From Parabacteroides chinchillae (GTDB taxonomy: Bacteria > Bacteroidota > Bacteroidia > Bacteroidales > Tannerellaceae), in contig NZ_FNVS01000022.1 in assembly GCF_900108035.1 (NCBI RefSeq), positions 1-55,376 on the forward strand: 55,376 nucleotides of DNA. The letters are read 5' to 3'. A model generated the notes under the pieces. The model was not told where the DNA came from, made no database searches, and saw only the letters and a program-made list of their open reading frames with translations. Positions 1 to 55,376 of the stretch are shown here, one piece after another. The position numbers and the translations under genes are program-made. How positions within the stretch are numbered: position 1 is the stretch's first letter; the number at the start of each line of letters is the position of its first letter.

Positions 1-1
1 A

Positions 2-1399
2 CGAAACGGTATTGAAGTGGTGCTGGTGATCAATAAGCCGAACGAACAGCAAGAGACACTGGATTATATCCGTACTTATCCATTTATCAATTGGATAGTA
101 ATGATTAATACACAAGACCACCCGCAACACAATCCGGCAAAAGCATTTAACACCGGTATCCGGCAGGCAACGAAACAATACGTTCTGACTATGGGCCCGG
201 TATTGGAATTTTGCACGGACGTAATCTATGAGTTACGCGAAAAGCTGGATTCTTATCCGGAACATTATGCTGCCGGTCAAACCCGGTATATGGATAAGTT
301 GATCCCCTATGGAAGCGTCATGGCTAAAAAAGAATATTTTGAAAGAGTAGGCGGATATGATGAACATTATGCCGAATGGAGAGACGCCGATGACAATTTG
401 CGCAAACGTTTGGAGTTAGCTGGCATCCATCAACTGTTTTTCCCGGAAACTATATCGATTCAGAAAGAAGGTTTCTATCAGGAAACAGTCATACAGAATG
501 AATTATTATCGGAGATACTTTTGCCTGTAGAGATAAATGTGAATAAATCTGATTGGGGAACCAATTATACGGTAGAATATGACTGGAAAGAACATCCATA
601 CGCTAAACAGCAATGTCGGGATTATCTTTCGACCTTAAGGCAATTTGATATATTATCAGATGATATATTTGAAAAATCGTACCCTTTGATTGCATTAATC
701 CCTACTTACAACGAATCCGAACGCATAACAGACTGTTTGCGTAGCGTAGAGAAATATTGTGACGGTATCATCTTGCTGGACGATGAAAGTACGGACGATA
801 CCTACCGGATAGCCCAATCGGATAAACTATTAATCAAAGCGAAAAAAGTGCGTACCGAATTTAATGACAAACAAAACCGCAATATCCTGTTGGACATAGC
901 CTCGTTCTTTAAAGCGGAATGGTTCATTTTCATAGATGCAGACGAACGGTTTGATGACCGGTTTGTGGATTTAAGGGAAGTGATGAAAAGAGACGATGTA
1001 GATACGGTAGGGGTTTGGATTGCAAATTTGTGGGATAGCGTAGAGACGTATCGGACGGATATGGAAGATACAAATCCGTATTCAAAGAATGGCTTATGGT
1101 TTCGATGGAGGATGTTCAGGGATAAGGGACGGATGCAAATTAATGCAAAACGACACTTACATTTTAAATCAGTTCCATATTCTGGTAATATGCATTTTAG
1201 CAAAACATTACTTCTGCATTTGGGATATCTTGATCTAACAGATAGAAACAGGAAGTATGAGTTTTATATAAAAGAAGATAAGCAAGAGCTGTTTTTTTAT
1301 TATGATATTCTCTTGAAATCTATAAAAACCAGAAGAATTAATGATATTGAATTAAATTTCCTTGTCATTGGAAATGTATTTGATATCAGGTCTATATAA
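2..1399 (+). CDS. Two-domain family 2 glycosyltransferase (5' end outside window)
   Basis: The frame is open to the first base of the window (it reads RNGIEVV before the first GTG at 17), so the true start lies upstream and the gene is partial. The visible 466 codons hold two GT-A style domains. The first carries a receiver-site stretch ending in EWRDADDNLRKRLE. The second starts with ALIPTYNESERI and continues with LLDDESTDDT and the metal-binding-type motif FIDADERFDD near residue 310. Such proteins transfer sugars from nucleotide-sugars in the cytoplasm. It ends about 215 bp before a RiPP precursor on the same strand and may be a tailoring enzyme for that cassette or part of a surface-glycan locus. 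The acceptor is unknown. Confidence 0.85.
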   Translation, partial: RNGIEVVLVINKPNEQQETLDYIRTYPFINWIVMINTQDHPQHNPAKAFNTGIRQATKQYVLTMGPVLEFCTDVIYELREKLDSYPEHYAAGQTRYMDKLIPYGSVMAKKEYFERVGGYDEHYAEWRDADDNLRKRLELAGIHQLFFPETISIQKEGFYQETVIQNELLSEILLPVEINVNKSDWGTNYTVEYDWKEHPYAKQQCRDYLSTLRQFDILSDDIFEKSYPLIALIPTYNESERITDCLRSVEKYCDGIILLDDESTDDTYRIAQSDKLLIKAKKVRTEFNDKQNRNILLDIASFFKAEWFIFIDADERFDDRFVDLREVMKRDDVDTVGVWIANLWDSVETYRTDMEDTNPYSKNGLWFRWRMFRDKGRMQINAKRHLHFKSVPYSGNMHFSKTLLLHLGYLDLTDRNRKYEFYIKEDKQELFFYYDILLKSIKTRRINDIELNFLVIGNVFDIRSI

Positions 1400-1418
1400 T
1401 CTTAGTTTTTCAAATATT

Positions 1419-1499
1419 ATGAAGAAGTCAATTTATGTTTCACCATTTATCCCTTCTGGTGACATTTGGACACTAGGGAAAAATAAAATTAGCACGTAA
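1419..1499 (+). other. 26-codon mini-ORF, probable gene remnant
   Basis: An ATG-started frame encodes MKKSIYVSPFIPSGDIW followed by nine residues and a stop. It reads like the first residues of a larger enzyme such as a GT4 glycosyltransferase, but no continuation was found downstream. The rest of the 1500-1614 gap shows only AT-rich DNA and no clear promoter of the Bacteroides type. It may be a deletion scar or chance. Confidence 0.25.
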
Positions 1500-1614
1500 G
1501 GTATTTATTGATTTTTTGCATCAATAAGTACCGACTATACTAAAAGCTCATGTGGCTTTATTGGCAAAAAGTAGTTATTTGTTCTAATCGTATAACTCTA
1601 AATAATTCTAATAG

Positions 1615-1866
1615 ATGAAACTAAAGAAGTTAAAATTGAATGAAGTGGCAAGAGCTGAGTTGAATGAACGAAGTATGTGCCGTATTCTAGGAGGAGGAAC
1701 TCCCGGTTGTTGTCAGTGTAGTTGTGCGTACGAAGGCCAAGGTGGTTCTACCACAAGTGCGAATAGTGGTGCTAATAATGCCGGTGGATATACATCGGAC
1801 GGCTCTAATCCTTGCTGTGGAAATCCACCACATTGGTCTTGCGGAACTAACGGCTTCTGCTCTTGA
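1615..1866 (+). CDS. RiPP precursor peptide, double-glycine leader, Cys-rich core (precursor A)
   Basis: This 83-residue peptide has a Lys/Leu-rich amphipathic leader ending at LGGG (residues 25-28), the form cut by C39 peptidases. The predicted core of about 55 residues starts TPGCCQCSC and contains eight cysteines, with a Gly/Ser/Asn-rich middle (including NNAGGYTS) and a second cluster SNPCCGNPPHWSC. It belongs to the Bacteroidales GG-leader precursors paired with radical SAM maturases (TIGR04149-type, named from memory). It is followed by a hairpin and then by a protease-like gene, two radical SAM enzymes and a pseudo-rSAM gene on the same strand, all intact. It shares CCxCxC and AGGYxS with the second precursor at 8170. 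The final product and its modification are unknown. Confidence 0.85.
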   Translation: MKLKKLKLNEVARAELNERSMCRILGGGTPGCCQCSCAYEGQGGSTTSANSGANNAGGYTSDGSNPCCGNPPHWSCGTNGFCS

Positions 1867-1925
1867 TAAACTGTGTACATAGGTATCTTGTAAGGAAAAC
1901 TTGTGTGATTTGAAATTAACAAACC

Positions 1926-1961
1926 ACTGCACTACTATAGAAGTTATTCTAGTAGTGCAGT
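1926..1961 (+). terminator. Hairpin after precursor A (attenuator or RNA-stabilising stem)
   Basis: ACTGCACTACTA (1926-1937) pairs perfectly with TAGTAGTGCAGT (1950-1961) around a 12-base loop that can pair further. It lies 60 bp after the precursor stop and 24 bp before the next gene. There is no T-run after it, so it may act as a partial terminator or a 3' stabiliser that raises precursor mRNA above the downstream enzyme mRNA. Confidence 0.6.
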
Positions 1962-1984
1962 ATAAACCTATATAATCTGCCAGT

Positions 1985-3217
1985 ATGAATAAAATCCATA
2001 AAGCCATCTGTCACTCCGGCTTCGTTATTGCCCTTATAGCAGCAAGCATTTGTTGTACGAAACCTATGCAAGAGAGTTCCCCCAATCGGGTATCTTTTAT
2101 TATTGGTCCTAAAAGCTTAGTAATGGAATTACCGGTACATTTTAATGACAGTGTAACTGCAAATTTAATTTTTGATACAGGAGGAACTATATTTGAGTTG
2201 GATTCTTCTTTTTGTATAGCGCATCCCGCCATTATGCATTCATCGCCAGATGCAATATTACCAACAGGAACGGCATGGTCTAAAGGTAGTAGTGCACTAG
2301 CTTCGGCATATTATTCTGCTGCAATGACTATTCGCGTGGGAGAGACAAATCTTTTATTTAATAGAATGAATGTTTGGGATTGGAAAGGAACTATGTGCGA
2401 TTGTTCTGATGGATTGTTTCATATTCCACAAAATGATACAACACATATATGGGAACTGAATTTTGAACATAATTATATAGAGATTCATTCTGACTCAAAC
2501 TTCGTTATGCCGGAAAACTGCCAGACATTTCCTTTGACACGAGATCCACTTTCTCGGGTTTACGTTGACCTACCCCTGCAAGTGACCTTCTCAGATGGAG
2601 ATACTTTGACGCTTAACCGTAGATTTCTGATAGACACCGGTATGCATTGGGATGTGGTTCTGATTTCGGGAGTTCCGGAATTTGATTTTTTCAACAGCCG
2701 CCAAGATGCAGTCTGGGTACAAGAGCCCTATTATTTCCGGCGCTTTATTGTGAACGCTACCCTATCCAATCAGGTACAATTGGATTCATTGAGAATTCAT
2801 ACAGCCGACTTTCCTACTTCAATGCCTGGTCAATATTTGATAGGACTGAACTTTCTCAAAAGATTTAATGTCTATTTTGATTTGAAAAACAAGCAACTAG
2901 GCTTATTGCCAATCAAGAGCTTTCAGCGTATTTTCAATCCATTGTCCAAACGTTTTCACATGTCTTCCAACATGAATAAACAAGGAAAGTTTATTATTGA
3001 TAAAATAGCTGATTATGATGAGAATTATTGTAAGAAAGCGGGATTAAAGGAGGGGGATGAAATTATTGCTGTTAATGGGAAAGATATTAAAACATGTACT
3101 ACTGAAGAAAAGAAGGAATTACTACTGCAAGATACGCTTATGTATGATATCAATCGCCAAGGAAAGCGATTGAAAATAAAAGTGATTGTGGATAGGAGCG
3201 AGAATTTTGAACTCTGA
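1985..3217 (+). CDS. Retropepsin-like aspartyl protease with C-terminal PDZ domain, probable lipoprotein
   Basis: The protein has 410 residues. An N-terminal hydrophobic segment (FVIALIAASICC, about residues 13-24) ends in a cysteine pair, suggesting export and perhaps lipidation, though the lipobox is weak. Two aspartyl-protease signatures are visible, NLIFDTGGT (Asp64) and RFLIDTGM (Asp217), so one chain could form a pseudo-dimeric active site. A PDZ domain follows (about 340-405, GLKEGDEIIAVNG). The gene lies between precursor A and its maturases. By inference it could trim or bind the exported peptide in the periplasm, or handle unrelated envelope proteins. The family is widespread in Bacteroidota with few characterised members. 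Confidence 0.75.
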   Translation: MNKIHKAICHSGFVIALIAASICCTKPMQESSPNRVSFIIGPKSLVMELPVHFNDSVTANLIFDTGGTIFELDSSFCIAHPAIMHSSPDAILPTGTAWSKGSSALASAYYSAAMTIRVGETNLLFNRMNVWDWKGTMCDCSDGLFHIPQNDTTHIWELNFEHNYIEIHSDSNFVMPENCQTFPLTRDPLSRVYVDLPLQVTFSDGDTLTLNRRFLIDTGMHWDVVLISGVPEFDFFNSRQDAVWVQEPYYFRRFIVNATLSNQVQLDSLRIHTADFPTSMPGQYLIGLNFLKRFNVYFDLKNKQLGLLPIKSFQRIFNPLSKRFHMSSNMNKQGKFIIDKIADYDENYCKKAGLKEGDEIIAVNGKDIKTCTTEEKKELLLQDTLMYDINRQGKRLKIKVIVDRSENFEL

Positions 3218-3245
3218 TATATAAAGATAATTAAAAAGAAATAAC

Positions 3246-4565
3246 ATGAATGATAAAGTAAGCCGATACAACATTGAAATTGAATATCCTGAGGGGACTA
3301 TACTTTATAATACACTGTCTGATACTCTTTTGCCAATAGAAGCAAAAGAGTATGCTGTAATTGAAACTTTGATGGAGCATTTACCGACGTTTCAGGAAAA
3401 ATACCCGGACTTATATGCTGCATTCCAACAGTCTGGTTTCATTCTGCAATCTGATTTTGATGAACTGGCCTATCTCAAACTCCAGAATAGGCGAAGTGTG
3501 TATATGAATAGAAATTATCATCTTACGATAAATCCAACCTTAGATTGTAATCTGAAATGTTGGTATTGTTCGGTTGATTATGCCGGAACAAAACACGACA
3601 AAAACAGGATGAGTGATGAAGTGGTAGATCATTTATTAAAGCACATTCATTGGTTAGTAACTAAACATAAATCGAATTCAATACTGTTGGATTGGTTTGG
3701 AGGTGAACCATTGATGTATTTTAATGAAATAATAAAGAGTGTGTCAGATTTTGCATTGCCACTTGCACAGCAATATCAAGTTGACTTTAAGCAACAAATC
3801 ACAACTAATGCCACTTTATTGGATGAAAATAAAATTAAATATATGAAGGAGGCAAAATTTAATTTCATTCAAATATCTATTGATGGAAATGAACAGCGTC
3901 AAAATCTTATTAAGTGCTATGCCAATAAACGTGGTACATATAGAGATGTTATGAATAATATAAATTTGCTAACAGAATTGATTCCTGATATAGCAATTTG
4001 TTTACGTATAAATTATGATAGACAGACACTGAAGGACATAAAAGATATTATAAATGATTTTACAGAAAATAGTAGAAAATGTATTATGATTGATTTTCAG
4101 AAAGTGTGGCAGGTTTCATGCACAAATGAAACGCATAAATTATTGAAAGAAACAAGAGACTTATTTACAAAGTCCGGATTCAGATCTCGCATTTGGACCT
4201 ATACCCCTTTTCGTTACAAATGTTGCTATGCGGACAGTATTAATCATTATGTAATCAATTATAATGGTGAAATATTTAAATGTACAGCTCGTGACTATAA
4301 TGAAAAATTAATGATAGGGAACTTACAAAATGATGGATTGATAAGTTGGAATGATGGGATAATCAGTAAAATGTTTGCTAAGGCAACATTCGAAAATGAA
4401 TGTTGTGAGAAATGTCGAATATTACCCCTTTGCATGGGACCTTGTATTCAAAAAAACTACGAGGCACTTATTAATAATAATCAACCCACCTGTATATATG
4501 ACAATCCTGAATACTATTTGTCTTCTTATGTCTTAGAAAATGCAAAAAATAGAAATTTAATATAA
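3246..4565 (+). CDS. Radical SAM/SPASM peptide maturase (first of two)
   Basis: The protein has 439 residues. An N-terminal domain of about 90 residues (possibly peptide-recognising) precedes the radical SAM core with the SAM [4Fe-4S] motif CNLKCWYC (Cys101, 105, 108) and WFGGEP at about 150-155. The C-terminal SPASM region carries further cysteines for auxiliary clusters (KCCYAD, EIFKCTA, CCEKCRILPLCMGPC). This is the layout of enzymes that form thioether, C-C or epimer modifications on ribosomal peptides. Its stop overlaps the start of the next radical SAM gene by one base, so the two are co-translated. The likely substrate is precursor A at 1615. The chemistry cannot be read from the sequence. 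Confidence 0.88.
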   Translation: MNDKVSRYNIEIEYPEGTILYNTLSDTLLPIEAKEYAVIETLMEHLPTFQEKYPDLYAAFQQSGFILQSDFDELAYLKLQNRRSVYMNRNYHLTINPTLDCNLKCWYCSVDYAGTKHDKNRMSDEVVDHLLKHIHWLVTKHKSNSILLDWFGGEPLMYFNEIIKSVSDFALPLAQQYQVDFKQQITTNATLLDENKIKYMKEAKFNFIQISIDGNEQRQNLIKCYANKRGTYRDVMNNINLLTELIPDIAICLRINYDRQTLKDIKDIINDFTENSRKCIMIDFQKVWQVSCTNETHKLLKETRDLFTKSGFRSRIWTYTPFRYKCCYADSINHYVINYNGEIFKCTARDYNEKLMIGNLQNDGLISWNDGIISKMFAKATFENECCEKCRILPLCMGPCIQKNYEALINNNQPTCIYDNPEYYLSSYVLENAKNRNLI

Positions 4566-5812
4566 TGGATAACAAGTACTTAACAGCAGATGATGTCAAA
4601 TTTCAGTTAGCCAATCTGCGGCAATTAACGTTTGAGGTGACAGATGCTTGTAACTTATGCTGCAAATATTGCAACTATGGTGAGTTATATAATGACTATG
4701 ATAAGCGTAAGAATTTAAAAATAAGTTTACCTGCTTCTCTAAAATTGATAGATTATTTAACTTCTTACTGGAATTCTGATTATAATGTTTCTGCTAAGCG
4801 ATATACATATATAAGTTTTTATGGAGGAGAACCGTTATTGAATATGACATTTGTTAAATCGATAGTAGATTATATAGAGAAGCTTCCTTGCTCAAATCGT
4901 AGTTTTGTTTTCTCGATGACTTCTAATGCATTACTTCTTAATCAGTATATGGATTATCTGGTAGATCATGGTTTTAATTTACTTATTAGTTTAGATGGAG
5001 ATGAACACGCAACTTCTTATCGGGTAAATAAGACAGGTAAGGTTGTATATTCAGACATTATTAGGAATATAGAAATATTGCGTAAAAAATATCCAGAATA
5101 TTTCGAACACAAAGTGAATTTTAATGCAGTCTTACATAATCGGAATTCAGTCAGTAGTATTTACGAATTTTTTAAGACACATTATAATAAAACACCAAGT
5201 ATTGGCGAGTTGAATAATATGGGTGTAAGCCCAGATAAAATAAAATTATTTCAGGATACGTATCGCAATTCAGAGGAGAGCTTACATCAAGCTGAAAATT
5301 ATGAAGAAATAGAACAAGAGATGTTCTTGAAATCAGCGACCTATCAAACAGTGACGCATTTCATTCACCAATACAGTGGATATGTGTTTAGAAATTATTC
5401 AGACTTATTATATGGCAGAACAAACAAGAAAATTCCTACAGGTACCTGTCTTCCATTTAGTAAAAGAATGTTCGTTACTGTAAACGGTAAAATTTTACCG
5501 TGTGAGCGTATCGGACAGCATTTTGCATTGGGTAAAGTTTCGGATGACAGTGGCGTTGAGCTTGATTTTGAAATGATAGCTGATAGATATAATGCTTATT
5601 ATGCCAAATTAGCACCTCTATGTAAGAAGTGCCATAAAGCAGCATCTTGTATACAATGTCTTTTTAACCTTAAAGGGCTAGAGGATTCCCCCGTTTGCTA
5701 TGGATATATGGATAAGCATTCATTTGAAATGTATAAATCAAATCAAATAGCATTTTTACGTAAGCACCCGACAGATTATTATAGAATAATGGAAGAGGTC
5801 ATAACTGAATAA
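4565..5812 (+). CDS. Radical SAM/SPASM peptide maturase (second of two)
   Basis: The protein has 415 residues. It begins almost directly at the catalytic core: QLANLRQLTFEVTDACN, then Cys29, Cys33 and Cys36 in the CxxxCxxC motif, and FYGGEP at 85-90. It therefore lacks the roughly 90-residue N-terminal domain seen in the neighbouring maturase. The SPASM end has ILPCERIG and LCKKCHKAASCIQC. It is homologous to the broken maturase at 22349-23060, which shares FEVTxxCNL, GGEPLLNM and ILPCERI. It overlaps the previous gene by one base and is followed after 14 bp by the pseudo-rSAM gene. The family matches the GG-Bacteroidales radical SAM maturases (TIGR04148-type, from memory). Confidence 0.88.
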   Translation: MDNKYLTADDVKFQLANLRQLTFEVTDACNLCCKYCNYGELYNDYDKRKNLKISLPASLKLIDYLTSYWNSDYNVSAKRYTYISFYGGEPLLNMTFVKSIVDYIEKLPCSNRSFVFSMTSNALLLNQYMDYLVDHGFNLLISLDGDEHATSYRVNKTGKVVYSDIIRNIEILRKKYPEYFEHKVNFNAVLHNRNSVSSIYEFFKTHYNKTPSIGELNNMGVSPDKIKLFQDTYRNSEESLHQAENYEEIEQEMFLKSATYQTVTHFIHQYSGYVFRNYSDLLYGRTNKKIPTGTCLPFSKRMFVTVNGKILPCERIGQHFALGKVSDDSGVELDFEMIADRYNAYYAKLAPLCKKCHKAASCIQCLFNLKGLEDSPVCYGYMDKHSFEMYKSNQIAFLRKHPTDYYRIMEEVITE

Positions 5813-5826
5813 AAACAAAATGCAAC

Positions 5827-7065
5827 ATGTTTGATAAAGAAAAAAAATATTGGTTAGTTATTGCTCCTTATGTATACTGTTGTATCAAGAACAAACAAGC
5901 TTTGTTATATAATACTAAAAATGGGAAGTTTTTAGAGATTGAAAATAAAGCCATAATAGCTTTATTGCAGCAACTGCATAAAAAACAAAATCTTGGTACA
6001 GTTTATTGTAAAGGTAATAGGTTGGTAAAACCTGAGTACAAAGATTTCTTATGTTCTTTTTTGGCGAAAGAAATGGGGTATATTCAGGATATAATGGATT
6101 TTCCCGAAAGGCCTATACAAATGATGCCTATTCTAAATATTCAATGTGACGTTGATAAATTACAAAAAACAGAAGAGAGAGATGTGGGAGAAATGGTTCT
6201 ACTTTATTTGTCAGAATTGAATATTTACCTATATAATGTTTGTCATCATCATTGTGGTAACTGTAATAAGATTGCTAAACAAAAATTATGTTGCTATTTA
6301 AAAGAAAACGAACTATGTCAGGCTATTGACGTTACAGCATTAAAGCATATTTTTTCCCAAATTAAATACGCTCCAATAGGAAAGTTGAATTTATTTGGAG
6401 GTAATATATTTCAGTATCCACACTATGAAGCTTTACTACCTTTATTGACTCAATTCAAAGGAAAAATTCATATCTGGAGCCATTATTTGGACTTTGTGAA
6501 TAATGTGAATTTGAATCCGAACTTTATTTACAATATTATTGTACCTTTTCCTTTGGAAAAAGAGCAACTGTTATTATCCTCATCACTGTTAAATAGTTTA
6601 CAAATGAAAATTCATTTTTATGTTACTCAATATGATGAGTGTACAAAAGCCGAAGAGATAATAGATAAATATAAAATAGATGATTTCTCAATACATCCAG
6701 TATATATAGATACAAATTCGGACTTCTTTAAAGAATATGTCTATATGAGTAAGGATGATATTTTGCAGTTTAATACCTCGTTCAATCAAATTTTTATACA
6801 CCAAAATATGAATTCACATTTCTTTGGTTCGTTAACAATATCCGTGAATGGAGATGTAAGCGCAAATCTGAATAGTCCTGTTTTAGGAAATATCTATAAA
6901 GATGCTTTAGTTGATATAGTGAACAGAGAAATGATAGAAAATACAGCTTGGAGGAAAATTAGAGATAGTCAGCCTTGCTCAGACTGTTTGTTTCAATATC
7001 TTTGCCCTTCCCCTTCTAATTATGAGGTTGTTATTGGAAAGTCAAACTTATGCCATGTGAAGTAG
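5827..7065 (+). CDS. Pseudo-rSAM family partner protein that retains a CxxxCxxC motif
   Basis: The protein has 412 residues. Its ends match the pseudo-rSAM family of these loci (TIGR04150-type, from memory): an N-terminal region with YWLVIAPYVYCC, and a C-terminus WRKIRDSQPCSDC...LCPSPSNYE shared with the remnants at 14264 and 21819. In the remnant at 21819 the equivalent stretch reads LTFYMNGSEQG, with no cluster cysteines. Here it reads LNIYLYNVCHHHCGNC (Cys139, 143, 146), followed by NLFGGN in the place of GGEP. It may therefore bind a SAM cluster and be a true third radical enzyme, or be an intermediate on the way to a non-catalytic partner. It is the last gene of the intact cassette. Confidence 0.75.
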   Translation: MFDKEKKYWLVIAPYVYCCIKNKQALLYNTKNGKFLEIENKAIIALLQQLHKKQNLGTVYCKGNRLVKPEYKDFLCSFLAKEMGYIQDIMDFPERPIQMMPILNIQCDVDKLQKTEERDVGEMVLLYLSELNIYLYNVCHHHCGNCNKIAKQKLCCYLKENELCQAIDVTALKHIFSQIKYAPIGKLNLFGGNIFQYPHYEALLPLLTQFKGKIHIWSHYLDFVNNVNLNPNFIYNIIVPFPLEKEQLLLSSSLLNSLQMKIHFYVTQYDECTKAEEIIDKYKIDDFSIHPVYIDTNSDFFKEYVYMSKDDILQFNTSFNQIFIHQNMNSHFFGSLTISVNGDVSANLNSPVLGNIYKDALVDIVNREMIENTAWRKIRDSQPCSDCLFQYLCPSPSNYEVVIGKSNLCHVK

Positions 7066-7186
7066 CGATCTGTATAGCCACATATATCTTTATAAAATCA
7101 AAAAGTGATACATAAAAGCACTTTCAAAATTTGGAAATATTTAATAATAACTTTAAGAAAAATGATTATTCATAAGTAAGACAAAA

Positions 7187-7630
7187 AATCAAAACCCCAG
7201 CCCTTCACGAAACACTTTCTTCAGCGGCATGAAAAAACGTTCGATCAAACGAAGATCGTCTGTTACGATTTCTGCGGTAGCGGTCATTTCGTGTGAGACA
7301 GGAAGCGTTTTACCATAGTTGGTAGTAAGTCCTTTTGGGAAAGCAATTTCAATGGTATAATTGTTATCCGTAGGAACTAAAGAAATACTATTAACGGTTC
7401 CGTTCACAACTCCGAATTCCTGATCCGGATAGTTTGAAAAACGCACAATCACTCGTTGTCCGACTTTTACCTTACCCGAACGTGCTATGGGTAATAAGGC
7501 TTTTCCCATTAATAAATCGGAAGTGGCAGGCACTACTGTAAAAGCAGGGTCTCCCAATGGAATATACTGATTTTCATTCCAATATTTTGTAAATGTAACC
7601 TTGCCATCAATTGGGGAGGTAAGGCAATAA
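7187..7630. repeat. Left copy of a 444-bp direct repeat (HlyD gene 3' part)
   Basis: This block aligns without gaps to 10721-11164 (constant offset 3534), with about two dozen mismatches counted by eye, mostly silent. Similarity stops sharply at the GCAATAA near 7630. The two copies have the same orientation and bracket the second precursor cassette. Confidence 0.9.
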
Positions 7631-7641
7631 GGAAGACTCAA
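7189..7641 (-). pseudogene. C-terminal fragment of HlyD-family secretion accessory protein
   Basis: The open frame encodes 150 residues. From residue 5 on (YCLTSPIDGKV) it is nearly identical to the last third of the complete HlyD protein at 10723-12039. Only the beta-barrel/C-terminal half of the adaptor is present. The membrane anchor and coiled coil are missing and the first four residues (MSLP) come from junction DNA, so it cannot work as an adaptor. It points against the genes on both sides. It most likely arose by segmental duplication followed by deletion. Confidence 0.9.
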
Positions 7642-7696
7642 AGGGAGGGGTAAATAAAAACAGAATTTACTTGTTTAAGACATTTTAATTCATTAG

Positions 7697-7909
7697 TTTT
7701 GGAAAAATTATCGATATAAAACAAGTGACTTTATTTTGAAACAAGGGAAAAATACAGTGGAGATAGCCAGCGATTTATGCAAAGGCCAATATACCGTACG
7801 AAATCAGATAAAATCGTTGTTTTCTAAATTAAAGGTTCACTCTATGCAAGAAGCTATCAAATTTGTTTGTTATCTCGAATGTCACATACAAAGAGAGAAT
7901 AAAACCTAA
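7697..7909 (+). pseudogene. LuxR-type HTH remnant (C-terminal end only)
   Basis: After an in-frame TAG at 7694-7696, this frame reads FWKNYRYKTSDFILKQGKN, then TVEIASDLCKGQYTVRN and IKSLFSKLKVHSMQEAIK to a TAA at 7907-7909. That is a LuxR/GerE helix-turn-helix without its first helix residues or any sensor domain. It corresponds to the end of the PAS-LuxR regulator at 25539-26291. It sits upstream of precursor B exactly where that regulator sits upstream of cassette 4, so it is best read as the decayed regulator of cassette 2. Confidence 0.75.
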
Positions 7910-8061
7910 CCCATAAATTATTGTCCCCTAATGGCAGTCTTTACTTATAAAAGTAGTTTAAATGAAAAATAAAATAGGCCTATTTAGGCTATTTTTAATT
8001 CCATGAAATGTGTTAATATTGTAAATATTTACATATCAAATAATTATTCACAAGACAAAAA

Positions 8062-8069
8062 TACTTTTG
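8062..8069 (+). promoter_or_regulatory. Putative -7 box upstream of precursor B
   Basis: TACTTTTG matches the Bacteroides -7 consensus TAnnTTTG. No good -33 TTTG at the usual spacing is visible, so support is partial. It would give a leader of about 90 bases before the precursor. The rest of the 7910-8169 gap is AT-rich with nothing else recognisable. Confidence 0.4.
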
Positions 8070-8169
8070 AGTTAGTCAAACAGTATTAAAATATTGCTTA
8101 TTATTACCATTCAATGATTGGTGATATTTTTATAATTGAGTGTTTAATTAAAAATAGGAGGATTTTATT

Positions 8170-8373
8170 ATGAAAAAGGTGAGTACTTTGAAGCTTTCTG
8201 TGTTAAGTCTCAATGATTTGGAAAAGAGAGAAATGAACAAACTTTTAGGAGGGGGGAATTGTTGTATCTGCACATGTGGTGTTATTTTAAGCACCTTGGA
8301 TACTGGTAATGCAGGAAATCAGTCAGGAGTTGTACATCCTGCAGGAGGTTATGGAAGTGGTTCTTTTGGTTAA
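8170..8373 (+). CDS. RiPP precursor peptide, double-glycine leader (precursor B)
   Basis: This 67-residue peptide has a textbook leader, LSLNDLEKREMNKLLGGG (12-29), for C39-peptidase cleavage after GG. The core begins NCCICTCG, with four cysteines in CCxCxC spacing, followed by a Cys-free Gly/Ser/Asn tail containing HPAGGYGSGS. The leader consensus is that of the Bacteroidales radical-SAM precursor family. An unusually purine-rich AGGAGG lies 8 bases before the ATG. A strong terminator follows, and then a beta-propeller lipoprotein. The maturase that once followed this cassette is reduced to a remnant at 9750. If B is still processed, it must use an enzyme encoded elsewhere, such as those of cassette 1. 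Confidence 0.9.
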   Translation: MKKVSTLKLSVLSLNDLEKREMNKLLGGGNCCICTCGVILSTLDTGNAGNQSGVVHPAGGYGSGSFG

Positions 8374-8381
8374 AATACGTG

Positions 8382-8426
8382 ATATAACTAAGGTTTATAA
8401 ACAATAAGTCTTAGTTATATTTTTTT
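8382..8426 (+). terminator. Intrinsic terminator after precursor B
   Basis: ATATAACTAAG (8382-8392) pairs with CTTAGTTATAT (8410-8420) and is followed directly by a run of T. It would stop most transcripts after the precursor and favour a high precursor-to-propeller ratio. Confidence 0.8.
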
Positions 8427-8521
8427 AAATTTAAGATAGTAATTGTATGGTAATTTCGTTCTTAAATTCCGATATGGTTGTTTTTTAATGTATCAACTAT
8501 TACTGTATTAACTAGTTGGAA

Positions 8522-9745
8522 ATGTTGTTAAATACGCAATATGGCATAGTAAGAACAAATATATTTTTATTGTATTTGTTTTTATCTGTATTCGCCTCAT
8601 GTAACAAAGGAGCTGTGACAGGAAAAACTTCTCTTGGGGATGATTGGGATGCTGTAGCATCAGTTACAATAGAAAATAATGACACTATAATTGTTTGTGA
8701 TTTAAGTAAAGTTACCAAACAAAAAATACTACCGATATCGCTCTTTGTTGATAGTATTTCATATATTATATTAGAAAATGGTGATGATGCTCTAATTAGT
8801 AAACGTCTATCAAATGTTTATACAACGAGTAACTATATAGGAGTTACGGCTGGTAGTTATTCCCCTTTTAAATTATTTAGAAAAAATGGAGCATTTATTT
8901 GTAATATAGGAACAATAGGACAAGGTGTAGGGGAATATGTTGCTATTGACGCTGCGTACATGGATGAAGAAAATGACAGGATATATATACTTCCCTATTC
9001 TTCAGATAAAATATTGGTATATAATTTTAATGCAAAATATCTTTTTGATATTAAGCTAATAGAAAGGACTGTGTATGGTAGTTCTATTCGGGTTGATACA
9101 AAAAAAGAATCTGTTTTAGTTACAAATTCAATAGTAGGTACTCCGAATTATTTTGTTTGGATTCAGGATTTTAATGGGAATCTTAAACAAGGTATAAAAT
9201 CCGCCGATTATTTCAAAAATCTTTCAGAGTCGTATGATGAGTCTACGTTGACAAGATTTCGAACGGACAATGTGGAATTATTCCGCTTTGGATACAGGAA
9301 TACCAATGAGTATTTGTATCATTATGATATAGTATCAAATAGGCTTATTCCCCAATTTAAAGTTATTAATGCTGATGAGAATTTGTCAATTATGATTCAT
9401 GAATTACCATTTTATTATGTGATAGAAGAAGCTTGCTCTGTAGCTCCTAATCAGGATGAACTTGAAACTCGGAAGATTATTGTGGATAAAAAAACATTAA
9501 AAGGTTGTATAGTTGATGGATTTCAACTTTTAGATGATTTAGTTTATAATGATTATTGTTTATTTACTCAAATGCATGGAGCTGAATTTGCTATACTAGA
9601 TATGAGTAGTATAATTGAAAATCGGATAAAAAAAATAGATAAAAAGACAACTAATATATTATTTTTGGAAAAAGAGATATCTGATCAAAAAAAAGATCAA
9701 GAGGATGAATGTTCTGTAGTATTTATAGGAAAATTTAAATGGTAG
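8522..9745 (+). CDS. 6-bladed beta-propeller lipoprotein
   Basis: The ATG at 8522 is preferred over an in-frame TTG at 8516. The N-terminus is a lipoprotein signal (FLLYLFLSVFASC). The rest follows the DUF4934-like propeller pattern: ILPISLFVDSISYIILEN, a GxIGQGVGEY turn, then strands rich in aromatic and polar residues. The same family occurs next to the precursor in cassettes 3 (14759) and 4 (23073), always on the precursor strand and just after it, so it is a constant part of the module. It probably acts on the outside of a membrane. A role in product retention, sensing or immunity is possible but unproven. Confidence 0.8.
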   Translation: MLLNTQYGIVRTNIFLLYLFLSVFASCNKGAVTGKTSLGDDWDAVASVTIENNDTIIVCDLSKVTKQKILPISLFVDSISYIILENGDDALISKRLSNVYTTSNYIGVTAGSYSPFKLFRKNGAFICNIGTIGQGVGEYVAIDAAYMDEENDRIYILPYSSDKILVYNFNAKYLFDIKLIERTVYGSSIRVDTKKESVLVTNSIVGTPNYFVWIQDFNGNLKQGIKSADYFKNLSESYDESTLTRFRTDNVELFRFGYRNTNEYLYHYDIVSNRLIPQFKVINADENLSIMIHELPFYYVIEEACSVAPNQDELETRKIIVDKKTLKGCIVDGFQLLDDLVYNDYCLFTQMHGAEFAILDMSSIIENRIKKIDKKTTNILFLEKEISDQKKDQEDECSVVFIGKFKW

Positions 9746-9749
9746 AGAA

Positions 9750-9961
9750 ATGTTTATACGGACAAAAAATAGTAATCGATATTGGTTTTCAGAAAAAGAA
9801 AAACAATTTTTATATTACCCTGATATTCTAGAAAGAGGTAGTTATAAAAATAAGAAGGATAATTTTATGAAGTCAAATAATTTGGCAGAAGAAATTTTCC
9901 CAGATTTTATACTGAATTATGATTCTAATCGTCTTAAGGTAAATTTGGCAAATTTACGTAT
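9750..9961 (+). pseudogene. N-terminal remnant of a radical SAM maturase
   Basis: The frame opens 4 bp after the propeller stop, the place a maturase occupies in cassettes 3 and 4. It encodes about 70 residues of the non-catalytic N-terminal domain, starting IRTKNSNRYWFSEKEK, which resembles the start of the chimera at 14755. It ends in SNRLKVNLANLRML, matching the NLRQL stretch just before the SAM motif of the intact maturase at 4565. The catalytic core is absent. From about 9962 the DNA encodes a glycosyltransferase in another frame. The open frame runs on to 9992 by chance. Confidence 0.7.
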
Positions 9962-10582
9962 GTTGATGATAAATTGCTTTCTGCAACACTAGATAAAAAA
10001 AGTGTCAGATCCTTTTTAGGCATTGATGTTGTTGATAAAATTGTTTTATTTGTTGGCCGTTTTGATGAAAACAAAAATCCAAAAATTCTTTTAAAAGCCT
10101 TTGATAGAGTAGTAAATACCATTAAACATGTACATTTGATATTGGTTGGAAAAGGAGATTATGATTCTTTATTTCCATCTATAACTTCTTACGGTAAAAT
10201 TTCATTTACTGGTTTTTTAGATTTAGACTCATTGCATAGAATATACTCATGTGCTGATGTTGGAGTTATTCCTTCTTATTATGAAGAGTTTGGTTATGTC
10301 GCTGTTGAGATGACGATGTATGGAATACCTATTATTGCTAATCGTACCAGTGGCTTAGCAGAGATTATAGAGGATGGAATATCTGGTGATTTATTAGATT
10401 TATATGATAATAAAAATGAAGACGTTTCCATTGAGCTTTTAGCAAATGCCATTATTCATTTGCTTTCAGATGATATACAGAGGGAAAAGTATTCTGTAAA
10501 TGCTCATAAACAATATTTTCAGAATTACAGGATACAAACTTTTAAAAACACAATGTTAGAAATATATAATAAATTATTATAA
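9962..10582 (+). pseudogene. C-terminal half of a GT4 glycosyltransferase
   Basis: From about 9962 one frame reads VDDKLLSATLDKKSV and continues through VLFVGRFDENKN, LILVGKGDY, the E-x7-E type region EEFGYVAVEMTMYGIPII and TSGLAEIIEDG to a TAA at 10582. This is the sugar-nucleotide binding Rossmann half of a GT-B enzyme, about 205 residues. The acceptor-binding N-terminal half is missing, and its place is taken by the maturase remnant. An intact relative lies at 16249-17529. It is unlikely to be active. The 10583-10720 gap holds nothing recognisable. Confidence 0.8.
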
Positions 10583-10720
10583 AAACCTAAATTTGAATAC
10601 TTTGGATTTCAATAAGTTTAAAAAATCACTTTGGTAGTATGCCAAATAATTGAATGGAATACAAAGTGTGAGTTAATAAAAGACAGTACCAAACCATAAA
10701 ATTCCATTTTTTTACAATCC

Positions 10721-11164
10721 AATCACAACCCCAGCCCTTCCCTAAACACCTTCTTCAGCGGCATGAAGAAACGTTCGATCAAACGAAGATCATCTGTTAC
10801 GATTTCTGCGGTAGCGGTCATTTCGTGTGAGACAGGAAGGGTTTTACCATAGTTGGTAGTAAGTCCTTTTGGAAAAGCAACTTCAATGGTATAATTGTTA
10901 TCCGCAGGAACTAAAGAAATACTATTAACGGTTCCGTTCACGACTCCGAATTCCTGATCCGGATAGTTTGAAAAACGCACAATCACTCGTTGTCCGACTT
11001 TCACCTTACCCGAACGTGCTATAGGTAATAAAGCTTTTCCCATTAATAAATCGGAGGTGGCAGGTACTACTGTAAAAACAGGGTCTCCTAATGGAATATA
11101 CTGATTTTCATTCCAATATTTTGTAAACGTAACCTTGCCGTCTATTGGGGAGGTTAGGCAATAA
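10721..11164. repeat. Right copy of the 444-bp direct repeat
   Basis: This is the 3' part of the complete HlyD gene plus 2 bp beyond its stop. See the copy at 7187-7630: same orientation, no gaps and roughly 95% identity by eye. Confidence 0.9.
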
Positions 11165-12039
11165 GTCAGTTCCCACGTATGAATTGCATTTGCCAACTCG
11201 CCGGCTGTTGTCTGTAAATCCTGTTGCAATTGGGTCTTTTTTTCCATTTCCTGTAATTGAAGATCTAACACCGTTGTTTCGAGTGATGCTATCTGGATGG
11301 CCGCATTTTCACATGAAGCGGCTACATCTTCTACCATTTGGCGGCTTTGTAACAAAGCAGACCGGGCTGTCTCTTGTTCGTAAGGAGAAATTACCTTCCG
11401 TGAAAATAATAGCGAATCTCTTTCATATTGTTGATGTGCAATATCATACCGAGACTCTACAACCAGAAGTTGCCTTTTAAGATTCTGTGCATATTGCTTA
11501 TATTTATCAATTTGATTATGCGTAGCAGCTATCTTTTGCGGATAGTAATTCAGTTCTGTATAATTCCTGTATTCCTGCAGGCTTCTGAGGAAAGATACAT
11601 AAGTAGTCTGTACATCTCCTAAAGCCATATCACGATCTTTCGGAAAATAAGCAGATAAACTGTCGGGATTATCAGGATACTGTTTCAGGTTCTCTTTTAA
11701 AAAGAGAATATCTGCTGTCGATGCCGGATTTTCAATCACGGCAAGTACTGTTCCTTCTGTTACACTAACTCCGTCGACCACCATTAATTGATTAATCTTT
11801 CCGCTAGAACGTGAAACTACTTGCACTGCCGGATACCGCCCGGTTAATGTCATTTCGGATGTGATTACATCAGGATAGCGGAAAAAATAACTGCCGATAA
11901 GTATTGCCATCGTGACAATAAACAACAAAGTAATTCCCCAACGAACAATCCATGCGGGGATACTGCCCATGACTTCCTGAACCTCTTCGCTACGAAGATC
12001 AACCTGCTTTACACTGTTTTTTTTAGTATTCTCTTCCAT
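10723..12039 (-). CDS. HlyD-family peptide secretion adaptor
   Basis: The protein has 438 residues. A short cytoplasmic tail precedes one membrane span (WGITLLFIVTMAILIGSYFF, about 35-54). A lipoyl-like hairpin (SRSSGKINQLMVVDGVSV) and a long coiled coil (about 140-290) follow, and then a beta-barrel end with TSPIDGKVTF and GQRVIVRF. It is the periplasmic adaptor that links the inner-membrane ABC exporter to an outer-membrane channel. Its start overlaps the stop of the C39 ABC transporter by one base, so the pair is co-translated. It is the only complete adaptor in the window. A TolC-like channel is not encoded here. Confidence 0.92.
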   Translation of the reverse strand: MEENTKKNSVKQVDLRSEEVQEVMGSIPAWIVRWGITLLFIVTMAILIGSYFFRYPDVITSEMTLTGRYPAVQVVSRSSGKINQLMVVDGVSVTEGTVLAVIENPASTADILFLKENLKQYPDNPDSLSAYFPKDRDMALGDVQTTYVSFLRSLQEYRNYTELNYYPQKIAATHNQIDKYKQYAQNLKRQLLVVESRYDIAHQQYERDSLLFSRKVISPYEQETARSALLQSRQMVEDVAASCENAAIQIASLETTVLDLQLQEMEKKTQLQQDLQTTAGELANAIHTWELTYCLTSPIDGKVTFTKYWNENQYIPLGDPVFTVVPATSDLLMGKALLPIARSGKVKVGQRVIVRFSNYPDQEFGVVNGTVNSISLVPADNNYTIEVAFPKGLTTNYGKTLPVSHEMTATAEIVTDDLRLIERFFMPLKKVFREGLGL

Positions 12040-14237
12040 TAGTTCCCCATCTCCAATTGATTTTTGACCAAGGTATAATAAATTCCCTTTCGGGCAGTCA
12101 ATTCTTCATGTTTGCCTTCTTCTGCAATCCGCCCGTTATCAAGAACAACAATATTGTCCGCATCCCGTACGGTGCTAAGTCTGTGCGCTACTACCACAAC
12201 TGTTCTTCCTTCATAAAATTTATGGAGTTGTTCCATTATCTCCCGTTCATTATTTGCATCGAGCGCGTTCGTTGCTTCATCAAGGAAGATAAATTCGGGG
12301 TTCTTATATACAGCACGTGCTATAAGTATCCGCTGCCGCTGCCCCTGGCTTATACCATTCCCTTCCGAACCAATCCTGGTATTGTATCCCAAAGGGAGGG
12401 AATCAATAAAGCCTTTTATATTTGCTACTGTTACGGCATGCTGTAATTTATCTTTATCAATTGTGTCTGTCCCGATTGCAATATTACGTGCAATTGTGTC
12501 GGAAAAGATAAAACCATCCTGCATCACACTTCCGCTTTTTTGCCGCCAGACATGAGGATTTATTTGATTGAGAGGGATATTTCCTACGCGTATATTTCCT
12601 TTGTTCGGCTCATAAAACCCGAGTAAGAGCTTAATCAGAGTCGTTTTTCCGCTTCCACTGGAACCGACAATAGCCGTCACTTTCTTCTCCGGTATGGTGA
12701 GATTTACATTATCCAGCACATAATCTCTGTCAGCCCCATCATAACTGAATTTAAGATTCTCTATAGTCAACGTTCTCGTCTCAGGCAATGTAGTCACCTT
12801 CATGCCGGCATTCTCATCCTCATCTTCTTTCTGATGTATCTCCCCTAGCCGCTCCAAACTGATTTTAGCATCCTGGAAAGCACGTGCAAAACCAATAAAC
12901 TGGTCTATAGGAGAAGAAAGCTGTCCGACAATATAAGTAAGAGACATCATCATACCAAGTGTCATATTCCCGGAAACGACTTCACGTGCTGCAAGGAAAG
13001 AGATCAGAATATTAGTTGTCTGACTAAAAAATGCGGTTCCTACCTGCTGATACTGCTCCACTGCCAGGCCTTTGATACTAATCTTAAATAATTTCACCTG
13101 TATACGCTCCCATTGCCAACGTTTTTCAGTCTCACAGTTATTAAGTTTAATCTCCTGCATTCCGGTGATAAGCTGAAAAAGATTACTTTGCTCCCCGGCA
13201 GCCTGTGCAAAACGCTTGATGTCAAGTTCACGACGATACCGCATGAAAGCCAGTACCCAGACAATATACAATCCGTTTCCTACTAAAAACAGCCCCAGAA
13301 TAGAAAGGCTGTAATAAGCCAGCACAAAAGAAAAAACAATAAAGTTGACAAAAGAGAAAAGCGTACTGATAGATGAACCGGTCATAAAAGTCTCGATTCG
13401 TTTATGATCGCCAATACGCTGCATAATATCCCCAATCATCTTGGTATCAAAAAAACGGATAGGAAGACGCATTAATTTAGCCAGAAAATCAGAGATTAAT
13501 GCAATATTTACACGTGTATTGACATGCAATAGAATCCAGCTTCTTATAAAATCGACAGATAATCGGGCAAGAAAAATGACAAGCTGAGCAATTAATATTA
13601 AAGTAATAAAGTTGAGGTTAGAATCCCGTATACCGGTATCGACTAAAGACTGTGTCAGGAAAGGCATGATAAGTTGAAATATACTGGCCGCAATCATACC
13701 TAGTATCAACTGCGTTAATTCATGCTTATAAGGTGAAATGTAACGGAAAAAGAAAGATAATTTATGTTTGCCTGCCTCTTTTTCATTTTCTGTTTCATAG
13801 AAGGATGGCCCCGGCTCCAAAAGTAAAGCGGTTCCGGTATCTTCATCTCCCGTTTTAGAACTGAGCCAACAACGGGAAAATTCGGATTCGGTATAAGTTA
13901 CCAATGTGTTTGCCGGATCTGCAATATAGAATTTATCATTTTTTACTTTGTAAAGAACAACAAAATGATGCTGGTTCCAATGAAGGATACATGGAAGGGA
14001 TACCTCTTTTTTTAATTGTTCCAAAGTAATCTTCACACCACTTGTCCTAAAGCCTATAGATTCGGCGGCATCGCTGATTCCAAGCATAGATACTCCTTCG
14101 CGGGTAATAAAAGATTTTTCCCGTAAAGATTGAAGGGAATAGGTACGGCCATAATATTTTGCCACCATGCGAAGACAGGTAGGTCCGCAATCCATAGCAT
14201 CTAATTGGAGGTAGTGTGGAAATGTTTTTTTTATCAT
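12039..14237 (-). CDS. Peptidase-containing ABC transporter (C39 leader peptidase, PCAT)
   Basis: The ATG at 14237 (MIKKTFPHYLQLD) is chosen over an upstream in-frame codon at 14279 because the C39 domain begins here; this gives 732 residues. The catalytic Cys17 (MDCGPTCLRM) pairs with His91 (WNQHHFVVLY) and Asp107 (IADPAN). A six-helix membrane domain follows (about 160-440), then an ATPase with Walker A GSSGSGKTT, signature GISQGQRQR and Walker B FIFLDEAT. Such proteins cut the leader after GG and export the core. It is the only intact exporter here and can plausibly serve precursors A and B as well as its own cassette. Confidence 0.95.
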   Translation of the reverse strand: MIKKTFPHYLQLDAMDCGPTCLRMVAKYYGRTYSLQSLREKSFITREGVSMLGISDAAESIGFRTSGVKITLEQLKKEVSLPCILHWNQHHFVVLYKVKNDKFYIADPANTLVTYTESEFSRCWLSSKTGDEDTGTALLLEPGPSFYETENEKEAGKHKLSFFFRYISPYKHELTQLILGMIAASIFQLIMPFLTQSLVDTGIRDSNLNFITLILIAQLVIFLARLSVDFIRSWILLHVNTRVNIALISDFLAKLMRLPIRFFDTKMIGDIMQRIGDHKRIETFMTGSSISTLFSFVNFIVFSFVLAYYSLSILGLFLVGNGLYIVWVLAFMRYRRELDIKRFAQAAGEQSNLFQLITGMQEIKLNNCETEKRWQWERIQVKLFKISIKGLAVEQYQQVGTAFFSQTTNILISFLAAREVVSGNMTLGMMMSLTYIVGQLSSPIDQFIGFARAFQDAKISLERLGEIHQKEDEDENAGMKVTTLPETRTLTIENLKFSYDGADRDYVLDNVNLTIPEKKVTAIVGSSGSGKTTLIKLLLGFYEPNKGNIRVGNIPLNQINPHVWRQKSGSVMQDGFIFSDTIARNIAIGTDTIDKDKLQHAVTVANIKGFIDSLPLGYNTRIGSEGNGISQGQRQRILIARAVYKNPEFIFLDEATNALDANNEREIMEQLHKFYEGRTVVVVAHRLSTVRDADNIVVLDNGRIAEEGKHEELTARKGIYYTLVKNQLEMGN

Positions 14238-14263
14238 AATTGCATGATTATAGTAAACTCTTT

Positions 14264-14755
14264 TTATTTTAAACGGCATAAATTTGCTTTGCCGATCGCT
14301 ATTTCATAGTTTGAAGGTGATGGACATAAATATTTATAAATACAGGTATTGCATGGCTCTACTTTATCACGGGTTTTACGCCAAAATGTGCCGGTTTTTA
14401 ATTCTTGATATACAGATTTAAGTATTGTTTCATGACAAGTTCCTATTGGTTCTGAATTTACGTTTGAACAAACATCTCCATTTATCCTTCCGGTTACATA
14501 CTTTTCAGTATTCAAAGAAGAAAAAAAGCCATTGCTTTTCAGAAACTCATATTTCTTTATATAGTAAAGGATATCCTCACGGGATAGGTCTGGATATAGC
14601 GAAAGAAGGCACATTTCATTATTTTCTGAACATTCCGATTCATCCAGAGATCTGATTGTTTCTATAACAGGATGAATATTCACTAAATATAAATTCTTTA
14701 TATCGTAATAATATGAAAAATTATTTTTTGTCTTGAAATACACTGTAGAATTCAT
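14264..14755 (-). pseudogene. Deletion chimera: radical SAM maturase N-terminus joined to pseudo-rSAM C-terminus
   Basis: The frame is open for 163 residues but combines two genes. Residues 1 to about 89 (FKTKNNFSYYYDIKNLY to TEKYVTGRI) look like the N-terminal domain that precedes the core of a radical SAM maturase. From NGDVCSNVN onward the sequence matches the last quarter of the pseudo-rSAM protein at 5827 (FWRKTRDK, CNTCIYKYLCPSPSNYEI). The SAM motif, GGEP and most of both proteins are gone, consistent with one in-frame deletion of about 2 kb. The frame starts 3 bp after the propeller stop and ends 26 bp before the exporter, so the ancestral order was propeller, maturase, pseudo-rSAM, exporter. 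No catalytic role is expected. Confidence 0.75.
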
Positions 14756-14758
14756 AGA

Positions 14759-16006
14759 TCACTTTTTTAAATGTACAACAATCACAATCGGATTATCCTC
14801 CGAAAAATCTCTCCCTGCAAACCGGGAGAACCGAGGGTCTGTCTTTGCCTTTTCCTTTAGCCACTCCTCTTGTTCGTATGGCCAGAAAAAGTCGATCATC
14901 TTTTCTCCGACAAGTCCGCATCGCATAAAGAAGTTCGGATATCCTGTCAAATCATCTTTAATTTTTACGGTCGATTTTATTTTTTTCTTCTTTTTGTCAT
15001 AACAAATTAAAATGGCAGGAGATGCTGGCACTTTTCTCAATGGACGAAAAGCGATTATCTCTCCGGCTGTTATAAATACATAATTATTACTTTCATATAC
15101 ATTCGACACCGAATATTTATGGTCCATAAGTTTTGCCAAAGGAGTATTATCCAGCTGGCCACCCTGGTAATCTTTAAAAGCTATATCAAACAATTCTTCA
15201 AATTTATACAAGGCATCGTCCGGAAGCTTCAATTCGTCGAACTTGATAATCCATCTCGGACTAAACTCCGCTCCGGAAACTTGGAAAACAGTATCTCTGA
15301 AATAGTTATAAAACAAAACATCCTCCTTGTAATTAGTCATAAAACGATCATAAGGTCCATCCCATGAAAGAAAGTGAGAAACTCTGTTTTTATGCCATGG
15401 CATCACAAAATGTTTAGATACGAACTCCAAATTCTTGTTCATCACAAAAACCGTATCCGGGAAATTGTATAATAGTAACTTGTCTTTTGATGAATTGAAA
15501 GCTACAATATTAGCCAGATTCTTATTCGTTATTACGAACTCCGATTTGTTCACAGAAAATAAAGAACGTTCCTTACCTGTGAAAAAACTTAAACTATCGT
15601 ACTCGATAATCTTTTGTCCCAACGTGTAAAAATTATCTCCACTGTACGTAATTTGACTTATTATGTCCGCCGGCTCTTCTCCCGGGCCTTGCCCCAAATT
15701 CCCCACTTTAAATAAGAATTTACCTGACCAGTCAAAACAATAGTTCAGATAAGCGATATAACGAGGGCTAAAAGAATAAAAAGGATAATTTCGTAACAGG
15801 CATTCATCTTTGGTTTCCAGTGGGATATAACTGACACTATCTGCCAACTCCGACAATAAGATTTCTTTTTGCGGGTTCAATAACGCTTTGGTTATCTCAA
15901 TAGTAACAGGCATGTCTTCAGGCTCCACGCTTTCGGCAGAGCTTGTACTTTTGTCTTGACAAGAGATTAGCGCTAATATAAAGTATAAGAAGATTGCATT
16001 TTTCAT
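14759..16006 (-). CDS. 6-bladed beta-propeller lipoprotein
   Basis: The protein has 415 residues with a lipoprotein signal (FLYFILALISCQDK). The body has the family pattern: LADSVSYIPLETKDE, FKVGNLGQGPGEEP, repeated aromatic beta-strands and a C-terminal NPIVIVVHLKK. It is the cassette 3 counterpart of the proteins at 8522 and 23073. It lies directly after a broken precursor and before the maturase remnant. Codon usage and GC are more like the core genome than those of cassette 2. Its function in the module is unknown; extracytoplasmic binding or sensing is the most that can be inferred. Confidence 0.8.
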   Translation of the reverse strand: MKNAIFLYFILALISCQDKSTSSAESVEPEDMPVTIEITKALLNPQKEILLSELADSVSYIPLETKDECLLRNYPFYSFSPRYIAYLNYCFDWSGKFLFKVGNLGQGPGEEPADIISQITYSGDNFYTLGQKIIEYDSLSFFTGKERSLFSVNKSEFVITNKNLANIVAFNSSKDKLLLYNFPDTVFVMNKNLEFVSKHFVMPWHKNRVSHFLSWDGPYDRFMTNYKEDVLFYNYFRDTVFQVSGAEFSPRWIIKFDELKLPDDALYKFEELFDIAFKDYQGGQLDNTPLAKLMDHKYSVSNVYESNNYVFITAGEIIAFRPLRKVPASPAILICYDKKKKKIKSTVKIKDDLTGYPNFFMRCGLVGEKMIDFFWPYEQEEWLKEKAKTDPRFSRFAGRDFSEDNPIVIVVHLKK

Positions 16007-16083
16007 ATTATTTCGTTTTTAACAACAAACATTCAATGTGAAAAATCAGTATCTTACATCAAATTCTTCTCGTTTGTAAAAAA

Positions 16084-16211
16084 TCAATAAAGACCCCAAT
16101 CTTTATCCAAATGAGAAGCTCAGTAATTACCACCATAAATTCGTCCCATTTCACGATCTTTGAGATTGGATTTGCTGAGTGCATTCAGCTTTAAACTTTC
16201 GAGTTTTTCAT
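16084..16211 (-). pseudogene. Broken double-glycine RiPP precursor (cassette 3)
   Basis: On the minus strand a clear leader reads KLESLKLNALSKSNL then KDREMGRIYGGNY, ending at TGA (16120-16122). The only nearby ATG (16211-16209) is in the wrong frame. It is followed by AAAAA, where one more A would give MKKLESLKLN and restore the leader. If the TGA were read through, the frame would continue ASHLDKDWGLY to a second stop at 16084-16086. The gene therefore carries both a homopolymer frameshift and a premature stop just after GG. It lies between GT4 (16249) and the propeller (16006), the expected precursor position. Confidence 0.7.
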
Positions 16212-16248
16212 TTTTCGCGTTTTTAAAATTGTTTTCAAGTCTTTTGGG

Positions 16249-17529
16249 TTAATTCGGCATTTTGTAGAAAGGAGACTTTTTACCTTTAATACAAAATGTA
16301 TATAATTGGTTGATGTTTTGTTTCATGCTTTCGTTCGTGTATCGTTGTGAATACAGCATCCTACTCTGTTTCGCATATTTATCCAGTGATGGCAACTGTA
16401 TGAAGTTGTATAAAAAAGCAACCAGTTCTTCTATTGGAAAACTGACGCAGTCATTTTTCTCTTGTAAATGCACTTTATATCCATTTAAACCGTCTATTAT
16501 CATTTCATCCAACCCCGACGAATCTGTGCCTATTATGGGTAAACTGTGCATCATCATCTCTATTGCAACGTAGCTGCATTGTTCATGCATAGAAGGTAAC
16601 ACTCCAATATCACTCATCTCATAAAACTCTGCAACTTGTTCAGGTAACAATCCGCCGCAAAAAGTAATCCGTTTCCAAATAGGATAACACAGCGGTAGGT
16701 ATTCTTTGAATGAACCATCGCCAATTATGTACAAATGAACGCTTTGTGTACTTGCAACAATCTCTTTAAATGCCTCTATTAAATATTGTAGTCCCTTTAT
16801 ATGATCTAGCCGCCCAACAAACAGGATCATTTTTTCATTTCCAGGAATACCATATTTCTCCCGTAATTGCATTTTGTCCATTCCCGTGTGATAATCGGTA
16901 AGACCATTATTAATTAACCATAATTTACAGGTTGGTATCTCGTAATAATCAATTAGAATCTGTTTGGCAAAATGTGATAAACAAATTATTTCATCGGCTA
17001 ATTTAAATAACTGTTGTTCAAATTGTCCGGAGTATATAACTTCTTTCTCGAAGTCAGACAAGTCATTCACATTTTTGGATATAATACTTGAAAGCCGGGT
17101 TATATTGCTCTGCAAGGCGAAACACCAGGTAAAATAATGAATTGTCAGAATTATTTTACTTTCCATCCATTTACCTTTTAAGCATTCTGCCAAAAAATAA
17201 TCTTGCGTGTAGTTTAAATGGAATATATGGGAATCGGCAGATGAAACATACTGTTCTAATTCTGATACCACATATTGGCAATATCTCTTCCTGTTTTCTT
17301 TTTGTTCCAAATCCAACTCTTTTCCTGCATAGTCAAGCAGTAATGGTATATCAATATATCGGACTCCATTATTTGTAGTCATTGTTGTTGCCTCCACATA
17401 CGATCTTAAAGTCACCACTGTTATATTAAAGTCGCTAACAGCACATGCAGAAATCACACTCTGTATATACGTGCCAATTCCATAAACAGAAGCCCGTCCT
17501 TTTTCATCAAAGAGATATAATTGATTCAT
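16249..17529 (-). CDS. GT4-family glycosyltransferase
   Basis: The complete GT-B enzyme has 426 residues. The N-terminal Rossmann domain starts NQLYLFDEKGRASVYGIGTY and the C-terminal domain has ILFVGRLDHIKGLQYLIEAF, LYIIGDGSF and CSYVAIEMMMHSLPIIGTD, the nucleotide-sugar binding region. It lies 17 bp after the frameshifted LanC/GT2 gene and 38 bp before the broken precursor, so it belongs to the same operon. A related C-terminal half remains in cassette 2 at 9962. A GT inside each RiPP cassette suggests sugar addition to the peptide, though no substrate can be read. Confidence 0.85.
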   Translation of the reverse strand: MNQLYLFDEKGRASVYGIGTYIQSVISACAVSDFNITVVTLRSYVEATTMTTNNGVRYIDIPLLLDYAGKELDLEQKENRKRYCQYVVSELEQYVSSADSHIFHLNYTQDYFLAECLKGKWMESKIILTIHYFTWCFALQSNITRLSSIISKNVNDLSDFEKEVIYSGQFEQQLFKLADEIICLSHFAKQILIDYYEIPTCKLWLINNGLTDYHTGMDKMQLREKYGIPGNEKMILFVGRLDHIKGLQYLIEAFKEIVASTQSVHLYIIGDGSFKEYLPLCYPIWKRITFCGGLLPEQVAEFYEMSDIGVLPSMHEQCSYVAIEMMMHSLPIIGTDSSGLDEMIIDGLNGYKVHLQEKNDCVSFPIEELVAFLYNFIQLPSLDKYAKQSRMLYSQRYTNESMKQNINQLYTFCIKGKKSPFYKMPN

Positions 17530-17545
17530 ACCAACACGCTTTTAT

Positions 17546-18497
17546 TTACTGATTATGATTATCCAACCAATGCCATGTGTTTATTTCATTTTGTAAATCA
17601 GGACTGTTCATCCGGCAAATTCTGATCAACTCTTTTTTTGCTTTTAAGTTTTGTTCCTGATTTGCAAAACAAGAGTTTTCTTTGCGGGGATGCCATAGAT
17701 GATATACCTTCCCTCATGTATTGTTTACGGTTTGCCAAAAAGACGCCTCCAACAGTCAGCATACCGAACATGGTAGATAAAACGGGGTGCTTATTCTCCA
17801 ACAGTCTTATATCCGGATTTTCCCGATATTTACTACTTAGTTCTTCAGGGATGCTATAGCAACATCCATCAAACGGATATGATAATACATTACCATACTT
17901 ACGTATCGCTTCTGCCGCCACATACAATTGATCCAGAGGTACGACTATATCAATATCCCAAATCGCAACAATTGGAGTTCCAGCTCTTTTTATCATCTCA
18001 TTCCGATAATGCGTATGATGAAAAATCCGGTTATTGTCTTTGCAAAAAATATACTCTACATGATTATAATGTGTGATGTTGACTAATTGAGTTTCACCCG
18101 CCTCTAGGAGGATAAAGCGTGCATTTGTCCGGGATGTATAGAATTCGATCATTGTATATAAATTTTCCAATCTTTGAGTGCTGTCAATTCTGACAGGAAT
18201 TAAGATGGTGAGATCATCCAGGTTTTTATTTGCAGAGATGCAAGATGCGTTTTCTTTGTAATACATGTTTTCAATCATACGATTCTGTAGCAACTCAGCC
18301 TGAGTATTACATATATATTGGATACCGGCACCAATACCTGCTAAACCTGTAGAAAAATTTGGATATTGCTTTGTGTCATAATCGGAAATAACAGATTCTA
18401 TTATTCCAATAGCCTTATCCTGATTATCACCGGTAGACAATAATTGAATAGCATACGTTATTTGCGGGCAAATATTTAAAGGTTGTTCCATAACCAT
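17546..18497 (-). pseudogene. LanC-like N-terminus fused by deletion to a GT2-like glycosyltransferase, frameshifted at the end
   Basis: The start at 18497 or 18491 is preferred to an upstream TTG. The first 70 residues end in NFSTGLAGIGAGIQYI, a LanC-like alpha-barrel signature. They then pass abruptly into a GT-A protein (LTILIPVRIDSTQRLENL, IVAIWDIDIVVP, SYPFDGCCYSIP, GGVFLANRKQYMREG). The frame in use stops at 17598. One A fewer in the A7 run near 17633-17639 would instead give SKKELIRICRMNSPDL and end at a TAA (17546-17548), 17 bp before the GT4 gene. The separate LanC remnant and GT at 25530-24608 show the ancestral two-gene order. The reading frame is not functional as LanC and is doubtful as a GT. 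Confidence 0.7.
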
Positions 18498-18545
18498 AGA
18501 TATTATGAATCTAAAACTAACAACACGCACATAAACGCTTCTTGG

Positions 18546-18553
18546 CAAATATA
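18546..18553 (-). promoter_or_regulatory. Putative -7 box for the cassette 3 operon
   Basis: Read on the minus strand, 18553-18546 is TATATTTG, a match to TAnnTTTG. It lies about 50 bp before the ATG at 18497, which supports that start over the longer frame. No clear -33 TTTG is visible. Confidence 0.4.
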
Positions 18554-18721
18554 CGTTATTTTAATATAAATATAAGTCTAAATTCGAGAAATTATCCTTG
18601 ATTTTTAAATATATAATTTGTTAACCAAATTAATATTTTTAATTATCTTTACAAAAAAAACAGATCATTTTTTTTGATACATGGTTATGAAATAGTTTTA
18701 GTAAACGAATCCTTCAATATT

Positions 18722-18780
18722 TCATAGTTATAATTTTATCGGATCATAGTTATAACTTTAGAAAATCATAGTTATGACTT
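18722..18780 (+). repeat. Three direct repeats of TCATAGTTATRA at exact 22-bp spacing (putative operator)
   Basis: Copies start at 18722 (TCATAGTTATAA), 18744 (TCATAGTTATAA) and 18766 (TCATAGTTATGA). A weaker copy (CATGGTTATGA) sits near 18680, about two further periods upstream. Spacing of 22 bp is two DNA turns, so bound proteins would face one side. The array lies 70-130 bp before the three-gene glycosyltransferase operon. Direct repeats with a GTT centre at this spacing resemble LytTR-type sites, but that assignment is an inference. The rest of the 18554-18849 gap is AT-rich. Confidence 0.7.
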
Positions 18781-18849
18781 CTTCTTTTGCATGAAGCTTT
18801 TGCGAAAAGCTGATATTTAGAATTGAATACCTTAAGCCATTAGAAAATT

Positions 18850-20247
18850 ATGAATTGTAAAATTAGCATAAACATGTCTGTCGTTGTTCCGGTATATAAT
18901 GTTGAAGAATATCTGCCGGCATGTATTGAATCTCTCCTGGATCAGGATATTTCCGTTGAAATCATTCTGATTAATGATGGTTCAACTGATGGTTCGGGAA
19001 TGATAGCCGACCAATATGCCAATCAAGACAAACGGATTAAAGTGATTCATCAGGAAAATGGAGGAGCCTCGGCTGCACGCAATGCGGGTTTGGAAATTGC
19101 ACAAGGAGAATACATCGCTTTTATTGATAGTGATGATTGGGTAAAGCAAAATTCGTTAGGTGAATTATACAGAGAAGCCACTAAACATCAAGCCGATATG
19201 GTAATGGGCAATATGCTGTTTTATTATCAAGACGGTAGCTTAAGTAACCCCAGTAATCCTGCCCCTAAAGACATTTGTAATATTCTACTTTCCGGCAAAG
19301 ATGGATTTGTAAAACTAGCAAAGGCCAACGTTTATTCATCCATGGCATGTAATTATATATATTGCAAGAAGTTTTTAGATAAAATACAGGCCAGGTTTGA
19401 GGAGGGTATTATGTGTGAAGATGAGTTGTGGAGTCCTGTCGTTTTTTATCAAGCTGAGAAGTTCCTGATTACTGATATTAATTTCTATTATTACCGTCAA
19501 AGGGAAGGATCTGTCATGCATGCATCGAGTCGCCGACAACGTATGAAAGCCTTGTTCCGGGTCGGCAATCGTTTAACAGAATTTGCCGGACACCTTGATT
19601 TTATGGGAGAAGACGGAGAGTTTAAAAATTGGTTATATGTTAATATATTTTGGATTTATTCTAAAGCATTCATGTTTCTTTCCCGGATAAAAGATACTTC
19701 ATACGTAGTACCTCAGTATCACTTAGATCGTTTTTGGCGGGATTGTTGGGAAATGATGCCCGAACCGCAAAAAAGATGTAAATATTATTATGATCTTGCG
19801 ATAGCAGACTTACAAAGATATACGAATTGGTGTACTTCCGAAGGGGTGGCATCTGTCGCTTATCAAATTAAATCAGGAAAGAAACTGATGTTGATATACA
19901 ATGCTGTACGCGGTGAAAATTTACATATAAAAAATGAAGTTATTCCGGCAAACTGGCTTATCACCACCGACCGACGCTATTTTCAACAAGCCGATGTTGT
20001 CGTGTTCTATCTTCCGGATTTAGCACAAGAGGTTGAAGGTGATTTAGACAAACCGGAAGATCAAATCTGGGTAGCCTGGCATTTGGAGGAGACAGAAAAG
20101 AACTATCCATGGGTTAATGATCCGGAATTTAAGGAGCTTTTCGACCTGCAAGTCTATTATCCTGAGGATGAAAAACAAGAAGAACATCCTGTGATTCAAT
20201 TATGCCGTGCAATAAATAATAAACTAGATAAAAACTATGAATCTTAA
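18850..20247 (+). CDS. GT2 glycosyltransferase with C-terminal fucosyltransferase-N-like domain
   Basis: The protein has 465 residues. Residues 1 to about 330 are a standard GT-A enzyme: VVVPVYNVEEYLPACIESL, INDGSTDGS, GGASAARNAG and the DXD-type FIDSDDW. From about 345 the chain changes to KLMLIYNAVRGENL and VVVFYLPDL, then QIWVAWHLEETEKNYPW and FDLQVYY. This resembles the N-terminal part of bacterial alpha-1,3-fucosyltransferases (GT10). The GDP-fucose-binding half is absent, so only an acceptor-side or scaffold role is plausible. Its end overlaps the next gene by 11 bp. Confidence 0.8.
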   Translation: MNCKISINMSVVVPVYNVEEYLPACIESLLDQDISVEIILINDGSTDGSGMIADQYANQDKRIKVIHQENGGASAARNAGLEIAQGEYIAFIDSDDWVKQNSLGELYREATKHQADMVMGNMLFYYQDGSLSNPSNPAPKDICNILLSGKDGFVKLAKANVYSSMACNYIYCKKFLDKIQARFEEGIMCEDELWSPVVFYQAEKFLITDINFYYYRQREGSVMHASSRRQRMKALFRVGNRLTEFAGHLDFMGEDGEFKNWLYVNIFWIYSKAFMFLSRIKDTSYVVPQYHLDRFWRDCWEMMPEPQKRCKYYYDLAIADLQRYTNWCTSEGVASVAYQIKSGKKLMLIYNAVRGENLHIKNEVIPANWLITTDRRYFQQADVVVFYLPDLAQEVEGDLDKPEDQIWVAWHLEETEKNYPWVNDPEFKELFDLQVYYPEDEKQEEHPVIQLCRAINNKLDKNYES

Positions 20248-21085
20248 ATTCTGGCACCCACACAGAGGACCCGGCAACTTTGGTGACGAATTGAATGTTT
20301 CTCTTTTCAATCGTCTGTTTGGCTCTGTATTTGAAATGGAGAAATACAAAGATGTTGACTTCTACGGAATAGGAACCATCATCAGACCTGATGTTGGGCA
20401 ACAAAATAAGTGTGCAATTTTTGGGTCGGGTGTTTGGGAAGTGGCACCGCGTTACGACAAGCAAAATTGGAATGTATTCTTTCTGCGAGGACCTGTTTCA
20501 TCTAACATTCTGGGATATGGTGGAGAAAAGTTTATTACGGATGCAGCCTATTCGCTTTTATTGTTGGATGACATGATACCCAGGCTTCCTAAAAAACATC
20601 CGGTTTCCGTGATGCCGCACATGTTGCAAATGCAACTGGTTGATTGGAAGTATATTTCTGAACAAACAGGTGTAAACATAATTGACCCGTATGCACCAGT
20701 AGATTTTATAATGGAAGAAATAGCCACATCGGAGAAAATCATATCGGCAGCCATGCACGGAGCTATTGTTGCAGATATTTGCAGGGTACCTTGGGCTCGT
20801 TTGAAAATGGAACTTCTTACATTAGATGAAACATTTTTTATCAATGAACTGAAATGGAGAGACTGGTTGTATTCTATGGGACTATCGGAAAAAAGTGTTG
20901 CAGTTTGGAATACGCATACACAATCCAATCATGGAGAGTATGGTTATATTCAAGACATAGCAAACACTCTACAACGAGAAATAAAAAACGGGCATACATT
21001 CCAGTTATCTTCGGATATTATACTGGGAAATAAAATTAATTGTATTGCCAATGAAGCCGACAGGTTCTTAAATTACTACAAATAA
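20237..21085 (+). CDS. Polysaccharide pyruvyl transferase-like protein
   Basis: The protein has 282 residues. It starts NLKFWHPHRGPGNFGDELN, the GNxGDE signature of the polysaccharide pyruvyl transferase family (PF04230). It then shows GIGTIIRPD, IFGSGVW and FFLRGPVSSNILG, and a C-terminal SAAMHGAIVADICRVPW, the usual serine/histidine motif of the nucleotide or phosphoenolpyruvate site. These enzymes add a pyruvate ketal to sugars of surface glycans, though distant members have other roles. It overlaps the upstream GT by 11 bp and is 6 bp before the next GT, forming a tight operon. Confidence 0.85.
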   Translation: MNLKFWHPHRGPGNFGDELNVSLFNRLFGSVFEMEKYKDVDFYGIGTIIRPDVGQQNKCAIFGSGVWEVAPRYDKQNWNVFFLRGPVSSNILGYGGEKFITDAAYSLLLLDDMIPRLPKKHPVSVMPHMLQMQLVDWKYISEQTGVNIIDPYAPVDFIMEEIATSEKIISAAMHGAIVADICRVPWARLKMELLTLDETFFINELKWRDWLYSMGLSEKSVAVWNTHTQSNHGEYGYIQDIANTLQREIKNGHTFQLSSDIILGNKINCIANEADRFLNYYK

Positions 21086-21091
21086 ACAATT

Positions 21092-21802
21092 ATGAAAATA
21101 CCCAAAATCATCCATCAAATCTATGATAATCCGGCAGGTGTTCCCGATATTCTGTCTGACGTATCGGAATCATGGAAAAAAGAACATCCTGCATGGAACT
21201 ATCGTTTATGGGATCATGAAGCTATTCAAAAATTTCTGGAAGATAGTTGCCCTGAATTTATTCCGATTTATAAATCATTTCTTTGCAACAAACAAAGATG
21301 GGAGTTTATGCGTTATCTGATTTTATATCACGAAGGCGGCCTGTATGTTGACATGGATTACGAGTGTATTCAGCCTATGGACAGCCTTCTGGAAACACAT
21401 TCCTGTTGTTTGGCTCTTGAACCGGCGGAGCATGCCGAACGATTTGGCAAACAAGAATTAATAGGAAATGCAATGCTGGCAGCCATTCCTCATCATCCTT
21501 TTTTTGAAAAGATAATTGAACAAATTATTCTTTCAGGCAACGGAAGAAAACAAACTATGACATGGCACGATACTCAAAATGCCGGAATCGAGATGATTAA
21601 TAATTTGTATGAAGGATACGACTTCAAAGAAGAAATCACTTTACTCCCTGCAGATTTAGTAACACCTTTGTCTGCAAGAGAAATTTCTCTTTTATTGCTA
21701 AACAGGGAAACTCCGGAAATGGAGGATAAAGTGGAAAAAGCGTTTGCTGTACACTATTTCTTGGGGCAATGGAGGTTGAAATATGCGAGTGACATGGTTT
21801 AA
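21092..21802 (+). CDS. GT32-type glycosyltransferase (DXD, OCH1-like)
   Basis: The protein has 236 residues. It opens with IPKIIHQIYDNPAGVP and contains WRLWDHEAI-like spacing (YRLWDHEAIQKF), RWEFMRYLILYHEGGLYVDMDYE with the metal-binding DMD, and ALEPAEHAERFG. This is the sugar-binding DXD family (PF04488) that transfers hexoses to glycan acceptors. It is the last gene of the three-gene operon. It converges on the pseudo-rSAM pseudogene, whose end lies only 16 bp away, with no obvious terminator between them. Confidence 0.87.
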   Translation: MKIPKIIHQIYDNPAGVPDILSDVSESWKKEHPAWNYRLWDHEAIQKFLEDSCPEFIPIYKSFLCNKQRWEFMRYLILYHEGGLYVDMDYECIQPMDSLLETHSCCLALEPAEHAERFGKQELIGNAMLAAIPHHPFFEKIIEQIILSGNGRKQTMTWHDTQNAGIEMINNLYEGYDFKEEITLLPADLVTPLSAREISLLLLNRETPEMEDKVEKAFAVHYFLGQWRLKYASDMV

Positions 21803-21818
21803 GTCCATTCATTTGCGA

Positions 21819-22344
21819 TCTTGTTTTTCAAAATGGCAAAGATTAGGCCGCCTCAATACTATTTCATAGTTTGAAGGTGAGGGACGTTGCTCCTGACCGG
21901 ATAAATAGCTTGTTTAAAGTATTCATCATTTCCTTGTTCACTTCCATTCATGTAGAATGTCAACTCGTGAAGATTTTGAAGAATTTTGCCTTTGAATCCA
22001 AGTTTTTGCTGTTCTTCATAATATTTTCTATTATCCTGAACTTTTAAAATTGGTTTCAAAGAAACCGGCCTTTTATTAAACTCTACGTTAAGCGACAGAT
22101 ATCCGGCCTGCATATCTATTAATGAATGAATCCATTGATTAATTTCATCATCGTTGATAGCTTCATCTGTTAATCCAACAGTATATAAATTTTCTGTTTC
22201 CAGTAGTTGATGGCATATTTCCTTAATTTTATCAGATACAGGGAAAAGAAATCTTTTTTTATTTCCGGCATTATAGACTAATCCTGTATTGTCTTTCAAC
22301 CATAAAAAGGTATCACCGTATAGTGTAAACCAATGTTTATTCAT
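21819..22344 (-). pseudogene. Pseudo-rSAM gene with internal deletion and frameshift
   Basis: The start (MNKHWFTLYGDTFLWL) and first 140 residues are intact up to LHELTFYMNGSEQGNDEYF. This segment lacks the CxxxCxxC cysteines, as is normal for this family. The frame then closes at 21859 after VPHLQTMK. In the next frame the same DNA reads PSPSNYEIVLRRPNLCHF to a TGA at 21819-21821, the family C-terminus. About 200 residues between these points are missing compared with the protein at 5827. The gene starts 4 bp after the deleted maturase, keeping the ancestral order of cassette 4. Confidence 0.8.
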
Positions 22345-22348
22345 AATT

Positions 22349-23060
22349 CTACAATGTAAAACTAATTTCGTTTAATATTCTGTTGTAATAATGAGGATGC
22401 TCCCGGAGATAAGTGAAATTTTGCTCTTTCTCTTTATTGAATAGTTCCGGAGTATAGAAGTTGGGACAATCTGGATGTTGACTCCTTATGTTGTCAATAT
22501 GATACATACATTGATAGCAAAATTTACTGGCAGCGCAATTAAGACATCGATCTGACACTTTTGATAAATAATAATTGTGTCGTTCTGCAACATATTTATG
22601 ATCTAACTCTACAAAACTATCATGAACATAACCTACTTCAAAATCATGATCTATACGTTCGCAAGGTAATATGTTTATCCAGTAGCATTGCATTGGTCGT
22701 CATTGCATAGAAAATTTTTCGACTGACGATATTCGATTCTTCGATATAATTGATGATTTTTTTTATCAGAGGCATATTTAGTAATGGTTCACCTCCATAA
22801 AAACTCACAATAAGTGGTGAATTTGTTTCTGCTATATAGTTTTCTTTCCATAAACTAAGAAGATAGTCTATCATCAACTGAGCTTTCTTGAATGGTAAGT
22901 CCCGGTGTTTTCTTACATCGTATTTTTCGTATAGTCGTTCTGATAATCCGCAGTATTTGCATTTCAGATTACATTTTTCAGTAACCTCGAAAACTATATT
23001 TTTGAGATTAATCAAATTGTTTTTGATTACTTTTTCATCTATTAAGCCGATCGTTTTCAT
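22349..23060 (-). pseudogene. Radical SAM/SPASM maturase with large internal deletion
   Basis: The first frame (23060 down to about 22680) keeps FEVTEKCNLKCKYC (Cys30, 34, 37) and FYGGEPLLNM, and breaks off after TTNAMLLDK. A second frame from the same point reads INILPCERIDHDFEVGYV, then the SPASM cysteines (DRCLNCAASKFCYQC) to a stop at 22349. In the intact relative at 4565 these two points are about 200 residues apart. Loss of roughly 0.6 kb removed most of the barrel and shifted the frame. It lies 12 bp after the propeller gene. The SAM motif survives, but no folded enzyme is expected. Confidence 0.85.
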
Positions 23061-23072
23061 TATGCTTGTTTT

Positions 23073-24260
23073 TTATTGCTTGAATGTAAGAATCCTGACT
23101 ACCGGATTATCATCTTCCAGAAGTTTCTTTGCAACTTTCTCGCCATTACCTTTCAATCGTTTACCTTTGTAAGCATCTATAACTGATGATGCCTGAATCA
23201 GTTCGGCAGCCATGTTTTTTGCAATGGCAGGTGTTCCATTTGGCCCACCCCATCTTCCTTGTCTCCAAGATTTCGTTTCATATTCTGTATCCCAAATAGA
23301 TGCTTTATTTATTTCTCTGGTTCTAAAATCAAGCATAAACGAAGGAATTGGTCCTCCTCCTTTCGGATTAAAATCTAAAAGAAATGTACCTATCAGCATA
23401 AATTTGTCGGTTGTTAAAAAAGGAGTCCATATATTTCTGGGTTCATGGGCGTGGATTGATGGGGTACGGGTTAATAGAGGAATTAGTCCCTTGCTTGGAG
23501 ATAGTTGATACAGTGTGTCGGATGATATATCTGCAATTATTATATCTGAACCATAATGCATATTATGAGAGTAAGAAATTACAAAAGATCTCCACATGTT
23601 ATTCTCTAAATGTTGAGCAATTTTGTTTGAATATCTTTTCGAGAACTCTAAGTTCAATATGGAAATCAAACTGCCGTCCTTTTTGGACATAAGTCGGTAA
23701 GGGGCTTTTTTAGTCTTGTTCTCATGTCCGGGCTCTATAATTACTTCGTCATAGATAAGTAAAGATGTGTCATCATAGTTTAGAATTCGCATATCATTTT
23801 CAAACCCATTTATTTTTAAAGTTCGTTTGTATTCTCCCTTTAAAGAATAAACTTGTATGTATTGGGAACACACATAGATTTCCTCTTTTTTTTCATCTAA
23901 AATTGTCCCGTTTTTAATCCATGAATATTCCATGCCACTTTGACCTTTGTGGTTGAAGTGGGAGTATAGTTTTCCGGTGCTACGATCGAAAAGAAATATG
24001 TCGCCTAACTGAAGTTCGTGTACAAGGATATATTTATTGGTAACAGCAGAAAGCTTCGCTGCTCCACTCAATAAAATATCATCGGTTGTCTCCAATGGTA
24101 TATATTCAATATCTGCCATGTCTTGAAGACACATCTTTTTTTGAGGATAATCTTTTGAAAAATCAAATACAGGCAAGTTACTCACCTTTGATTGGGAATT
24201 TACTACTTGGCTTCCCAATAAAAAAAAGGATATTAGTAAGCTGAAATGTCTTGTTTTCAT
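23073..24260 (-). CDS. 6-bladed beta-propeller protein
   Basis: The protein has 395 residues with a cleavable signal peptide (SLLISFFLLGSQVVNSQ) rather than a lipobox, unlike the relatives at 8522 and 14759. Family features are LQDMADIEYIPLETTDD, FDRSTGKLY, FNHKGQSGMEYSW in place of GQGPGEY, and a C-terminal DNPVVRILTFKQ. It lies 9 bp after the frameshifted precursor and before the deleted maturase. It is one of only two complete genes in cassette 4, the other being the LuxR regulator. It was probably retained by chance or for a separate envelope role. Confidence 0.8.
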   Translation of the reverse strand: MKTRHFSLLISFFLLGSQVVNSQSKVSNLPVFDFSKDYPQKKMCLQDMADIEYIPLETTDDILLSGAAKLSAVTNKYILVHELQLGDIFLFDRSTGKLYSHFNHKGQSGMEYSWIKNGTILDEKKEEIYVCSQYIQVYSLKGEYKRTLKINGFENDMRILNYDDTSLLIYDEVIIEPGHENKTKKAPYRLMSKKDGSLISILNLEFSKRYSNKIAQHLENNMWRSFVISYSHNMHYGSDIIIADISSDTLYQLSPSKGLIPLLTRTPSIHAHEPRNIWTPFLTTDKFMLIGTFLLDFNPKGGGPIPSFMLDFRTREINKASIWDTEYETKSWRQGRWGGPNGTPAIAKNMAAELIQASSVIDAYKGKRLKGNGEKVAKKLLEDDNPVVRILTFKQ

Positions 24261-24269
24261 AGTATTTTA

Positions 24270-24534
24270 TTAAGCAATACATAAATATGACGCTCTCATA
24301 GCTGTGCTGTCTCTAGTAATAGTCCCCATCCCCATATCAGTTGAAGAATGTCCTGGTGTGATGGGACCTGTGCCGTCCCAACTAGTACAACCACAAGTAG
24401 AGCAAGTGCAATTGCATTGTGCCCCACCTTTTAAGATGTCCTGCTGTCTTGCATTTAACGCGTTTTCGCTAAGTTGACTTAATTTTAGTTTTTCAAGTTT
24501 TTTTATGTTCTTTGGATTTTAAATTAATACTCAT
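24270..24534 (-). pseudogene. RiPP precursor with homopolymer frameshift in the leader (precursor C)
   Basis: The minus-strand ATG at 24534 opens MSINLKSKEHKK and then stops because of an A7 run. With A6 the frame becomes KKLEKLKLSQLSENAL, then NARQQDILKGG, and the core AQCNCTCSTCGC with 36 more residues to a TAA at 24270-24272. The core has five cysteines right after GG in CxCxxCxC-like spacing, plus one near the end. The interval length (265) is one more than a multiple of three, as expected for one inserted base. It is either a dead gene or one switched off by slippage in A7. Confidence 0.72.
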
Positions 24535-24607
24535 TGAATGATACGTGATATGCGACAAAATTGAGCAAATAGAAAATATCATACAATAGGTGATTTCCCT
24601 ATATTTT

Positions 24608-25251
24608 TCATTCGTGAAGTTTATTTGTCAGTTCTTCTTTTGTTGAATTCCAAGTTTTATAATATTCATTCATTATTTTGGCTTCATAATAATCTGACCT
24701 GATTTTCCCGTTTTGATTTCTAGGATGCGTAAGATGGAATAAAACGCTTCCAACTGCATTTCCTTTACTTGAACTGGAATATATTAAATCCATTTTGGAT
24801 ATATTCTTTTTCAAAAAATCGATATTTCTATGGAGCAAATAATGATTTCTAAGAATCTCGGAAGTATCGAAACATCTGCCGTCATACGGAAATGCAAAAT
24901 CACAATTTCCTGTTCTGAGTTGATGTACCGCTTCTATAATTGGGGAATATTCCAAAATAATATCTGCCTCCCAGAGACCGATGATATCTGTATTTATCTG
25001 TTTTAGAATTGTATTCAGATGTTTGGTTCGGTGAAGTATCGGGTCTTTATCTTCTATAAATTGATAAGAGACGGTACTGTTAATCTGCTGTTTTAGTATT
25101 CCGTTGTTATAATACGAAACTTCTACCACAAGGATATTGGTATCAAAACCGGATTCCAGAATATCTAAGGCAAGCAGTAAATTCTCTAACCGGATTATCG
25201 AATCGATCCGGACAATAAAATAAAAGTAGTGTCTTTCAATTCGTATTTCAT
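24608..25251 (-). pseudogene. GT2-like glycosyltransferase, frameshifted and internally deleted
   Basis: The ancestral ATG is at 25251, in an ATGA overlap with the upstream LanC-like remnant. It reads MKYELKDTTFI and then loses frame in a T4 run near 25222. With T5 it would read FIVRIDSIIRLENLLLAL, matching the GT part at 17546-18497. The open part (25129-24608) keeps IIGLWEADIILEY and FAFPYDGRCFDTSE, but jumps from SSSSKGN to VGSVLFHLTHPR, missing the GGVFLANR region. Two defects make activity unlikely. Confidence 0.72.
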
Positions 25252-25530
25252 AAGAAGTATTTTTTTATATGTAACAGTACCAGATGCGCTCCAGGAAAAC
25301 CATCAAATAATCGGCTGTATTTACGAAAATAGAATTCTTTATTTTGTAGTGTATGCCATGCCTCCGAATTATTTATTCTAGCAAAGAATAATTGCGGGTT
25401 ATAGTCAAAGCTATATTCCGGATTTTTCATTTGAATATATATGGAAGACAAGCCATTCGTTATATAGATATCTTGATTTCCATGTTCTTTATTTGAAAAA
25501 GAGAAAGATACACAATCCCATTTTTCCAGA
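25248..25530 (-). pseudogene. LanC-like protein remnant
   Basis: Starting next to the regulator stop, one frame reads GLVSGKMGLCIFLFF and stops. The next frame continues SNKEHGNQDIYITNGL, then runs through about 70 residues to LFDGFPGAHLVLLHIKKYF, ending at 25248. GKMG near the N-terminus and a GxPGxxLVLL end are typical of Bacteroidota LanC-like proteins of about 400 residues. Here only the two ends remain, joined by a deletion and shifted by one base. Family assignment is from motif memory. The overlap with the next GT start (ATGA) shows they were one operon. Confidence 0.55.
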
Positions 25531-25538
25531 GACTAAAC

Positions 25539-26291
25539 CTATTGGATAGTTTCAGACTGAACAGAATAAGTATGATAGATCAGTCTGCGATTGGAAGCAT
25601 ATTGAATAGCTTGTTCTATGGTGTTTACTCCGAATTTGTCAAAAAGTGCACATCTTATGCTTTCTATTGTTTTATCAGATACACCCATTTTAACAGCCGT
25701 TTCTTTTAGTGAAAATCCTTGTTGGGCCCATACAAGCATTTCTTTTTGCCTTTTGCTCAATGGTGAAAATGGATAATGTGTCCATTCTTTTGTTTTAAAA
25801 GAGTAATTAGAGTGATCCAGATTCTTATAGTGTGCACATAGCTGATTATCTTGTTTTCGGATAACGGAAACGGATAGCATGCAAATTCCATATCGGAGTT
25901 GTTCATTCAACCATTGTGGTTTCAACTTTACGTATGTCATCAGATAATTGGACTTGTTGTCTGATGATAAAGAACTTTTCACTCGGAGTAAAAAAGAAAA
26001 ATAATTGATTTGATCTGCGAGCCATTCATTATTATTCAGACTCTGTAAAACAATATTATATATCTTTATTCCAAAAGATATATCGTTCGGGTGAATTATA
26101 TTTTTGAAAAAATCATAACCAAGATTTTTTGGTGTTTCTTGCGTGTAACCACATAAGATCAAGTCATGGTTTGGTATATATCGAAAATTCTTTTGCTCAA
26201 AATCAAGAATAACTAATGCTTCAGTTATCATGCTCGACAAAGTATCATATACAATAGACCATTCATTTGCGAAAATATTGGTTTGTTTCAT
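25539..26291 (-). CDS. PAS-like/LuxR-type transcriptional regulator
   Basis: The protein has 250 residues. The first 170 have a PAS-like pattern (LVILDFEQKNFRYIPNH, LCGYTQETPKNLGYDFF, IIHPNDISF). The C-terminus is a LuxR/GerE HTH (LSKRQKEMLVWAQQGFSL, KETAVKMGVSDKTIE, FDKFGVNTIEQAIQYASN). It heads the minus-strand cassette 4, directly before the LanC-like remnant. A truncated relative at 7697-7909 precedes precursor B, so such regulators look like part of the module. The ligand is unknown. An 18-bp palindrome lies 14 bp upstream. Confidence 0.85.
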   Translation of the reverse strand: MKQTNIFANEWSIVYDTLSSMITEALVILDFEQKNFRYIPNHDLILCGYTQETPKNLGYDFFKNIIHPNDISFGIKIYNIVLQSLNNNEWLADQINYFSFLLRVKSSLSSDNKSNYLMTYVKLKPQWLNEQLRYGICMLSVSVIRKQDNQLCAHYKNLDHSNYSFKTKEWTHYPFSPLSKRQKEMLVWAQQGFSLKETAVKMGVSDKTIESIRCALFDKFGVNTIEQAIQYASNRRLIYHTYSVQSETIQ

Positions 26292-26305
26292 GTCGCTTGA
26301 TTTTT

Positions 26306-26323
26306 ATAGTTTTATAAAACTAT
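26306..26323. promoter_or_regulatory. Perfect 18-bp palindrome upstream of the LuxR regulator
   Basis: ATAGTTTTATAAAACTAT is a perfect inverted repeat 14 bp upstream of the regulator start codon. Its position suits an operator for autoregulation or a stem in the 5' leader. Confidence 0.5.
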
Positions 26324-26389
26324 TTCACTCAGATGAAAGAGAGTTGGATAAGTTTGTTTTTGCCCGTATATAATAGAGCTACTGCCTAG

Positions 26390-27202
26390 TTAAGTCCATT
26401 CGTCCAAACTTCGCTTTGAGCGACCCCACTTTATTTCCAATTCCTGTGCATTCATATTGCAATATTTGCAGCAGGGTATCGGAGATGTTATCAACTTAAT
26501 AAATTCGTCTTTTGACTGTGCTTTGTAAATATCGATATAATTTTCAGCGGACTCTGAAATTCCCAGATTAAAAAAGCGGTTTAAATGATGGAAATTGGCT
26601 GCATTATTACAGGGGAAGAACTTTCCATTATTTAATTGACAGCAAGAACCAAAAATTTCGCAGGCCGCGTGGGACAATTGATCATCGGCCAAGCCTGACA
26701 GATCATAAACATCTTTATGGAAATTTTTAGGAGCTTCTTCCGGCTCGATAAAAAGGTCTACACCTTCTATCATTGCTTTTTCTTTGAATGCTGAAAAATC
26801 CAATGAAATAGGATAATGACTAACACGGATGAACGTACCTGTTACCCGACACGTTTCCCAGAATGATTTAGACTTATTAAGCAATAGCAATCCATTAGTG
26901 ACCAGTTGTAAAGGCATATAGGGAAAATATTTCACAACGATTCTCATAAAATCATTCACTTGCGGATGTAACAGAGGTTCTCCACCCAATAGGGTTATCA
27001 TCTGGATATCATTCCTATCAAATAGTTGCGCCATTCTCGCCATATCTTTTTCAAACGCTCCAATTTCTAAAAACTCTTCATCAGCCAAAGGCGAAAAATG
27101 AGAACAACCCTTACAATTCAAATTACAATGTTCTGTCAAATGTATTTCGAACCTAAACCCAGAGGTTCTGATGGTTTCTAATTTATTTTGATAATCAGAC
27201 AT
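26390..27202 (-). CDS. Radical SAM protein of the glycan/peptide-locus type (short, no obvious GG precursor)
   Basis: The protein has 270 residues. The SAM motif is HLTEHCNLNCKGC, with CxxxCxxC at about residues 28-35, followed by LLGGEPLLHP. A cysteine-containing C-terminal part (EIFGSCCQLNNGKFFPCNN, CCKYCNMNAQELEIKWG) suggests a small SPASM/twitch domain for one auxiliary cluster. This family is often found among surface-polysaccharide genes, where its substrate is not established. It is transcribed in the same direction as cassette 4 but about 100 bp upstream of its regulator. It may be an independent gene at the island edge. Confidence 0.8.
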   Translation of the reverse strand: MSDYQNKLETIRTSGFRFEIHLTEHCNLNCKGCSHFSPLADEEFLEIGAFEKDMARMAQLFDRNDIQMITLLGGEPLLHPQVNDFMRIVVKYFPYMPLQLVTNGLLLLNKSKSFWETCRVTGTFIRVSHYPISLDFSAFKEKAMIEGVDLFIEPEEAPKNFHKDVYDLSGLADDQLSHAACEIFGSCCQLNNGKFFPCNNAANFHHLNRFFNLGISESAENYIDIYKAQSKDEFIKLITSPIPCCKYCNMNAQELEIKWGRSKRSLDEWT

Positions 27203-27594
27203 AAGATAATTGATAAATTAATTTATAAAATCAGATATATGCATTGGCTAACCTTATGATAAAAATCTCAATCAGATATGTATCTTTAGATAACTAGAGC
27301 ATAGTGTGTAAATATTATAATTTTAATTCAATATTAACAACAATTTATCCATTAAATGGCAGAATTCACCACTAATATTAGTTAAAAAAGCAGACAAATA
27401 CCTGATAAGAAACTAATGATTATAAGTCTACTTGATTTTCACCATAAAGCCCTCAAAATACAAGCTCAAGGCTAAATACGTTTCCATGTCATAGATTAAA
27501 TAATTACAAAACACAAAATACAGAAAATTATAAGATATATTTAAAGCCAAATGGTATTCATCCGATAAAAATTACCCTAAAACATACGACACCC
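27203..27594. other. AT-rich intergenic region at the island/core boundary
   Basis: About 390 bp separate the last accessory gene from the tRNA-Trp promoter. No ORF, precursor-like leader, long repeat or attachment-site duplication of the tRNA end was recognised. It marks the change to core-genome genes. Confidence 0.6.
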
Positions 27595-27595
27595 C

Positions 27596-27625
27596 TTGCA
27601 TATTAAAAATATTAAACTACTTTTG
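27596..27625 (+). promoter_or_regulatory. Promoter of tRNA-Trp
   Basis: TTG (27596-27598) and TACTTTTG (27618-27625) fit the Bacteroides -33/-7 consensus with the ideal 19-bp gap. The tRNA begins 13 bp later. Confidence 0.75.
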
Positions 27626-27638
27626 CACCCGCAACGAT

Positions 27639-27711
27639 ACGGAAGTAGCTCAGTTGGTAGAGCACTGGTCTCCAAAACCAGGTGTCGGGAGTTCGAGCCT
27701 CTCCTTCCGTG
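27639..27711 (+). tRNA. trnW: tRNA-Trp (CCA)
   Basis: The acceptor stem ACGGAAG/CTTCCGT, the D arm GTAGCTCAGTTGGTAGAGC, the anticodon stem CTGGT/ACCAG with loop CTCCAAA (anticodon CCA), and the T loop TTCGAGC are all present. Discriminator G is at 27711 and no CCA tail is encoded. Confidence 0.95.
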
Positions 27712-27717
27712 CAAATT

Positions 27718-27748
27718 AACGATAGTAAAAAATTTACTATCGTTTTTT
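27718..27748 (+). terminator. Intrinsic terminator after tRNA-Trp
   Basis: AACGATAGTAAA (27718-27729) pairs with TTTACTATCGTT, followed by a T run to 27748. Confidence 0.85.
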
Positions 27749-27927
27749 GTTTTACAAAGTATCTGTCATGTTGCACCTTTATTTCCGATATAAAAAAAAT
27801 CTAATTTCGAGATATAATTCGTTAAATAGAAGCCATACCCTTTCATTTTTATAAATGAATATGCTACTTTTATTGCCGATTTTAAATCTAATTTAAGACT
27901 TACAATTTAAGAATACCATAAAAACAA

Positions 27928-29514
27928 ATGACGGACAATAGATTTGCGAAACGCTACTCTTCCGACAAAAAGAGAAGTTTTTTCAAAGGAAAAAGCTTTA
28001 TCTTACTGTTGGGAATACTTTTTGGAGCAGGAATAATGATTGCTGCCTATAAAACTTCAGTATACTTCTCTACAGACGAATCATGTATGATATGCCATGT
28101 TCATCCGCATGTAGAAACTAGCTGGAAATTATCGAAACACGTAAATAACAGAAGTGGAGTCAAAACACATTGTGTTGCATGCCATCTTCCGCCACAGAAC
28201 AACACGTGGGCTCATTACTCAGCCAAAGCAAAATTAGGACTGACAGATGTATGGTCTTACCTGACTAAAGATAGTGCTGATTTTAATTGGGACAGCAAAT
28301 CAGAACTTGAACATGCAGTAAAATACATTCCGAACGAATCATGTAAAGAATGCCATCAAAATCTTTTCCCTGAAGGTATTTCTAACGATGGAGTAACTGC
28401 CCATCTTTATTATGATGAAAATGAAAAGAAGCTGAACCTGCAATGTATCAGTTGTCACCTGGATGCAGGACACTATAATCCGAACTATGTTCACTCCAAA
28501 CTGACAGGCATACCGGGAGCTGACAAGGTTTCAGCAAGCGATTCAAGCAAGTTTTTCACTGATACAGTCAGACTGACCTCATTCAGTAACTATACCGAAC
28601 AAATTCCGGGTACCGCCGTTTCATTCAAAATGATCGCGATCCCAGGCGGTACATTTGAAATGGGAAGCACTGAGAAAGAACCGTTCCACAAAGCCGACGA
28701 AGCTCCGGTTCGTAATATAACGCTAAGCCCGTTCTTTATGGCGGAAGTGGAAGTAACCTGGGATCAGTACTGGGCATTTTATGGCAATACCATGAGTGAA
28801 GGACGTACACCACCCGAAAAAATATATGCTAATAATAGTAATCCGAATGTAGATGCAATATCCGGACCTACTCCTCCTTTCGGTTTCCCGGATCAAGGTT
28901 GGGGAGGAGGCGACCGTCCGGCTATCACCATGACCCATTATGCTGCAGAAACATTCTGCCAATGGCTATCTAAAAAGACTGGAAAAAAATATCGCCTACC
29001 TACTGAGGCTGAATGGGAATATGCAGCCCGTGGAGGAACAGAAACTCCTTATTTCTTTGCAGGTAATCCAAAAGATTTCTCCGATCAGGGTTTTTGGCGT
29101 AAGTTCTTTGACGCAAAAACAGATAGTATAAGTTCATACGTGATTTACAGCAAAAACAGCCGTAATAAGACGCAGGAACCTGCTTTAGTATTACCGAATG
29201 CATTCGGCCTGAAAAATATGTTGGGAAATGTAATGGAATATTGTGCCGATAAATATAATCCGGAAGCATATAGTAAGAGCAGTGTAAATGAAAAAAATCC
29301 GCTCGTTACGGAAGGTACAGAATGGGTGGTACGTGGTGGCAACTATACCTCTGATGCTGCAGACGTACGTTGTGCAGCCCGCGATCATACAAAACACGAT
29401 GCCTGGTTGAAAACAGACCCACAACAGCCTAAGAGTATCTGGTGGTATTCTGACATTCGTGGTATTGGTTTCCGCGTAGTTTGTGAACCGGACGCCTCTT
29501 TAGGTGCTAAATAA
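27928..29514 (+). CDS. NapC/NirT-type tetraheme cytochrome fused to a formylglycine-generating-enzyme-like (SUMF1) domain
   Basis: The protein has 528 residues. A membrane anchor (FILLLGILFGAGIMIAAY, about 24-41) is followed by four CxxCH heme sites at about residues 53, 82, 139 and 173, as in quinol-oxidising NapC/NirT cytochromes. From about 230 a sulfatase-modifying-factor fold begins (IPGGTFEMGS, RLPTEAEWEYAARGG, GLKNMLGNVMEYC, VVRGGNY, GIGFRV). The fusion suggests electron transfer from the quinone pool to a periplasmic SUMF1-type binding or oxidase domain; the reaction is unknown. It begins a run with a Gfo/Idh protein and a TIM-barrel protein that both carry Tat-like signals. Confidence 0.85.
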   Translation: MTDNRFAKRYSSDKKRSFFKGKSFILLLGILFGAGIMIAAYKTSVYFSTDESCMICHVHPHVETSWKLSKHVNNRSGVKTHCVACHLPPQNNTWAHYSAKAKLGLTDVWSYLTKDSADFNWDSKSELEHAVKYIPNESCKECHQNLFPEGISNDGVTAHLYYDENEKKLNLQCISCHLDAGHYNPNYVHSKLTGIPGADKVSASDSSKFFTDTVRLTSFSNYTEQIPGTAVSFKMIAIPGGTFEMGSTEKEPFHKADEAPVRNITLSPFFMAEVEVTWDQYWAFYGNTMSEGRTPPEKIYANNSNPNVDAISGPTPPFGFPDQGWGGGDRPAITMTHYAAETFCQWLSKKTGKKYRLPTEAEWEYAARGGTETPYFFAGNPKDFSDQGFWRKFFDAKTDSISSYVIYSKNSRNKTQEPALVLPNAFGLKNMLGNVMEYCADKYNPEAYSKSSVNEKNPLVTEGTEWVVRGGNYTSDAADVRCAARDHTKHDAWLKTDPQQPKSIWWYSDIRGIGFRVVCEPDASLGAK

Positions 29515-29550
29515 AAGAAAAATCAATCTTAAAAGACTTTATAGAAAATC

Positions 29551-30933
29551 ATGAAAAAAGAAAACAGTATCAGTAGAAGATCATTCCTTAAAAGCTCTGC
29601 ACTTGCAAGTGCACTAGGAGCCGTAGGAACAGGCAGTGCAGCAAGTGTTATTTTAACCTCTTGTGGTGGCGAAAAAACCAATGCACCGAAACCTCTGAAA
29701 GAGGCAGGAACCTATTATATTCCCGAATTACCAGACATGGCAGCTGACGGAAAAGAGTTGAAAGCCGGTATTATCGGTTGCGGAGGCCGCGGATCAGGTG
29801 CAACATTTAACTTCCTAAACGCAGCTAACGGAGTAACAGTCGTAGCATTAGGCGATACTTTCCAGGAAAAAGTAGACAATCTGGCAAAGAAACTGAAAGA
29901 CGAAAAAGGCATCGACATACCTGCAGACAAACGTTTTGTTGGATTAGACGCATACAAGCAAGTAATAGATAGCGGCGTGGATGTAGTGATCATAGCCACT
30001 CCTCCTGTTTTCCGTCCGGTGCATTTCCAATATGCAGTTGAAAAAGGTAAGCATGCTTTCCTGGAAAAACCTATATGTGTAGACCCTGTAGGTTATCGTA
30101 CCATCATGGCTACGGCTAAACAAGCAGCAGCCAAGAACCTTTGCGTTGTAACCGGAACACAACGTCACCACCAACGCAGCTACGTAGAATCCTACAAAAA
30201 GATCATGGAAGGTCTGATCGGCGAAATCACGGGTGGAACTGTTTACTGGAATCAGAATATGCTCTGGTATCGCGATCGTCAACCAGGCTGGAACGACTGC
30301 GAATATATGATCAAAGATTGGGTAAACTGGAAATGGCTATCGGGCGATCATATTGTAGAACAGCATGTACATAATATAGATGTATTTACTTGGTTCAGCG
30401 GACTAAAACCGGTAAAAGCTGTAGGTTTTGGTTCACGTCAACGTCGTGTTACAGGCGATCAATATGACAATTTCAGTATCGACTTTACCATGGAGAATGG
30501 CATCCATCTACACAGTATGTCACGCCAGATAGATGGTTGTGCTAACAACGTAAGCGAATTTATTCAAGGTACACGCGGTTCATGGGACAGCAGCACAATG
30601 GAGATCAAAGATTTGGCTGGTAATGTAATCTGGAAATATGATAGTGAAGCCGAAAAAGCTAACTTCAAACAATGTGATCCTTATACCCTGGAACATGTAA
30701 ACTGGATAAATACGATTCGTGCCGGCAAACTTATCGAACAAGCTTCGGAAACAGCCATATCCAACATGGCAGCCATTATGGGACGCGAATCGGCCTACAG
30801 TGGTGAAGCTATAACCTGGGAAACGATGACAGCCTCGGCTCTCGATTATACCCCGAAAGATTTGAACCTCGGCAAAATGGATATGAGTGGCTTTACTGTT
30901 CCTGTTCCAGGCAAACCTCAGGATAAAAAATAA
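29551..30933 (+). CDS. Gfo/Idh/MocA-family oxidoreductase with Tat-like signal
   Basis: The protein has 460 residues. The N-terminus SRRSFLKSSALASALG is a twin-arginine type signal, and VILTSCGG might allow lipid attachment. The Rossmann motif GIIGCGGRGSGA binds NAD(P), and HAFLEKPICVDP holds the family Lys. A C-terminal alpha/beta substrate domain follows. If exported by Tat with its cofactor, it would oxidise or rearrange a sugar-like substrate outside the cytoplasm. The next gene is a TIM-barrel isomerase-like protein; this pairing recurs in Bacteroidota and has been linked in some systems to 3-keto-sugar chemistry, which is only a suggestion here. It lies 36 bp after the cytochrome fusion. 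Confidence 0.88.
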   Translation: MKKENSISRRSFLKSSALASALGAVGTGSAASVILTSCGGEKTNAPKPLKEAGTYYIPELPDMAADGKELKAGIIGCGGRGSGATFNFLNAANGVTVVALGDTFQEKVDNLAKKLKDEKGIDIPADKRFVGLDAYKQVIDSGVDVVIIATPPVFRPVHFQYAVEKGKHAFLEKPICVDPVGYRTIMATAKQAAAKNLCVVTGTQRHHQRSYVESYKKIMEGLIGEITGGTVYWNQNMLWYRDRQPGWNDCEYMIKDWVNWKWLSGDHIVEQHVHNIDVFTWFSGLKPVKAVGFGSRQRRVTGDQYDNFSIDFTMENGIHLHSMSRQIDGCANNVSEFIQGTRGSWDSSTMEIKDLAGNVIWKYDSEAEKANFKQCDPYTLEHVNWINTIRAGKLIEQASETAISNMAAIMGRESAYSGEAITWETMTASALDYTPKDLNLGKMDMSGFTVPVPGKPQDKK

Positions 30934-30944
30934 ACGATAAGTAT

Positions 30945-31895
30945 ATGACATTCAGCAGAAGAAACTTTTTAAGGACTACCCTATCAGGCGCAGCTCTTGC
31001 AGTGGGTAGTACAACGATTGCAGCTTGTTCATCAAAGTCCGGCCAGCAAACAGCGACACTGGCAGGTGAAAAAAAGGCATGTAGCCTAAATGATAAAAAA
31101 GCAGAGCTAAAAATATCTTTCCAGGAGGGTACGGCTCCCGGCGAAAGCTTGAATGAGAAGCTAGACTACATGGAGAAACTAGGGGTCGTTGGTTTCGAAC
31201 CCGGTGGCAGAGGCCTCGGCGAACGCGTAAAAGAGATCAAAGACGCTTTGAACGGACGCAATATCAAGGTCAGTGCAATTTGTGCCGGTTTTGACGGTTT
31301 TATCCTTTCTACTGATCCAGCCATCCGCAAGCAATGCATGGACACAATGAAAGAAATTATTACTGCTGCCGGCGAATTAGGTTCGACAGGTGTAATCATC
31401 GTACCAGCATTTAATGGGCAAGTTCCCGTGTTGCCCCACACTATGGAGACACGCGACTTCCTTTGCGAACAATTTAATGAAATGGGAACATTTGCCGCTC
31501 AAAACGGAACAACGGTCATATTTGAACCTTTAAACCGCAAAGAATGTTTCTATCTCCGTCAGGTAGCTGATGCGGCATCTATTTGTCGCGACATCAACAA
31601 TCCGGGTGTACGCTGTATGGGCGACTTCTGGCACATGACATGGGAAGAACCATCGGACATGGGAGCTTTTATTAGTGCAGGAGATTATCTGCAACATGTA
31701 CATGTGGCCAGCCGTAAACGTCGTAGTATGCCGGGCGAAGATGGGGATGCCGACAATTATATAAACGGCTTCAAAGGCTTAAAAATGATTGGCTATGATA
31801 AATATGTAAGTTTTGAATGTGGCTGCCAGGGCAAACGTGAAACGGTAGTACCTGCCGCAGTAAAACTGCTACGCGAACAATGGGAACAGGCTTAA
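30945..31895 (+). CDS. Sugar phosphate isomerase/epimerase-like TIM-barrel protein with Tat-like signal
   Basis: The protein has 316 residues, beginning FSRRNFLRTTLSGAAL, a twin-arginine signal with ACSS as a possible lipobox. The barrel carries ISAICAGFDG, the metal-ligand type stretch VIFEPLNRKECF, GDFWHMTWEEP and HVHVASRKRR, and ends FECGCQG. These match the xylose-isomerase-like fold with divalent metal. It lies 11 bp after the Gfo/Idh gene, so the two probably act on one pathway. The related protein at 47950 lies in a separate operon. The substrate is unknown. Confidence 0.85.
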   Translation: MTFSRRNFLRTTLSGAALAVGSTTIAACSSKSGQQTATLAGEKKACSLNDKKAELKISFQEGTAPGESLNEKLDYMEKLGVVGFEPGGRGLGERVKEIKDALNGRNIKVSAICAGFDGFILSTDPAIRKQCMDTMKEIITAAGELGSTGVIIVPAFNGQVPVLPHTMETRDFLCEQFNEMGTFAAQNGTTVIFEPLNRKECFYLRQVADAASICRDINNPGVRCMGDFWHMTWEEPSDMGAFISAGDYLQHVHVASRKRRSMPGEDGDADNYINGFKGLKMIGYDKYVSFECGCQGKRETVVPAAVKLLREQWEQA

Positions 31896-31901
31896 TACAA
31901 T

Positions 31902-32600
31902 ATGGCATTAGTTTATCCTAATATGCAATTAAGTGAGGTGGTGCAAGAGCATCCCTCACTTATTCCTGTTATCAACCGTTTCGAGATCCGTCTCGGATTG
32001 GGGGACAGGTCCGTGAGCGCTATTTGTAATGAGTATACTCTGGATACGGACTTCTTTCTGACTGTCATTAACACCTTTCTCAATGAAGAGTATTTTCCGG
32101 AAAAGAAACTTCGGACCTTCCATACTTCACAGATTATTGACTATCTGACAAAAACCAATCAATATTACCAACGTTACCAACTACCCAATATAGAACGCCA
32201 TCTCGGTTCATTCATCTCCATGAGTACACCGGGTAACAATACTCTTAACCTTATTGGTAAGTTTTTCTCCTCATTTAAGGAAGAACTGACTACACGAATC
32301 AGAAAAGATGAACAAGTATGGTTCCCCTATTGTCTTTCATTAAGCGAAAAACTCCATTCCGGACCAAAGGAAGAGCTACTATTAAATTCCAGCCAACCGG
32401 AAGAAGATACCATCGAAGAATTGCTGGCAGACTTGAAAAGCATTATGATCAAGCACTTATCCGGCGAATATGATGAGAACCTATGTTATGCTGTAATTTT
32501 TGCTGTCAGTAGTCTGGAAAAAGACATAAAACAACACAACCGGATACGCTATCGCATCCTCATGCCAATGGTTTCGGCGATGGAGAAACTCTGTATTTAA
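31902..32600 (+). CDS. RIC/YtfE-like protein lacking the N-terminal cysteine pair
   Basis: The protein has 232 residues. The first 60 (LSEVVQEHPSLIPVINRFEI, then RLGLGDRSVSAI) resemble the ScdA-N/DUF542 domain of iron-sulfur repair proteins, but the usual CCGG is replaced by residues around GLG. The rest is helical, with spaced His and Glu (ERHLGSF, IMIKHLSGEYDE, KQHNRIRYRIL), hinting at a hemerythrin-like di-iron bundle. RIC proteins repair iron-sulfur clusters under nitrosative or oxidative stress; this degenerate member may instead sense or store iron. It begins 6 bp after the TIM-barrel gene and is followed 14 bp later by a LuxR-type regulator. Confidence 0.6.
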   Translation: MALVYPNMQLSEVVQEHPSLIPVINRFEIRLGLGDRSVSAICNEYTLDTDFFLTVINTFLNEEYFPEKKLRTFHTSQIIDYLTKTNQYYQRYQLPNIERHLGSFISMSTPGNNTLNLIGKFFSSFKEELTTRIRKDEQVWFPYCLSLSEKLHSGPKEELLLNSSQPEEDTIEELLADLKSIMIKHLSGEYDENLCYAVIFAVSSLEKDIKQHNRIRYRILMPMVSAMEKLCI

Positions 32601-32614
32601 CGCTTTGTTTCAAA

Positions 32615-33190
32615 ATGCACAGAAACAAACAAATAGCAATTATTTTGCCCGACACATTGCAAAGTCTGGGACTCTACAGCTTGCTGAACGAATACTTTCC
32701 TCCAGTGGAAGTGAACCTCTTCCCTTCCTTTGACGTTTTCTGTGCAGGGGGGAACGATTTATTTGATTACTATTTTGTACAACCTGAAACCTTTACATTC
32801 AACACCGATTTCTTTCTTCCCCGCAGAAGCAAAACAATCATCTTAACAGACGGAATAGAAGAAATGCGCTGTCAACAGTCTTTAAACCACCTCATGACAA
32901 AAGCTTCACAAGAAACAATCATCGAACAATTACAACAATACCTGGTAACCGACACCCCCAATACTTCTTCCGGCGACAACAACAAAGAATTATCTTCCCG
33001 CGAAACAGATGTACTTCAACTCATTGCCTACGGTATTACAAACAAAGAGATTGCCGATAAATTAAACATCAGCCTTAACACAGTACTCACCCACCGTAAA
33101 AATATCACTGCAAAACTTGGCATTAAAACAGTTTCCGGCCTTACTTTCTATGCTATCATGAATGGAATCGTATCCGGAGAAGAATTTTAA
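32615..33190 (+). CDS. LuxR-family regulator with degenerate receiver-like domain
   Basis: The protein has 191 residues. The N-terminal 120 residues are receiver-sized but lack the usual acidic triad and phosphoacceptor pattern (IAIILPDTLQSLGLYSLL, KTIILTDG). The C-terminus is a clear HTH: LSSRETDVLQLIAYGITN, KEIADKLNISLNTVLTHR, ITAKLGIKTVSGL. It follows the RIC-like gene by 14 bp and precedes a TonB-dependent receptor by 83 bp. By position it could regulate those genes in response to iron or redox state. Confidence 0.82.
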   Translation: MHRNKQIAIILPDTLQSLGLYSLLNEYFPPVEVNLFPSFDVFCAGGNDLFDYYFVQPETFTFNTDFFLPRRSKTIILTDGIEEMRCQQSLNHLMTKASQETIIEQLQQYLVTDTPNTSSGDNNKELSSRETDVLQLIAYGITNKEIADKLNISLNTVLTHRKNITAKLGIKTVSGLTFYAIMNGIVSGEEF

Positions 33191-33273
33191 AAATCACTAC
33201 ATCTAGTGATTGCCCATCCCACTCTTTTCCATTTTCTTTGCAAACAAAATAATTACTAACAAAAGGAATTTGC

Positions 33274-35604
33274 ATGAAACAACACTACCTGTCTGCACTG
33301 GCGGTTCTTACTTTATTGGCTGTACAAACAGTTACAGCCGAAGAAGTACACAACAACGACACTATCAAAACATACAACTTAAATGACGTAGTGATTACTT
33401 CATCCACCAAAGAAACAAACAATCTACGCACACTACCCGGTTCTGTCTCCATTCTGTCTCCTCAACAAATTGCAGGAAGACAAATCGAAGTACTAAAAGA
33501 TATCAGTTCATTCGTTCCAAATCTTTATATGCCCGACTACGGGGCAAAGCTAACTTCTGCTATATATATTCGTGGAATTGGAGCCCGAAGTAGCGGACAA
33601 TCCGTAGGCCTTTATGTAGATAACGTCCCATATCTGGATAAAAGTACATTCGATTTTGACCTGACAGATATACAGCGTATCGAAGTATTACGTGGTCCTC
33701 AGGGCACATTATATGGCAGAAATGCTATGGGAGGCATTATAAATGTGTATACCATCTCTCCTTTTGATTTTCAGGGAAAGAAACTATCTGTTGCTGCCGG
33801 AAGCTACGGACAATATACAATCAAAGCATCTCACTATGGAAAATTAAGTAACACAATAGGATTTACAGCCGGTGTTTACTACGACCATAACGATGGATTC
33901 TATACAAACGAATACACAGGGAAGCGTGTAGACAAAGGAGACGTGGCAGGTGGTCGCATCAAATTGGAAGGCCGTTTCACCCCCAACTTCCGCATAGTTT
34001 ACTCCTTATCCGCTGACTATACCAATCAGGGCGCTTTTGCCTACGGACTTTACAATAAAGAAACAGGAAAAATTGAACCCGTACGTTTTAATGATCCCAG
34101 TTCATATAAACGGACAATGGTCAATAACAATCTTTCCTTGGAATATAAAACCGACAAATTCGTATTTAGCAGTACTACAGGATATCAGTACTTCAAAGAT
34201 GACATGAAAATGGATCAGGACTTCGACACCTTATCCATGTTTACCCTGAATCAGAAACAAAAACAAAATGCCGTTAGTCAGGAAATAGCCTTTAAGAGCA
34301 ATACAAAAAAAGACTACCAATGGTCTTTCGGTCTATATGGCTTTTATGATGCATTGCATACGGAAGGGCCTGTAAACTTCAAGGAAGACGGCATCAAAAA
34401 TATCTTACAGAAAACATTTGACGATTTGAAAGAACAAAACCCCAAAATGCCCCAACTTGTTGTAATGGATGAAAACCTGCTTATTCCCGGATCATTCGAC
34501 ACGCCTTCTTACGGGGTAGCTTTATTCCACCAGTCTACTTACAATAATCTGTTTGTAAAAGGTTTGTCCATTACGGCAGGCATACGTCTGGATTATGAAA
34601 AGCAAAAAATGACATACAACTCGGAAGCCAGGATGAAGATGGGAGTCAGTTTTAACGGAAGTCCGGCTATGGAACTAGATAAATTCTTTCCATATCCAAC
34701 ATCAAAAATAGACGAAAGCATATCACAAGACTTCTGGCAGGTATTGCCCAAAGTATCCCTTAAATATGAATGCACTCCTACTACATTCACTTATCTATCG
34801 GTTGCCAAAGGATATAAAACAGGAGGATACAATGTGCAAATGTCTGCCGATGTAATGAAGAGCCAGATGCAATACGACATGATGAAAGCTGTTGAAAGCA
34901 TGTTGCCTTTTCCTATAAAAGAACCATTGCCACTGGATGAAGTATCGGCTTACAAACCGGAATATAGTTGGAACTACGAAGCTGGAATCCGCAGCGAATT
35001 GATTAACGGACGCCTGAGTGCCGAATTCACATTATTCTATATGGATATACGCGACCTTCAACTGACCAAGTTCGTTGATAGCGGAAACGGACGTATTCTG
35101 ACAAACGCAGGAAAAGCACGGAGCGTCGGTACGGAAATATCATTACGTGCCCGTCTGACCGGCAATCTGACGGCCGATGTAAATTATGGTTTTACACGTG
35201 CTACATTCCGCAATTATATCAGTGAAAAGAAAGCAAATTCAGAAATTATTTCTACTGACTGTAAAGGAAATTTCATTCCATACACTCCGAGGCACACATT
35301 AAATATCGGAGTCCAATATACAAAACTGATACAAAACTGTTGGTTGGACCAGTTTACTGTTTCTGCTCAATTCTGCGGGACAGGTAAAATATTTTGGACC
35401 GAATATAATGATATCACACAAAACTTCTATGGAACCCTTAATGCTAAAGCTGGTGTTCGTAAAGGAATCGTCAATGTAAATCTGTGGAGCCGTAATATTA
35501 CAAATACAGATTATGCCGCATTCTATTTTGAATCATTAGATCGTCCGTTTGTCCAGAAAGGTAAACCATTCCAGATCGGAGCAGAAATAGCTATTGCATT
35601 CTAG
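33274..35604 (+). CDS. TonB-dependent outer-membrane receptor (siderophore/cofactor type)
   Basis: The protein has 776 residues. A signal peptide (YLSALAVLTLLAVQTVTAEE) is followed by a plug domain (LNDVVITSS as TonB box region, IRGIGARSSGQS, VEVLRGPQGTLYGRNAMGG-like: IEVLRGPQGTLYG) and a 22-strand-type barrel ending in GAEIAIAF. It lacks the carboxypeptidase-like extension of SusC proteins and has no SusD partner, so it is more like siderophore, heme or vitamin receptors. It sits after a LuxR regulator and a RIC-like protein. The substrate is not evident. Confidence 0.9.
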   Translation: MKQHYLSALAVLTLLAVQTVTAEEVHNNDTIKTYNLNDVVITSSTKETNNLRTLPGSVSILSPQQIAGRQIEVLKDISSFVPNLYMPDYGAKLTSAIYIRGIGARSSGQSVGLYVDNVPYLDKSTFDFDLTDIQRIEVLRGPQGTLYGRNAMGGIINVYTISPFDFQGKKLSVAAGSYGQYTIKASHYGKLSNTIGFTAGVYYDHNDGFYTNEYTGKRVDKGDVAGGRIKLEGRFTPNFRIVYSLSADYTNQGAFAYGLYNKETGKIEPVRFNDPSSYKRTMVNNNLSLEYKTDKFVFSSTTGYQYFKDDMKMDQDFDTLSMFTLNQKQKQNAVSQEIAFKSNTKKDYQWSFGLYGFYDALHTEGPVNFKEDGIKNILQKTFDDLKEQNPKMPQLVVMDENLLIPGSFDTPSYGVALFHQSTYNNLFVKGLSITAGIRLDYEKQKMTYNSEARMKMGVSFNGSPAMELDKFFPYPTSKIDESISQDFWQVLPKVSLKYECTPTTFTYLSVAKGYKTGGYNVQMSADVMKSQMQYDMMKAVESMLPFPIKEPLPLDEVSAYKPEYSWNYEAGIRSELINGRLSAEFTLFYMDIRDLQLTKFVDSGNGRILTNAGKARSVGTEISLRARLTGNLTADVNYGFTRATFRNYISEKKANSEIISTDCKGNFIPYTPRHTLNIGVQYTKLIQNCWLDQFTVSAQFCGTGKIFWTEYNDITQNFYGTLNAKAGVRKGIVNVNLWSRNITNTDYAAFYFESLDRPFVQKGKPFQIGAEIAIAF

Positions 35605-35623
35605 CGAAAAACGGCTATCTTTG
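35594..35623 (+). promoter_or_regulatory. Promoter for the DUF2007 gene
   Basis: TTG (35594-35596) and TATCTTTG (35616-35623) match the Bacteroides consensus with 19-bp spacing. It overlaps the end of the receptor gene and leaves a very short leader before the ATG at 35641. Confidence 0.65.
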
Positions 35624-35640
35624 TACAAAACGACACAGTT

Positions 35641-36030
35641 ATGGATAAAATGGTGGAAATAGCAAGGTTCACATATCCTGCAGAAGCACAAACATTAATA
35701 TCTCTTCTCCGGGCTGAGGGCATCGAATGTTATCTACGAAATGAAATCAGTAGCCAGGTTATGGCTGGCTATATAGATATAGGTGGCGCCAGACTGGAAA
35801 TCCTGGAGAAGGATTTACCTCGTGCTCTAGAAATTATGGAGGAAGGAGGATATGTGTCCCAAGAAGAAACAAATGAGGATGAACCGATTGAACAAGTGGC
35901 GGGTTTAGCACAACATATACCATTCCTGTGTAAATATTCACTCGAAAAACAAATCATTATTTTATTTGTAATAGTTGCCATATTCCTCGCGCTTGTTATC
36001 TACTTTGGTTCTCTGGCATCTTCCAACTAA
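35641..36030 (+). CDS. DUF2007-type signal-transducing protein with C-terminal membrane anchor
   Basis: The protein has 129 residues. Residues 1-70 (MVEIARFTYPAEAQTLISLL, then RAEGIECYLRNEISS and EILEKDLPRALEIM) fit the small alpha/beta DUF2007 domain (PF09413), a presumed sensory or regulatory module. A hydrophobic helix (IIILFVIVAIFLALVIYFG) anchors the C-terminus. The gene is followed after 5 bp by a small two-span membrane protein. The function is unknown. Confidence 0.75.
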   Translation: MDKMVEIARFTYPAEAQTLISLLRAEGIECYLRNEISSQVMAGYIDIGGARLEILEKDLPRALEIMEEGGYVSQEETNEDEPIEQVAGLAQHIPFLCKYSLEKQIIILFVIVAIFLALVIYFGSLASSN

Positions 36031-36035
36031 ACAAA

Positions 36036-36227
36036 ATGTACGCAATGGCTCGCAGAAAGATCACAAATAGTCAGATTGTATGCATAACACTCTTATGGGG
36101 AGTTTTATGTTATATATTACTTGCATACAGCAAAACAATAAACTTTGATATCATATTCACATTAGTAGCATCCGCTATCATAGTATTTGTTCCTATCTAT
36201 AAAAACGTAAAGCGCAGAAACGAATAA
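36036..36227 (+). CDS. Small membrane protein, function unknown
   Basis: The protein has 63 residues (or 60 from the ATG at 36045). Two membrane spans are visible (IVCITLLWGVLCYILLAY and IIFTLVASAIIVFVPIY), with a basic C-terminus. It is 5 bp from the DUF2007 gene and likely co-transcribed. Confidence 0.55.
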   Translation: MYAMARRKITNSQIVCITLLWGVLCYILLAYSKTINFDIIFTLVASAIIVFVPIYKNVKRRNE

Positions 36228-36294
36228 CATTTAGTCAGTTTTACGCCTCCAAAATATCTAAATGATATTTTTTTAGTATTTTTTCTTTCAAATA

Positions 36295-36325
36295 TTTGCC
36301 AGTATCAAAATTTGACTTACCTTTG
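36295..36325 (+). promoter_or_regulatory. Promoter of gdhA
   Basis: TTTG (36295-36298) and TACCTTTG (36318-36325) match the Bacteroides -33/-7 consensus with a 19-bp gap, 65 bp before the start codon. Confidence 0.8.
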
Positions 36326-36390
36326 CGTCGTTGTAAATACAACAATGATGGGATAACATTGGTATAACATTCAAAATAAAAATCAGTCTT

Positions 36391-37725
36391 ATGAAGGCAA
36401 GTGAAGTTTTAGACAACCTGAAAAGAAGATTTCCGAATGAACCGGAATATCATCAAGCAGTTTCAGAAGTATTAGGAACAATCGAAGAAGCTTATAACGA
36501 ACATCCTGAATTTGAGAAAAGCAATTTGATTGAACGTCTTTGCATTCCTGATCGTATCTTCTCATTCCGTGTAACATGGATGGATGACAAGGGACAAATT
36601 CAGACAAATATGGGTTACCGTATCCAGCATAATAACGCTATCGGCCCATATAAAGGAGGTATTCGCTTCCACGCTTCTGTTAACCAGTCTATTCTTAAGT
36701 TCCTAGCTTTCGAACAAACATTCAAGAACTCACTTACTACACTTCCTATGGGTGGAGGTAAAGGTGGTTCGGATTTCAGCCCGAGAGGCAAATCAAATGC
36801 TGAAATCATGCGTTTCTGCCAGGCATTCGTTTTAGAATTATGGCGCCATATTGGTCCGGACACAGACGTACCTGCCGGTGATATTGGCGTAGGCGGACGC
36901 GAAGTTGCTTACATGTATGGTATGTATAAGAAACTGGCCCACGAAAATACCGGAACATTCACAGGTAAAGGACGTGAATTCGGTGGTTCACTGATTCGTC
37001 CGGAAGCAACCGGCTATGGAAATGTTTACTTCTTACTGGAAATGTTGAAAACTAAAAACATTGATATCAAAGGTAAGGTCGTTACTGTGTCTGGTTCAGG
37101 TAATGTTGCTCAATACACGGTAGAAAAATTGATCGAGTTAGGTGCAAAACCCGTTACCATGTCCGATTCTGACGGTTATATATACGACCCGGATGGTATA
37201 GACCGTGAAAAACTGGATTATATCATGGAATTAAAGAACCTGTATCGCGGCCGTATACGTGAATACGCCGAAAAATACGGATGTAAATATGTACAGGGAG
37301 GTCGCCCTTGGAATGAAAAATGCGATATTGCTATGCCAAGTGCAACTCAGAACGAATTAAATGGCGATGATGCAAAAGCTCTCTTAGCCAATGGTTGTTT
37401 TGCTGTATCGGAAGGAGCAAACATGCCTTCTACCCCGGAAGCAATCGATGCCTTCCTGGAAGCTAAGATTCTGTATGCTCCGGGTAAAGCAGCTAATGCT
37501 GGTGGTGTATCTGTATCAGGTTTGGAAATGACACAGAATGCCATGAAACTGAGTTGGACAAGCGAAGAAGTAGATGCTAAGCTAAAACAGATTATGCACG
37601 ACATCCACGAACAATGCGTAAGATATGGCACTCAACAAGATGGTTACACAAACTATGTAAAGGGTGCAAACGTAGGAGGATTCATGAAAGTTGCCAAAGC
37701 TATGATGGCACAAGGAATCCTGTAA
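36391..37725 (+). CDS. gdhA: NADP-type glutamate dehydrogenase
   Basis: The hexameric enzyme has 444 residues. The catalytic region reads GPYKGGIRFH and LTTLPMGGGKGGSDF (substrate Lys residues), then DVPAGDIGVGGRE. The cofactor loop is VSGSGNVAQYTVEKL followed by VTMSDSDGYI, as in the NADP enzyme of E. coli. It converts 2-oxoglutarate and ammonium to glutamate and is probably the assimilating form. The paralog at 43414 carries an NAD-type loop. The gene stands alone between a good promoter and a strong terminator. Confidence 0.95.
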   Translation: MKASEVLDNLKRRFPNEPEYHQAVSEVLGTIEEAYNEHPEFEKSNLIERLCIPDRIFSFRVTWMDDKGQIQTNMGYRIQHNNAIGPYKGGIRFHASVNQSILKFLAFEQTFKNSLTTLPMGGGKGGSDFSPRGKSNAEIMRFCQAFVLELWRHIGPDTDVPAGDIGVGGREVAYMYGMYKKLAHENTGTFTGKGREFGGSLIRPEATGYGNVYFLLEMLKTKNIDIKGKVVTVSGSGNVAQYTVEKLIELGAKPVTMSDSDGYIYDPDGIDREKLDYIMELKNLYRGRIREYAEKYGCKYVQGGRPWNEKCDIAMPSATQNELNGDDAKALLANGCFAVSEGANMPSTPEAIDAFLEAKILYAPGKAANAGGVSVSGLEMTQNAMKLSWTSEEVDAKLKQIMHDIHEQCVRYGTQQDGYTNYVKGANVGGFMKVAKAMMAQGIL

Positions 37726-37748
37726 TATCAAAAGATTAATGATTATAT

Positions 37749-37787
37749 AGGGGACTGGCTAACGATAAAAGTTAGTCAGTCCCTTTC
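37749..37787 (+). terminator. Terminator of gdhA
   Basis: AGGGGACTGGCTAAC pairs with GTTAGTCAGTCCCT around a GATAAAA loop, followed by a T-rich stretch. Confidence 0.85.
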
Positions 37788-37896
37788 TTGTTCGAGTTAG
37801 AAAAAGCAGGTTTGAAGTCCCACGCAAATAGAAATTTCCGATTTTCAATTCCCAGTTCTCAATTAAATAGTACCTTAGTGCCATAATTTAAGAGAT

Positions 37897-39327
37897 ATGG
37901 TAACAGAAGCACTAAAAAGACTCTACTACACTTATACCGGACATGAAGCAAATGAGATTACAGAATTACCTTCTTCCGGTTCTAACCGCCGATATTTCAG
38001 ACTAACAGGAATTAAAACTCTAATTGGAGTAAGCGGAACATCACAAGAAGAAAATAGTTCGTTCATATACATGGCCGATCATTTCCGAAAAAAAGGATTG
38101 CCTGTTCCTGATGTATGCTGCTGGTCAGAAAACAAAACCTATTATCTTCAAGAAGATTTAGGAGACACTTTATTGTTCAATGCCATTGAAAAAGGGAGAA
38201 AAAGCAGTGTATTCGACGAATGTGAACGTAGTTTATTAAGAAAAACAATTACGATATTACCCTCCATTCAATTTGCAGGAGCTGAAGGATTCGACTTCTC
38301 AAAATGTTACCCTCAACCGGAATTCAACAAGCGTTCCATTCTTTGGGATCTGAATTATTTCAAATATTGTTTTCTGAAAGCTACCGGAATGGAATTTCAG
38401 GAAGACCGGCTGGAAGACGATTTCTTAAAAATGAGTGACGTATTACTTCGAAGTTCTTCTGCAACCTTTATGTACCGGGATTTTCAGTCTCGTAATGTTA
38501 TGATAAAAGAGGGAGAACCCTGGTTTATCGACTTCCAAGGTGGACGCAAAGGGCCCGTTTATTATGACGTAGCTTCTTTCCTATGGCAGGCAAAAGCCAA
38601 ATTTCCGGAAGACCTGAGAAATGAACTGCTGAACGATTACATACAAGCTTTACGCAAATACATTCCCGTAGACGAAAAGTACTTCTTCAGTCAGCTACGG
38701 CATTTTGTCCTTTTCCGTACACTACAAGTACTGGGAGCATACGGTTTTAGAGGTTATTTTGAAAAGAAACCTCATTTCATCCAGAGTGTACCGTTTGCTA
38801 TCGATAACCTGCGTCAACTGTTACGCGAAGATTATCCCGAATATCCATACCTCAGCTCCGTATTAAGAGAACTAACCAACTTGAAACAGTTCTCCGATGA
38901 TTTGCAGAAACGCACACTTGAAGTAAAAATTGTAAGTTTTGCCTATAAAAAAGGAATACCGAATGATCCAACCGGCAATGGTGGAGGTTTTGTATTTGAT
39001 TGCCGCGCCATTAATAACCCTGGAAAATATGAACGTTACAACCATTTTACAGGATTGGACGAGCCAGTAATCAACTTTCTGGAAAACGATGGAGAAATTA
39101 CTGAATTTCTTGAACACGCATATACAATGGTGGACGCTTCCGTAAAACGCTACTTAGACCGGGGATTCACCAACCTGATGGTATGTTTCGGATGTACCGG
39201 AGGACAACACCGCTCAGTATATTCAGCACAACATTTGGCCGAACATCTCAGTTCCAAATTCGGAGTAAAAATACATCTTACACACAGAGAACAGAATATT
39301 GAACAAATCTTTGACGCAACAATATGA
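37897..39327 (+). CDS. Amino-sugar kinase (AmgK-like) fused to RapZ C-terminal domain
   Basis: The protein has 476 residues. The N-terminal 330 are an aminoglycoside-phosphotransferase fold: LPSSGSNRRYFRL, catalytic loop MYRDFQSRNVMI and metal site FIDFQGGRKGPVYYDVA. From about 345 it matches the RapZ C-terminal domain (VKIVSFAYKKG, GGFVFDCRAINNPG, CFGCTGGQHRSVYSA). Its stop overlaps the start of a MurU-like nucleotidyltransferase by 4 bp. AmgK and MurU together turn MurNAc or GlcNAc-type sugars from wall turnover into UDP-sugars. The RapZ part, known to bind amino-sugar phosphates, could provide feedback. The fusion is common in Bacteroidota. Confidence 0.85.
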   Translation: MVTEALKRLYYTYTGHEANEITELPSSGSNRRYFRLTGIKTLIGVSGTSQEENSSFIYMADHFRKKGLPVPDVCCWSENKTYYLQEDLGDTLLFNAIEKGRKSSVFDECERSLLRKTITILPSIQFAGAEGFDFSKCYPQPEFNKRSILWDLNYFKYCFLKATGMEFQEDRLEDDFLKMSDVLLRSSSATFMYRDFQSRNVMIKEGEPWFIDFQGGRKGPVYYDVASFLWQAKAKFPEDLRNELLNDYIQALRKYIPVDEKYFFSQLRHFVLFRTLQVLGAYGFRGYFEKKPHFIQSVPFAIDNLRQLLREDYPEYPYLSSVLRELTNLKQFSDDLQKRTLEVKIVSFAYKKGIPNDPTGNGGGFVFDCRAINNPGKYERYNHFTGLDEPVINFLENDGEITEFLEHAYTMVDASVKRYLDRGFTNLMVCFGCTGGQHRSVYSAQHLAEHLSSKFGVKIHLTHREQNIEQIFDATI

Positions 39328-40058
39328 AAGCAATGATTTTTGCTGCCGGTTTGGGTACAAGGCTCAAACCATTGACAGATACTACCCCAAAAGCTCTACT
39401 CCCCATCGGAGGAAAGCCTATGTTGGAACATGTGATACTGAAGCTAAAAGATGCCGGGTTTCATCAAATCGTTATTAATATCCACCATCACGGACAACAG
39501 ATACTGGACTTTCTGGAAGCCAACAATAACTTTGGCATCCGGATAAATATATCCGATGAACGCGATTATCTGCTCGATACTGGCGGAGGAATAAAAAAAG
39601 CCGCCCGCTTCTTGCAAGGAAACGAACCGTTCTTAATCCATAATGTAGATATATTATCTAATGTCGATTTACGCCATTTATACAACAAACACCTAGAAAC
39701 TAATCCTTTAGCAACATTATTGGTAAGCAAAAGAAATACTTCCCGATATCTTCTTTTTAATAAGGAAAACAAGCTTTGCGGATGGCGTAATCATGATACG
39801 GGAGAAGTAAAATCTTATTATCCTGACTTTGACCCGAGGCAGTATAATGAATATGCATTCAGTGGTGTTCATGTTGTGTCTCCCCAGATATTTGAATGGA
39901 TGGAAGAATGGACAGGCAAGTTTTCAATCATCAACTTTTATCTGTCAATCTGTGCCAAAACAAACATCCACGCATATGAAATGGAAAATCTTCGTCTGTT
40001 AGATGTAGGTAAGCCGGATACTCTGGAAAAAGCAGAAAAATGGATAACCGGCAAATAA
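39324..40058 (+). CDS. MurU-like sugar-1-phosphate nucleotidyltransferase
   Basis: The protein has 244 residues. The nucleotide-binding start is MKAMIFAAGLGTRLKPLTD and PKALLPIGGKPM; INISDERDYLLDTGGGIKKA and FLIHNVDIL (metal Asp) follow. Its length and the DTGGGI stretch fit MurU-type uridylyltransferases. It would act on the product of the kinase encoded directly upstream, with which it overlaps by 4 bp, giving peptidoglycan sugar recycling. It converges on a large minus-strand gene 17 bp away, with a short CCGGCAAATAAGCCGG hairpin between them. Confidence 0.85.
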   Translation: MKAMIFAAGLGTRLKPLTDTTPKALLPIGGKPMLEHVILKLKDAGFHQIVINIHHHGQQILDFLEANNNFGIRINISDERDYLLDTGGGIKKAARFLQGNEPFLIHNVDILSNVDLRHLYNKHLETNPLATLLVSKRNTSRYLLFNKENKLCGWRNHDTGEVKSYYPDFDPRQYNEYAFSGVHVVSPQIFEWMEEWTGKFSIINFYLSICAKTNIHAYEMENLRLLDVGKPDTLEKAEKWITGK

Positions 40059-40075
40059 GCCGGTTTCCAAGATCC

Positions 40076-43027
40076 TTACGGTTTCATCACTACTCCCAGA
40101 CTTTTCTTTCCATCCATCTTTATGACTATAGGATTATCAAAGCATACATGGCGAAGGTACTCAGTCTCCTCAACCGCCGGTTGAGCATTGAGGAAGTCTT
40201 CGTCAAACCATCCGTCACCTTTGAATGGATTGATTGTAAAATAACCAACACCAAATGAAGTCAGGTTCTGGAAGAAATGGGTTCCCTGACTCGGATCGAT
40301 CCGGTAATTTTCAAGCCCGCATTCTACAATGACACGGGCATTACTGATATGAGGCCACTTTACCGGAATTCCCAACCATGAATCACTACTGCCCCAACGC
40401 CCCGGTCCAACCAGGACATAATTCTTTTCCTGTTCTGCGAACTGACGGTTCATTTTTTCTATTTCATAAGCAATTAACTGATTATTCGACGAATTAAATG
40501 CTCCTGTCTTCACATAAATTATATCTTGTACATCATTCACAATGCCATGTCCCAAAACACTTGTAGACGACAAAATCGTATCTCCATTGTTTACAACCGT
40601 AAGATCCTCATCCATAATTTCCTTATTATCCACAATAGGACGAACCTGTAACAGGTAGAAAGTAGCCCTGCTACTATCGTTCGGATCAATATTAACGGCA
40701 AATTCAATCTCTATAGGGCGACCCATTTCATCTTGTCCGATATGCAACAACTTATCAAGCGTTTCAGCCAGGGGAAATACATCATGCTGAAGTATATTCA
40801 CAAATGATACGATCTTACGGCCTCCCGGATAATATCCGTCACGGATAATCTGATCGTACGGATCATATGTAGAGACAATGTATTTTAAGGCACCGTCTGC
40901 GTCGGCTTCTTTCAAGCTCAGTTTCAAAAGATTGAAAGCATCGTCTACTGAAAAATTCTCCGCCAGATTCTTTAAGTCGAGTGCATAAAAACGAGTCTGC
41001 GTCTCACGCAATGCAAAATCCATCGTACTCATCTGTAAGATATTGTGCGGATGGCGCGGAGAAAAACGCAACGTTATTCCTCCGTCTACAATATATTTTC
41101 CCAAGCCTAGCGCCACGTTAGCTATACCGTCCTCGGCCTTCTCATTACCTATCGGATAGAAGTTTAGCGAACGGGCTACACCTGAAAGAGTCGGATAGAA
41201 GCGGTCATTATACCGGCTGCCAACAACCTCTTGCAATACAATAGCCATCTTCTCCTGATCTATCAGATTGGATGTTGCAGTCATATACGCTTTACTGTCA
41301 CGATAGAATACGGAAGCATAAACAGCCTTTATTGCATCACTTAACGTACGCAACATCTCATACTGATCTTCTACCTTCGGAACCATGTAAGTAGAATAAA
41401 TACCGGCGAACGGTTGATAGTGAGAATCTTCTAACAGGCTGGATGAACGGACGGCAATAGGTCCTTTTACCACGTCGTAAAAAGCCATCAGGTCTTCTAT
41501 CAGGCGTGAAGGCAGGCTGGCACGAAGGAAATATTTTAAAATTGTTTCGTCGTCAACATCACTAAGAGCTACCGGATACAATTCGTTTGTCTCCATAAAC
41601 TCGTCGAAGATGTCGGTACAGATGACAACCGTTTTCGGAATCGTCACAAAAAAGTTTTCATACTCTAATTTAGGATAACGCTTCACCATAGCCCCAATAA
41701 AAGCCAGTCCTCTACCCTTTCCTCCCAGCGAACCGTCACCGATACGGGCAAAATTACTATACTCATCAAAACGGTCTTTCTGATAGATAGCCACAACACC
41801 GGAGTTCTTCATGCGACGATACTGCACAATCAAGTCGAATATCAACTTGCGAGCTTCGTCCATATCTTTATAATCACTCACGTCTACATGCTTCAATACC
41901 TCAGCAGGCGGAAACATAGCCCTTGAATAGAAGAAACGGGAGAAATGATTACGCGAAAGATGATAAACCAATGAATCATCAGGTATCTGGAATACCTTAC
42001 GCTGCAAATCTTTCAGGTCGGTGATACGCATGATCTCTTCCTTCGTTTGGGGATCGAGAATAACAAAGTCGCCAAAACCGAAGCGCTGCATAATCTTCTT
42101 TCTCAAATCCTGCGGATAGCTCTTTGAATTTTTGTCGATAAAAGAAGCCCCCAGTTCCCTGGCATACACAGAATTACTTGCCTCGGACGATTCAAGAACA
42201 AAAGGAATAATCATTCCTGTTTTTCTTACATACTGGCCAAATTTGTAACCGGCATACGGGTCTTTTACCCCGTCGTGCATAAAGCTCATATCCGATATGA
42301 TACCTAATATATTATCCCGGTATTGGTTAAATATACGCACGGCCTCTTCATACGTACGTGCCAGTTTTATTTTAGGACGGCCACGCATACGCAACGTACG
42401 TTGGTGTCCATTCAGAGCTTCTTTGGCAAACATTTGGCTCTGTTCCAATACAAACTTATATAAGTGAGGCAACGCAGACGAATAAAAACGAACCGAATCT
42501 TCAACCAACATGATGATCTGCACACCAACTGCCGTATCATCAGGAGCATTCATCTTATCCTCTATCAATTTAATAATTGCAAGAAGTAATTCCGAATTAC
42601 CCAACCAGCTAAACACATAGTCTATCGCTCTCAAGTCTTCTTGTGCCATGCGTTTGGATACTTCTTTCGAAAAAGGAGTAAGAACTACGATCGGAATATT
42701 AGGATAATGGATTTTTATCTCTTTTGCTGCAGCAAATATATCGCGATTATCCATATTAGGCATACAGATAATCAACTCGAAGTTACGATTACTTAACTCG
42801 GCCAGAGCTTCGGCTTCCGTAGTTACCTGAGTAAAACGGGGAGGATAGCGTAAACTCAACGAAGTATATTCATTGAATATTTGTTCGTCAACCCGCCCAT
42901 CATCCTCCAGCATAAAGGCATCATATTTAGTAGCAATAAGCAATACGTTATATATACGCTTATTCATCAGATTAGCAAAAGATGTGTCTTTAAACACAAG
43001 ATCTTTAAAGTCCGGTATACCGCTCAT
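40076..43027 (-). CDS. PEP-synthase-type ATP-grasp protein with N-terminal receiver-like domains
   Basis: The protein has 983 residues. The N-terminal 350 contain two receiver-like folds (IYNVLLIATKYDAF with IICMPNMDN, then IIMLVEDSVRF and GIISDMSFMHDG). An ATP-binding domain as in PEP synthase or pyruvate phosphate dikinase follows: GDGSLGGKGRGLAFIG, GPIAVRSSSLLEDS and the closing YLLQVRPIV. No swivelling-histidine TSHAA motif or PEP-binding barrel follows; the end (GPGRWGSSDSWLGIPV, GTHFFQNLTSFGVGYF) is specific to this family. It may phosphorylate an unknown acceptor. The gene is monocistronic. Confidence 0.82.
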   Translation of the reverse strand: MSGIPDFKDLVFKDTSFANLMNKRIYNVLLIATKYDAFMLEDDGRVDEQIFNEYTSLSLRYPPRFTQVTTEAEALAELSNRNFELIICMPNMDNRDIFAAAKEIKIHYPNIPIVVLTPFSKEVSKRMAQEDLRAIDYVFSWLGNSELLLAIIKLIEDKMNAPDDTAVGVQIIMLVEDSVRFYSSALPHLYKFVLEQSQMFAKEALNGHQRTLRMRGRPKIKLARTYEEAVRIFNQYRDNILGIISDMSFMHDGVKDPYAGYKFGQYVRKTGMIIPFVLESSEASNSVYARELGASFIDKNSKSYPQDLRKKIMQRFGFGDFVILDPQTKEEIMRITDLKDLQRKVFQIPDDSLVYHLSRNHFSRFFYSRAMFPPAEVLKHVDVSDYKDMDEARKLIFDLIVQYRRMKNSGVVAIYQKDRFDEYSNFARIGDGSLGGKGRGLAFIGAMVKRYPKLEYENFFVTIPKTVVICTDIFDEFMETNELYPVALSDVDDETILKYFLRASLPSRLIEDLMAFYDVVKGPIAVRSSSLLEDSHYQPFAGIYSTYMVPKVEDQYEMLRTLSDAIKAVYASVFYRDSKAYMTATSNLIDQEKMAIVLQEVVGSRYNDRFYPTLSGVARSLNFYPIGNEKAEDGIANVALGLGKYIVDGGITLRFSPRHPHNILQMSTMDFALRETQTRFYALDLKNLAENFSVDDAFNLLKLSLKEADADGALKYIVSTYDPYDQIIRDGYYPGGRKIVSFVNILQHDVFPLAETLDKLLHIGQDEMGRPIEIEFAVNIDPNDSSRATFYLLQVRPIVDNKEIMDEDLTVVNNGDTILSSTSVLGHGIVNDVQDIIYVKTGAFNSSNNQLIAYEIEKMNRQFAEQEKNYVLVGPGRWGSSDSWLGIPVKWPHISNARVIVECGLENYRIDPSQGTHFFQNLTSFGVGYFTINPFKGDGWFDEDFLNAQPAVEETEYLRHVCFDNPIVIKMDGKKSLGVVMKP

Positions 43028-43413
43028 ATCTTAATACTGTAAGAATTATATGCAGCCAAAAGTAAAGAAAAATCCGTAAACATACCGAATATTGTGCCCG
43101 AATAGCATGCCTGACGAAAAAAAGATACAATGCTTTGTCTTTTTTCATCAGGACAAGAATATAGTGTTACCATACGGAAAATAAAAGTTTTGACCCGATA
43201 AAACAAATCAGCCCCACATATTCTTTCAAAAGAATCCTACTGATAAAATGTCAGCGCACACAACCCATACAAACCGACATTTACCCGTATCCACTCAAAA
43301 ACATGCACCAATAACATATAAATCACTATCAAAAAGTCATTAAAAACGCATTGTCATTCCGGAGCATTCTTTACATTTGCATACAGAATGTAATCTTAAA
43401 AGAGATATATACT
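43028..43413. other. Divergent promoter region between the ATP-grasp gene and gdhB
   Basis: On the minus strand, TACTTTTG (43064-43057) is a likely -7 box for the ATP-grasp gene, although its -33 is unclear. The gdhB promoter is listed separately. No ORF or repeat was seen in the rest. Confidence 0.5.
43351..43379 (+). promoter_or_regulatory. Promoter of gdhB
   Basis: TTG (43351-43353) and TACATTTG (43372-43379) fit the Bacteroides consensus with an 18-bp gap. They exclude the upstream in-frame codon at 43351 as a start and support the ATG at 43414. Confidence 0.7.
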
Positions 43414-44748
43414 ATGAAGACTGAATTAATCTTATCGGCACTGGAAGCAAAGCATCCGGGAGAAAAAGAGTATTTACAAGCAGTAAAAGAAGTTCTTCTG
43501 TCCATCGAAGAAGTCTACAACCAGCACCCTGAATTTGAAAAGGCTAAAATCATTGAAAGACTGGTTGAACCCGACCGTATCTTTACCTTCCGTGTACCCT
43601 GGGTAGACGATAAGGGCGAAATACAGGTAAACTTAGGTTATCGCGTGCAATTCAACAACGCCATCGGCCCGTATAAAGGAGGTATTCGTTTTCATCCGTC
43701 TGTAAATTTGTCCATCCTTAAATTCTTAGGATTCGAACAAACATTTAAGAATGCATTGACCACACTTCCTATGGGTGGTGGCAAAGGAGGTTCAGATTTC
43801 GCACCAAGAGGTAAGAGTGACGCAGAAATCATGCGCTTCTGCCAGGCGTTCATTTTGGAATTATGGCGCAACCTGGGACCCGACCGCGATGTTCCTGCCG
43901 GAGATATAGGTGTAGGCGGACGCGAGGTAGGCTACATGTACGGCATGTACAAAAAGCTGGCACGCGAAAACACCGGAACATTTACAGGTAAAGGCATGGA
44001 ATTCGGAGGCTCTATACTCCGCCCGGAAGCAACCGGCTTTGGAGCCTTATACTTCGTTCATCAGATGTTAGAAACACATGGAATAGATATAAAAGGAAAA
44101 ACTATTGCCATTTCCGGTTTTGGAAATGTGGCATGGGGTGCTGCAACTAAAGCTACCGAACTGGGAGGTAAAGTGGTAACCATATCTGGTCCTGACGGAT
44201 ATATATACGACCCTGCAGGCATCTCGGGTGAAAAGATCGAATATATGCTCGAACTTCGTAATTCCGGGAATGACATTGTAGCTCCATATGCAGAGCAATT
44301 CCCCGGTTCTACATTCTATCCGGGTAAAAAGCCCTGGGAACAGAAAGTTGACATTGCACTACCTTGCGCTACCCAGAATGAACTGGATGCCGAAGATGCA
44401 CGCAAGTTAATTGCCAACAAGACACTTTGCGTTGCCGAAGTTTCCAACATGGGATGTACTGCCGATGCTGTAGATTTGTTCATTGAACATAAACAACTCT
44501 TTGCTCCCGGCAAGGCGGTTAACGCCGGAGGTGTTGCCACTTCGGGTTTGGAAATGACGCAGAACGCAATGCATATCTCCTGGACAGCGGCCGAAGTAGA
44601 CGCACGTTTGCACCAGATAATGAGTGATATCCATAATCAATGTGTAGCCCACGGTAAAGACGGAAAATATATCAATTACGTAAAAGGAGCAAACATTGCA
44701 GGCTTCATGAAGGTAGCCAAGGCTATGATGGCACAAGGCGTGGTATAG
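43414..44748 (+). CDS. gdhB: NAD-type glutamate dehydrogenase
   Basis: The start MKTELILSALEAKHPGEK at 43414 gives 444 residues; a longer frame would run through the promoter. The catalytic blocks match gdhA (GPYKGGIRFH, MGGGKGGSDF). The cofactor loop, however, is ISGFGNVAWGAATKA followed by VVTISGPDGYIYD, the pattern of NAD-dependent clostridial enzymes, whereas gdhA has SGSGNVAQY and SDSDG. This copy is therefore likely to use NAD or both cofactors, favouring glutamate breakdown. Two hairpins follow. The pair probably arose by duplication, with three genes between them. Confidence 0.93.
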   Translation: MKTELILSALEAKHPGEKEYLQAVKEVLLSIEEVYNQHPEFEKAKIIERLVEPDRIFTFRVPWVDDKGEIQVNLGYRVQFNNAIGPYKGGIRFHPSVNLSILKFLGFEQTFKNALTTLPMGGGKGGSDFAPRGKSDAEIMRFCQAFILELWRNLGPDRDVPAGDIGVGGREVGYMYGMYKKLARENTGTFTGKGMEFGGSILRPEATGFGALYFVHQMLETHGIDIKGKTIAISGFGNVAWGAATKATELGGKVVTISGPDGYIYDPAGISGEKIEYMLELRNSGNDIVAPYAEQFPGSTFYPGKKPWEQKVDIALPCATQNELDAEDARKLIANKTLCVAEVSNMGCTADAVDLFIEHKQLFAPGKAVNAGGVATSGLEMTQNAMHISWTAAEVDARLHQIMSDIHNQCVAHGKDGKYINYVKGANIAGFMKVAKAMMAQGVV

Positions 44749-44773
44749 AGAATCGTATAAACACACTTTTATA

Positions 44774-44812
44774 AAAGCTATCGGCAGGGAAGGTTACTCT
44801 GTCGGTAGCTTT
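44774..44812 (+). terminator. Terminator of gdhB
   Basis: AAAGCTATCGGCAG pairs with CTGTCGGTAGCTTT around an 11-base loop (one G-T pair), followed by a T-rich GTTTTC. Confidence 0.8.
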
Positions 44813-44848
44813 GTTTTCGATACCTTTCTTTATATAAAAGGAAAAGAG

Positions 44849-44881
44849 AAAGCCGCCGTAAAAGAAGATCACGGCGGCTTT
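44849..44881. terminator. Hairpin between gdhB and the GH172-family gene
   Basis: AAAGCCGCCGT (44849-44859) pairs perfectly with ACGGCGGCTTT (44871-44881). It lies 23 bp beyond the end of the minus-strand gene and can serve both directions. Confidence 0.8.
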
Positions 44882-44903
44882 GGATTCTGAAAAGAACAGT
44901 ATC

Positions 44904-46532
44904 TTATTCTGTTACGGGGGAAGGTAAAATGCGCTTTGCTTGCTCTTCGCCGGAAGTACTTTGCGCCCGGGCATTATAATCGCCATACCAGTAAATGGTA
45001 GTGGCATAGTCTACATAGCCGCTGTCCCAACCCAGCATCTCTATATCAAACCAGAACTTCTCCTTAAACGGTATACCATCCAGATTGCGGGTACGCAAAA
45101 AAGCATTGTAGGCATGCGAACTGGTCAGATCAGCCCTAGGTGCACCACCAAATGGCGTATAAAAAGGATAAACCGGAGCCCAGGAGCTGTTGTAATAGTC
45201 TTCCGTTCCTGTACCAAAGTGAGAAGGGAATGTATCGTTATCTACCCATATCTTTTCATCGCCTTCGCCGTACCAGCGGGGCGCATGGTTAAATAGAGAG
45301 AGCAGGTCACCTTTATATACGCCCTTGCCTTGAATCGTGGCAAAATTCCAGTCAGCACACTTGGCAGCCTCGTCAGGATTATTATGAATATAGATTCCGG
45401 TGTCTTGCCGCCATGAAGCATGGAAGTACAACGAACGATCTTTGTCCCAAGCCAGTGGCAGGATGTTTACTTCCATCTTAGCATCTACATCTGAGGAAGA
45501 GATATTTTGTAGTTTCAACGTTCCGTTTTCTTTATACGGCATCAGCCAGCGGCTCACGATCTTTCCTTTTCCATCAGAATATAAATACCAGCAATCGACA
45601 GCAGGAGCGCCCATGCCGCCACCTGAAAAGTCGCTCAAAGGAACCCAAACGGTTTGCTTTCCATCAAACTCGGCACTGAAGATAACTTCACGCATGAGTT
45701 GGGCAAACTGTGCCGTATCTTCTATTCCGATCGTAAAAGTCACATCGTAAATTGCATTCTCTCCTTGCGGAAGAGCAATACTGATAGCATCGGAAGCCGA
45801 CAAGCGTTTCTGTTCTTTCAGTATAGTTCCTTTTTGAGCAACCGGATTCTGAAGATGTTTGTTTACTTCCGCAATCTTATCGGCTACCCGTTGCAACACT
45901 TCGGCCGAAAAGGTTTCCACCTTCGTTCCTGCCGGATAGGTTCGGTAGTTAATACCGTAATATTTAGGAGTAGGATCTACACCCCGCTCATCTTCAAATG
46001 TTATCTTACAACTTTCGGAATATGGGATTGGCAAAAAGGATGTGTTTCCACCCTTTCCTTCGGGTTCATAACTGGTATGTGCCTGAACCAGGCCGGGAAC
46101 AACGTCTGGGATATTGATTTGCATTAGGTCATAGGCCGGGATAATCCATCCGGGCTCTGTTGCTCCATCAAAGTAAAAGCGCCAAGTCCCGCGTTTATTC
46201 AACGTTGTAATCCAGATACGGGTGATTACTCCAGGACCTTTTTCGTCAAACATAACCTTTTCGATTCGTCCCTCTATCGTATCAGTCCGTTCTATACCGA
46301 AGCCGTCGTTATTGGCAAACCACCCAGAATCGGAAGGAGATACGGAACGCCGGTCATAACTGCTTACCTGACTACAGGTATAATACGGATCAGGATAAAG
46401 CGATAATTCTTCCATGGAAACCATCTCGTCCAAAAGAGATTCCATGGTAACTGTTTTGTGCGGAGAATCGCAACTGAGAATTGTTGTCCCAAACAAGACA
46501 ACCAACACAACTAGTTCTTTAAGCTTTTTCAT
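44904..46532 (-). CDS. GH172-family (DUF2961) lipoprotein
   Basis: The ATG at 46532 is chosen over a GTG two codons upstream, giving 542 residues. The lipoprotein signal is LVVLVVLFGTTILSCDS. The DUF2961 pattern is visible: FDEKGPGVITRIWITTL, FYFDGATEPGW, GGNTSFLPIPYSES and DDTFPSHFGTGTEDYYNSSW-like DNDTFPSHFGTGTEDYY, with acidic residues for glycoside hydrolysis. Characterised members act on fructose- or arabinofuranose-containing glycans; the substrate here is unknown. It stands alone, without SusC/SusD genes. It is probably on the cell surface or in the periplasm. Confidence 0.85.
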   Translation of the reverse strand: MKKLKELVVLVVLFGTTILSCDSPHKTVTMESLLDEMVSMEELSLYPDPYYTCSQVSSYDRRSVSPSDSGWFANNDGFGIERTDTIEGRIEKVMFDEKGPGVITRIWITTLNKRGTWRFYFDGATEPGWIIPAYDLMQINIPDVVPGLVQAHTSYEPEGKGGNTSFLPIPYSESCKITFEDERGVDPTPKYYGINYRTYPAGTKVETFSAEVLQRVADKIAEVNKHLQNPVAQKGTILKEQKRLSASDAISIALPQGENAIYDVTFTIGIEDTAQFAQLMREVIFSAEFDGKQTVWVPLSDFSGGGMGAPAVDCWYLYSDGKGKIVSRWLMPYKENGTLKLQNISSSDVDAKMEVNILPLAWDKDRSLYFHASWRQDTGIYIHNNPDEAAKCADWNFATIQGKGVYKGDLLSLFNHAPRWYGEGDEKIWVDNDTFPSHFGTGTEDYYNSSWAPVYPFYTPFGGAPRADLTSSHAYNAFLRTRNLDGIPFKEKFWFDIEMLGWDSGYVDYATTIYWYGDYNARAQSTSGEEQAKRILPSPVTE

Positions 46533-46580
46533 TAACACAGATTTAAGTTCATTTTATTTACATTAGTCATTCTATCTACA

Positions 46581-47141
46581 TCAATCTCTTACTTTACCGG
46601 GGTTCTTTGCAATGAAATCTTTCCAACCCGTATATTTCTTCTCCTGGGCCGGCCTGTTGGTCTGGAAATAATGACAAACGGCCGCCGCCAATCCGTCTGT
46701 TGCATCCATCTGCGGAAGCATCGATTCCTGAGGAATATGCAAAAAGCGTTGCAACATACCGGCTACTTGTTCTTTTGCTGCATTACCATTGCCTGTAATA
46801 GACATCTTTATCTTCAGGGGTGCATACTCAAAGATAGGAATGTCCCGTTCCAGAGCAGCAGCCATTGCGACTCCCTGGGCACGTCCGAGCTTCAGCATGC
46901 TCTGTACGTTCTTACCAAAGAAAGGCGCCTCGATGGCCAACTCATCCGGATGATATTGATCTATCAATCCGAGAACACGCTCGAATATTTTACGAAGACG
47001 AAGATAATGATCTTCAAATTTATCCAATTGCAAAACACCCATCGCCTCCATGCTTGGCTTATTACCTTCAATTTTCAATACGCCGTATCCCATAACAATA
47101 GTACCGGGGTCTATACCTAATATAATGCGGTCTTTCGTCAT
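46581..47141 (-). CDS. ruvC: Holliday junction resolvase RuvC
   Basis: The protein has 186 residues from the ATG at 47141, which overlaps the TGA of the upstream DUF4286 gene (ATGA); an in-frame ATG at 47150 is less likely. The RNase H-like core has catalytic acids in [19 protein letters not shown] and [14 protein letters not shown], with [12 protein letters not shown] between them. RuvC cuts four-way junctions made by RuvAB during recombination repair. The C-terminal [16 protein letters not shown] is typical of Bacteroidota versions. Confidence 0.97.
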
Positions 47142-47452
47142 CTTTCCCAATCTATATCTTCCAGCAATGTACTAAAACCTGCAATTTTATGACCGAACCG
47201 ATTGACCAACGCCGTATGGAGCCCACGTCCTTCCTTTTCCAACCAATAGTTTAATGTATCGATATTCTTCACAAAGAATTGCACCGAATAACTAAACCCT
47301 TCATCTTCGGCAGTCTGCATAATACGACGCAAACTTGGAGCTTGCAGAAATCCACTAGCCGTAGCCTTCGGAATATAATTTTCCTTAAGATACTTCAGAC
47401 CTTCTTCGTGAATATCCCTCTCAATATGAAAAGTTGTATTATAAACAATCAT
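47138..47452 (-). CDS. DUF4286 family protein
   Basis: The 104-residue protein starts [19 protein letters not shown] and contains [25 protein letters not shown] strands ([15 protein letters not shown]) and [18 protein letters not shown]. This is the ferredoxin-like DUF4286 family found beside ruvC in Bacteroidota. It is translationally coupled to ruvC. A -7 box, TATCTTTG (47481-47474 on the minus strand), lies just upstream. The function is unknown. Confidence 0.85.
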
Positions 47453-47503
47453 TTATCTATTAAATTTATCACACAAAGATAACGGATATATCAGGAAAAC
47501 ATC

Positions 47504-47511
47504 TATATTTG
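47504..47511 (+). promoter_or_regulatory. -7 box of tRNA-Ala
   Basis: TATATTTG matches TAnnTTTG and lies 20 bp before the mature tRNA. It is divergent from the DUF4286-ruvC promoter. Confidence 0.6.
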
Positions 47512-47530
47512 CACTCAGAAAATGATAACC

Positions 47531-47604
47531 GGGGCATTAGCTCATCTGGCTAGAGCGTTAGACTGGCAGTCTAAAGGTGATCGGTTCGAGTCCGATATGC
47601 TCCA
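47531..47604 (+). tRNA. trnA: tRNA-Ala (GGC)
   Basis: The acceptor stem GGGGCAT/ATGCTCC (one G-T pair), the D arm TAGCTCATCTGGCTAGAGC, the anticodon stem TTAGA/TCTAA with loop CTGGCAG (anticodon GGC), and the T loop TTCGAGT are present. The discriminator is A and no CCA is encoded. Confidence 0.94.
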
Positions 47605-47891
47605 CGATAAATCTAGAATTAATTAATCCTTAGCGTAAACATAAAAAGAATACCGTCCTATCCTCTCGAACCAAACGGTATTACGCGCTGTCTAATTTCC
47701 AATTTAACTAATAGTAATCAATAAAATTCTTTATAGCTGATAGGTTATAATGTAATATTCATTCCTGTAAGACAAATACTAATTATCGATTCACATAACA
47801 AAAGTACTACGACAGATATACGCAGCCCATTTTTATTTGCAGATTGTGGATAATGCTTGTTGAAACTAAGAATACAATCTCTATATCCTAC
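47605..47891. other. Intergenic region after tRNA-Ala
   Basis: About 290 bp contain no ORF or repeat that can be supported. Only AT-rich DNA lies between the tRNA and the terminator of the opposing gene. Confidence 0.5.
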
Positions 47892-47936
47892 AAACTGAAA
47901 CAGGCTGCCTCTTTTCGAGGCAGCCTGTTTCAGTTT
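47892..47936 (-). terminator. Strong terminator for the isomerase-like gene
   Basis: A perfect 20-bp inverted repeat (AAACTGAAACAGGCTGCCTC at 47892-47911 with its complement at 47917-47936) surrounds a 5-base loop, 14 bp past the minus-strand stop. Confidence 0.92.
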
Positions 47937-47949
47937 TATTTTTAATATA

Positions 47950-48888
47950 TCATTTTACAAAAGGAGCCTTTTTAAGATAAGCGGCACAATCTTTCACCCC
48001 GGCAAATTGTGTACGTCCGTCCGGCATGTGTTCCAGTTCAACAAAATAATCCTGAATACCATTTGCGTACATTTGCTTAAAAATCATTTCAAAATTCATC
48101 ATACCACTCTGACCCAGCACAGCACGGTCTTTAATATGCAGAACTTTAATGCGGTCAGCATATTTCTTCATATATTCCACCGGATCATTTTGTCCCATAA
48201 CCGTCCAGTAAACATCCATCTCGAAAAATACCAAAGAAGGATCAGTCCCTGCAAGGAACAAATCATAAATGACATCGCCCGATCTATCCCAAAAGCCTTC
48301 TCCCTTACGTTCCCCGGGTTTAACCACACGCTGAAATTCCATATTATGATTATGATAGCCAAACGGAAGACCTGCAGCTTTTACAATTTCTCCGCCTTTA
48401 TTAAATATATCACAAATTAATGCGGCATCTTCATGGGATGCACATTTAGGCATCATAGGTTGAATCAGATATTTACAACCCAGCTTTACATGGTCTTCGG
48501 CAGTAGGTTTCCAATACTCCAGGATTTGAGACATATTTTCTTTTGTATACTCCCTTGTAGGAGGATTTACGTGGGAACTGATGATTTTAAGACCGGCATC
48601 TTCTGCCATCTTTTTAAATTCCATCATGTCTACATCCCCTATTTTCCCTTTATTATATCCGGCAAGTTCAAGATCGGTATAACCCATTTCTTTTACTTCC
48701 TTCAAACGTTTAGGAAGGTCTTCATACAATTCTCTGGCAAGGGAATATATTTGTAAACCTATCTTTTTCTTTGCGGCAACTACAGGAGCCGGAGTAGTGG
48801 CTGCATACATAGATCCTGCTTTACCTGCCAATAGTCCTGCAGCAGTAAAAAGGGATGCATTCTTCAAAAAATCACGTCTGTTACTCAT
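47950..48888 (-). CDS. Sugar phosphate isomerase/epimerase-like TIM-barrel protein with Tat-like signal
   Basis: The protein has 312 residues. It starts SNRRDFLKNASLFTAAG, a twin-arginine type signal ending near AGSMYAA. The barrel has KIGLQIYSLARELYEDL, KIISSHVNPPTREY, GYHNHNMEF (metal-ligand type), FFEMDVYWTVMGQ and VLHIKDRAVLGQSG, matching the xylose-isomerase-like family, and VELEHMPDG at the end. It probably acts outside the cytoplasm on a sugar. A -7 box TAACTTTG lies at 48922-48915 on the minus strand. The neighbouring barrel and PCMD genes share the strand but may be separate units. Confidence 0.87.
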   Translation of the reverse strand: MSNRRDFLKNASLFTAAGLLAGKAGSMYAATTPAPVVAAKKKIGLQIYSLARELYEDLPKRLKEVKEMGYTDLELAGYNKGKIGDVDMMEFKKMAEDAGLKIISSHVNPPTREYTKENMSQILEYWKPTAEDHVKLGCKYLIQPMMPKCASHEDAALICDIFNKGGEIVKAAGLPFGYHNHNMEFQRVVKPGERKGEGFWDRSGDVIYDLFLAGTDPSLVFFEMDVYWTVMGQNDPVEYMKKYADRIKVLHIKDRAVLGQSGMMNFEMIFKQMYANGIQDYFVELEHMPDGRTQFAGVKDCAAYLKKAPFVK

Positions 48889-48930
48889 AATAATATATTT
48901 TTCTATGGTATGTACAAAGTTATGAAAATA

Positions 48931-49716
48931 TCAGAAAGCGTAACCAAATCCTACATTCAAATAAATAGGATACATAGCAAAAGTTACCGTATCGAAATCT
49001 TTCTGGAATATATCACTCAATCCCCAAGTCAGATCGGCACAAACATCAAGATGCTTAAATGCTCTCCATTTCGTACCAACTTGTACCCCACATTGGAAAG
49101 TTCTCAGATTATCTGAAAAATCATACGAAGCACGGTTGTCATCTTTAAACTCAACTTTTGTTCCGGTCGGATTAATTTCACGTAAATAACCATCATAAAC
49201 ATACCCGGAGAAGTCGCCGTTTGTCAGGAAAGAAACATACGGACCTGCAGAAAAACTCATTCTGTTATTCAATTTGTAAGAAGCAAGTACCGGGATACTG
49301 AAATAGGTATTACGTACTTTAGTTTGCACACCTCCCGTCCAGTTTCCTTTCAGTTTTTCACCTCCGGTCCCTATGATTTCCATACTATAATTCTTCACTG
49401 TAGCCTTTGTTTCCATACCTTTGTTTTCAACGCGGAGTCCCAAAATCATTCCCCACTTTTTCTCTACGCCGAACCATTTTATAACATTGCCTTCAACCGA
49501 CAGGCAAAGAGTAGGTTTATAGCCGTCTATAGAACGTATTTCACGAGGTAACGGAACCGGAGCAGTACCGCCAATGTTAAAACCGGCTTTCACCTCATAT
49601 TCTAATCCCCGGAGAGAAGACCATATAATGCCTTCGTTTCTCTCGACCTGCGCGTTTACCGTTGCAGCAAACAGTAGCATCAATACACAAATTGCAGATA
49701 TATGTTTTTTCATCAT
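48931..49716 (-). CDS. Outer-membrane beta-barrel (porin-like) protein
   Basis: The protein has 261 residues with a signal peptide ending ATVNAQ. Alternating strands follow (LEYEVKAGFNIGG, GMILGLRVENKGM, YFSIPVLASYKLNNRMSFSAGPY-type: FSIPVLASYKL, SAGPYVSFLT), ending in the aromatic C-terminus YLNVGFGYAF needed for barrel insertion. It fits the OmpW/PorT-like beta-barrel family of Bacteroidota (PF13568-like). It follows the PCMD lipoprotein by 8 bp and is probably co-transcribed with it, so the two may form a surface pair. Confidence 0.8.
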   Translation of the reverse strand: MMKKHISAICVLMLLFAATVNAQVERNEGIIWSSLRGLEYEVKAGFNIGGTAPVPLPREIRSIDGYKPTLCLSVEGNVIKWFGVEKKWGMILGLRVENKGMETKATVKNYSMEIIGTGGEKLKGNWTGGVQTKVRNTYFSIPVLASYKLNNRMSFSAGPYVSFLTNGDFSGYVYDGYLREINPTGTKVEFKDDNRASYDFSDNLRTFQCGVQVGTKWRAFKHLDVCADLTWGLSDIFQKDFDTVTFAMYPIYLNVGFGYAF

Positions 49717-49724
49717 ACTTCCTT

Positions 49725-50819
49725 TTATTCGTTTTCAGAATGAATCACCTCTACCTCATCAATATATAGGGTACTGCCTACGGCCCCTTCAAAGTAATCT
49801 CCCCGTATGCTGGAAGAAAATACAACGGCCAGCTGGTAGCCTCCGTTTTTCAGCTTTTCTTTATCCACAACCTTGCCCGGGCGTGCCACAAAAGGAATAT
49901 AGAAATGAGTCCACTCATCGGTTGCCTGCTGATTTGAAATCCGGGCAACAGAAATCAGATTGGGACTGGTAAGTGCATTCGTGCCGTCCAGGTAGCGGAC
50001 ATTTTCATCCGTTTCATAAAAAATGGCATAAATATCACACTGGTCTTCCTTTCCCGGAACCAGTTTTCCTTTAGAAGTAAATTCTTCCCCCGGTTTATAC
50101 TTATAATACCCGCTTAAATAGGTAGGAACATGTTCAAAAGGTCTGCCAAAACGAGTTGCTTTTAATGCATTTGTTAATGCAGACGACGCATCAAATGTTC
50201 CTATAAATAAATTACCGGCTGCAATATACATTCCGACTAAACTACCCAGACTACCTGTACTACATGTCACAAGTTTTGCACATTTGCCAACATATCCGTC
50301 CGCAAACTGGCTGGTAGGATAATCCGTCGGGCTTTTGGGCACACCGGTTAAAGCATAACCGGCATTCGCACTTCCCCAATTTACAGCATCACCACTTGAT
50401 GAAAGATCATAGAATATCTGGAAACGCTCATTTTTAGGTTCCAAAGTAATCGTCTCAAAATGATAATCGGTACTAATTCCCGAAACTATACAACGTACAA
50501 CATATGTCTTATTCCAGTTTCTATCTTCCGAAGTTACAACATACGTATGCGGAGTCGTAAAATCAAAAGTCGTTCCGCTGGCCGGACTAATTGTTGCACC
50601 AGGGGTCAAAGTAAACTCAGGGGATAATTTGGTTATATCTGCATCACTTCTAACAATGAGAGTTATACTTTCATTCTCTATTTCCGGTTCTGCCTTCAGA
50701 ACATTGCCCGACACCGAACAAGTAAGTATATCGGCTTCGGCATTCGGAGCCTCACTTTGTATACACGACAATAGAGGCAAACACAAAAGAAAGCATGCAA
50801 TTACACTTCGTATTTTCAT
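49725..50819 (-). CDS. PCMD domain lipoprotein
   Basis: The protein has 364 residues with lipobox LPLLSC after CFLLCL. An Ig-like N-terminal domain (residues 30-115, with TPGATISPASGTTFDF) precedes the putative carbohydrate metabolism domain, which has NWGSANAGYAL, GKCAKLVTCST, ALKATRFGRPF, LSGYYKYKPGEEF and STLYIDEVEVIH. PCMD proteins are surface lipoproteins thought to bind glycans by a jelly-roll fold. It is upstream of the outer-membrane barrel gene. A perfect -7 box TACCTTTG lies at 50881-50874 on the minus strand. Confidence 0.85.
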   Translation of the reverse strand: MKIRSVIACFLLCLPLLSCIQSEAPNAEADILTCSVSGNVLKAEPEIENESITLIVRSDADITKLSPEFTLTPGATISPASGTTFDFTTPHTYVVTSEDRNWNKTYVVRCIVSGISTDYHFETITLEPKNERFQIFYDLSSSGDAVNWGSANAGYALTGVPKSPTDYPTSQFADGYVGKCAKLVTCSTGSLGSLVGMYIAAGNLFIGTFDASSALTNALKATRFGRPFEHVPTYLSGYYKYKPGEEFTSKGKLVPGKEDQCDIYAIFYETDENVRYLDGTNALTSPNLISVARISNQQATDEWTHFYIPFVARPGKVVDKEKLKNGGYQLAVVFSSSIRGDYFEGAVGSTLYIDEVEVIHSENE

Positions 50820-50873
50820 CGTCTATATCCTTTTTACAACTGTTTTACACTCATTTTTTTGAAAAAACATTGG

Positions 50874-50881
50874 CAAAGGTA
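50874..50881 (-). promoter_or_regulatory. -7 box for the PCMD/beta-barrel operon
   Basis: Read on the minus strand this is TACCTTTG, a full match to TAnnTTTG, 55 bp before the start codon. The -33 element is not clear. Confidence 0.5.
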
Positions 50882-51034
50882 AGTCTATATTTTGAAAAGA
50901 ATCAGACTTAATCAGGTTTAATAACTTTTTTTACAATGGGATATAGTTTTATTACCATCTCCCGGCTACTATGAAAAACAGTATAAATCACTTTGTCATT
51001 ATGCAAGAAGAAAGCAGATCGTTAACCGGAAAAC

Positions 51035-51074
51035 AAACCATCCCGATGATTTTACAAAATCATCGGGATGGTTT
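51035..51074 (-). terminator. Terminator of the DUF4301 gene
   Basis: AAACCATCCCGATGATTT (51035-51052) pairs perfectly with AAATCATCGGGATGGTTT (51057-51074), 22 bp past the minus-strand stop, with T-rich flanks. Confidence 0.9.
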
Positions 51075-51096
51075 TCAAAAAAGATCGGGATAATTC

Positions 51097-52617
51097 TTAT
51101 TGATGTTCTCTGCGTAATAAATCGTTCACAGTCTTCACCGGATTAAATGTTTCGATAGGCACTTCTACAAAAACTGTATTCCAATCGCTCATAGCACCAT
51201 TCCATAAACCGGGCAATTCCAAAGCTTTCAGATCACGCCCGTCTTTACTTTTATAAGATATAAAACCGGTATTCTTATCCACATAATCAGGCAAATTATA
51301 TTTTTCGCCTTTATAGTTCTTCACGGCACAAACCAAATCAACAGGGTTAAAATGCGTCCCTTTCTCAAACATTGCTTTTTTAGCAGGATCAGTCATATCA
51401 ATCTGGGAGCTTTCCAGGACTTGCAAAGAAACTGTTCCGTCAGGATTAACGGCAAGGAAGGGACCTCCGCCTGGTTCGCCTACATTTTTCACCATTCCGC
51501 AGACACGCAACGGACGTAGCAATTTACTACGGATATATAATACAAGTTCTGCATCCTCAAGCAATTTAATATCATGATTCTTAATACATAAATCGTCCTG
51601 CAAGAAATGAATCATCTCTTCGATCTGACTATGGTTATATTTACCGCTTTCAATCAGATTCAGATAATTAAATATCTTTTCCTGCAGAGAAACCAATACG
51701 CCTGCAATAACTTTTTTCCAAATGACAGTAGAGCATTTAAAACTATCCGGAACTACATTATCTATGTTTTTAATAAATACAACATCGGCCTCCACATCAT
51801 TCAGATTCTCAATCAATGCACCATGTCCGCCCGGACGGAACAATAATTTACCATTCTTATCACGGAACGGATTGTTCTCCATATCGGCCGCAACCGTGTC
51901 GGTACTCGGTTTTTGGATAGAGAAAGATATGTCATATCTAACGGAGAATTTCTCTTCATATTCTCCCTTTTTAGAGGCAACCAACTGTTCAAACAGAGCT
52001 TGGTGTTCCGGAGAAACAGTAAAATGAATATTTACTTCACCGGCATTATTCTTCGCATACATAGCACCTTCAGACAAATGTTCTTCCATTGCGGTACGGA
52101 CTTTTCCGGGATATGAATGGAAAAGAAGCAAACCTTTAGGAAGCTGGCCATAATTCAATCCTTTAGGTTCCAACAAATTGGAAACAATCGCTTTATAACG
52201 TCCCTCCTTCATCAATGCCGGAATATCTTTTTCTTCATTGGCAAGGCAAACGTTGTTTAATGCATCATAAAATGCGAACTTATTTATTTCGGAAAAAAAC
52301 GTGCGTTCAAATGCATTGGCAGGCTCATCATAAGTGGAAGACAAAAACTCATACAAGTTCTTAAACATACGGCTTGCCGCACCGGAAGCAGGAACAAATT
52401 TCACAATCTTCTTATTCTTTGCCAGATAAGCATCCCAAGCATCCATATAAGCGGCCTGCTGCTCCTGAGAAATTACCATTATTCCTTTTTCAACGGAAGC
52501 GGAAGCAGCTATTTCCAGAAAAGGGAACCCTTTCACAAAACATGCCAACTGTCCGTCAATCTGTTTTTCGCTGATTCCTTTGGCCGACAACTGTTCCAAG
52601 TCTTTTGCGTTTAACAT
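51097..52617 (-). CDS. DUF4301 family protein
   Basis: The 506-residue protein has the family landmarks IVKFVPASGAASRMFKNLYEFL, in which a nucleotidyltransferase-like GAASRM loop is seen (VPASGAASRMFK), KGLLLFHSYPG, FRPGGHGALIENLN, KNIDNVVPD and GEPGGGPFLAVNPDG. The layout resembles large sugar-nucleotide transferases, but no activity is established. It is monocistronic, and a TACATTTG box lies at 52689-52682 on the minus strand. It is probably cytoplasmic, as no signal peptide is seen. Confidence 0.85.
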   Translation of the reverse strand: MLNAKDLEQLSAKGISEKQIDGQLACFVKGFPFLEIAASASVEKGIMVISQEQQAAYMDAWDAYLAKNKKIVKFVPASGAASRMFKNLYEFLSSTYDEPANAFERTFFSEINKFAFYDALNNVCLANEEKDIPALMKEGRYKAIVSNLLEPKGLNYGQLPKGLLLFHSYPGKVRTAMEEHLSEGAMYAKNNAGEVNIHFTVSPEHQALFEQLVASKKGEYEEKFSVRYDISFSIQKPSTDTVAADMENNPFRDKNGKLLFRPGGHGALIENLNDVEADVVFIKNIDNVVPDSFKCSTVIWKKVIAGVLVSLQEKIFNYLNLIESGKYNHSQIEEMIHFLQDDLCIKNHDIKLLEDAELVLYIRSKLLRPLRVCGMVKNVGEPGGGPFLAVNPDGTVSLQVLESSQIDMTDPAKKAMFEKGTHFNPVDLVCAVKNYKGEKYNLPDYVDKNTGFISYKSKDGRDLKALELPGLWNGAMSDWNTVFVEVPIETFNPVKTVNDLLRREHQ

Positions 52618-52790
52618 AGTATATAAATTTAATTGATTAATTCATCATGAATCCACAGCCTTTAAAAGACTCCGGATATCGCAAATGTATAAAATAACCG
52701 CTAGATTAGTATTCATATTCCAATAAAAAAGATACTTTTACAACATGTTTTACGGCCTGTCCGCAAGTGGGCAGTAAAAATAACACAACA

Positions 52791-55004
52791 ATGGATACAC
52801 AATCATTCTTTACCGAAGAAGAGAAAAAAACGTTTTTCTCAAAGTACAGATTACTATTACGCAATCTTTATTCTTTCCTGCAAAGAGAAGATATTCGAAA
52901 GATGAAAAGTCTTATGCAGCGAGTTGTTGCATTAGATTGTTACGGCAGAGATAAAAACGGGATCAACGGTTTATTGAGAAACATAGATACCGCCTTGATC
53001 GTAACCCAGGAGATCGGGTTAAAAAGGACTCCCGTCATCGCTTTACTGCTATACCGGCCCGTACTAAAAAAAATCATAACGTTAGAAGATGTTGAGCAAA
53101 CTTTCGATCCGGACGTTACACTTATTATCAGCCGCCTGCTAAAGACTTCCGATTTATATGCACGCAACACGGCCGTCAATTCGGAGAATTTCCATCATTT
53201 ACTTTTCTCTTTTGCAGAAGATGTAAGGGTTATCCTGATTATGATTGCCGATCGTTTGTGCTTAATGCGTTTGGGCAAGCAGTTAAAAGAAGATGACCGC
53301 ATCCGGTTAGCCACCGAAGCATCCTATCTATATGCTCCTTTAGCCCACCGGCTAGGTTTATATTCAATAAAAAGCGAGCTTGAAGACCTTTCTTTAAAAT
53401 ATACAGATCGCAAACAGTATGATTTCATCAAGCAAAAATTAAATGAAACCAAACGCTCGCGAGATGCCTATATTGCCCAATTTATCGCACCTATAAAGAA
53501 GAAACTGGAAGAACTTGGTTTAACTTTCGATATAAAAGGACGTACCAAGTCTATCCATTCCATCAACAACAAGCTGAAAAAACAAAAGATCGAGTTCGAA
53601 AGCATATACGACCTTTTTGCTATCCGGATCGTACTGGAAACACCATTAGAGAAAGAACGTTCGGAATGCTGGCAAGTCTACTCCATTGTCACCGACATGT
53701 ACCAACCCAACCCCAACCGATTAAAAGACTGGATATCCATCCCTAAAACCAATGGATATGAAAGCCTGCATATCACGGTAATGGGACCACAAAACAAGTG
53801 GGTGGAAGTGCAGATACGTACCAGACGTATGGACGAAATAGCAGAACGGGGACTTGCCGCCCACTGGAAATATAAAGGTATAAAAGCGGAAAACGGATTA
53901 GACGAGTTTCTTACCACCGTACGTGCCGCATTAGAGGCTAAGGAGAGCAATCCTTTAGACCTGATGCAAGATTTCAAAATGGATTTATACAAAGACGAAA
54001 TATATGTATTTACACCGACCGGCGAACTTATCAAGTTAGCCAAAGGTGCCACAATATTGGATTTTGCCTTTGCCATCCATACCAAGTTAGGCAGCAAATG
54101 CGTTTCGGCTAAAGTTAACGGCAAAAACGTACCTATAAAATATGTTCTGAATAATGGAGATACGGTATCGGTTATTACCTCACCTGCACAAAGCCCGAAG
54201 AGAGATTGGCTGAATTTTGTTGTAACCTCGAAAGCCCGCGTTAAAATAAAACAGGCTTTACGCGAAGAAGCTGTCAAGGCTGCCGAGTTTGCCAAGGAAA
54301 TGCTTCAGCGACGCTTTAAGAACCGGAAAATAGAGGTGGAAGAAGCCATACTGATGCGTTACATTAAAAAGAAAGGATTCAAAACCGTTACCGATTTCTA
54401 TATAGAAATTGCGGAAGAACGTCTCGACCCCAATAAAGTGATTGACGAATACCTTGAATTGGAACGCAAAGAGAAAGAGGTTAACGACCACATAGAAGTA
54501 CGCAGTGCCGAAGATTTCATCACAACAACAGAGGTAGAAGAAATTTCGACGAGTAAAGACGTTCTGGTCATCGATAAAAACTTAACAGGTATCGAATACA
54601 AGCTGGCAAAATGTTGCAACCCCATTTACGGCGACGAAGTATTCGGCTTCGTTTCTACGCAAGGAATCAAGATACACCGGCTGGATTGCCCTAACGCACA
54701 GGAAATGTTCAGCCGTTTCGGTTACCGTATTATACGCGCAAAATGGAGCGGCAAAGGTGACAATGGCTATATTGTTACCCTCCGTGTTATCGGACGGGAT
54801 GATATAACAATTGTAAGCAACATAACTTCCGTAATCGGAAAAGAAAGCGGAATTACATTACGTTCCATCAACATAGACTCGGTAGACGGATTATTCCAGG
54901 GCAACTTTACCGTCATGGTTAAAGATACCACATCTTTAAACATGCTTACTAAAAAGATAAAAACAGTAAAGGGCGTAAAAACAGTAGACAGGCTTAATTC
55001 ATAA
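52791..55004 (+). CDS. rel: RelA/SpoT-family (p)ppGpp synthetase with degenerate hydrolase domain
   Basis: The start MDTQSFFTEEEK at 52791 is preferred over a GTG at 52767; this gives 737 residues. The N-terminal domain has the SpoT hydrolase fold, but the HDxxED site is replaced (IALLLYRPVLKKIITLED), so hydrolysis is unlikely. The synthetase domain is intact: IKGRTKSIHSI, YDLFAIRIVL, TNGYESLHITV, WVEVQIRTRRMDEIAERG. A TGS domain (IYVFTPTGELIKL, about 400-460), a zinc-finger-like domain (LAKCCNPIYGDEV) and a C-terminal ACT domain follow. It would make (p)ppGpp in starvation; another SpoT must degrade it. Confidence 0.93.
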   Translation: MDTQSFFTEEEKKTFFSKYRLLLRNLYSFLQREDIRKMKSLMQRVVALDCYGRDKNGINGLLRNIDTALIVTQEIGLKRTPVIALLLYRPVLKKIITLEDVEQTFDPDVTLIISRLLKTSDLYARNTAVNSENFHHLLFSFAEDVRVILIMIADRLCLMRLGKQLKEDDRIRLATEASYLYAPLAHRLGLYSIKSELEDLSLKYTDRKQYDFIKQKLNETKRSRDAYIAQFIAPIKKKLEELGLTFDIKGRTKSIHSINNKLKKQKIEFESIYDLFAIRIVLETPLEKERSECWQVYSIVTDMYQPNPNRLKDWISIPKTNGYESLHITVMGPQNKWVEVQIRTRRMDEIAERGLAAHWKYKGIKAENGLDEFLTTVRAALEAKESNPLDLMQDFKMDLYKDEIYVFTPTGELIKLAKGATILDFAFAIHTKLGSKCVSAKVNGKNVPIKYVLNNGDTVSVITSPAQSPKRDWLNFVVTSKARVKIKQALREEAVKAAEFAKEMLQRRFKNRKIEVEEAILMRYIKKKGFKTVTDFYIEIAEERLDPNKVIDEYLELERKEKEVNDHIEVRSAEDFITTTEVEEISTSKDVLVIDKNLTGIEYKLAKCCNPIYGDEVFGFVSTQGIKIHRLDCPNAQEMFSRFGYRIIRAKWSGKGDNGYIVTLRVIGRDDITIVSNITSVIGKESGITLRSINIDSVDGLFQGNFTVMVKDTTSLNMLTKKIKTVKGVKTVDRLNS

Positions 55005-55015
55005 AGATTATTCCC

Positions 55016-55143
55016 TATCTTTGCCCCCGCAACATCTCATAAACAAGATGAAATACATTCCTTGTATAAGACATATATCTGCGGAACATGTATGTTCCGC
55101 AGTCCTTCTTCATGAAGAAGGAAATTTTGCAAAAAAAACGTAA
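55016..55143 (+). other. Promoter-like box followed by a 31-codon ORF with two hairpins
   Basis: TATCTTTG (55016-55023) is a -7 consensus match. An ATG at 55048 opens MKYIPCIRHISAEHVC plus 15 residues to a TAA at 55141-55143. Within it, CTGCGGAACAT pairs with ATGTTCCGCAG (55079-55102), and CCTTCTTC pairs with GAAGAAGG (55104-55121). It may be a leader or small RNA upstream of a gene beyond the window, or hairpins that end the rel transcript. Confidence 0.35.
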
Positions 55144-55241
55144 CCTTTCCTCCACCCACCTTTTTCACGTAAAAAACAATCAAAACATAGCAGGCTGCCC
55201 TTGCAGCCTGCCGAAAACGTGTGTCCGTACCACACGGAAAA

Positions 55242-55376
55242 CCTCCGTATACCTACAAAAGTATCACCGACGCACCGGCGGAGCCTCCGTACACCTACAA
55301 AACCATTACCGGAGTAGCTGCGGCCATTTTGTAGGCCTGCAAAACCATTACAGACGAGCCGGCAACTATTTCGTAC
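55242..55376. repeat. Degenerate 42-bp tandem repeat running off the window end
   Basis: Units begin at 55242, 55284, 55326 and 55368 (partial), each near CCTCCGTAYACCTACAAAA followed by an ATTACCG-like stretch. The first two units are the most alike. As 42 is a multiple of three, one frame encodes 14-residue units (PPYTYKSITDAPAE, PPYTYKTITGVAAA), but a TAG interrupts it in unit 3. Confidence 0.75.

Follow-up and report, generated by a model that had tools for sequence, protein, structure and literature searches.

A decaying island of radical SAM RiPP cassettes beside a tRNA-Trp gene in Parabacteroides chinchillae

Introduction

The stretch of DNA analysed here (the window; 55,376 nucleotides, the whole of contig C29 of a Parabacteroides chinchillae genome) raises the question of how several RiPP cassettes of one type came to lie side by side, and which of them may still give a product. 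An initial annotation had described the cassettes as standing at different stages of decay, with a layout that suggested repeated gain and loss of peptide variants around a shared exporter. We find a decaying multi-cassette island of the known Bacteroidales radical SAM (rSAM) RiPP type. The gene family and an architecture like that of cassette 1 have already been published, and the island is mainly a clear example of cluster gain and loss.

Results

Organisation of the island

The AT-rich island occupies positions 1-27,202 of the window, 5' of the tRNA-Trp gene (Table 1), and its 2 kb blocks have a G+C content of 29-40%, those beyond the tRNA one of 38-46%. Because the window is an entire contig, the island is cut at position 1; its left end lies off the contig, and no integrase was found among the island proteins scanned. 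A search for the left end on contig C31 of the same genome, from C31:36000 to the contig end, gave one weak glycosyltransferase-level hit and otherwise no island genes, and thus no support for joining C31, C3 and C29; tRNA-Phe/Pro genes are located at C31:47085-47413 and a DNA-repair-type rSAM gene at C31:63744-65000.

The island holds four TIGR04149 precursors, all above cut-off, which bears out its description as four cassettes of one type. With them are found TIGR04148 maturases, TIGR04150 pseudo-rSAM proteins, glycosyltransferases, surface-lipoprotein-like genes and one intact exporter. The recurrence of the same parts, as claimed initially, stands for the precursors, maturases, pseudo-rSAM proteins and glycosyltransferases, but cassette 1 contains a PDZ protein and not a propeller, and the LuxR-type regulator is intact once and otherwise present as a remnant only. 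The LanC-like protein listed among these parts has to be withdrawn: no PF05147 (LANC_like) match was obtained in the whole P. chinchillae genome at E<=1, a search that a short fragment could escape.

Table 1. Features of the island and its right edge (positions in the window).
Position	Strand	Feature	Remarks
17..1399	+	GT2 glycosyltransferase, SunS-like (weak)	start lost at contig end
1615..1866	+	cassette 1 precursor, TIGR04149	46.5 bits (cut-off 25); intact, Cys-rich core after GG
1985..3217	+	cassette 1 PDZ protein	two D-[TS]-G motifs, lipobox-like start
3246..4565	+	second radical SAM/SPASM maturase	closest models TIGR04463, Clo7bot and CefB, none reaching its cut-off
4565..5812	+	cassette 1 maturase, TIGR04148	565.9 bits (cut-off 300); intact
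5827..7065	+	cassette 1 pseudo-rSAM, TIGR04150	440.8 bits (cut-off 250); intact
7189..7641	-	truncated HlyD tail	95% DNA identity to 10721-11165 over 445 bases
7697..7909	+	LuxR-type regulator remnant	HTH part
8170..8373	+	cassette 2 precursor, TIGR04149	45.0 bits (cut-off 25); intact
8516..9745	+	cassette 2 propeller, DUF5128	lipobox-like start; intact
9750..9992	+	stump, N-terminal region of TIGR04148-type maturase	ends at deletion junction
9974..10582	+	TIGR04157 glycosyltransferase, C-terminal half	far side of deletion junction
10723..12039	-	HlyD-type adaptor	intact
12039..14279	-	peptidase-containing ABC exporter	intact; only intact exporter, beside cassette 3
14264..14755	-	cassette 3 chimera	maturase N-terminal region fused in frame to pseudo-rSAM C-terminus
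14759..16006	-	cassette 3 propeller, DUF5128	lipobox-like start; intact
16120..16248	-	cassette 3 precursor, TIGR04149, dead	32.4 bits (cut-off 25)
16249..17529	-	TIGR04157 glycosyltransferase	417.5 bits (cut-off 400); intact
17598..18548	-	product related to 24608-25264 product	E 1e-16; glycosyltransferase-like by eye only
18850..20247	+	GT2 glycosyltransferase	fucosyltransferase-type N-terminal domain match
20237..21085	+	weak match to polysaccharide pyruvyl transferase	below cut-off
21092..21802	+	DXD glycosyltransferase	PF04488
21859..22344	-	cassette 4 pseudo-rSAM, N-terminal fragment	partial TIGR04150
22349..22699	-	cassette 4 maturase, C-terminal piece	TIGR04148
22644..23060	-	cassette 4 maturase, N-terminal piece	TIGR04148
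23073..24260	-	cassette 4 propeller, DUF5128	intact
24270..24518	-	cassette 4 precursor, TIGR04149	40.1 bits (cut-off 25)
24608..25264	-	protein that other genomes also place beside this system	glycosyltransferase-like by eye
25248..25532	-	small ORF	paired with 24608..25264 gene in other genomes
25539..26291	-	LuxR-type regulator	intact; only intact LuxR of island
26390..27202	-	stand-alone radical SAM protein	final gene ahead of tRNA
27639..27712	+	tRNA-Trp	right edge of island

State of the cassettes

Cassette 1 consists of five intact genes and, as had been noticed, is the only one that looks complete for modification, with the sole intact maturases of the island. It is without a propeller, LuxR or LanC gene, the PDZ protein adjoining the precursor. 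We take this protein to be a candidate surface protease, on motifs read by eye; the label "aspartyl protease" is likewise motif-based. In its predicted structure, with a mean pLDDT of 36, only the PDZ part exceeds 70 and is usable.

In cassette 2, the maturase stump matches the N-termini of four of the six full-length maturases tried. The cassette 3 precursor is without an in-frame start ahead of the leader and has a stop two residues past the GG. The neighbouring chimera is an open frame, found at 99% identity in a database cluster representing 7 contigs. The exporter aligns to the solved "ABC-type bacteriocin transporter" 4ry2 (PCAT1) over residues 16-739, peptidase domain included. The genes at 10723-14279 encode a putative GG-cleaving exporter with its HlyD protein, cleavage being predicted from the match to 4ry2, which spans the full length, and the earlier placing of the only exporter at cassette 3 holds. 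The cassette 4 precursor has no in-frame ATG, GTG or TTG before its core. The maturase fragment of this cassette, as it stands, has a single database member on a single contig, the one described here; the fragments most similar to it (85% and 81%) stop elsewhere, where contig-end cuts are possible. The gene at 17598..18548 has its 3' end out of frame and an N-terminal stretch without family assignment; profile scans gave no family match naming either its product or that of 24608..25264.

A fifth cassette, also broken, is carried by contig C3 of the same genome (L107; 7,173 b). Its TIGR04148 maturase is broken, its TIGR04150 protein partial and its upstream propeller broken, and the propeller after the pseudo-rSAM gene is open. 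Its precursor, also on C3, matched no NCBIfam model at E<=1, and beyond the four precursors of the window the genome gave no TIGR04149 match at E<=0.001. Contig C3 also carries a second copy of the GT2 gene from the left edge of the window, with 83% DNA identity over positions 1-1233; both contigs stop within or close to repeated genes. The lesions differ from cassette to cassette, in agreement with the decay stages described initially.

The second HlyD copy

Between the intact HlyD gene and its tail copy, 18 of the 22 differences are synonymous, where 24-29% would be expected without constraint (p 1e-8 to 4e-7). Both were therefore under selection for most of their divergence, and the second copy, 5% divergent, is by this measure one that was truncated late. 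A search of the genus revealed C-terminal orphan HlyD tails in five other genomes (G029, G020, G025, G009 and G001), apart from two hits that are mere contig ends (G023:C85 and G020:C124) and one N-terminal scrap (G016:C121). As system genes adjoin only two of the five tails in the fetched stretches, a precursor in G029 and an exporter scrap in G009, the idea that such tails form a general cassette border was rejected, and we read them as what is left of loci since lost and not as part of a mechanism.

Ancestry of the cassettes

The gene flanking the island on the right is present in 38 of 38 genomes of the genus. Up to 18 kb upstream of it were fetched per relative, and this tRNA-Trp-side site, which the initial annotation had proposed to compare, is without island genes in 20 of the 20 relatives fetched (of 37 others), considering hits above 60 bits; ABC hits there were only ATPase-level, in 3 of the 20. 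One genome per species was available, and gain and loss are read at that level. A scan of named genomes gave one locus only. Plasmid records match in 82 cases, all below 60% identity; the best Bacteroidales ones among the 10 of 82 listed are an unannotated record of 5.7 kb and a ruvB-bearing one that is probably chromosomal. No viral contigs matched in a scan that reaches close relatives only.

The shared gene families and gene order, and the genuine DNA repeats, of which there are two (HlyD tail and GT2 gene), would be explained if one cassette had undergone repeated duplication in situ, followed by divergence. Besides these two, however, the repeats at E<=1e-5 are at most 63 bases long, and the cassette 1, 4 and 5 maturases, compared over residues 10-130, are only 43-47% identical to one another, whereas identity with foreign ones is 75% for cassette 1, 83% for cassette 4 and at most 51% for cassette 5. 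A single clade of the three was rejected by the AU test (p-AU 2.4e-91), and with it tandem duplication for these cassettes; as an account of the island we regard it as highly improbable. The tree contained 34 foreign rows, 18 of which (17 database proteins and a Bacteroides faecalis locus) had been found with the cassette 1 and 4 queries, which favours separation; the 16 rows from the genus are independent of these queries. Since no position in the tree could be assigned to cassettes 2 and 3, a joint arrival of some cassettes is possible.

Elsewhere in the genus, all 16 copies of the TIGR04148 maturase that were measured from the ATG are intact, compared with one in the five cassettes here (Fisher p 0.0008, the cassettes being non-independent). 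Decay is therefore a feature of this genome and not of the array type, and constant turnover is not the rule elsewhere in the genus. These copies were used instead of a census of integrity based on stop-to-stop length thresholds, because the B. faecalis maturase, intact by that census, lies in two frames (410 and 154 codons). In the census, moreover, the HlyD protein of G018 (317 aa) is broken by threshold alone, and SPASM-type relatives account for the "two intact rSAM" of the P. chinchillae genome and for two of the 19 others.

Precursors and their lipoprotein-like partners

A precursor-paired lipoprotein-like gene is located directly downstream of 20 of 36 precursors. In the P. chinchillae cassettes this partner is open in five of five, while TIGR04148 is intact in one of five (Fisher p 0.048), taking for cassette 5 the propeller after the pseudo-rSAM gene; counting its broken upstream propeller instead, the figures are four and one of five (p 0.21). 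Across genomes, propeller similarity increases with core similarity (Spearman 0.34 over 105 non-independent pairs, nominal p 0.0003). For 19 precursor-partner pairs, similarity of the partner correlates with that of the leader (0.39, p 0.007) and less with that of the core (0.21, p 0.07), and the latter link vanishes in a partial Mantel test allowing for the leader (-0.06, p 0.65). In these pairs core-specific pairing of precursor and lipoprotein gave no signal past leader similarity and was not retained.

Discussion

The island probably consists of several Bacteroidales rSAM-RiPP cassettes of known type, at least three of them of separate origin, most of which later had their maturases destroyed by deletion or loss of frame. 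That cassettes were gained and lost, as proposed in the initial annotation, is supported at species level by the sequence comparisons: the site lacks island genes in the relatives fetched, the maturases have separate ancestries, the HlyD truncation appears late and the lesions differ. Its "repeated" character is less well borne out, given the near-identical chimera in a cluster representing seven contigs and the intact maturases elsewhere in the genus. These same two observations favour a different account, which overlaps with ours and which we hold to be possible, if clearly less probable: the island may be an old, largely dead relic, a scar fixed in the species in which turnover has ended and cassette 1 is the last intact by chance. 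Breakage at fixed positions, which had been named as evidence against turnover, is of a kind seen for one gene, the chimera. Against a relic speak the intact exporter, the five genes of cassette 1, three propellers, three forward glycosyltransferase-type genes and the LuxR gene, as well as the late HlyD truncation and the finding of the cassette 4 maturase fragment in this contig alone, although its kin may end elsewhere through contig-end cuts.

The open frame of the chimera and its conservation, the open partners beside broken maturases and the correlation of core with propeller could also mean that the chimera and the retained lipoproteins are working parts, for example orphans that still serve in leader binding or immunity although production has been given up. 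The small numbers, the loss of significance when the broken propeller of cassette 5 is counted and the disappearance of the core-partner link once the leader is allowed for make this unlikely. Slightly more doubtful still is the further step that the island is shifting from producer to resistant bystander, with maturases repeatedly deleted, precursor-paired lipoproteins kept as immunity proteins or receptors, and leader-binding chimeras kept.

Parts of this gene set are known from related clusters. The TIGR04148/TIGR04149/TIGR04150 cluster of Bacteroides uniformis ATCC 8492 (PMC4573289) shares its precursor, maturase and pseudo-rSAM families with the island and likewise combines them with an exporter of bacteriocin type and a protein of hemolysin-secretion type, whereas the island has four or five cassettes, most broken, with glycosyltransferases and paired propellers. 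The Bacteroides fragilis 3_1_12 cluster of that source resembles it in a TIGR04149 precursor with a putative lipoprotein directly downstream and two rSAM proteins (one TIGR04150), but comprises four genes, with a TIGR04085 maturase named and no exporter named in that part of the text. BGC5 of PMC10352776, linked to B. fragilis in the text of section 3.2, has two precursors and three LanC-like genes, unlike cassette 1 with one precursor and no LanC-like match. Bacteroides graspetide loci (PMC8939145) likewise contain several diverse GG precursors per locus beside a SPASM maturase, whereas the scan of island proteins revealed no ATP-grasp ligase. In Parabacteroides distasonis NZ_OY725758.1, a LuxR gene, TIGR04149, a radical SAM peptide maturase, TIGR04150, a propeller, TIGR04157, a further glycosyltransferase, propellers and a peptidase ABC transporter form one run. 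Cassettes 3 and 4 look like broken versions of this layout, which is annotated as intact with a single precursor; its maturase, however, is only 32% identical to that of cassette 1.

Judged by its genes, cassette 1 is most probably the only one that still gives a product. The Cys-rich precursor, bound via its leader, would be modified by the two radical SAM maturases with the pseudo-rSAM partner; the modified peptide would then be cut after the GG and leave the cell through the one exporter-HlyD pair, that beside cassette 3, assuming an outer-membrane channel encoded elsewhere. In this scheme cassette 1 would be expressed, the cassette 3 exporter would serve it and the product would act on competitors. 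We found no products or functions of this gut RiPP family in the literature.

The island forms a natural deletion set: one cassette looks complete, and several others lack the maturase but lie next to intact propellers. Cassette 1 together with the exporter of cassette 3 is therefore a candidate minimal system. Section 3.2 of PMC10352776 recognised no known immunity proteins in the clusters curated there. The precursor-paired lipoprotein-like genes are candidate immunity or processing partners, and, if the bystander reading were true, the DUF5128 propellers and PDZ proteins would be the missing immunity proteins of Bacteroidales RiPPs.

Composition of the island

The window is one entire contig (C29, 55,376 b) of the 38 that make up this 3.57 Mb genome, and the G+C content of its 2 kb blocks is 29-40% to the left of the tRNA-Trp gene and 38-46% to its right. 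An NCBIfam scan of the window yields four TIGR04149 precursors. It also finds two TIGR04148 maturases, one of them split, three TIGR04150 pseudo-rSAM genes, two of them partial, and two TIGR04157 glycosyltransferases, one of them partial; the remaining copy of each is intact. Three DUF5128 propellers and one PDZ protein are recognised by Pfam. No further TIGR04149 match is present in the genome at E ≤ 0.001.

Features of the RiPP island and its right flank (window coordinates)
Feature	Position	Strand	Content
Cassette 1	1-7065		Precursor, PDZ protein, SPASM maturase, TIGR04148, TIGR04150, all intact
Direct repeat	7187-7631 and 10721-11165		445 b, 95% identity, same orientation
HlyD tail	7189-7641	-	Truncated second copy of the exporter's adaptor gene
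Cassette 2	7697-10582		LuxR remnant, intact precursor, intact propeller, stump/TIGR04157 junction
Cassette 3	10723-18548		Exporter, propeller, TIGR04157 intact
HlyD and peptidase-containing exporter	10723-14279		
HlyD	10723-12039	-	Exporter's adaptor gene
Cassette 3 chimera	14264-14755	-	Pseudo-rSAM C-terminus fused in frame to maturase N-terminal region
Cassette 4	21859-26291		Propeller and LuxR intact
Two genes of cassette 4	24608-25532		Also found next to this RiPP system in other genomes
Stand-alone radical SAM protein	26390-27202		Between LuxR gene and tRNA-Trp; outside the four cassettes
tRNA-Trp	27,639		
Flank gene	27928-29514		Found in 38/38 genus genomes

In cassette 2, an N-terminal stump of the maturase abuts the C-terminal half of a TIGR04157 enzyme; the pseudo-rSAM is missing, as is the remainder of that maturase. 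The cassette 3 precursor has no in-frame start ahead of its leader and meets a stop two residues past the GG; the gene adjoining this region has lost its reading frame. Cassette 4 retains a maturase without its middle part, an N-terminal fragment of the pseudo-rSAM and a precursor with no in-frame ATG, GTG or TTG ahead of the core. Between cassettes 3 and 4, the plus strand carries three open sugar-transfer-type genes: two encode glycosyltransferases and the third has a weak pyruvyl-transferase match.

The initial annotation placed a single exporter beside cassette 3, and this stands: the only intact exporter of the kind found in the genome adjoins that cassette, and apart from the tail the search of the genome gives no other HlyD of this family. 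Exporter residues 16-739 match the solved bacteriocin transporter 4ry2 (PCAT1). The proposed count of four cassettes of one type agrees with the four precursors of the window, but a fifth, broken cassette is located on contig C3 (7,173 b), both ends of which lie within open frames. It contains a second GT2 copy (83% DNA identity to window 1-1233), a GG peptide gene in a precursor-like position that matches no NCBIfam model, a maturase in two frames, the second part running on into a pseudo-rSAM C-terminus, and two propellers, of which one is open and the other broken. This fifth cassette probably belongs to the same island, the join being unproven.

The island site across the genus

The region up to 18 kb upstream of the flank gene was surveyed in 20 of the 37 other genus genomes. 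Presence or absence of each cassette at the tRNA-Trp site had been proposed as a check; for the island genes taken together, none of the 20 relatives has any there (matches >60 bits, ≤18 kb upstream). Weak ABC-ATPase matches occur at three of the 20 sites. The tRNA-Trp gene is directly upstream of the flank gene in six of them, and in four relatives of different species (L054, L060, L050 and L049) the gap from it to the next tRNA-Pro measures 157 b, 236 b, 1.5 kb and 11.6 kb; the layout of this site therefore varies and is compact in some genomes.

TIGR04149 matches are present in 12 of the 38 genus genomes, this one included. In the other 11, six of which (G003, G004, G012, G013, G018 and G028) also belong to the 20 surveyed upstream of the flank gene, they are on contigs without the flank gene, which in fragmented genomes does not prove distance, or on the same contig but distant from it (178 kb in G013, at least 0.86 Mb in G003). 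Comparable arrays occupy other sites, for example contig C1 of G013, with five precursors and one intact exporter.

Breakage: fixed or variable

The cassette 3 chimera recurs at 99% identity in protein cluster P0001 (three member sequences, seven contigs, the longest 131 kb) and is thus not private to this assembly, which for this one gene points to fixed breakage. The N-terminal maturase fragment of cassette 4 is found in its present form on this contig only (one member). The end points differ in its nearest kin, which are clusters P0129 (85% over 82%, three contigs) and P0131 (81% over 80%); P0131 may stop through mutation or at a contig end, while P0129 runs out of the shared frame before it stops. 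This departure, on three other contigs, is close to a stretch rich in A at which the window copy (22647-23060) stays in frame. The cassette 1 maturase cluster is listed with four members and one contig, such contig counts being ambiguous in meaning and not used as evidence of presence or absence.

Elsewhere in the genus, all 16 TIGR04148-type maturases at the loci fetched are open, with 418-516 codons from ATG, whereas one of five cassettes here has an intact one (Fisher p = 0.0008). By a length-threshold census, pseudo-rSAM genes are intact in 16/18 cases elsewhere and 1/4 here, and propellers in 40/42 and 4/5. The single B. faecalis KCTC 15687 maturase (L110, 10001-11205) is split in two reading frames, so broken copies occur outside this genome as well.

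Maturase ancestry

A tree of 37 maturase rows was calculated over residues 10-130 (cassette 1 numbering); cassettes 2 and 3 are unplaced because their maturases are gone. A single clade of the cassette 1, 4 and 5 maturases is rejected (p-AU 2.4e-91). Over these residues the three share 43-47% identity, while cassette 1 shares 75% with a B. fragilis protein and cassette 4 shares 83% with P0129; cassette 5 reaches at most 51% with any row. Among the 34 foreign rows, the B. faecalis locus and 17 proteins from databases were collected with cassette 1 and 4 queries; the 16 genus rows were not.

Precursors, partners and expected function

We surveyed 36 precursors (35 of 36 TIGR04149 matches, one not having been fetched, plus the C3 peptide). 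The gene directly following is a propeller or PDZ gene in 20, a maturase in 10 and another gene or nothing in six, a partner being a match at E ≤ 0.01 to an island propeller or PDZ gene (one at 0.008). Lipobox and D-[TS]-G motifs were assigned by eye. Across genomes, core similarity increases with propeller similarity (Spearman 0.34); in 19 pairs, no signal of core-specific pairing was seen beyond leader similarity (partial -0.06, p = 0.65). From family membership, the maturase would be expected to bind the leader and modify the Cys-rich core via radical chemistry, and the exporter to cut after the GG; sugars may also be added.

The founding description of these families is reportedly that of Haft and Basu in 2011. 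The family names lead to PMC4573289 and PMC8939145 in the literature, and the former already records a lipoprotein gene immediately after such a precursor in B. fragilis 3_1_12. Cassette 1 has the same parts as BGC5, which also lacks an exporter according to PMC10352776. Among the best matches listed from non-subscription literature, there is neither a report of such a multi-cassette island in decay nor an account of propellers as immunity proteins. Record NZ_OY725758.1 (L126), termed plasmid 13 of P. distasonis, has a cassette of this type in its annotation that looks intact; the record carries ruvB and is probably a chromosomal piece.

The HlyD tail and its repeat

Orphan C-terminal HlyD pieces in other genus genomes (G029:C29:14816-15379, G020:C105:10079-10297, G025:C333:539-727, G009:C94:14648-14785 and G001:C69:8423-8602) resemble remnants left behind where exporter loci were lost; three of the five are without other genes of the system in the stretch fetched. 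In the island, 22 sites distinguish the HlyD tail from HlyD, and 18 of these differences are synonymous; in the absence of constraint a synonymous share of 24-29% would be expected (p = 1e-8 to 4e-7). The tail was therefore part of a functional adaptor during most of the time since the copies separated, and its truncation came late. The direct repeat brackets 3 kb containing cassette 2 and, since the HlyD copies around it have the same orientation, recombination between them could remove this piece or could have brought it in.
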